From IMG/VR virus record IMGVR_UViG_3300024999_000337, positions 1 through 26,735 of that record: DNA of 26,735 nt; one strand, given 5' to 3'. The translations under genes and the position numbers were made by a program. Shown one piece after another: positions 1-26,735 of the stretch. The stretch comes from a virus. The number at the start of each line of letters is the position of its first letter. The stretch's first letter is position 1. A model generated the notes under the pieces. That model did no database searches and was not told where the DNA came from. It worked only from the letters and a program-made list of their open reading frames with translations.

Positions 1-145
1 TTAAAATAAAATTAGGACAAATATTATTATTTGTAGATGGAGTATTGTTTGGATTATCTTCATCCTCATTTTCTATGTATTGTTTTTCTAATTCTTCATC
101 ATCAATATATTTTTTGTCTAATTGATTGTTTTTAGGTTCGCGTAT
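1..145 (-). CDS. Partial hypothetical protein, N-terminal 48 codons, apparent AUA start
   Basis: The reading frame is open from position 145 to the left edge, so only the N-terminus is visible. The product starts (I/M)REPKNNQLDKK and continues as a hydrophilic segment rich in Asp, Glu and Asn; I do not recognise it. A consensus promoter (210-182) and an AAGGA ribosome-binding site (157-153) lie directly upstream, which argues that the gene is real. An in-frame TAA sits just before ATC-ATA, and no ATG, GTG or TTG follows within the visible part. The start must therefore be ATA (145-143, 7 nt after AAGGA) or ATC (148-146, 4 nt after it). Function unknown. Confidence 0.55.
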   Translation of the reverse strand, partial: MREPKNNQLDKKYIDDEELEKQYIENEDEDNPNNTPSTNNNICPNFIL

Positions 146-157
146 GATTTATTCCTT

Positions 158-179
158 CTTTCTATTTGGCTTTCTATTT
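158..179. repeat. Tandem 10-bp direct repeat in the leader of the left-edge gene
   Basis: CTTTCTATTT occurs at 158-167 and again at 170-179, 12 nt apart. It lies between the predicted transcription start and the ribosome-binding site of the left-edge gene. It could be an operator half-site pair or chance in AT-rich DNA. Confidence 0.4.
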
Positions 180-181
180 GT

Positions 182-210
182 AGTATACAATTATTTTTTC
201 ATTCTGTCAA
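182..210 (-). promoter_or_regulatory. Consensus sigma-70-type promoter
   Basis: On the minus strand a perfect -35 box TTGACA (210-205) is followed by a 17-nt spacer and a -10 box TATACT (187-182). It points at the left-edge partial gene, whose ribosome-binding site is about 25 nt downstream of the -10. It lies just after the stop codon of the 219-434 gene. Confidence 0.85.
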
Positions 211-218
211 GATATATT

Positions 219-434
219 TTACCTTCTCCTAAAATAAATTGGATTTAGTTTTCTTGCTTTCCATAATATATTAAGATATAATTTTTGATATAGTGGTATT
301 CCATTCCATACATTTTCTCCGATTAAAAACTTTGGATTTAATTTATCAAGAAATTTTACAATTTTATCTTTCTCTTGTTGTGACATAGCATCGTCATAAG
401 GTTTATTTAAACTACGTTTTCCTCTGGTAATTAT
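219..434 (-). CDS. Small basic hypothetical protein (71 aa), apparent AUA start
   Basis: This 71-codon frame contains KRSLNKPYDDAMSQQEKDK and ends IYFRRR before TAA at 221-219. It is Lys/Arg-rich and I do not recognise it. The AGGAG at 447-443 is 8 nt before ATA (434-432), followed by ATT and ACC. The first ATG is internal (codon 17) and has no Shine-Dalgarno site. The frame is closed by TGA upstream of the ribosome-binding site. The best start is therefore ATA. A copy of the recurrent intergenic motif lies directly upstream (459-488), and a consensus promoter for the next gene lies immediately downstream. Confidence 0.6.
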   Translation of the reverse strand: MITRGKRSLNKPYDDAMSQQEKDKIVKFLDKLNPKFLIGENVWNGIPLYQKLYLNILWKARKLNPIYFRRR

Positions 435-458
435 ATTTATCTCTCCTTTTTCTCAAAT

Positions 459-488
459 ATTGACACCAAATTAGAATTTGATCATGAT
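459..488 (-). promoter_or_regulatory. Recurrent intergenic motif, copy 1
   Basis: On the minus strand it reads ATCATGATCAAA, then TTCTAA and TTTGGTGTCAAT. It belongs to a family with copies at 611-636, 1514-1541, 4425-4451 and a weaker one near 7412-7440. It lies just before the ribosome-binding site of the 219-434 gene. It may be a regulator binding site; no function is assigned. Confidence 0.5.
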
Positions 489-517
489 TTTTATATTGAT
501 GTTTTGATTTTGGGTAA

Positions 518-564
518 ATTAGTGCTTGTAAAGTATTGATTTATAAGGGTTTACAAGCACTAAT
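518..564. repeat. Perfect 15-bp inverted repeat (stem-loop)
   Basis: ATTAGTGCTTGTAAA (518-532) pairs exactly with 550-564 across a 17-nt loop. It lies about 80 nt after the methyltransferase stop at 646. In the direction of transcription the stem is followed by TTTACCCAAAATC, which is not a proper U-run, so it is a stem-loop rather than a clear intrinsic terminator. Confidence 0.75.
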
Positions 565-610
565 TATGGAGATATTGAAAAATCTATATTTTTAGGTATT
601 TTTGCCATAT

Positions 611-636
611 TGCGACCAAACAACGGTTTTATCATG
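611..636 (-). promoter_or_regulatory. Recurrent intergenic motif, copy 2
   Basis: The minus strand reads ACATGATAAAACC, then GTTG and TTTGGTCGCA. It lies 10 nt after the stop codon of the 646-1464 methyltransferase. It shares the preceding AATATAAAAA with copy 1, which extends the similarity beyond the core. Confidence 0.5.
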
Positions 637-645
637 TTTTTATAT

Positions 646-1464
646 TCACTTTTTATCATTAAACAATTCAAATATTCTTCTATTAGCAACATCCACCCAA
701 TATTCACCTGTCTTTTCATTCTTACCATTGTCAAATCCTATGTAATTACGTTTTAAATTGATAGAAGCAACAGCAGTAGTACCAGAACCACATGTAAAAT
801 CTAAAATTAAATCTCCTTCATTAGAATACGTTTTTACTAAATATTCTATTAAATCAATAGGTTTTTGCGTACTATGTATCCTATTAATATTATTACATTC
901 TTTTAAATACTTAGAATATACTAGAATATTATTAGGGTAAGCAAATTTATATCCTTTAATATCTCTATCTTTAATAGACAATTCATTTCTACTATTTGTT
1001 AATTCTGTATTAGATAAATATGTATCTTTTCTAGATATTTTTGCAATTTTCTTATTATATTCTTCTTGTGATAATTCTATCATTTGTGGATTATAAATTA
1101 TTTTACCTATCCCAAACACCATTATATCTTCTATTCTTTGCAATGGTTGATTCTTTGAATTTAAATGACCAGAACCAGTTACTTTATCCCATTTAAAATC
1201 ATACTTATATTCTTTAATATTACTCATTCTTAAAGCACTACTAAAAGGCTCACTACCAAATAATACAATTGGAGTATTTTTATTTTTTCTTATTATTTTT
1301 AATCTACTCCACATTTCATCAAAAGGTATAATTGAATCCCATTTGCATTTTGTAGTCCCATATGGAATATCTGTAATTACAACATCAACTTTTATTCCTT
1401 GCTCTATCATTTTATCCATACCTTTTAAACAATCAATATTATATAATTTGTTAATTTCAATCAA
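646..1464 (-). CDS. DNA N4/N6 methyltransferase (beta-type motif order)
   Basis: A 272-aa S-adenosylmethionine-dependent DNA methyltransferase. The catalytic motif IV is DIPYG at residues 32-36, a variant of DPPY, and the SAM-binding motif DFTCGSGTT is near the C-terminus. This IV-before-I order is that of the N6_N4_Mtase family, which methylates adenine N6 or cytosine N4. I see no restriction partner, so it may protect phage DNA against host enzymes. The start is TTG at 1464 with GGAGG 8-9 nt upstream; the next residues are IEINKLYN, typical of this family. The target sequence cannot be predicted. Confidence 0.9.
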   Translation of the reverse strand: MIEINKLYNIDCLKGMDKMIEQGIKVDVVITDIPYGTTKCKWDSIIPFDEMWSRLKIIRKNKNTPIVLFGSEPFSSALRMSNIKEYKYDFKWDKVTGSGHLNSKNQPLQRIEDIMVFGIGKIIYNPQMIELSQEEYNKKIAKISRKDTYLSNTELTNSRNELSIKDRDIKGYKFAYPNNILVYSKYLKECNNINRIHSTQKPIDLIEYLVKTYSNEGDLILDFTCGSGTTAVASINLKRNYIGFDNGKNEKTGEYWVDVANRRIFELFNDKK

Positions 1465-1513
1465 ATACTTTCCTCCTTTTTATTATATATATATCATTAT
1501 TATTTTATTCAAA

Positions 1514-1541
1514 TCATGATAAAACCAAAATTTGGTGTTAA
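1514..1541 (+). promoter_or_regulatory. Recurrent intergenic motif, copy 3
   Basis: The plus strand reads TCATGATAAAACC, then AAAA and TTTGGTGTTAA. It lies about 50 nt upstream of the methyltransferase start at 1464. In the direction of transcription it is followed by TTGAAT and an AT-rich TATATATATAAT, which could form a weak -35/-10 pair, so the motif would lie at or above a promoter. Confidence 0.55.
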
Positions 1542-1546
1542 TTTTT

Positions 1547-1614
1547 GATAAATTTTATCTATATATGGTATGTATTTAGTTTGCATACCATATATATAGT
1601 AGATAAATTTTATC
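1547..1614. repeat. Stem-loop flanked by 13-bp direct repeats
   Basis: A perfect 13-bp inverted repeat (TATATATGGTATG at 1560-1572 with 1584-1596, 11-nt loop) is bracketed by two copies of GATAAATTTTATC (1547-1559 and 1602-1614). Because that sequence is nearly palindromic, the stem can extend outward with one mismatch and a small bulge. It starts about 10 nt after the stop of the 1624-2706 gene. The core ACCATATATA...GTAG also appears in the stem-loop at 5409-5456. Confidence 0.75.
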
Positions 1615-1623
1615 ATCCTCTAA

Positions 1624-2706
1624 TCAACTAACCTCAAACTCATATCTCATCTCTCTATCTTCATCTTTAGCAACAATATCACAAATATCTTTGTTTACTA
1701 TTTCTTCAAATGGCACATTATAATTTTTAACAAGATACGTTTTAACTTCACCAATATTATCAAATAATTTAGTTTCTACTATTTTATCATTATTATAATC
1801 TTTTACTGTAAGTGTAACTCCACTTAATTTAATACCTAAAATATCAATAATTATTTTAATATATTTATCATTTGACCATTTCCTTAATACTTTATCAAAC
1901 TCTTTATCATTTAATAAACTTTTAATATTATATTCTTCAAGCAATTTTACACATTGTAAAGCAATTTCAGATAATCCACATTCTATTAATAAAGTAATTA
2001 ATTCTTCTTTGTAATAATCTTCTTCTCTGAAACATTTTATTAAATCATTTTCAAGTAGGTATCTTATATTAGTTTTAACTATTTCATAAATATCTTTTCT
2101 ATCAAATTTATTTTTATTAGATAAAACAATGTCTGACAGAGAAATATCGTAATCAATAAAAGTGTTTTTAAAGTATTGAAAATATTTATATAGTTTTAAA
2201 TCATATCCTTTGTTTACATATGAAAGACTATCAAATAATACAGATGCAAATTTTCTTAGCAATCCATCTTTATGTATTTGATTTATTACTTCTTCTTTGC
2301 TATTAAATTTTGTGAGTACATTAAATTCAGATGTTTCATATTTATCTTTTGGATTGTAACCTGTTCTATTTTTATATGATGCAAGAGGTTGTATTTTGTA
2401 AATCAAATAATTATCATCATCTAAATAAGGAACAAAGAATGAACTTAATATTGTCTCTAAATCATGTTTACGATTATGTAAATTGCAATAACCTGTATCT
2501 AATTGATTAATAGTATCTTTTTGTTTAATTATTAATTCTTTTTTATCTTTTAATTCTTGTGATGTTAGTTTCTTCTTTGTTGGTTTATTTTTATCTTGTT
2601 GTGTTTTAATAAAATCATTTTCTGAATATTGTTTTAATACTAGATAACAATATTCATTTGGAACATCAATATTATTCTTTTCTAATGGTAATGAATATAT
2701 TGCCAT
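1624..2706 (-). CDS. Hypothetical protein, 360 aa
   Basis: I do not recognise this protein. It begins MAIYSLPLEKNN and has a strongly charged Lys-rich stretch around residues 37-65 that could form a coiled coil. A largely helical middle follows, then a C-terminal part with alternating hydrophobic residues that resembles a small alpha/beta domain. No signal peptide, membrane segment or catalytic motif is visible. The ATG at 2706 follows AAGGAG at a spacing of 10-11 nt. It is the first of a series with nearly identical leaders (AAGGAGAATATAATAATATG) shared with the 2728-3018 gene, which suggests duplicated translation signals. Confidence 0.75.
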   Translation of the reverse strand: MAIYSLPLEKNNIDVPNEYCYLVLKQYSENDFIKTQQDKNKPTKKKLTSQELKDKKELIIKQKDTINQLDTGYCNLHNRKHDLETILSSFFVPYLDDDNYLIYKIQPLASYKNRTGYNPKDKYETSEFNVLTKFNSKEEVINQIHKDGLLRKFASVLFDSLSYVNKGYDLKLYKYFQYFKNTFIDYDISLSDIVLSNKNKFDRKDIYEIVKTNIRYLLENDLIKCFREEDYYKEELITLLIECGLSEIALQCVKLLEEYNIKSLLNDKEFDKVLRKWSNDKYIKIIIDILGIKLSGVTLTVKDYNNDKIVETKLFDNIGEVKTYLVKNYNVPFEEIVNKDICDIVAKDEDREMRYEFEVS

Positions 2707-2727
2707 ATTATTATATTCTCCTTTTTA

Positions 2728-3018
2728 TTAATATTTTGCTTTATCAATAGTAACCTTACTATTTAATAATTTATACATATTTCTGTTTTTAATATTTCTA
2801 TAATCAGAATCCGAATCTGCAAATACACCACAATCTAAACATTTAACTACATATGGGTAATAACCATAATCAGGCCAATCATGCCACATACCTCCACCTG
2901 ATTTTTGAACATTATTATGAGGACACATTTCTTTTCTTTGATTATGTAAATCATTAAGAGTTGATTTTAAATCATTAATTTTTTGACTAATTTCTTCAAT
3001 ATTAATATTATTATTCAT
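2728..3018 (-). CDS. Small zinc-ribbon-like hypothetical protein (96 aa)
   Basis: The N-terminal third (NNNINIEEISQKINDLKS) looks like a short coiled coil. A probable metal site follows: CPH near residue 32, a Gly-rich and aromatic loop (GGGMWHDWPDYGYYP), then KCLDCG near residues 59-62. A CxH/CxxC pair with such a loop is typical of small phage zinc-binding proteins, but I cannot name the family. The start is ATG at 3018 with AAGGAG upstream in the same leader as the next gene. Confidence 0.75.
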   Translation of the reverse strand: MNNNINIEEISQKINDLKSTLNDLHNQRKEMCPHNNVQKSGGGMWHDWPDYGYYPYVVKCLDCGVFADSDSDYRNIKNRNMYKLLNSKVTIDKAKY

Positions 3019-3042
3019 ATTATTATATTCTCCTTTTATTAT

Positions 3043-3228
3043 TTAATATCCATCTACTTTCTTAATTTCTAACTCATACCTTACTTCATCCACTTTACAA
3101 TTCCATATCTCTGATAAATATAATTGTTTCTCTTCTATTTCTTGTTCGGTTAGTTTGATAAAATTTGTACTATTAGAAACAGAATGTCTTTCGTTTGGTA
3201 CATAAAATTCATAGATGTATGTTGTCAT
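3043..3228 (-). CDS. Small hypothetical protein (61 aa)
   Basis: The product starts MTTYIYEFYVPNERHSVS and ends in RYELEIKKVDGY. It is unrecognised, with no motif. The start is ATG at 3228 with only a weak AGAAAG upstream. It lies between the HNH gene and the zinc-ribbon-like gene with short gaps, consistent with one transcript. Confidence 0.55.
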   Translation of the reverse strand: MTTYIYEFYVPNERHSVSNSTNFIKLTEQEIEEKQLYLSEIWNCKVDEVRYELEIKKVDGY

Positions 3229-3259
3229 AATATTATATTTACTTTCTGTTTAATTACAC

Positions 3260-3958
3260 TTATTGAGGTCTAAATTCTTCATACAATTCTATTTCACCAT
3301 TAATTCTTTCTATTACTGCTTCTTCATAAGTATCACAATATTTTAAAACTTTATTCATAATTTTTGCTTGCCATTTTCCTTTTTCTATTCTATAGAAAAC
3401 TCCTCTAAATCCACTTTTATTATTTTTCTGTAACCCATGATTATGTGCATTTTGTTTTGGTGTAGCAATTCTTAAATTATCTCTCATATTATTTCTTTTA
3501 TTTCTATCTTTATGATCGATATGAATATTTTTATCTGTAATATCTAATATATATCTATGGATTCTTATTATTTTATTATTTATTCTTGAACAAATATATC
3601 CTTTTTTATCTTCATACCAACAATGACAATTAATTATATCAAAATCAATTGTATTTATATAAAATATTTTATTAGTATTTGAAGTCCATAATTTCACAAT
3701 ATTATTATCTAATATTATATATTTATTTTCTTTTTTATTTGCTAATTGTCTTTCTTTTTGATAACATCCACAACTTACTATTTTATTGCTTATTAAATGA
3801 TCTTGTCTAATAGATAATATTTCTTTATTTCCACAATTACATTTGCAAAACCAAAAATGATGTTTATTGTGATTTATAGATTTTTCTTTATCCCATTCTA
3901 TTACTGTTAATCTGCCAAATTTTTCATTAATTAATTCTCTTTTATATGTTTTTGGCAA
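3260..3958 (-). CDS. HNH homing endonuclease with AP2 DNA-binding domain
   Basis: A 232-aa free-standing HNH endonuclease of the phage homing type. Residues 1-66 carry a Cys-rich DNA-binding segment (CKCNCGN, then SCGC). The HNH core at about 134-173 contains IHRY, HIDHKDRNKRNN and LRIATPKQN, with the expected His, Asn and His residues. An AP2-like domain follows at 180-232 (SGFRGVFYR, KWQAKI). The start is TTG at 3958 with AAGGAG 10 nt upstream; it overlaps the end of the NADAR gene by 28 nt. Such genes spread by cutting alleles that lack them, and it sits behind the NADAR gene as an inserted cassette. Confidence 0.9.
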   Translation of the reverse strand: MPKTYKRELINEKFGRLTVIEWDKEKSINHNKHHFWFCKCNCGNKEILSIRQDHLISNKIVSCGCYQKERQLANKKENKYIILDNNIVKLWTSNTNKIFYINTIDFDIINCHCWYEDKKGYICSRINNKIIRIHRYILDITDKNIHIDHKDRNKRNNMRDNLRIATPKQNAHNHGLQKNNKSGFRGVFYRIEKGKWQAKIMNKVLKYCDTYEEAVIERINGEIELYEEFRPQ

Positions 3959-4389
3959 TCTTTAATCTCCTTTCTTACTCTCATTAATACTTTACCTAAT
4001 ATATTTTTGCCTATAATATTTCTACATCTATTGCAAATACAATTGCCATAATAATTATCATGCCACGTATTACCTTCAACTAATTCTTCATTTCCTGTAT
4101 CAAGAAGTCTTTGCTTTAAATCTTCATTACGATTAAATTTATCTTTAACACATTGATACATTACCTCATCTTTAATATCTTCCCAATCATTTCTAAGTAA
4201 AACACTTCTACCTTTGCTTTTTGCTTTAGAAGGATCTAAATCACAAAAATGCATTCTTTTCACCTTATCTTTAAGTTTTGCTGATTGAAATGCTGCCTCA
4301 TTATTTTTGTAAAATAAATCTTCATACATAACTTGTGCAGTATAAAAATTACTTAGAAAATAATATTTACCTTTAAAATTATCTATCAT
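3931..4389 (-). CDS. NADAR-domain protein (YbiA-like, ADP-ribose or NAD-related)
   Basis: A 152-aa protein matching the NADAR superfamily along its whole length. It has YYFLSNFY at the N-terminus, the conserved NNEAAFQSAK with Glu near residue 31, the SKAKSKGR-LLRNDW middle, the TGNEELVEGNTWHDNYYG block, and the C-terminal GKNILGKVLMRVR. Known NADAR proteins include N-glycosidases and enzymes removing ADP-ribose from nucleic-acid bases; in phages they are suspected of acting in NAD or ADP-ribosylation-based defence conflicts. A CNRCRN insertion near residues 119-125 is unusual and may bind metal. The start is ATG at 4389 after GGAGA. It lies just downstream of a D12 methyltransferase, which suggests a nucleic-acid modification role here (inference). 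Confidence 0.85.
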   Translation of the reverse strand: MIDNFKGKYYFLSNFYTAQVMYEDLFYKNNEAAFQSAKLKDKVKRMHFCDLDPSKAKSKGRSVLLRNDWEDIKDEVMYQCVKDKFNRNEDLKQRLLDTGNEELVEGNTWHDNYYGNCICNRCRNIIGKNILGKVLMRVRKEIKDCQKHIKEN

Positions 4390-4424
4390 ATATATTCTCC
4401 TTTATTATTTTTATAAATGTCATA

Positions 4425-4451
4425 TCATGATAAAAGCGATGTTTGGTGTTT
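4425..4451 (+). promoter_or_regulatory. Recurrent intergenic motif, copy 4
   Basis: The plus strand reads TCATGATAAAAGC, then GATG and TTTGGTGTTTA. It fills most of the gap between the stop of the D12 methyltransferase (4460) and the NADAR start (4389). It lies in the same position and orientation relative to the downstream gene as copy 3. Confidence 0.5.
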
Positions 4452-4459
4452 ATTTTATT

Positions 4460-5329
4460 TTAATAATTAGTTATTAATACTTCTAATGTTGTGTTTTTAT
4501 TTTTGTTTTTTGCTTGATGATTACAATTCCCATATGTATGATTTAAATAATTTACTTTATATTTCTCAGACCATTCTTTTAATATATCATTCGATTTACC
4601 TTTGTTCTTTAATACATTAGATAAAGCAAATTTAATATTCTTATTATCTAGATTATCTAATAAATTTAAAAGTTTATATTCTTCTATTTCGTTCCATCCT
4701 TTGAATCCTCTTTTTCCATCATTGTAATTGCATGATGTTATTAAATATGGAGGATCGCAATATACAAAATCATTTGATGTTAAATTATCTAAATTAACAT
4801 TTATATAATCATTAGATATAAATTTTATATTTTTATTTTTTATTGTTTCTGTAAATTTTATTAAATTGCTTCTTATTCTATCATTAAAATCACTTCTATT
4901 TCTTCCAAATGCCTGATTATATTCTTGTTTATTATTAAATCTTGCTTGATTATTAAATGAAAAACAAATTAATACAAAGAAATCTAAAATGAATTTATTT
5001 TTATTATATATTTCTCTTAATTTATTATATCCTTCTAAATTAATTCTAGAAAGATTAAATTCATTTATTCTAGTGTCTATGTACCGAATTATTTTATCTA
5101 TATCATTGTTTTTTAAATATTCGTATAATTCAATAACATAGTTTATTATATCGTTGCAAACAATTTCATTTGCTTTTACATTTACACCTACATCACATCC
5201 TCCACTAAATAAATCAATAAACTTATTTATTTTCTCAGGGAAGTAAGGTAATATTTGTGGAAGTAATTTAAACTTTCCACCTGTATAATTTAAAGGACTT
5301 TTTATTAAGTTTTCTTTGATAAATTCGAT
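4460..5329 (-). CDS. D12-class DNA adenine N6-methyltransferase (Dam-like), non-ATG start
   Basis: The frame is open from about 5340 to TAA at 4462-4460 and gives about 289 aa. It starts IEFIKENLIKSPLNYTGGK and has the hallmarks of alpha-class adenine methyltransferases: NYTGGKFKLLP at the N-terminus (SAM site), motif I FIDLFSGG (residues 37-44), a Q/N-rich middle with FNNQARFN, and catalytic DPPY at 192-195. The frame has no ATG, GTG or TTG near its 5' end. AGGAGG at 5344-5339 is followed in frame by ATT (3 nt away), AAT (6 nt) and ATC (9 nt). I chose ATC at 5329; ATT at 5335 is the alternative. No restriction enzyme is nearby, so self-protection of phage DNA is the likely role. Confidence 0.85.
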   Translation of the reverse strand: MEFIKENLIKSPLNYTGGKFKLLPQILPYFPEKINKFIDLFSGGCDVGVNVKANEIVCNDIINYVIELYEYLKNNDIDKIIRYIDTRINEFNLSRINLEGYNKLREIYNKNKFILDFFVLICFSFNNQARFNNKQEYNQAFGRNRSDFNDRIRSNLIKFTETIKNKNIKFISNDYINVNLDNLTSNDFVYCDPPYLITSCNYNDGKRGFKGWNEIEEYKLLNLLDNLDNKNIKFALSNVLKNKGKSNDILKEWSEKYKVNYLNHTYGNCNHQAKNKNKNTTLEVLITNY

Positions 5330-5408
5330 ATTAATATTCCTCCTAACAATTATATTTATATTATGTTATTTTTGAATAAAACGAATCTTTTGACATGATT
5401 TTATTTTA

Positions 5409-5456
5409 ATACCATATATAGTAGTTAATTAGTTTTCTGACTACTATATATGGTAT
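5409..5456. repeat. Perfect 17-bp inverted repeat (stem-loop)
   Basis: ATACCATATATAGTAGT (5409-5425) pairs exactly with 5440-5456 across a 14-nt loop. It begins 2 nt after the stop of the 5458 gene. The sequence after the stem in the transcribed direction (TAAAATAAAATC) has no U-run. Its stem shares ACCATATATA and GTAG with the stem-loop at 1547-1614. Confidence 0.8.
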
Positions 5457-5457
5457 A

Positions 5458-5658
5458 TTATTTTTGCTCATTATATACTAACGGACAATTACTATGTCTA
5501 TTTTTAATATGAATATATTCTCCTATATAATCATCTCTTTTATTTGTTGAATATTTTTTAATATTGCAAAAACATTTATCTTCCCAAAAATAACTAAAAT
5601 AACACTCTAAACATGATTTAGGTAATACTTCATCTACAATTACTTTTAATATTTTTAT
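5458..5658 (-). CDS. Small Cys-rich hypothetical protein (~66 aa), apparent AUA start
   Basis: The product reads (I/M)KILKVIVDEVLPKSC followed by LECYFSYFWEDKCFCN and ends near CPLVYNEQK. The 'LPKSCxxC' opening followed by spaced Cys residues is familiar from short phage proteins of unknown function and probably forms a zinc site. The frame extends upstream to TTG at 5688, but no Shine-Dalgarno site precedes that TTG. AAAGGA at 5673-5668 abuts the only in-frame ATG (5667) with zero spacing and stands 9 nt before ATA (5658). I therefore prefer ATA at 5658. A perfect stem-loop follows the stop codon directly. Confidence 0.6.
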   Translation of the reverse strand: MKILKVIVDEVLPKSCLECYFSYFWEDKCFCNIKKYSTNKRDDYIGEYIHIKNRHSNCPLVYNEQK

Positions 5659-5734
5659 ATTAATCATTCCTTTCGTTAATTTTCTCAAAATTTAAAGTTT
5701 GAATAAAAGACATAATCTATTAAAATTATCTCCT

Positions 5735-6271
5735 TCAATCCATAACATAACTTTTACTATAATGATAAATACTCTTATGTGTTCTCAATACTTCTGATTT
5801 ACATTTCATTATTGTAACATTTCCCATCATATGATCATTATATGCAAAACTAAAGGTAATAATATTTTCATAATCTTTATAAACACTTCTATTTATATCA
5901 CAGTAAAACCAATTAGATAATTCTACTTGCTCAAATACAATACATTTTATAAAATCCTTATCCCAATCTTTTGCACATAATACATTATCCATAAAATCAG
6001 ATAGATTATTAATTTTTGATGCATTTAATGCAAATTCTTCATCTACTTGAAATACTTTATCGTAAATCTCAAAATGTCCTATACTTTCTCCTCCACCAAT
6101 TGTATTAATTGCTATGTGAATAGTGTATATTTGTTCGTCTTGTTTGATGAATGAATTAGTTTTTGAATCATAAATAAATTTATTCATTTCTGCTTTATTA
6201 ATTAATCTTTGTTTTTTATTATCTAATTCTATTAATTCAATATTATAATCGTTTATATCCATTGATTTCAA
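5735..6271 (-). CDS. Hypothetical protein, 178 aa
   Basis: Not recognised. It opens with a charged helix (DINDYNIELIELDNKKQRL). The remainder is rich in aromatic and beta-prone residues, with a Gly-rich turn INTIGGGESIG. There is no membrane segment or catalytic signature. The start is TTG at 6271, 5 nt after GGAG; the ATG three codons on (6262) is 14 nt from it and less likely. It follows the 6283-6843 gene after 11 nt and is probably co-transcribed from the promoter at 7654-7626. Confidence 0.7.
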   Translation of the reverse strand: MKSMDINDYNIELIELDNKKQRLINKAEMNKFIYDSKTNSFIKQDEQIYTIHIAINTIGGGESIGHFEIYDKVFQVDEEFALNASKINNLSDFMDNVLCAKDWDKDFIKCIVFEQVELSNWFYCDINRSVYKDYENIITFSFAYNDHMMGNVTIMKCKSEVLRTHKSIYHYSKSYVMD

Positions 6272-6282
6272 TTACTCTCCTT

Positions 6283-6843
6283 TCATTCTCCCATTTTCCC
6301 ACTATATTTTCCATACCAATCCCACAATTCCAATACAGAATATCTTTTATGCAAATCATCAATCCATTTCTTATATCCTTTACTATAATCTTTTATTTCC
6401 ATTACCTCACTCCAATTACTTAACCAAGTTGAATGTAATTTTTTAGGTATATTGCACCATCTTAATGTTTGAATAATATTTGTATTACTCTCAATTCCAA
6501 CAATAGTTAACATATTGCTTTTAATTTTTGATATTCTATCATCTTTATATATTGTAGAATCGAATTCTATTTCAAATGTAATTCCTTTATTGTGCTTGTA
6601 TTTAATTAATGCTAAAAGATAATTTCCTTCTTGAATTAATTTAGTTTCTATTATTTCTGTTTTAAGTATCTTTATTTCTTCTTGTGTAATATTATCGAGA
6701 TAAATATTTAAAAATAAATCTCCATTTGAATTACACTCTAAAATACTTGCAGTTTGATTTTTCATATTCCTACCTTGAAACAAAGTGTATGGTGTGCCTA
6801 CTTCTAGTTTTGTAAAATATTTTTGATTATTAGATTCTGACAT
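6283..6843 (-). CDS. Hypothetical protein, 186 aa
   Basis: Not recognised. The N-terminal half (KLEVGTPYTLFQGRN, SILECNSNGDLFLNIYL) looks like a beta-barrel with a Gly-containing turn. The C-terminal quarter is Trp-rich (STWLSNWSEV, ELWDWYGKY) and may form an amphipathic helix. The start is ATG at 6843 with AGAAGG 7-8 nt upstream. It belongs to the small-gene operon 7369-5458. Confidence 0.7.
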   Translation of the reverse strand: MSESNNQKYFTKLEVGTPYTLFQGRNMKNQTASILECNSNGDLFLNIYLDNITQEEIKILKTEIIETKLIQEGNYLLALIKYKHNKGITFEIEFDSTIYKDDRISKIKSNMLTIVGIESNTNIIQTLRWCNIPKKLHSTWLSNWSEVMEIKDYSKGYKKWIDDLHKRYSVLELWDWYGKYSGKMGE

Positions 6844-6946
6844 TTATATACCTTCTTTCTGTTGTAATTAAGATTGGATAGATTAAGGTAATTAGATAGG
6901 TATAAATATTTTACTATAAGATAATCGCAATAGCAACTAATTATGT

Positions 6947-7369
6947 TTAATCTGCACAACTATCACATTTACACGATCCTGTATAATCAGCAAATAATTC
7001 TCCACATACAGAACATGTATCTAAACAATCATCACAGAAATAATCATTATATTGCTCATATCTATTATGTGGTTTTAATTCTGATAATTTTAAAAGTTTG
7101 CCACAATCTGAACATTGTTTATATTCATCTAATTCTTCTATTTCAATTTTTAGTTTAACTTTATTACCTTTGAAAATATCACCAGGATATAATCTAACCT
7201 TATCTCCAATTGGTTTATAATTATCAAAATCTGAATCATCTATTTCAACATAATCAAATACATCTGGTTCTTTACCTTTCATTCTTTTAAATGTTTCTAT
7301 GTCAACATCCCAACAGAAACACTCATAGTCACCTGAATTGATACCTTCAAATTCAATTGTTTTTTTCAT
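6947..7369 (-). CDS. Hypothetical zinc-finger protein (140 aa), first gene after the 7626-7654 promoter
   Basis: The N-terminal two thirds is a charged beta-rich region with GDKVRLYPGDIFKGNKVK, suggesting an SH3-like barrel. The C-terminus has four CxxC pairs (CSDCG, CDDC, CSVCG, CDSC), i.e. two treble-clef or zinc-ribbon sites near residues 92-138. Such proteins bind nucleic acids or act as transcription cofactors, but I cannot name a family. The start is ATG at 7369 with AAGGAGAG upstream. As the first gene behind a strong promoter with a long leader it may be expressed early. Confidence 0.75.
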   Translation of the reverse strand: MKKTIEFEGINSGDYECFCWDVDIETFKRMKGKEPDVFDYVEIDDSDFDNYKPIGDKVRLYPGDIFKGNKVKLKIEIEELDEYKQCSDCGKLLKLSELKPHNRYEQYNDYFCDDCLDTCSVCGELFADYTGSCKCDSCAD

Positions 7370-7625
7370 GTTAATTTACTCTCTCCTTTTTATTTATTCT
7401 AATTTCCCGAATCATAACAAAACCTCGATTTCATGCTGATATTTAGGATTTATGATTCGATTATCTTCTGTTTTCGAGTATATGCTTCGATTTTCATGTT
7501 AAGATTTGTTAATTTAATGTTAAGATAGTGTTAAGGTGATTTGGAAGAGATAATTTTTGTTGATGTGATTGTGATATTATAAATTATGTAAATTATGATG
7601 AATGATTATCTCTTCTATTGACTAT
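7370..7625 (-). promoter_or_regulatory. Long structured 5' leader with phased repeats
   Basis: About 250 nt without a gene lie between the -10 box at 7626 and the start at 7369. It holds an inverted repeat at the presumed 5' end (AAGAGATAAT 7545-7554 with 7605-7614) and three GTTAAG repeats at 7498, 7519 and 7530, spaced 21 and 11 bp. There is a second inverted repeat (CGAATCATAA 7408-7417 with 7450-7459), two copies of TCGATTT(T)CATG at 7425-7435 and 7487-7498, and a weak copy of the recurrent intergenic motif near 7412-7440. It could be an operator cluster, an RNA control element or a replication origin; I cannot tell which. Confidence 0.5.
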
Positions 7626-7654
7626 AGTATAATTGATTATTTGGTGATTGTCAA
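7626..7654 (-). promoter_or_regulatory. Consensus sigma-70-type promoter
   Basis: On the minus strand TTGACA (7654-7649) is followed by 17 nt and TATACT (7631-7626). It stands 43 bp after the stop of the RecD-like helicase and drives the small-gene region to the left. A 10-bp inverted repeat begins about 12 nt after the -10. Confidence 0.85.
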
Positions 7655-7696
7655 CAATTATTTTTATGCTTTGTTAGAATTAATTATTATTTTAAT

Positions 7697-10600
7697 CTAA
7701 GCACTAAATTTTATTAACATATCTTTTAAATGTGTCTTTCTAGTTAAGTTTGCTCTCTTTTTTAATGCTCGTTTAATAGTTTCTGGTTCTCCTAAATGAT
7801 AACATCTGTGTTCTGCTCTAGTTTGACCAACATAAATTAAATTAGCATTTAACATGTATGTATGTGCTCTAGGAGTGATTAGAATAATATTTTTACATGC
7901 CCCTCCTTGTGCTTTATATGTGGAAATACTATATGCTAAATTCAAATCTAATGCAGATTCATGATTATATACTATTTTTAAATTATCATATTGAACAACC
8001 ATATAATATTTATCTATTAAAATTATTTTACCAATATCACCATTACTAATAAATGTCGTTGGATTATTCTCATCAAAAATATCATAACTTTCAGAATTAT
8101 AAATAATAGATTTATAATTATTTTTTGTTTGAATAACTATATCATCTAAATAATAAGTTATATCTCCAGATTTAAGTTTAATATCACTACCACAATTTTT
8201 ATTTGCTATTTTTTGAATCATTTCATTTATTTTTGTTGTTCCATATTCTCTAATATTGTATGAAGAGAGTATCAAGATATCTTCTGGTATTACACCATTA
8301 TTCATTAATTTAGTATATAAATTTTTGACAGTAGATAATATTTTTTCTTGTTGCATTGGCATATAAATATAACCTTTATCTTCACCAAAAATACTAGTGT
8401 TTTTAGTATCTTCTATCCAATTTTCCCCTAATCTTGTTTTTGTAGCAATAGTTAAAATACCGCCAATACCATATCTAAATACTTTTGTTAATGAAGTTAC
8501 TGGTATTACGCATGATTCAACCATATCATGTAATACATTTCCTGCTCCTACAGATGGGATTTGAAATCCATCACCTATGAATAATAATTTTGTTCTTGAA
8601 AAATCTATTGCTTCAATTAATCTTTTCATTAAAAATATATCAGTCATAGACATTTCATCAACTGCTATAACATCAAATGGTACTTTATTTTCTTCGTTGT
8701 AATACCATTCTGGATATTCTGATGGATTAAACATATAACCTCTATGAATTGTGGCAGCATCCTCGCCTGTATATTTTGCTAACACTTTCGATGCCCTTCC
8801 AGTTGGGCAAAGCAAATAAAATGATTTCCCTAATTTTTTCATTAAAGATATAATTGCTTGTGTAGTAAATGATTTTCCAGAATTCCCTGTTACAAATATT
8901 TTATTATTCCTTCTTAAAACTAACATATTACTAGGTACTGTGAAACAATATTTATATCCGTCTAACGTTTTATATTTAGTAATTGGTGTTTTTGTATGAT
9001 TTTCTCTATCATCATGACATAAACCAACTAAATTTCTTTTAGTAAAACATACTCTATAATCAATTGATTTTCTAATATATATTTTTCCAGAAGTTTTATA
9101 TTCTTGATTTGTTCTGTCTTGAATTTGAATAGTAGATTTATAACCACATACCGAACCAACAAATTGTATAAAATCAGCATCAGATTTTATAGAAGTAAAA
9201 TATCCATCTTTATCTTCAAATGCTCCATCCCAATAAAATATTTCATCGTAGATAATTTTAAATTGTTCTTTACTACAATTATACCACTTATCTGTGAAAG
9301 TCTTTTCATTATCTAAATATGTAAATTTATATCTTTTATATCCTTCTGTTCCTTTAATTAAATCATACTCTATATTATTTTTTTTAAGTAAAAATTCAAT
9401 TCTATCTTTCTTCCTTTGTTTTTTTACATTTATATAACAAGCCGAAGGATTTGTGCCACAGAAACTTCCATCTGCTTTTATTGCTACCTTTAATCTTATT
9501 TCCCATTCATTATACGGCAATCCTTCACCTTGATAATTAAATGTAGTAATAAATCTACCTTTAAAACCTGTGTTTTCATGATTTTCTCTAACTTCCTTAA
9601 ATGTTTTATGATATAAATTATTTTTTGATGTAATATAATATACATTATGTTCATCTGATAAACACTGATCCAAACCATATTTAGTTTTGAAATGCCATAA
9701 ATAATCAGATGGATATTTGTGATATTCTAATGGATTAACTAATTCAGAACTTCCATCTTCATTATACTGTAATACTTTATCATTATTTTTGTAATTTGAT
9801 ATTTTAACCCATTCTACTCCATTAAAATATTCTGTATCACAATCTACGCACCCTGCAAAACCATTTAAAATACTAATATTTTCTTTATAAAACATTTTAA
9901 CTGCATCAAATTGTTCATCTGTTAATTTATCTTCATTAACACTATTAAAATCATCAATATTAATTTCATCCCATTTATTTTTTGCTTTTAATCCTTCAAT
10001 AATTTTCATTGCTACATATAATTCTGTTACATATGTTTCTAATATTGATACAGTTTTACTTTCTTTATCAATATATAACTTATCTGATTTAATTGCTTCA
10101 GCTAATTTATCACTACATTCTGGTACTAATTTATCAAGTGATTTTCTCAAATCTACAATTGACATTCTTGTATGACCATTATTTTCATTTTCTTCTAATA
10201 AATATTTTATTGCTGCAATATTACGTTGAACAGAAGTTTTTATATCAAAATCAAAATATATTAAAGGCTTTTCTCTTTTTTGTTTTTTTAATTTTGATTC
10301 TTTATCTAATTCAAGAATAATACTATCTGCATTTTTAAAATTTATTTTTGATAAAGAACATAAAGATTTATATGGTTCTCTTTGTATTTCTTCTTTAATT
10401 TTTTGTGAAGAAGGATATTTGTCATACAATTTTTTAATTGTTCTCATATCTATTAATCCTTGAAACATTTCAATTAATTCGGCAAATACAAAATTCTCTT
10501 CAATTTTTTGTCTAATAATATTAAATCTAAATTGTCCTATATTATATAGTTTTTTTAAATCAATATCATCAAGTCTATTATTAATAACTCTATCAACTAT

Positions 10601-10978
10601 ATCTGGATAATTTTCCATAATAGTTTTTACTTGATCATATGTAAGTATTTCAGATAAAAACATTCTTGTAGTATGTTCATTAGTTGGTCTTTCTCTTTGG
10701 ATATGGATAATATGATATCCATATCCACGACCTTTTTTATCTAATTTTTCTTCTGCTTTTACTTTGTAAAATATTCCTAATCCTAATTCATGAATATTTC
10801 CAAGAAGCGAAATATTATTATATATGTTTAGTTTTAAATCAGGATATTTAATTGTATCAATTTCAGCACCATATATTTTACTATTTGTTGTATTATATAC
10901 TAATATTCTAGGTATACAAGTAAATTCTTTAATTATTTTTTCTGGTTTATCCATGTATTCTATTAATACACCATCCAT
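7697..10978 (-). CDS. RecD-like superfamily 1 DNA helicase, intein-containing
   Basis: A 1093-codon frame that gives about 770 aa after removal of a 323-aa intein (residues 377-699). Extein landmarks are the Walker A GFAG^SGKS, split by the intein; CPTGRAS; ATIHRGY; Walker B VDEMSM (Asp774-Glu775); IGDGFQIPSVG; and the C-terminal STYKAQGGA motif. These are typical of RecD2/TraA-type 5'-3' helicases. The N-terminal 370 residues are an accessory region with helix-hairpin-helix-like character. It follows and overlaps the polymerase gene. The start could be ATG at 10978 (no Shine-Dalgarno site) or ATA at 10963. The latter overlaps the polymerase stop as TAATA and has GGATGGTG 5 nt upstream, the same context as the DnaB-like gene. 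Confidence 0.9.
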   Translation of the reverse strand: MDGVLIEYMDKPEKIIKEFTCIPRILVYNTTNSKIYGAEIDTIKYPDLKLNIYNNISLLGNIHELGLGIFYKVKAEEKLDKKGRGYGYHIIHIQRERPTNEHTTRMFLSEILTYDQVKTIMENYPDIVDRVINNRLDDIDLKKLYNIGQFRFNIIRQKIEENFVFAELIEMFQGLIDMRTIKKLYDKYPSSQKIKEEIQREPYKSLCSLSKINFKNADSIILELDKESKLKKQKREKPLIYFDFDIKTSVQRNIAAIKYLLEENENNGHTRMSIVDLRKSLDKLVPECSDKLAEAIKSDKLYIDKESKTVSILETYVTELYVAMKIIEGLKAKNKWDEINIDDFNSVNEDKLTDEQFDAVKMFYKENISILNGFAGCVDCDTEYFNGVEWVKISNYKNNDKVLQYNEDGSSELVNPLEYHKYPSDYLWHFKTKYGLDQCLSDEHNVYYITSKNNLYHKTFKEVRENHENTGFKGRFITTFNYQGEGLPYNEWEIRLKVAIKADGSFCGTNPSACYINVKKQRKKDRIEFLLKKNNIEYDLIKGTEGYKRYKFTYLDNEKTFTDKWYNCSKEQFKIIYDEIFYWDGAFEDKDGYFTSIKSDADFIQFVGSVCGYKSTIQIQDRTNQEYKTSGKIYIRKSIDYRVCFTKRNLVGLCHDDRENHTKTPITKYKTLDGYKYCFTVPSNMLVLRRNNKIFVTGNSGKSFTTQAIISLMKKLGKSFYLLCPTGRASKVLAKYTGEDAATIHRGYMFNPSEYPEWYYNEENKVPFDVIAVDEMSMTDIFLMKRLIEAIDFSRTKLLFIGDGFQIPSVGAGNVLHDMVESCVIPVTSLTKVFRYGIGGILTIATKTRLGENWIEDTKNTSIFGEDKGYIYMPMQQEKILSTVKNLYTKLMNNGVIPEDILILSSYNIREYGTTKINEMIQKIANKNCGSDIKLKSGDITYYLDDIVIQTKNNYKSIIYNSESYDIFDENNPTTFISNGDIGKIILIDKYYMVVQYDNLKIVYNHESALDLNLAYSISTYKAQGGACKNIILITPRAHTYMLNANLIYVGQTRAEHRCYHLGEPETIKRALKKRANLTRKTHLKDMLIKFSA
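8882..9850 (-). mobile_element. Intein in the RecD-like helicase (323 aa, degenerate LAGLIDADG)
   Basis: The intein begins with Cys377 (CVDCDTEYFNG, block A) and ends FVTGN at Asn699; the next extein residue is Ser700. The block B-like region includes CLSDEHNVYY. An endonuclease-like centre is visible as LKVAIKADGSF (about 496-506) and FYWDGAFED (581-589), which resemble the two LAGLIDADG motifs. The penultimate residue is Gly instead of His, a known variant in phage inteins. It interrupts Walker A exactly between Gly and Ser, so the helicase is inactive until splicing. Confidence 0.9.
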
Positions 10979-13900
10979 TCATCTAAAATTTGTTCGTCTT
11001 CATTACTTCTCTCCCATTTACCGCCTACGTTCTTCATTTTCTTCTGTATTTTGAAGTTAGTGATTTGTAAAATATCAAATAATTTAAAAGAATTTTCAAC
11101 GAAATATTTACTATTTTTTACTTTAGTTTTTAATTCTTCACCTGTTTTTAAATTTCTTAAAGTGATATAAGGCTTAGATTTGTCTTTATAACACTTATAT
11201 TCAGTAATGATATATAAACTACTATCTGCTTGCTCATATTTTACTGTTGTATATTCAAGAAATTCTACTTGAAATTTGACTTCTTCTTTAACTGATAATG
11301 TTTTATTCTCTATTAATTCCGAGAATTCTTTAATATATGAGATAATATCAATATCTTTATATATTTTATCAGTTATTTTTTGAGTATGTTTCAGTAATAT
11401 GTCTATATTTAATCCTATTTTTTCTGCTTTTTCTTTTTTAATTTGTTTTGATTCTCCTATTTGTTCATATATTTCTAGTATTTCTAATAGTTTTTTATTT
11501 TTACCATATTCACTAAAGAAGTTTAATCCTGTTAAGATTCTTAATTGCCTGGAATTAGTAGATGTTTTTTCTTTTATATTTTTGATTATATCTATATAAT
11601 TTGTATATATATTTTCTTTAGCAAGTTGATATAAATCTATTCCTACTTGTGAATTAAGAAATTTAATAGAAGAAACTGATTTATAAATTGTTTTACTTTC
11701 TCTTTCAAATGAATATGTATCAGTAGATTTACCAAATTTAATATCAGATAATTTAATATCAAAATAAGGTAATTCCAATGTAATCTTATGAGTTTTTTCT
11801 GAATCTGATTCATATTCATTTAATATAATAGTATAATATTCAAGTGGATAATTTGCTTTTAAATATGCACCGTATAGACTATCCCATGCTACGGATAAAC
11901 TATGACTGGCATTAAAAGCATATGAAACAGCATTTTCTATAATTTCCCATAAATCTTCAAATCTTTCATCATTACCTACATTATTAATAAAACCAATACG
12001 TAATTCTTGTTTTAGTTTTATCAATTCTTCTTCTTTAAATTTTTTCTTTGCAATCATTTTGATAATATCATATGTATGATCTTCTTTTAATCCACACCAA
12101 ACAAGGAATGCCATAATTGATTCTTGATATAACATAAAATGATAAGATGGTTTTAATATTTCATCAATTTCATCTACACCAGTTGAATATTCTTGTCTAT
12201 TCAAAAATGTATTTAATAAACTAGCAAATCCTGGGCGAATAGCTGCCACAAAACCACTAATCTCTGCAACATTAGAAGGGCAATACCTTTTTACTAATGC
12301 TGTACTTATATCTGTATCTACTTGATTTAGTGTTGCAGTTAATCCATCTTTATATAAATTCCATACTTTTTCATCAAGCAATTGTTTTAATTCTTTGATA
12401 TTAGGGATAGGTTTATTTAATAATTTAAAAGTATCTGATATAATTTTCCATACTCTAACAGTAAGAAAATCATTTTTTAAATATTTCCAAACATCAGATG
12501 TATATCCATCTATACAAGCACAAATTTGATCTCCTATTTTTATTAATCCTAATTCTTTTGATATTGGTTTATTAAGCATAACAAAACTACATGGACTAGG
12601 TGAAATACTTTCAATAACTCCTTGAAACATTTTTGATTCTTCAATTAAATCTTTCCATTGTGGATCTTTTGTGTATTTATCTAATTCTTTTGCTACTTCA
12701 TTAAATTGATCCATAGATAAACCATATGCTCTACATAAATTTCTAAATGCAGATGATTCTTTCATAAAACCAATAGCATACATATAATAAACATTATCTT
12801 CACCAAGAATATCTTTTGATGCTTTAATTGCTGGTTCTACATCTGCCCAATTATAATCTATATCTGGTAATGATTTAGATTCTAAAATTCTTGAAACAGT
12901 CATAAATCTTGTTGGATATAATGGCACTTCAGATTCAAATCTATCAATTTCAGTAAATCCTAATAATTTATTTATATAGAAACTCACAGCCGAATTATGT
13001 ACTATCATATTATTAATTAAATAATTATGTTGATTTTGAACAGTAATATCATATACTTTTGTTTTTGTTTTTGGTAATAATTTTATTTCTTTTATTGGTA
13101 AATACCAATAATTATTATCAGATAAAATTCTTTCTGATTTTTTAAAAGAATGTTCTGCATTAGGATTTATTCTTAATTTATAACTTTCTTTACATTTATA
13201 ATTATTTATATCTTTCCATTTTGGTCTTATTATTAAACTATTTACACCTTCATTTGTCATTAAACATAATATCTTATAAGCATTAATAATTGATTTAGAA
13301 GTATTGTCAAAACTCAATCTATATTTTTCTTTATCACATCCATCTGATAATTTTAATCCATTTAATAATCCTGATAAATTTTCTTTATTTTGATTAAACC
13401 ATTTTGGATTAAATTGTTTTTCTTTATATTTTTTAGATATAAATAAATCATTTCTAATAAAATTAGAAAATATATTTGAATTTATACATAATTGTATTAA
13501 ATTTTTATTTTTACTTTTATATTCATAAATATCAATATTTAATCTATTAGCAATTTCTTCAAATATATTTCTATTTATTTTATCTTTTTCACTTATACTA
13601 TTAATAGCTAAACCTATTGTATAATATCTATTTATAGGTGCAAATCCATCTCCATACATTAATCCAATAAATTCATTAAATGTCTTATCTAATTTTATAA
13701 ATCTAGTTATTTTTTTTGTTCTTTTTTGTTTAATATATTCCACATATTCATCTTGGGTTTTAAAAGGAAATAATTCATAAAATTTATTTTTTACCCAAGT
13801 TTTTCTTTGAAATAAATTATCTTCACCATTTGCAAATTTTTCTATTATACTTTTACCAACGCCTAATATTTTTGATACTTCTTTTGGTGAATATTTATAT

Positions 13901-15369
13901 TTATTATTCATATAAGGTGAATATTCATAAATATATTCTTCATCATATTCATATTCAAAAATATTATAATCAACTAAATCTATATATTTAGGCAATAAAT
14001 CAGTATTTTTAATTTTAGGAACACATACATAATCTTCTTTTTTTATATTTTTTGCTTCAATCCAATCAATATTATTATTTCTATTAATTAATATCTTATG
14101 ATCTAATGTACATATTGTTGGATAATGTTTATCTGTCCCATATAAATGTTTAATTTGGATTAATTCTTCATCAATATCATATTGCATAGTATTTATAACT
14201 TTATTAAATTCGCCATCTTTAGTAATTACTTCATCACCAATTATAATATCTTTAATAGACTTTATTGTATTTTTTGTATGTATTAATGAATCTTCAGTAA
14301 AACAACCCCTGCCCGACCTAGTAAGAATACCTCCATATTCATTTACTGCTTTATCTATAATTCTTTCATTAAGAAGAAAATAATCTGCCATATTAGTTTT
14401 TTTGATAATATCATATTCAAATTTAATACCTTCTATATATTCCTTTTGTCTTTTAGGATTTATATTTTTCTTTTCTTCATTCCATTTATTAACTATTATA
14501 GATTTTAATTTTTTATTAGAATCTTCATTGGGATATATAGTTGGCATTTTTATTTCTTTATTAAAAAATAATTCTTCACAATTATCAAAAATAAGAGTAT
14601 TTTTAACTGCCTCTTTTGCTTGTATTTCAGATAAAATATTTTGTTTTTTATATCTGTCTAATATTGTATCATAATCAGGATAATCTAAAATAAATCCATC
14701 TTCTTCATCATATTTTAATCCTTTGCCTTTTAAAAACATATCTCTTTTATAACTATCTTCAGGATAAATGTAATGTGAATCATTTGCATGAATAATTTCA
14801 ATGCCATATTGATTACTTATTTCTAACATTTTCTGATTATAATTTGCTTGATATTGATGAACATGTTCCTGTACTTCTATGTAAAAATTCTTATTAAAAT
14901 GTTTTAATATTGGTTCTAAAAATATACTTTGAATTTCTTCATTCTTTAATATACCAGCAACACAAGCAGAAGTAATAATAAAATTATTTGGATTAAGTGA
15001 TAATAATAATTTCAAATCAATCCTTGGTTTATAGTAAAACCCTGTTTTATTTGATTCAGACATAATTTCATTTAATTGATAAAAAGCATCTTGATTTTTT
15101 CCAACAATAATAATATGACTATTACTATTGTCTTTTTCAAATCTATCTTTAACAATATATAATTCTGCACCATATATCATTTTTAAATTATTTTTTTGGC
15201 ACATATCATACATTTCCAAAAAATTACCAGTCCAACCATGTTGTGTAGTAAACATGGTTGTATGGTTTAATTCTTTTGCTCTATCTATGTAATCTTGTGG
15301 TTTTACTACACAATCTAATGTACGAATATTTGAATAATGATCGTGTTTATGATAATTATTATATCTCAT
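10963..15369 (-). CDS. dnaE: DNA polymerase III alpha subunit (DnaE-type), intein-containing
   Basis: A 1468-codon gene, giving about 1031 aa once the 437-aa intein (residues 356-792) is removed. The N-terminal PHP domain (residues 1-210) shows YHKHDHYSN, TTQHGW and HANDSHY. The C-family polymerase core starts with RSGRG^SAVSFYI, followed by the catalytic PDIDYNWAD (Asp836 and Asp838). A third acidic site probably lies in CIDGYTSDVWKYLKNDF. AFNASHSLSVA is the conserved motif before the finger region. A C-terminal OB-like part is present (YIITEYKCYKDKSKP). It lacks the exonuclease insertion of PolC. The ATG at 15369 has a strong AAGGAGG. It is the phage's own replicative polymerase, between the nuclease and the RecD-like helicase. 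Confidence 0.95.
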   Translation of the reverse strand: MRYNNYHKHDHYSNIRTLDCVVKPQDYIDRAKELNHTTMFTTQHGWTGNFLEMYDMCQKNNLKMIYGAELYIVKDRFEKDNSNSHIIIVGKNQDAFYQLNEIMSESNKTGFYYKPRIDLKLLLSLNPNNFIITSACVAGILKNEEIQSIFLEPILKHFNKNFYIEVQEHVHQYQANYNQKMLEISNQYGIEIIHANDSHYIYPEDSYKRDMFLKGKGLKYDEEDGFILDYPDYDTILDRYKKQNILSEIQAKEAVKNTLIFDNCEELFFNKEIKMPTIYPNEDSNKKLKSIIVNKWNEEKKNINPKRQKEYIEGIKFEYDIIKKTNMADYFLLNERIIDKAVNEYGGILTRSGRGCFTEDSLIHTKNTIKSIKDIIIGDEVITKDGEFNKVINTMQYDIDEELIQIKHLYGTDKHYPTICTLDHKILINRNNNIDWIEAKNIKKEDYVCVPKIKNTDLLPKYIDLVDYNIFEYEYDEEYIYEYSPYMNNKYKYSPKEVSKILGVGKSIIEKFANGEDNLFQRKTWVKNKFYELFPFKTQDEYVEYIKQKRTKKITRFIKLDKTFNEFIGLMYGDGFAPINRYYTIGLAINSISEKDKINRNIFEEIANRLNIDIYEYKSKNKNLIQLCINSNIFSNFIRNDLFISKKYKEKQFNPKWFNQNKENLSGLLNGLKLSDGCDKEKYRLSFDNTSKSIINAYKILCLMTNEGVNSLIIRPKWKDINNYKCKESYKLRINPNAEHSFKKSERILSDNNYWYLPIKEIKLLPKTKTKVYDITVQNQHNYLINNMIVHNSAVSFYINKLLGFTEIDRFESEVPLYPTRFMTVSRILESKSLPDIDYNWADVEPAIKASKDILGEDNVYYMYAIGFMKESSAFRNLCRAYGLSMDQFNEVAKELDKYTKDPQWKDLIEESKMFQGVIESISPSPCSFVMLNKPISKELGLIKIGDQICACIDGYTSDVWKYLKNDFLTVRVWKIISDTFKLLNKPIPNIKELKQLLDEKVWNLYKDGLTATLNQVDTDISTALVKRYCPSNVAEISGFVAAIRPGFASLLNTFLNRQEYSTGVDEIDEILKPSYHFMLYQESIMAFLVWCGLKEDHTYDIIKMIAKKKFKEEELIKLKQELRIGFINNVGNDERFEDLWEIIENAVSYAFNASHSLSVAWDSLYGAYLKANYPLEYYTIILNEYESDSEKTHKITLELPYFDIKLSDIKFGKSTDTYSFERESKTIYKSVSSIKFLNSQVGIDLYQLAKENIYTNYIDIIKNIKEKTSTNSRQLRILTGLNFFSEYGKNKKLLEILEIYEQIGESKQIKKEKAEKIGLNIDILLKHTQKITDKIYKDIDIISYIKEFSELIENKTLSVKEEVKFQVEFLEYTTVKYEQADSSLYIITEYKCYKDKSKPYITLRNLKTGEELKTKVKNSKYFVENSFKLFDILQITNFKIQKKMKNVGGKWERSNEDEQILDEWMVY
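12994..14304 (-). mobile_element. Intein in DnaE (437 aa, LAGLIDADG homing endonuclease)
   Basis: It starts with Cys356 (CFTEDSLIHTKN), has block B TLDH (421-424), LAGLIDADG motifs FIGLMYGDGFA (567-577) and LSGLLNGLKLSDG (665-677), block F VYDITVQNQHNYL, and ends VHN at Asn792, followed by extein Ser793. All residues for canonical class 1 splicing are present (Cys1, TxxH, His-Asn, Ser+1). It sits in the GRG^S motif of the polymerase active site. The gene composition is even more AT-rich than the exteins. Confidence 0.95.
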
Positions 15370-15381
15370 TAATTTCCTCCT

Positions 15382-16533
15382 TTATAAAATCCCATCAAGC
15401 CAATCTAAACTATCTAAAATACTTTTATCTTCTTCTACTCTCTTAACATTATTAATTTCTAATTCTTCTAGATATTTTTTGTAAGGCTCATGAATTTTAC
15501 TACTATAACCACTTAATACAGCATGATAATAGCTACTTTCCCTAGTTATGTCTTTCCAAAAAATATTTTTATCTTTTGTCTTTTCAAATTCTTTTTCTTT
15601 TTTAATAATATCTACAATTATATTTGTAATATATTGTTTGTGATTATCAATTATTTCTTCATTCAATTCTACTTCTACAAAACAATCATTAATTTTAAAT
15701 TTTTCCTGTACTTCTTTAGGTAAACATTCTATAGTATTTGTTTCTATCATTTGAAATAATAAATTTTCTATATCATCTTCAGAATATTTAAAATGTTTTA
15801 ACCATGTTTTTGTGTTAGATTTTAATTTTTCACCAATACTATTTCTTTCTATTTGCCTTACTTTTATTTCTCCATTCTTTTGAGTATATGTTACATTTAC
15901 ATATTTCATAAAATTAAATCTAATAATAATATCTTCGTATGGCATATTTGTTTTTTGATGAATACCTTCTGCATATAATAATAATTGACCTGAATTTTCT
16001 ATTAGTTTTTTACCAGAATATAAAGAACTAGTTTTCCAATCTGAGATGAATATTTTTTTTCTTCCATTTCTTTCTTCAACATTAAGTATATCAATATATC
16101 CCTGGAAGTATTGATTCCCTATTTTAATTAATAAAAATGGTTCGATAATTGGTTTATTAGTTACTTTTTTATGATTTAAGAAAAAATGCCTCATACATGC
16201 TTCATATTTTTTTGCTATTTTCTCATTTTTATCTTTGTCTGTCCTATCATACATTAACCCCATAGTATTAAATTCAAATAATTTTTCTTCATATTCATTT
16301 AACATACCTTGATTATCTAATTCATTACGATACAGTTTTTCAACAATTGAATGTGCATAATTACCACTTACTGCATAAATTGAATCTTTTTTATCTTCTG
16401 GTATTTTTAATATGTATTTTAACATGTATTCATAAGGGCAATTTATATATGTATTAATTCTACTCCAACTCCACAAAATACTACAATTAAGTTGTTTTTT
16501 TATTTGTTCTAATTCTTCTTTTGTTTTTCTCAT
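15382..16533 (-). CDS. RecB/Cas4-like PD-(D/E)XK nuclease
   Basis: About 383 aa with the RecB-family nuclease signature. The N-terminus has SWSRINTYINCPYEYMLKY, the motif typical of PDDEXK_1 proteins. These are followed by the active-site His (AHSIVEKLY, about residue 61), Asp in FQGYIDIL (148), DWKT (Asp165, Lys167) and QLLLYA (Gln183, Tyr187). Only one Cys accompanies the N-terminal motif, so an iron-sulphur cluster is unlikely. It probably acts as a recombination exonuclease with the neighbouring helicase. I use the ATG at 16533 because it lies 8 nt after GGAG and forms an ATGA overlap with the previous stop; the ATG two codons earlier (16539) is only 2 nt from it. Confidence 0.9.
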   Translation of the reverse strand: MRKTKEELEQIKKQLNCSILWSWSRINTYINCPYEYMLKYILKIPEDKKDSIYAVSGNYAHSIVEKLYRNELDNQGMLNEYEEKLFEFNTMGLMYDRTDKDKNEKIAKKYEACMRHFFLNHKKVTNKPIIEPFLLIKIGNQYFQGYIDILNVEERNGRKKIFISDWKTSSLYSGKKLIENSGQLLLYAEGIHQKTNMPYEDIIIRFNFMKYVNVTYTQKNGEIKVRQIERNSIGEKLKSNTKTWLKHFKYSEDDIENLLFQMIETNTIECLPKEVQEKFKINDCFVEVELNEEIIDNHKQYITNIIVDIIKKEKEFEKTKDKNIFWKDITRESSYYHAVLSGYSSKIHEPYKKYLEELEINNVKRVEEDKSILDSLDWLDGIL

Positions 16534-17414
16534 AAACATTTCTCCTTATTTAATGTTTCATCATATTGATTTTGTAATTTTATATACATTTTTTCTTTAA
16601 TAAAATTGTCAATAAAATTAAATTCATTATTTAAATAATAATCTAATATTTCTTTCTTATTTTTATGATATTCATTATATGCATCTAATGGATCTGAAAA
16701 ATGACCAATAAATATAGATTTATTATCACGATTTACTCTTGCTCTAATTTTTCCATTATGTAATCCTACACCTTCGTAGCCAGTAGTATTTGTAATCTGT
16801 TTGTTTATAAAAAAGCTATTTAATTTTTCAGGTATTAGACAACAATTATTTAGATTATATATTTTATTATTATGTAAAATTATATCTTTATCTAAATTAA
16901 ATTTATATTTATAACCATGTTCAATCATTTGTTTATATCCAATAATATTTGAAACATCTTTAGAAAAATTAGTCAAAGTTAACCATTCATCACATACAAT
17001 TACATCTTTATATGTTGGATATTTATTTTTATATTCTTCATTGTATGATCTATGTAACATATATCTCCATAATCCATAATAAGGATATTTATTAACACTA
17101 ATACTACCTATATCACCTATTATTCCTACATTATATACAATAGGATAATATCTATCTGTAACACTTCCTGTTTTAATATTACTTTTATGTATATTTACTA
17201 AATAACCTGTATTTATAAATTTACATAAATAATTAGTAGAACCATCTTTATTCTTTTTTATAACATCAATTACAATAAATGAACCACATTTATTACTTTC
17301 AAATATTTTACCAATCCAATTATTTTTATCATTTGTTGTTGCATATTTTAATTTTAAATTATCTTCCAATTTTTTTAATTCTTCTTGTATATCTTCACCT
17401 TTTTTTCTTGTCAT
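16530..17414 (-). CDS. AP2-domain homing-endonuclease-like protein, copy A
   Basis: A ~294-aa protein related to the 18525-19337 product. Shared segments are WIGKIFESNKCGSFIVIDV, CKFINTGY, PIVYNVGIIGDIGS and YYGLWRYMLHRSYNEEY, followed by YPTYKDVIVCDEW; the C-terminus has an AP2-type unit (NTTGYEGVGLH, IGHFSDPLDAYNEYH). In phages this architecture belongs to free-standing homing endonucleases with an HNH-like nuclease centre and AP2 DNA-binding tail, although a clear HNH triad is not seen. ATG at 17414 is 7 nt after GGAG; the TTG two codons earlier is too close. It overlaps the primase by 20 nt and the nuclease by 4 nt, as a cassette fitted into the operon. Confidence 0.8.
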   Translation of the reverse strand: MTRKKGEDIQEELKKLEDNLKLKYATTNDKNNWIGKIFESNKCGSFIVIDVIKKNKDGSTNYLCKFINTGYLVNIHKSNIKTGSVTDRYYPIVYNVGIIGDIGSISVNKYPYYGLWRYMLHRSYNEEYKNKYPTYKDVIVCDEWLTLTNFSKDVSNIIGYKQMIEHGYKYKFNLDKDIILHNNKIYNLNNCCLIPEKLNSFFINKQITNTTGYEGVGLHNGKIRARVNRDNKSIFIGHFSDPLDAYNEYHKNKKEILDYYLNNEFNFIDNFIKEKMYIKLQNQYDETLNKEKCL

Positions 17415-18486
17415 CTGCAATCTCCTTTAAATGTTCTTTATGTTCTTTTTCATCATATTTAACTTTATATTTTAAAAGATAATTAAATATTTTATTATTT
17501 GCATCTGATGGTGATTCTTTTTCTTTTAATAAATCATGTTTATCATATATATAAAATATATTGCGTATTCCATAAAATCTACTACATTCTGAACGTATAT
17601 GTTTTAATGGTATATCTTTATCATAAGCAATCACAATATTGCAATTAATACCAATAAGAATTTTAACTTGTTCATCACTCAAATTATGTGATCCTACTGC
17701 TACTCCTGTTCCATCTAATCTACTATGTCTTTTGAGGACTCCCTTCTCACTTTCGTAAACACAAACATAACCAGAATCTTGTATTGATTTATAATTCTCT
17801 TGTAAACCATATAAATTAATCGTTTTTAAATATGGTTTAAGAGAACAATATTTTACTATATCAAATAAATCATAATTCTTTACTGTAGTTCTACCAATAA
17901 TTCCGATGTAATCATTTTCTTCTCCTGCCCAATATCTAATAGGAATTATAATTCTTTTATGTTTATAACTATAACCTATATTGAATCTTTTACGTGTAAA
18001 TTCTACTATTCCATCTTCTTTTAACCAATCAATATATAACACAGGTTCATACTCTTCAATAATTGTACTATCAAAAATTTCAATATCGTCTATATTTACT
18101 TTGTTTCTTTTACGTTTTACTTTTTTAAATATTTCTAATGGATCTATTATTTTTTCTTCTTGTGATTGTTTTTTATTTTTATTATAATTGTTTTTTAATC
18201 CGAATAATTTATGTAAATATTTAATTCCTTGCACAAATGATAAATTCATATTAAAACATACGAGATTAATTATATTTGCATGTTTACCTATATCTCTTGT
18301 ATGATTAACACAATTTAAATTTTCATCATTATACACATTTATTGCTGTTTTATTATCTCCATCTTTATTTGAACAAGTATAATATCCTTTATTATGATAT
18401 TTAATATGATGACAACCTATTTGTTCAAGAATATATTCTATTTTATTGTTTTCATATATATATTTTTTTAATTCAGTAATTGTCAT
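17395..18486 (-). CDS. DnaG-like primase (CHC2 zinc finger plus Toprim)
   Basis: A 363-aa primase that would synthesise RNA primers for the phage replisome. Its N-terminal zinc finger contains Cys25/His27, Cys38, Cys59 and His62 (GCHHIKYHNKGYYTC, LNCVNHTR). A basic RNA-polymerase-like strand HKRIIIPIR is at 177-185. The Toprim metal site has Glu245 (VYESEKG) and the Asp pair 289/291 (AYDKD). It is shorter than bacterial DnaG because a helicase-binding C-terminal domain is missing. It lies between two related homing-endonuclease-like genes. ATG at 18486 has only a distant AGGTG (12 nt away); a TGA one codon upstream excludes earlier starts. Confidence 0.9.
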   Translation of the reverse strand: MTITELKKYIYENNKIEYILEQIGCHHIKYHNKGYYTCSNKDGDNKTAINVYNDENLNCVNHTRDIGKHANIINLVCFNMNLSFVQGIKYLHKLFGLKNNYNKNKKQSQEEKIIDPLEIFKKVKRKRNKVNIDDIEIFDSTIIEEYEPVLYIDWLKEDGIVEFTRKRFNIGYSYKHKRIIIPIRYWAGEENDYIGIIGRTTVKNYDLFDIVKYCSLKPYLKTINLYGLQENYKSIQDSGYVCVYESEKGVLKRHSRLDGTGVAVGSHNLSDEQVKILIGINCNIVIAYDKDIPLKHIRSECSRFYGIRNIFYIYDKHDLLKEKESPSDANNKIFNYLLKYKVKYDEKEHKEHLKEIADDKKKR

Positions 18487-18524
18487 ATATCAATATATCA
18501 CCTACCTTTACCAATCCAATACAT

Positions 18525-19337
18525 TTACTTTAAACTTTCAATATAATATTCTTTCATTTTTTGCAAACTAGCTATTTTTATTGAAGGCAAAAGAAAATCA
18601 TATTTATTTAACATTTTTATAAGAATATTATATTTGTATTCACAATATATTTTAAATGCTTCTTCGGCTGATTTATAGACTCCTAAATACTTTTTACCCA
18701 AAGCTACTTTATATTTATTTATATTTTTATTATAACTTACTCCCATATATCCTGATGTATTTGTATTAGGTGTTCTACGAAATAAATTATTTATTTCTTT
18801 TGGCACAAAACAACATTGTTCTAAGGTATAAATTTTATTAGAATTATTAACTGCAAAAATATCTTTATCAATTTCAAAGTTAATATTGTTATATTGTTTT
18901 AATTCTTTATAACCTTTAATTTTAGGAACATCATCAACAAAATAATCAAATCTATGCCATCTTTCATCTACAACAACATCTTTATAAGATACTTCAATTT
19001 TATGATATTCTTCATCATAACATCTTTGTAACATTCTTATCCATCTTTCATATTGCTCATGTAATTGTGGATTTTTAATATAACCTATTTTGCCTATATT
19101 ATATACAGTCGGAAATAAACAATCTTTTAATTCTTGTTTTTTAATATTTCCACCAGTTGATAATGTTTCATAACCAGTATTAATAAATTTACATATGTAT
19201 AATTTTTTGTTTTGATATCCTAAACCATGAACTCCTAAAACTATAAAATCACCGTATTTTTTACTATTGAATATTCTACCAATCCATTTTTCTCTATCAT
19301 TATTATTTTCTAAATCTTTATTAATAGAATATACTAT
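18525..19337 (-). CDS. AP2-domain homing-endonuclease-like protein, copy B, apparent AUA start
   Basis: About 270 aa and clearly related to copy A. It has WIGRIFNSKKYGDFIVLG, CKFINTGY, PTVYNIGKIGYI and RWIRMLQRCYDEEY, then a C-terminal AP2-type region (NTSGYMGVSYN, KYLGVYKSAEEAF). It lacks an obvious HNH triad. The frame reaches TTG at 19361, but that codon lies inside the end of the helicase gene and has no Shine-Dalgarno site. GGGAGG at 19351-19346 stands 8 nt before in-frame ATA (19337-19335), which is followed by GTA TAT TCT. I take ATA as the start. It fills the helicase-primase junction. Confidence 0.75.
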   Translation of the reverse strand: MVYSINKDLENNNDREKWIGRIFNSKKYGDFIVLGVHGLGYQNKKLYICKFINTGYETLSTGGNIKKQELKDCLFPTVYNIGKIGYIKNPQLHEQYERWIRMLQRCYDEEYHKIEVSYKDVVVDERWHRFDYFVDDVPKIKGYKELKQYNNINFEIDKDIFAVNNSNKIYTLEQCCFVPKEINNLFRRTPNTNTSGYMGVSYNKNINKYKVALGKKYLGVYKSAEEAFKIYCEYKYNILIKMLNKYDFLLPSIKIASLQKMKEYYIESLK

Positions 19338-19350
19338 TTTGTTTACCTCC

Positions 19351-20850
19351 CTACCAATCAACTGCTATATGAGTAATACCTATCTCTTTCATTGTATTTA
19401 ATGACATATTATGCTCTATTACAATTTGAAATGAATTAGCACTGCCTTCTCTATTTTTTATAATAAATACAATTTGATATCTTTTATCTTTATCTAATTT
19501 AACAGGAAGTTTTGTACGTCCATTTTTTCCTTCTAAACGATAAACTTTTAATTCATGCTTTCCACCTTCATATTCATCTTCTAAAATATCTCTTATCATA
19601 ATACATGTACTTGTTGGATCAATAATATTTTTCGCTACACCACTATTATCTTGTGTATAATATCTTTGTCTTGCACTTCCTTTTGATAATTGAAATGTAC
19701 AAGTTATATGTAAATTTTTTGCTTCTGGTTTAACAACATCATTTATATCAACCATTGCTTGCTGCATTTCTAACCATGAATTATTTGAAACTTTTCCTGC
19801 ATCCATTTTAAATGTATCAAGTATAAAATATTTAACACCCATATTTGCATATTTTTTAATAACTTTAATTGCATTAGAAGTTTGATATTTTTTAAATGGT
19901 ATAAGTGTAATTATATGATTACTTGCTTGCTCTTTTAACCATTTAGCACTATCTTTTAATATTTGTTTTATTTCTGGTGTATATTTTCCATCTCTAACAA
20001 TATACTTCTGCAATTCTTTTTTTAATATATTATTAGCGATCCATACTAAGAATTCTCTTTGATATTTTTTTCTACCATCTTCATTTAACATTATAACAAC
20101 TTTTTCTTTTTCTTTAATTATACTAGGTATAATAGCAGATCTTGCAAATGTACTCTTCCCTACATTTGATAAACCACCAATTAAAGTAATATTGCCTATT
20201 AACTGACCTCCAGTTTCTTTATTAATCATAGGCATATTATAATATGGTAAACCTACTGCTAAACCTTCATCTAATTCTTCAATTAATTCATCTATTCCAT
20301 CTGTAATACAATAACTTTTAATTTCACCTTCTACATTAATAAATATGTGATTTAATTGTACATCATAAAATTCATATATTTGTTCTGCAGACATATCCAC
20401 AAACTCTTTAATCTTATCATAAACAGGGAATCTTCTTGCTAACAATTGCAATACAGCGTTCCATTTATGTAATTCATTAACATATCCATTTATATTATCA
20501 ATATTAATATATTCTTTTGATTTATCAATGGTGTTATAACCACCATATTCTTCATATTTTTGTTTTAGTTTTAAATGTTTCTCTAAATATAAACCAATAG
20601 TAATATCATCTAATGTTTTTTTATTTTCTTTTACAATAATATCATAACCTATAGCAAAATAAACTCTCCATACATTATCTGTAAAACTTTTTATATTTAG
20701 ATTATCATATGTGAAGTATAAATCTGGATTTTTGTAAAGGATACTTACTATATTGGCCTCGCAAGCAAGTTTATATTCTTGTACCTTCTTACTTGATTTT
20801 ATTAATTCAATCTCAAGAGGTGTTAATTCTTTTTTATTTTTTTCTGCCAT
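19351..20850 (-). CDS. dnaB: DnaB-like replicative DNA helicase
   Basis: About 499 aa. The N-terminal domain (residues 1-180) has the DnaB-type helical start, with CEANIVSILYKNPDLY matching the conserved 'E..vLg.ll..p' segment. The RecA-like domain carries Walker A GGLSNVGKST (225-234), Walker B YFILDTF (342-347), and the later QLSKGSARQRYYTQDN and IIDPTSTCIMIRDI segments typical of DnaB motifs H3 and H4. It unwinds the fork and should pair with the primase two genes downstream. The ATG at 20850 has GGATGGTG 5 nt upstream; the ATG inside that sequence (20865) would lack a ribosome-binding site. Confidence 0.93.
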   Translation of the reverse strand: MAEKNKKELTPLEIELIKSSKKVQEYKLACEANIVSILYKNPDLYFTYDNLNIKSFTDNVWRVYFAIGYDIIVKENKKTLDDITIGLYLEKHLKLKQKYEEYGGYNTIDKSKEYINIDNINGYVNELHKWNAVLQLLARRFPVYDKIKEFVDMSAEQIYEFYDVQLNHIFINVEGEIKSYCITDGIDELIEELDEGLAVGLPYYNMPMINKETGGQLIGNITLIGGLSNVGKSTFARSAIIPSIIKEKEKVVIMLNEDGRKKYQREFLVWIANNILKKELQKYIVRDGKYTPEIKQILKDSAKWLKEQASNHIITLIPFKKYQTSNAIKVIKKYANMGVKYFILDTFKMDAGKVSNNSWLEMQQAMVDINDVVKPEAKNLHITCTFQLSKGSARQRYYTQDNSGVAKNIIDPTSTCIMIRDILEDEYEGGKHELKVYRLEGKNGRTKLPVKLDKDKRYQIVFIIKNREGSANSFQIVIEHNMSLNTMKEIGITHIAVDW

Positions 20851-20866
20851 CAACGCACCATCCATT

Positions 20867-21325
20867 TTACCATAATTCTTCTAATTCATTATTAAGTATT
20901 TTATTTTTACTCTTATTTTTATATTCTGCCCCTTCATGTATTATATTTTCAAATTTCATATTCTCAACTTTTTCTTCTGATTTAACTACTTGTTTTAATC
21001 TATTTACCACATCATTAATTTCTTTTTCAATTATAATCATTATAGTATTGAATTTATGTTGTTCATTTTTAAAATCTTGCGACCTAACTATTTGCTTTAT
21101 TTTCATTTTATTAATTTTAAAAGTATATAAAATATGATTATATTCATAATTAGCCATAGATATAATTTTTTTATTTGCCATAAATTTACCTTCTTTTAAA
21201 CCTTTTAATCTTAATACCATATATGAAGGTAATTTTTGAGATTTATCATATTCAAATATTTCTATTTTTATATATTGATATAATTCATCCCAATCTTTTT
21301 TTTCTTTTTCCGTCATTTTTGCCAT
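20867..21325 (-). CDS. Hypothetical protein (152 aa) in the replication operon
   Basis: Begins MAKMTEKEKKDWDELYQYIK and is strongly helical and Lys/Glu-rich throughout. A C-terminal tail GAEYKNKSKNKILNNELEELW ends in a hydrophobic patch. I do not recognise it. Its place between the Sak4-like ATPase and the DnaB-like helicase would suit a helicase loader or interaction partner, but there is no AAA+ motif, so this is only a guess. The ATG at 21325 is 6 nt after AGGTG; earlier in-frame GTG and ATG codons overlap that site. Confidence 0.7.
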   Translation of the reverse strand: MAKMTEKEKKDWDELYQYIKIEIFEYDKSQKLPSYMVLRLKGLKEGKFMANKKIISMANYEYNHILYTFKINKMKIKQIVRSQDFKNEQHKFNTIMIIIEKEINDVVNRLKQVVKSEEKVENMKFENIIHEGAEYKNKSKNKILNNELEELW

Positions 21326-21351
21326 ATTCATCACCTATAATTATAATTTAA

Positions 21352-21377
21352 AGAGGTGGCATATTAAAACCACCTCT
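21352..21377. terminator. GC-richer stem-loop between two operon genes
   Basis: AGAGGTGG (21352-21359) pairs with CCACCTCT (21370-21377) across a 10-nt loop. In the transcribed direction it starts 12 nt after the stop at 21390 and is followed by TTTAAATTATAATT; on the opposite strand a run CTTTTTT follows. It may be a weak, partly read-through terminator, more convincing on the plus strand. Confidence 0.55.
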
Positions 21378-21389
21378 CTTTTTTAATCT

Positions 21390-22535
21390 TTAAGAAGCAA
21401 TTACTTCCATAAATTCTACTAATTCTTTAAGTTTTTCTATATTAGAAGATTCTAATTCTTTAGGCAACAATTCTAATTCTTTTAGTTTAGCAGAAACTTT
21501 TTTAACCTTATCTCCATTAGATTTTATAGTATTCATTAAAATTTTAAATTTTTCTAATAAAACAATCCTTTCTTCATCTTCTCTTTTTTTATCTATTTCT
21601 TCTTTCTTTTTAGTCGCTTCTACTTCAACTAATTTATCTTTTTCTTCTTCTTGCAATACCTTTGTTTCTTCGATTGATTTTTTATTAGATTGTTTGTCGT
21701 GTTCAATTTTAATAGCATCTTCTATTGCCCTAATAAATTCATTTGGCTCTAAAACAATATAATCAGTAATATCAGAGAATCTTGATTTAGAATCAATATT
21801 AAAATTATCATCTCTAAATGTTATAATTCTTGATTCACTTTCGATTAATCCTTTTACTTCATCTTTTTTATCTTTACCTTTTTTACCAGTTTTGACTTGT
21901 GTAATTTGTCTATTAATTGAAGCTACGCCTAACACATGAAGTTTAGTTTTTATAGCATTAAAATATCTATGAGACATATTTGTAGTTAACATATCATATT
22001 CAAGTCCACTTGCTACGTCTGTCATAGTTCTCTTTTTGGTGTGACCAATAATAAACATACTTACGCCAATTTTTTTAAGTTCCCATATTTTATTAAGAAT
22101 TAATTCAATTGCTTTATCTTCTCCTGCCATATATCCACCAAAAGCAGCTTTAATTGATTTAGTTTGTTTTTCAGGATATTCTTTATTATGTAGTCTAATA
22201 ACTTCTGATTCAACAATTTTAAATAATTCATCTAAAGTATCATATACTAACACTTTTAAATCTTTGTAATCTGTAAGTTTATTTTCAATAATATCTTCAG
22301 TAAATTCATCAAATGTATCCCAATCAGGAATATCTTCATATTGAACTCCAGGAATAGCATCAATACCATCTTCTTTACCAATATTACAAATTATATATCC
22401 ATCTTCTCCAACAAGTAATTCGCATACTTCTTTTGCAAGAGACGTTTTCCCAATACCACTTTCACCAATTAAACCAATATTATAAGCTAAAGGATTTACT
22501 TTAATTACATTCTTTTTACCATATTTACGTGCCAA
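21390..22535 (-). CDS. RecA-fold ATPase, Sak4-like (phage recombination)
   Basis: A 381-aa P-loop ATPase. Walker A is GESGIGKTS (24-32) and Walker B is VLVYDTLDEL (Asp99). IIGHTKKR occurs in the sensor position, followed by a DMLTTNMSHRYFN segment typical of the phage AAA_24/Sak4 group that pairs strands in recombination together with an SSB. The C-terminal third is a Glu/Lys-rich coiled coil, longer than in many relatives. Its neighbour upstream is the putative SSB, which fits that partnership. The start is TTG at 22535 with AAGGTGG 7 nt upstream. Confidence 0.85.
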   Translation of the reverse strand: MARKYGKKNVIKVNPLAYNIGLIGESGIGKTSLAKEVCELLVGEDGYIICNIGKEDGIDAIPGVQYEDIPDWDTFDEFTEDIIENKLTDYKDLKVLVYDTLDELFKIVESEVIRLHNKEYPEKQTKSIKAAFGGYMAGEDKAIELILNKIWELKKIGVSMFIIGHTKKRTMTDVASGLEYDMLTTNMSHRYFNAIKTKLHVLGVASINRQITQVKTGKKGKDKKDEVKGLIESESRIITFRDDNFNIDSKSRFSDITDYIVLEPNEFIRAIEDAIKIEHDKQSNKKSIEETKVLQEEEKDKLVEVEATKKKEEIDKKREDEERIVLLEKFKILMNTIKSNGDKVKKVSAKLKELELLPKELESSNIEKLKELVEFMEVIAS

Positions 22536-22594
22536 AATCTAACCACCTTTTTATGTATTTTTTATTTTTTATTTCATTTCCATTTTATTATTTT

Positions 22595-22626
22595 ATATGA
22601 AGGAGAAATAAAAATCTCCTTCATAT
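22595..22626. repeat. Perfect 12-bp inverted repeat (stem-loop) after the SSB-like gene
   Basis: ATATGAAGGAGA (22595-22606) pairs exactly with 22615-22626 across an 8-nt loop. It begins 16 nt after the stop at 22643 and is followed by AAAATAATAAAATGG, so there is no U-run. It includes an AGGAG that would be hidden in the stem, but no start codon follows it. Confidence 0.75.
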
Positions 22627-22642
22627 TTCATACTATTTATAT

Positions 22643-23860
22643 CTAATCATCTTCTGCAAGCAATTTATCTAAATCATCCAAACTGTAATCACTAGAGTTT
22701 TCTTCTTCTGTATCACTATCATTTGCATCAGTATTCTTATCATCTTTGCTCTTACCTTCTTTTTCACTAAGCAATTGACTTAAGAATACTAAATCATCAA
22801 ATTTATATTTTTCATCCGTTCTTTGAATTACAGGTTTTTTATCGTCACCTTCACCAACAAGTTTAATAACAGGTTTTTTGATTAACATTTTCTTTTCTCT
22901 AGTATTTCCAACAGCACATTTTGCCAATGCTTCTTCTTCTGTATAAGCACCCAATTCAATTAGTTCCCTAATATCTTCTGGTACATCATCAAGAGTAATA
23001 TTAACTTTTGCTTGACCTTCAACAATAATACCTTCTACTGTGATTTCATTAACATTATCTTTTTTTGCTTTAAACATTTTTACAAGTAATTTTGCACCTT
23101 TTTCTAAATCTTTTTCTGCGACTTCAAATTGAAATACTTTAGTGAATACTACATTTTGTTTAATTTCAATCTTATCTTGACCGTATTTACCAACATAATC
23201 AATAACATATGTAGTGATTGGGAATGAACCAGATTCCTTATCATATTTACCAATACTATCTTTATCAACAAGAATTGTTTGTTGGAATGTTGCAGAATAT
23301 TTAGATACATCATCTGCTTTTGATAGATATACAGAAGTAATTTCCTTTTTAACTTGAATACTATCTTGATAAATTGAGTATTTTAAATTACCTTTTACAT
23401 TAACAACCATTCCATCAGTAAGATGTTCTTTTATGTATTCAATAGCATCATATGAAGATAAGAATTTCTTAGAAAAAGTTTTTTCTTTTGCATCTTTTTC
23501 TAATCCCACAGTGATAAAACATTGATTTCCAACTTGTTCAGTGATATTTTCGTCAAGTCTATCTTCCCAATCAATAGTAAACTTATTTTCATAATCATCT
23601 TTATCTTTACCATCTTCTGTTTTTTTACCATGAACATAAACAACAGAATCACCTTTATTACTATATCCACCCATCATATCAGCATAAACTACATTTCCAT
23701 TACCACAGTCTACACCAAGATTCATAACATTATAAATCCAACCAGAATTTGATTCTTCATCAATTTTAAAAGTATAATCGTTGACTTTCGCTTCACCGAT
23801 TAATTGGAATGATGCCTGACCTTTTTTTAGAGATGTTTTTTCTTTAGTTTCTTTTGCCAT
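22643..23860 (-). CDS. Putative single-stranded DNA-binding protein with acidic tail (405 aa)
   Basis: The visible pattern is a long beta-rich core (residues 15-300: GQASFQLIGEAKVNDYTFKI, GWIYNVMNLGVDCGNGNVVY and repeated VNVKGNLKYS-type strands) and a strongly acidic tail. The tail is rich in Asp and Ser and ends SLDDLDKLLAEDD. An acidic tail of this kind recruits replication proteins in many SSBs. The protein is about twice the usual SSB length, so it may hold two OB folds; no sequence signature proves this. It sits before the Sak4-like ATPase and the helicase. ATG at 23860 is 13 nt from GGAG; in-frame ATA at 23869 is closer. Confidence 0.65.
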   Translation of the reverse strand: MAKETKEKTSLKKGQASFQLIGEAKVNDYTFKIDEESNSGWIYNVMNLGVDCGNGNVVYADMMGGYSNKGDSVVYVHGKKTEDGKDKDDYENKFTIDWEDRLDENITEQVGNQCFITVGLEKDAKEKTFSKKFLSSYDAIEYIKEHLTDGMVVNVKGNLKYSIYQDSIQVKKEITSVYLSKADDVSKYSATFQQTILVDKDSIGKYDKESGSFPITTYVIDYVGKYGQDKIEIKQNVVFTKVFQFEVAEKDLEKGAKLLVKMFKAKKDNVNEITVEGIIVEGQAKVNITLDDVPEDIRELIELGAYTEEEALAKCAVGNTREKKMLIKKPVIKLVGEGDDKKPVIQRTDEKYKFDDLVFLSQLLSEKEGKSKDDKNTDANDSDTEEENSSDYSLDDLDKLLAEDD

Positions 23861-23938
23861 ATGTAATATTAGTCTCCTTTAAATTTATATTTTTATTTTT
23901 ACAATCTGTATAATTATTTAAATAATCAGTTATAAAAT

Positions 23939-24223
23939 CTATTCTTCTTCCTTATCATCTTCACTATCATCTTCAATAAGTCTTAAACTTCCTTCTTGCA
24001 TTTCAACCACAGACCAAGTTTCTTTATGCTTACCATCACTCGGAATAAATTCAATTTCTACTTTTTCAGGTTTAGTACCTTTCAATTTAGTTATATTACC
24101 TTTTTTTAATTCTCCATTCTCGGTAATAAATCTAATTCTATCTCCTTCAGAAATAGTTTGTAATTCATCCGTACTGGTTTTTACTTCAATTGATTCATAC
24201 GGTACTTTCATAATTTCTACCAT
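23939..24223 (-). CDS. Small acidic beta-type hypothetical protein (94 aa)
   Basis: The product begins MVEIMKVPYESIEVKTSTDE and contains ISEGDRIRFITENGELKKGNITKL, which looks like a KOW/SH3-like small beta-barrel. It ends in a run of acidic residues (EDDSEDDKEEE). Such tails are shared with SSB-like proteins, but the function is unknown. It is the first gene behind the promoter at 24482-24454, with a leader of about 220 nt. ATG at 24223 is preceded by AAGGAG about 12 nt away. Confidence 0.7.
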   Translation of the reverse strand: MVEIMKVPYESIEVKTSTDELQTISEGDRIRFITENGELKKGNITKLKGTKPEKVEIEFIPSDGKHKETWSVVEMQEGSLRLIEDDSEDDKEEE

Positions 24224-24453
24224 AAATAAACATTTCTCCTTTTCTTTTTAAATTTTATTTTAATTTTAACTTAAAACCCAAGTTTGAATGAAATATTCCA
24301 TTTGTCACGATTTTTGAAAAATTGACATGCTCTAAACCCTTAATTTATAGAGGTTTTATAATTGGTAAATTTTGTATATCACCCTTTCTACTTAGTTTTT
24401 TCTTACTTTTTCGGTTTTTGATGAAATTTTCTTAATTTCTTCCTACTTTCATA
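24224..24453 (-). promoter_or_regulatory. AT-rich 5' leader of the replication operon
   Basis: This non-coding stretch follows the promoter at 24482-24454. It contains a short palindrome ATTTTTGAAAAAT (24310-24322) and minus-strand segments GCATGTCAATTTTTC and TTCATTCAAAC that loosely resemble the spacers near 5370-5400 and 5700. I find no gene; AAGGGTG near 24387 precedes only a very short frame. Confidence 0.45.
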
Positions 24454-24482
24454 ATTATAATTACATTCTGTATAATTGTCAA
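24454..24482 (-). promoter_or_regulatory. Consensus sigma-70-type promoter of the replication operon
   Basis: Minus strand: TTGACA (24482-24477), a 17-nt spacer and TATAAT (24459-24454). It drives the SSB-like, ATPase, helicase, primase, nuclease and polymerase genes. Its -35 box overlaps one arm of the 16-bp inverted repeat at 24479-24528. Confidence 0.9.
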
Positions 24483-24528
24483 GAGAGAATTTAATTTATT
24501 TTTTGATTTTAGTTAAATTCTCTCTTGA
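24479..24528. repeat. Perfect 16-bp inverted repeat overlapping a -35 box
   Basis: TCAAGAGAGAATTTAA (24479-24494) pairs exactly with 24513-24528 across an 18-nt loop. It lies 23 nt after the ligase stop and its left arm contains the TTGA of the next promoter's -35 box. It could be a terminator of the ligase transcript or an operator for the replication operon. No U-run follows in the transcribed direction. Confidence 0.8.
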
Positions 24529-24551
24529 ATGGTAAACTTAAATCATCTTAA

Positions 24552-26522
24552 TTAAACAACCCTACCAATCATCTCATTAAATTGTGATTCACTGATTATT
24601 TTTACACCTAACTCATTTGCCTTTTTATTCTTACCAGAAGTAGATGTTACATCGTTGTTGATAAGGTAATTTGTTTTCGCACTAACCGATCCACTCAGTT
24701 TCCCCAATAATGAAGTGATCAATTCTTCTAATTCTTTACGATTTTTAAATGTTTCAACACTTCCTGTCACTACAAATGTAATTCCATCTAATGATTTAAG
24801 ACTTGATTCCACCTTAATTTCCTCTTTTACAAATTCCAAAGTATAAGTTAACTTAATCCACATCTTTTTCTCATTTTCATCATTATACCATTTATGCAAA
24901 CTTTGATTAGTTATATCACCAAAATCAGTTAATATAGTAAAATCAAAATTATTAATTAATGCATTTTTAAATGCAAACCAATCATTTTTAAAATATTTAA
25001 CTATAATCTTACTTGAACCTTTTCCAATATTTGGTATACCTAAGGCATAAATAAAATTTTGTAGTTTAACTTTTTTAGATTTCTCAATAGCATTTACTAA
25101 TTTGGTGTACGACTTACTTCCAAATCCATCCATTTTAATAATTTGAGATTTATATTTATCTAAACTATAAATATCATCAAAAGTTTCTAACCAACCTTGA
25201 TTGATGAATTTTTCAAGTGTTTGATCTGATAAACCTTCTATATTCATTGCATCTCTTGATACAAAGTGAGAAAATTTCTTTAATAACTTAGCAGAACAAT
25301 TAGGATTAGTACATTTTAATACTTTACTTTCATTTAATTGTTCAATAATTGCTACTCCATTGCATACAGGACATACTTTTGGGATAATTAAATTATTACT
25401 TCTTGTAAAGTTTTCTTCTATTTGAGGAATAATCATATTTGCCTTAATAATAGATACTGAATCACCTATACCTAATTCTAATTCTTCAATAATACTTAAA
25501 TTATGAAGACTTGCTCTTGACACTTCTGTATTATCCAAAATAACAGTGTTAAATAAAGCAACAGGTGTAATAACTCCAGTTCTTCCTACAGACCATTCAA
25601 TTCCTGTTAATTGTGTTGTTTCTGCTAGGTCGATTGCTTTTAGAGCGATACTATGATGAGGATGATGAGATGTCTCACCTAATGATTTAGAGTATTTAAC
25701 TGAATCCATAGTAAATACTAATCCATCAATTGGAGTTTTAGTTTCTTCTGCAACTTGATACATCTTATCAACATATTGTTCAATATTTTCACCTTTATTA
25801 ATTTTTATATGATTAATTGTTGTGATTCCTAATTCATTTAACCATTTAAACTGTTCATATTTAGAATCTGATAATATTTCATCACATTCAAGTATACCAA
25901 AAGCATAATAATATACTTCTCTTTGTGAGCAAATTTTACTATCTAATTGACGACAAGAACCTGAAACAAGATTTCTAGGAATTGCATATTTATCCTCATC
26001 TGATAACTTTGAATTAATTTTATCAAAATCATCTTTATGAATAATTGATTCTCCTGCTAATCTTAAAAATCCTTTGAATGGTATTACTTTTGGTAAATTT
26101 CTATATGTTTTACAATTATGAGTAATTAATTCTCCGATAAAAGAATTCCCTCTAGTAGAACCTTCAATTAGTGTTCCATTTTTATACACTATTTCATTTG
26201 TTAATCCATCTGCCTTTAACATTGCTAAAATATCTTGATTTTTTCTCCATTGATTAATTTCATCAATAGATTTAGTTTTCGACAATGATTTAAGTGGAAT
26301 AGGATGTTCTACTTTTTGTAGTTTTGATATTACTTCATACCCTACTGTTTGCGTTGGACTATTTGATAAGATGTAATTACTTTCATTTTCAAGTGTAGAT
26401 AATTCATCAAACATATTATCATACTGTAAATCTGAAATAATTGGTTTATTTATATTATAATAATTATGTCTATGGATATTTAATTCTTTTACTAAAGTTT
26501 TAATCCTTTGTATTTTATTCAA
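24552..26522 (-). CDS. ligA: NAD+-dependent DNA ligase
   Basis: A 656-aa ligase, close to the usual bacterial LigA length of about 670. The N-terminal Ia domain has HNYYNINKP and SDLQYDNMFDEL. The adenylation motif is KADG with Lys103, and GSTRGNSF follows. An OB fold occurs at about 300-380. A four-Cys zinc finger has CPVC and CTNPNC (about 384-409). Helix-hairpin-helix repeats (GLSDQTLEKF, MDGFGSKSY, ALGIPNIGKGSSK) and a C-terminal BRCT domain (GITFVVTGSVETFKNRKEL) complete it. It seals nicks using NAD+. The start is TTG at 26522, 8 nt after AAGGAGG. It has its own consensus promoter at 26594-26566. Confidence 0.97.
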   Translation of the reverse strand: MNKIQRIKTLVKELNIHRHNYYNINKPIISDLQYDNMFDELSTLENESNYILSNSPTQTVGYEVISKLQKVEHPIPLKSLSKTKSIDEINQWRKNQDILAMLKADGLTNEIVYKNGTLIEGSTRGNSFIGELITHNCKTYRNLPKVIPFKGFLRLAGESIIHKDDFDKINSKLSDEDKYAIPRNLVSGSCRQLDSKICSQREVYYYAFGILECDEILSDSKYEQFKWLNELGITTINHIKINKGENIEQYVDKMYQVAEETKTPIDGLVFTMDSVKYSKSLGETSHHPHHSIALKAIDLAETTQLTGIEWSVGRTGVITPVALFNTVILDNTEVSRASLHNLSIIEELELGIGDSVSIIKANMIIPQIEENFTRSNNLIIPKVCPVCNGVAIIEQLNESKVLKCTNPNCSAKLLKKFSHFVSRDAMNIEGLSDQTLEKFINQGWLETFDDIYSLDKYKSQIIKMDGFGSKSYTKLVNAIEKSKKVKLQNFIYALGIPNIGKGSSKIIVKYFKNDWFAFKNALINNFDFTILTDFGDITNQSLHKWYNDENEKKMWIKLTYTLEFVKEEIKVESSLKSLDGITFVVTGSVETFKNRKELEELITSLLGKLSGSVSAKTNYLINNDVTSTSGKNKKANELGVKIISESQFNEMIGRVV

Positions 26523-26558
26523 AAATGTAACCTCCTTTTCAATTCTTAATCTTCAATC

Positions 26559-26601
26559 TTACCTCATTATATAATTATTTTTCTTATCTGTCAAGAGGTA
26601 A
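26559..26601. repeat. 7-bp inverted repeat bracketing the ligase promoter
   Basis: TTACCTC (26559-26565) touches the -10 box and its complement GAGGTAA (26595-26601) touches the -35 box, so the two half-sites frame the promoter core exactly. The arrangement suggests a dimeric repressor site; the halves are short, so chance is possible. Confidence 0.5.
26566..26594 (-). promoter_or_regulatory. Consensus sigma-70-type promoter of the ligase gene
   Basis: Minus strand: TTGACA (26594-26589), 17-nt spacer, TATAAT (26571-26566). The transcription start would fall near 26559, about 25 nt before the ligase ribosome-binding site. Confidence 0.9.
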
Positions 26602-26602
26602 A

Positions 26603-26735
26603 TTAAATTCTTTCAATCAAATTATAATTATTAACAAAACTATCCAAATCAAATTTAAACTGAAAACCTGCTGCTTTGCTATGACCGCCACCTAAAAATT
26701 GTTTAGCAATCTCAGAACAATCTACTTCTCCTTTT
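26603..26735 (-). CDS. Partial DHH-family phosphoesterase (RecJ-like), C-terminal 43 aa
   Basis: Only the end is in the window. It contains CSEIAKQFLGGGHSKAAGFQ, the DHHA1 signature GGGHxxAAG that binds the nucleic-acid substrate in RecJ and NrnA-type exonucleases and phosphoesterases. Given the neighbouring ligase and replication genes, a RecJ-like 5'-3' single-strand exonuclease is the likely identity. The rest lies to the right of the window, so which DHH subfamily it belongs to is open. Stop TAA at 26605-26603. Confidence 0.85.
   Translation of the reverse strand, partial: KGEVDCSEIAKQFLGGGHSKAAGFQFKFDLDSFVNNYNLIERI

Follow-up and report, generated by a model that had tools for sequence, protein, structure and literature searches.

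The phage fragment IMGVR_UViG_3300024999_000337 (23.8% GC, AT-rich, approximately 25 genes) raises the question whether several of its genes begin at isoleucine codons and, if so, how such codons would be read. An earlier note on the complete stretch of 26,735 nucleotides, here called the window, had described five genes with a Shine-Dalgarno (SD) sequence before ATA or ATC and no usable NTG start, and a sixth, for a RecD-like helicase, with an ATA after an SD. Our analysis suggests that four or five of the approximately 25 genes appear to begin at AUA or AUC, not AUG. In the following, AUH stands for AUA, AUC or AUU.

Start sites in the window

All six genes are located on the minus strand, and their six start coordinates had been read correctly. 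The features are as follows.

2–145, minus strand: ORF starting at ATA145, cut by the contig end, with a TAA just upstream in frame
153–158, minus strand: SD GAAGGA for ATA145, 7 nt gap (from sequence)
219–434, minus strand: 71-aa orphan ORF starting at ATA434 (MITRGKRSLNKPYDD...) (from sequence)
442–449, minus strand: SD AAAGGAGA for ATA434, 7 nt gap (from sequence)
4460–5329, minus strand: Dam-type adenine methylase (PF02086, by profile match), start ATC5329 (ATT5335 less likely)
5339–5344, minus strand: SD AGGAGG for ATC5329, 9 nt gap (from sequence)
5458–5658, minus strand: small Cys-containing protein, start ATA5658 by SD fit (alternative ATG5667)
5668–5673, minus strand: SD AAAGGA for ATA5658, 9 nt gap (from sequence)
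7697–10978, minus strand: RecD-like helicase, ATA10963 not supported as start
18525–19337, minus strand: HNH/AP2-type homing-endonuclease-like gene, start ATA19337 (tblastn to phage HNH endonucleases)
19346–19352, minus strand: SD AGGGAGG for ATA19337, 8 nt gap, sharing bases with the TAG stop codon of the upstream gene

A strong SD at normal spacing from ATA or ATC, with no ATG, GTG or TTG that it could serve, was found at 145, 434, 5329 and 19337. SD-dependent near-cognate initiation in this sense is likely at 5658 and does not apply to 10963. The proposed start of the helicase was rejected because in-frame ATGs exist, at 10978 and 10954, which flank ATA10963; the N-termini of homologues align near 10954.

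The aligned spacings of the five SDs (5–9) lie within the canonical range. AUH codons make up approximately 14% of the in-frame codons near starts in the window, and the probability of meeting at least one among the two codons of the SD window by chance is about 0.26, which for five out of five gives about 0.001. Four of the five sites lack an NTG in every frame over the stretch between the SD and 36 nt beyond the start codon, so that they are not accounted for by a simple frameshift following a normal start.

It is unlikely that the true starts lie elsewhere, at an upstream TTG or ATG or a downstream ATG, or that the ORFs are decayed or no genes at all. In-frame candidates do exist. TTG19361 is in frame with the endonuclease gene; it has no SD and lies within the end of the upstream gene. 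ATG5667, which the earlier note had overlooked, is located directly behind the SD of the small Cys-containing protein (AAAGGA-ATG) and, adjoining it, could not be served by that SD. The aligned spacing from the same SD to ATA5658 is 7, and a TTG at 5688, upstream of the ATA, has no SD. The fit of the SD thus favours the AUH codon and not the alternatives, and ATA5658 is probably the true start. The ORFs at 434 and 145 are short orphans, which speaks for the objection. At ATA434, the first in-frame NTG follows 16 codons downstream without an SD, and the coding score is positive but low. The ORF at ATA145 runs for 48 codons without an in-frame NTG up to the contig end and is the weakest gene call of the set. 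Searches of viral contigs and genomes yielded marginal genome matches only, with no clear homologue for the 434 ORF and no convincing one for the 5658 protein; for the protein at 2706, the viral-contig search gave nothing useful. Two comparable calls in other phages also proved to be frameshifts, as described below. For the Dam methylase, a start elsewhere is impossible unless a conserved motif is lost.

Homologues of the methylase and endonuclease genes

The methylase gene is the strongest case for an AUH start. Its product matches PF02086 (MethyltransfD12) with 4.4e-37 and 128.6 bits (cut-off 22) over profile positions 1–250 of 253, and not a single NTG occurs between the upstream stop and the first conserved motif, KSPLNYTGGK. 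Where the earlier note had allowed either ATC5329 or ATT5335, the former is preferred because ATT5335 is too near the SD (aligned spacing 3). The starts of homologues, ATGs included, fall at the same place as ATC5329 or a few codons off. An NTG is present there in 13 of 14 parsed IMG/VR homologues, which argues that ATC5329 is a real replacement. Such a replacement was also seen elsewhere: a Terrisporobacter homologue has ATT exactly where a sister gene has ATG. In the DNA-level alignment of this natural Peptostreptococcaceae pair, ATT in L036 stands against ATG in L040.

The gene at 19337 is 38% identical to an ATG-started paralogue in the window (17414–16530). In a related phage HNH gene (G014/L010), ATA occurs where L017, L009, L002 and a paralogue of the same phage carry ATG. 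Among related genes, AUH thus takes the place of ATG in both families. At the sites themselves, the codon at 19337 is identical in two strains, and orthologues of the other sites were not found.

Both gene classes thus recur with AUH starts, Dam with ATT in Terrisporobacter and HNH with ATA in G014/L010, and AUH starts are paired with strong SDs. This would fit a selected throttling, in which AUH codons are kept to limit potentially harmful products such as homing endonucleases and methylases and to respond to the level of IF3, like infC, pcnB and ccpN. Precedents are the AUA start of Staphylococcus aureus ccpN (PMC13009471) and the IF3-repressed GTC start of Streptomyces sigR (PMC5472188). 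Against it, the HNH paralogue at 17414 in the same window starts with ATG, another HNH gene at 3958 and an N6-methyltransferase gene at 1464 start with TTG, and nearly all other Dam homologues have NTG. We consider throttling possible, though rather unlikely.

Sequence integrity, genetic code and initiation machinery

Among conserved Met columns, 13 of 13 are ATG and none is ATA. Internal ATA aligns to Ile in 44% and to Met in 2.7% of cases, and ATT aligns to Met in 2.4%. Since internal ATA is still read as Ile and conserved Met is ATG, neither a code change with AUA as Met nor a global alteration of ATG to ATA fits the data.

The earlier note had also considered that the sequence was altered, by error, base modification or editing. 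The window is a single metagenome contig, a scan for the exact DNA around the start of the Dam gene detected no second copy of the 5329 site, and close scans at the protein level likewise gave none for 434 or 5658. However, a second assembly, which differs by six SNPs in 8,415 bases, contains an identical 19337 gene including its ATA, so that an artefact is mostly refuted for this site. In addition, exchanges between ATG and ATA in the window and L006 are balanced (3 versus 5), ATC5329 is not the product of a G-to-A change, and ATT or ATA starts are found in homologues elsewhere. Together with the intact Met columns, this makes an artefact very improbable.

A phage-encoded change of the initiation machinery, by a variant initiator tRNA or an IF3-like or anti-IF3 protein, also gained no support. 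AUH starts occur at an unusual density and most of the phage genome is probably unseen, which leaves room for such a factor. Yet a tRNA search of the window found none, the approximately 229 kb examined of a 230-kb relative contain one tRNA-Thr and no other tRNA, and no infC turned up in the window or among the virus relatives that were searched. ATG and TTG are still the main starts, and permissiveness at the level of the host would suffice. This explanation is therefore highly improbable.

AUH initiation in clostridia and its probable use by the phage

Most simply, the AUA and AUC starts would be explained by ribosomes of the probable clostridial host that tolerate these codons after a strong SD, and we regard this as the likely explanation. 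Its direct basis is the anatomy of the start sites, the lack of a usable NTG, the swaps of ATG for ATT or ATA among homologues, internal ATA as Ile and the infC genes of the probable host family, Peptostreptococcaceae. In these, ATT follows an AGGTGT-type SD in all eight parsed genes (GGAGGTG in seven), and seven of the eight have no NTG. The host, Gram-positive and probably clostridial, is inferred by homology, and the ribosomal mechanism and the expression level of the AUH genes are likewise inferred. In the proposed mechanism, several accessory genes of a large, very AT-rich phage (the Dam methylase, the HNH homing endonuclease and two or three small ORFs) begin at AUA or AUC, and a strong SD at normal spacing would bring this codon into the P site of the ribosome. 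Its first two bases would pair with the host's ordinary initiator fMet-tRNA, IF3 would reject the third-base mismatch only weakly, and fMet would be inserted. Protein output would be reduced yet useful, and a special phage factor would be unnecessary. Changes from ATG to ATH may survive because of an AT-ward drift of the genome, the dispensability or low need of the genes and the permissive clostridial initiation.

Reporter studies are consistent with this tolerance. With clostridial gusA fusions, AUU, AUA and AUC yielded 40–100% or 5–20% of the AUG output, depending on the UTR, compared with 0.04–3% in Escherichia coli (PMC9680021). The earlier note had called AUA starts very rare in bacteria; in clostridia, AUA, AUU and AUC starts are efficient (PMC9680021). 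The gusA fusions are synthetic, and the phage genes would be natural counterparts; they are plausible natural examples of AUH starts, with homologue pairs showing the step from AUG to AUH. In S. aureus, a strong SD precedes the starts of infC, ccpN, citZ (AUA) and cvfC1 (AUU), and ccpN, citZ and cvfC1 reach approximately 10–30% of the AUG output (PMC13009471). As proposed for the phage genes, a strong SD offsets the weak codon in these three host genes, whose starts were mapped experimentally. Bacterial infC (E. coli, S. aureus, Peptostreptococcaceae) shares the strong SD, the AUH codon and the lack of an NTG alternative. It is, however, a single conserved and autoregulated host gene with an AUU or AUA start, while in the phage several accessory genes are concerned, which are unrelated to each other and have no known feedback. 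Streptomyces sigR is likewise a Gram-positive gene with a non-NTG start; it differs in its GTC codon, GC-rich host, role as a stress sigma factor and control by IF3 (PMC5472188). A literature search for phage AUA starts gave nothing useful.

Initiation at AUH after a strong SD is thus already known, and what is new is the density, about five of 25 genes compared with approximately 1% elsewhere. By curated and strict counts, AUH starts amount to 5/25 and 3/24 in the window, and the same script gave 14/1452 in other phage contigs; the Fisher values (9e-6 curated, 0.002 strict) are post hoc, as the window was picked for this feature. It is quite unlikely that AUH starts form a routine class of about one-fifth of the genes in this phage lineage, tuned or switched as a group through start-codon discrimination, either by permissive clostridial initiation or by a phage-induced loosening during infection. 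If the density holds genome-wide, the phage would offer a ready natural test of two questions: how strictly IF3 controls clostridial start codons, and whether phages take advantage of loose clostridial initiation. Gene finders limited to ATG, GTG and TTG would truncate or drop genes with AUH starts. Here, the Dam methylase gene is complete, yet its product would be annotated without the first of its conserved motifs. The clostridial reporter study urged re-annotation for the same reason (PMC9680021).

Some automatic AUH calls in other phages were frameshifts. ATC6721 of Lactococcus phage 949 results from one extra A compared with its relatives, and G002:160160 from one extra G relative to L002. 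In Clostridioides difficile phage AR1086-1, an ATA is located at 89538, 44 codons upstream of the annotated start; the site is common to two near-identical phages and diverges in a third relative. Further candidates were noted at 29123 (ATT), 193875 (ATA), 70640 (ATT) and 30978 (ATA, GIY-YIG-like) in G002, at 58601 (ATA) in G014 and at 16595 (ATT) in L021, where AUH starts are plausible.

Anatomy of the start sites

The window (26,735 b, an entire IMG/VR virus record, GC 23.8%) encodes some 25 genes, none of them on the plus strand. They include:

10966-15369, minus strand, intein-bearing DnaE-type polymerase (PF14890 intein at residues 387-792)
7697-10978, minus strand, RecD-type helicase with an insertion
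minus strand, NAD-dependent ligase, TTG-started
minus strand, KaiC-like ATPase in the DnaB position
minus strand, PD-(D/E)XK nuclease
minus strand, two DNA methylases (PF02086 and PF01555)
minus strand, NADAR protein
minus strand, several homing-endonuclease-like genes

Most genes start with AAGGAG(G), a gap of 6-9 nt and ATG or TTG. TTG starts are common too (26522, 22535, 6271, 3958 and 1464; about 5 of 25 genes, the ligase among them). At 145, 434, 5329, 5658 and 19337 the same Shine-Dalgarno (SD) layout ends in ATA or ATC. The earlier note had claimed at least five such Ile-codon (AUH) starts with no ATG, GTG or TTG (NTG) at a workable distance, and a sixth at the RecD-like helicase. The lack of a workable NTG was borne out at 145, 434 and 5329, where no SD-usable in-frame NTG was found. 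The sole in-frame alternative to ATA19337, TTG 19361, has no SD, and the in-frame ATG 5667 directly abuts the SD of the 5658 gene and is unservable by it, while ATA5658 suits that SD with an aligned spacing of 7. From the SD through 36 nt beyond the start codon, no NTG occurs in any frame at 145, 434, 5329 and 19337; hence, these starts cannot be put down to an ordinary start followed by a simple frameshift. ATA10963 of the RecD-type helicase was rejected, as there are two in-frame ATGs, at 10978 and 10954, and homologue N-termini lie near the second. Judged from sequence, the AUH start can be regarded as real for at least the Dam methylase (5329), as very probably real at 19337 and as likely at 434, 145 and 5658.

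Peptostreptococcaceae infC served as a positive control for AUH anatomy. Among eight genes parsed by motif, NTG was absent in seven, and ATT followed a strong SD in all eight (TTGGAGGTGT in seven, AGAGGTGT in one). This classical AUU start of IF3 has the same anatomy as the AUH starts of the window, which would represent a new instance of a known translation-start mode at unusual density.

ATG/ATH pairs among homologues

The Dam reading frame opens at 5365 and lacks any NTG from there to KSPLNYTGGK; the PF02086 match begins at profile position 1, residue 17 of the frame as read from 5335. A non-NTG start is thus forced. Comparison with relatives revealed ATG at the same place in Streptococcus phage Javan105 (MSYIKSPLNY) and Lactococcus phage 949 (MDFIKSPLNY), and NTG in this region in 13 of 14 further IMG/VR homologues, the remaining one (L129) having a broken frame with an ATG in a different frame. 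In the Terrisporobacter homologue, 50% identical, NTG is likewise absent, and the start reads AGGAGGGATTTAT-ATT-AAAGATAAATTAG. At the alignment position of this ATT, a sister gene from a different Peptostreptococcaceae genome has ATG (GGAGGAGAAGTT-ATG-GAAAGAAAATTAG), and the two genes form a natural ATG/ATT pair.

An HNH endonuclease of the related phage contig G014 (also in L010 and L026) has an ATA start behind GAGGTGATTAAAAG. ATG occupies the same residue in homologues L017, L009 (copies L011 and L013) and L002 and in a paralogue in the same phage, which makes this a second ATG/ATH pair after Dam. In the window, two neighbouring HNH/AP2-type homing-endonuclease-like paralogues, 38% identical, start with ATA (19337-18525) and ATG (17414-16530) and flank a conserved replication-region gene.

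ALTERNATIVES: internal ATA codons, a second contig and initiation factors

A changed initiator tRNA or IF3, or an altered sequence, had been suggested as the cause. ATA codons within the genes of the window align in relatives to Ile in 44% and to Met in 2.7% of cases (ATT: Met 2.4%), and conserved Met columns hold ATG in 13 of 13. A code change and a global ATG-to-ATA alteration are both at odds with these data and were rejected. Moreover, contig IMGVR_UViG_3300025011_000465 matches window 26735-18321 with six SNPs and is identical over 1,617 of 1,617 bases around ATA19337. Its first base is exactly window base 26735, and all six SNPs are grouped at 21137-21170, within 34 nt of one gene. The machinery suggestion found no support, with no tRNA or infC in the window and one tRNA-Thr in the 230-kb relative (about 229 kb read).

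Frequency, mechanism and host

AUH codons make up 13.7% of in-frame codons near window starts. The chance of an AUH in a two-codon SD window is about 26%, and in five of five genes about 0.001. Among 1,452 other genes analysed with the same script, 27 strong-SD genes lacked NTG. Of these, 14 carried an AUH codon in the SD window, against about 7 expected (binomial 0.003). At least one of these 14, in Lactococcus phage 949 (L079 6650-7014), was rejected as a proven frameshift: it has an extra A near the start compared with P1048, AM4, LW81 and WRP3, and this one-A frameshift accounts for its shorter annotation. Another proven frameshift (G002:160160) lies among the non-AUH calls. Given such frameshifts, about 1% is the upper limit of the true AUH rate elsewhere. 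In the window, AUH starts number 3 of 24 by the strict rule (Fisher 0.002) and 5 of 25 by hand (Fisher 9e-6, setting a hand count against an automatic one); the P values carry no correction for the choice of the window on account of this feature. A possible ATA start with AAGGAG was also seen in Clostridioides phage AR1086-1 (L078 39538; 89538, minus strand), whose annotated CDS, as in two near-identical phages, starts at an ATG 44 codons 3′ of it.

In Clostridium sporogenes and C. butyricum, gusA with AUU, AUA or AUC yielded 40-100% or 5-20% of AUG output, depending on which of two 5′ UTRs preceded it, and the UTR of the higher range gave 0.04-3% in Escherichia coli; the authors called for re-annotation of clostridial genomes (PMC9680021). 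AUA and AUU behind strong SDs gave about 10-30% of AUG output in S. aureus (PMC13009471). In view of these reporter data, the simplest reading is a permissive host in which ordinary fMet-tRNA would initiate on AUH codons after a strong SD; AT drift would supply accessory genes with the ATG-to-ATH changes. In general, AUG very seldom gives way to AUU, with 1 such switch among 61,358 reconstructed AUG starts (PMC5622118). Weak AUH starts may be under selection, as regulated throttling, or simply tolerated. That Dam and HNH genes have them repeatedly hints at selection, and the ATG or TTG starts of sister genes within the window speak against it.

Among relatives of the window, IMG/VR phages rank first (up to 230 kb in length; 72% in the polymerase), followed by Clostridioides, Lactococcus, Geobacillus and Psychrobacillus phages. 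Dam is nearest to genes of Streptococcus phages and Peptostreptococcaceae genomes. These affinities make a clostridial host likely.

The polymerase intein is absent from most relatives; Lactococcus phages 949 and P1048 match the polymerase over nearly its whole length and may carry one too. The helicase has about 320 additional residues (about 377-697), missing in relatives, immediately N-terminal of the AAA domain; they probably constitute a second intein, although Pfam gave no intein match there. Inverted repeats that are almost perfect (ACCATATATAGTAGT..ACTACTATATATGGT and others like it; 5405-5460, 1555-1610 and 530-575) lie between accessory genes and are possibly terminators. A repeated motif with ACACCAAA and ATCATGAT, 5′ of accessory genes (460-490, 1510-1545 and 4415-4440), might be a phage promoter or operator.
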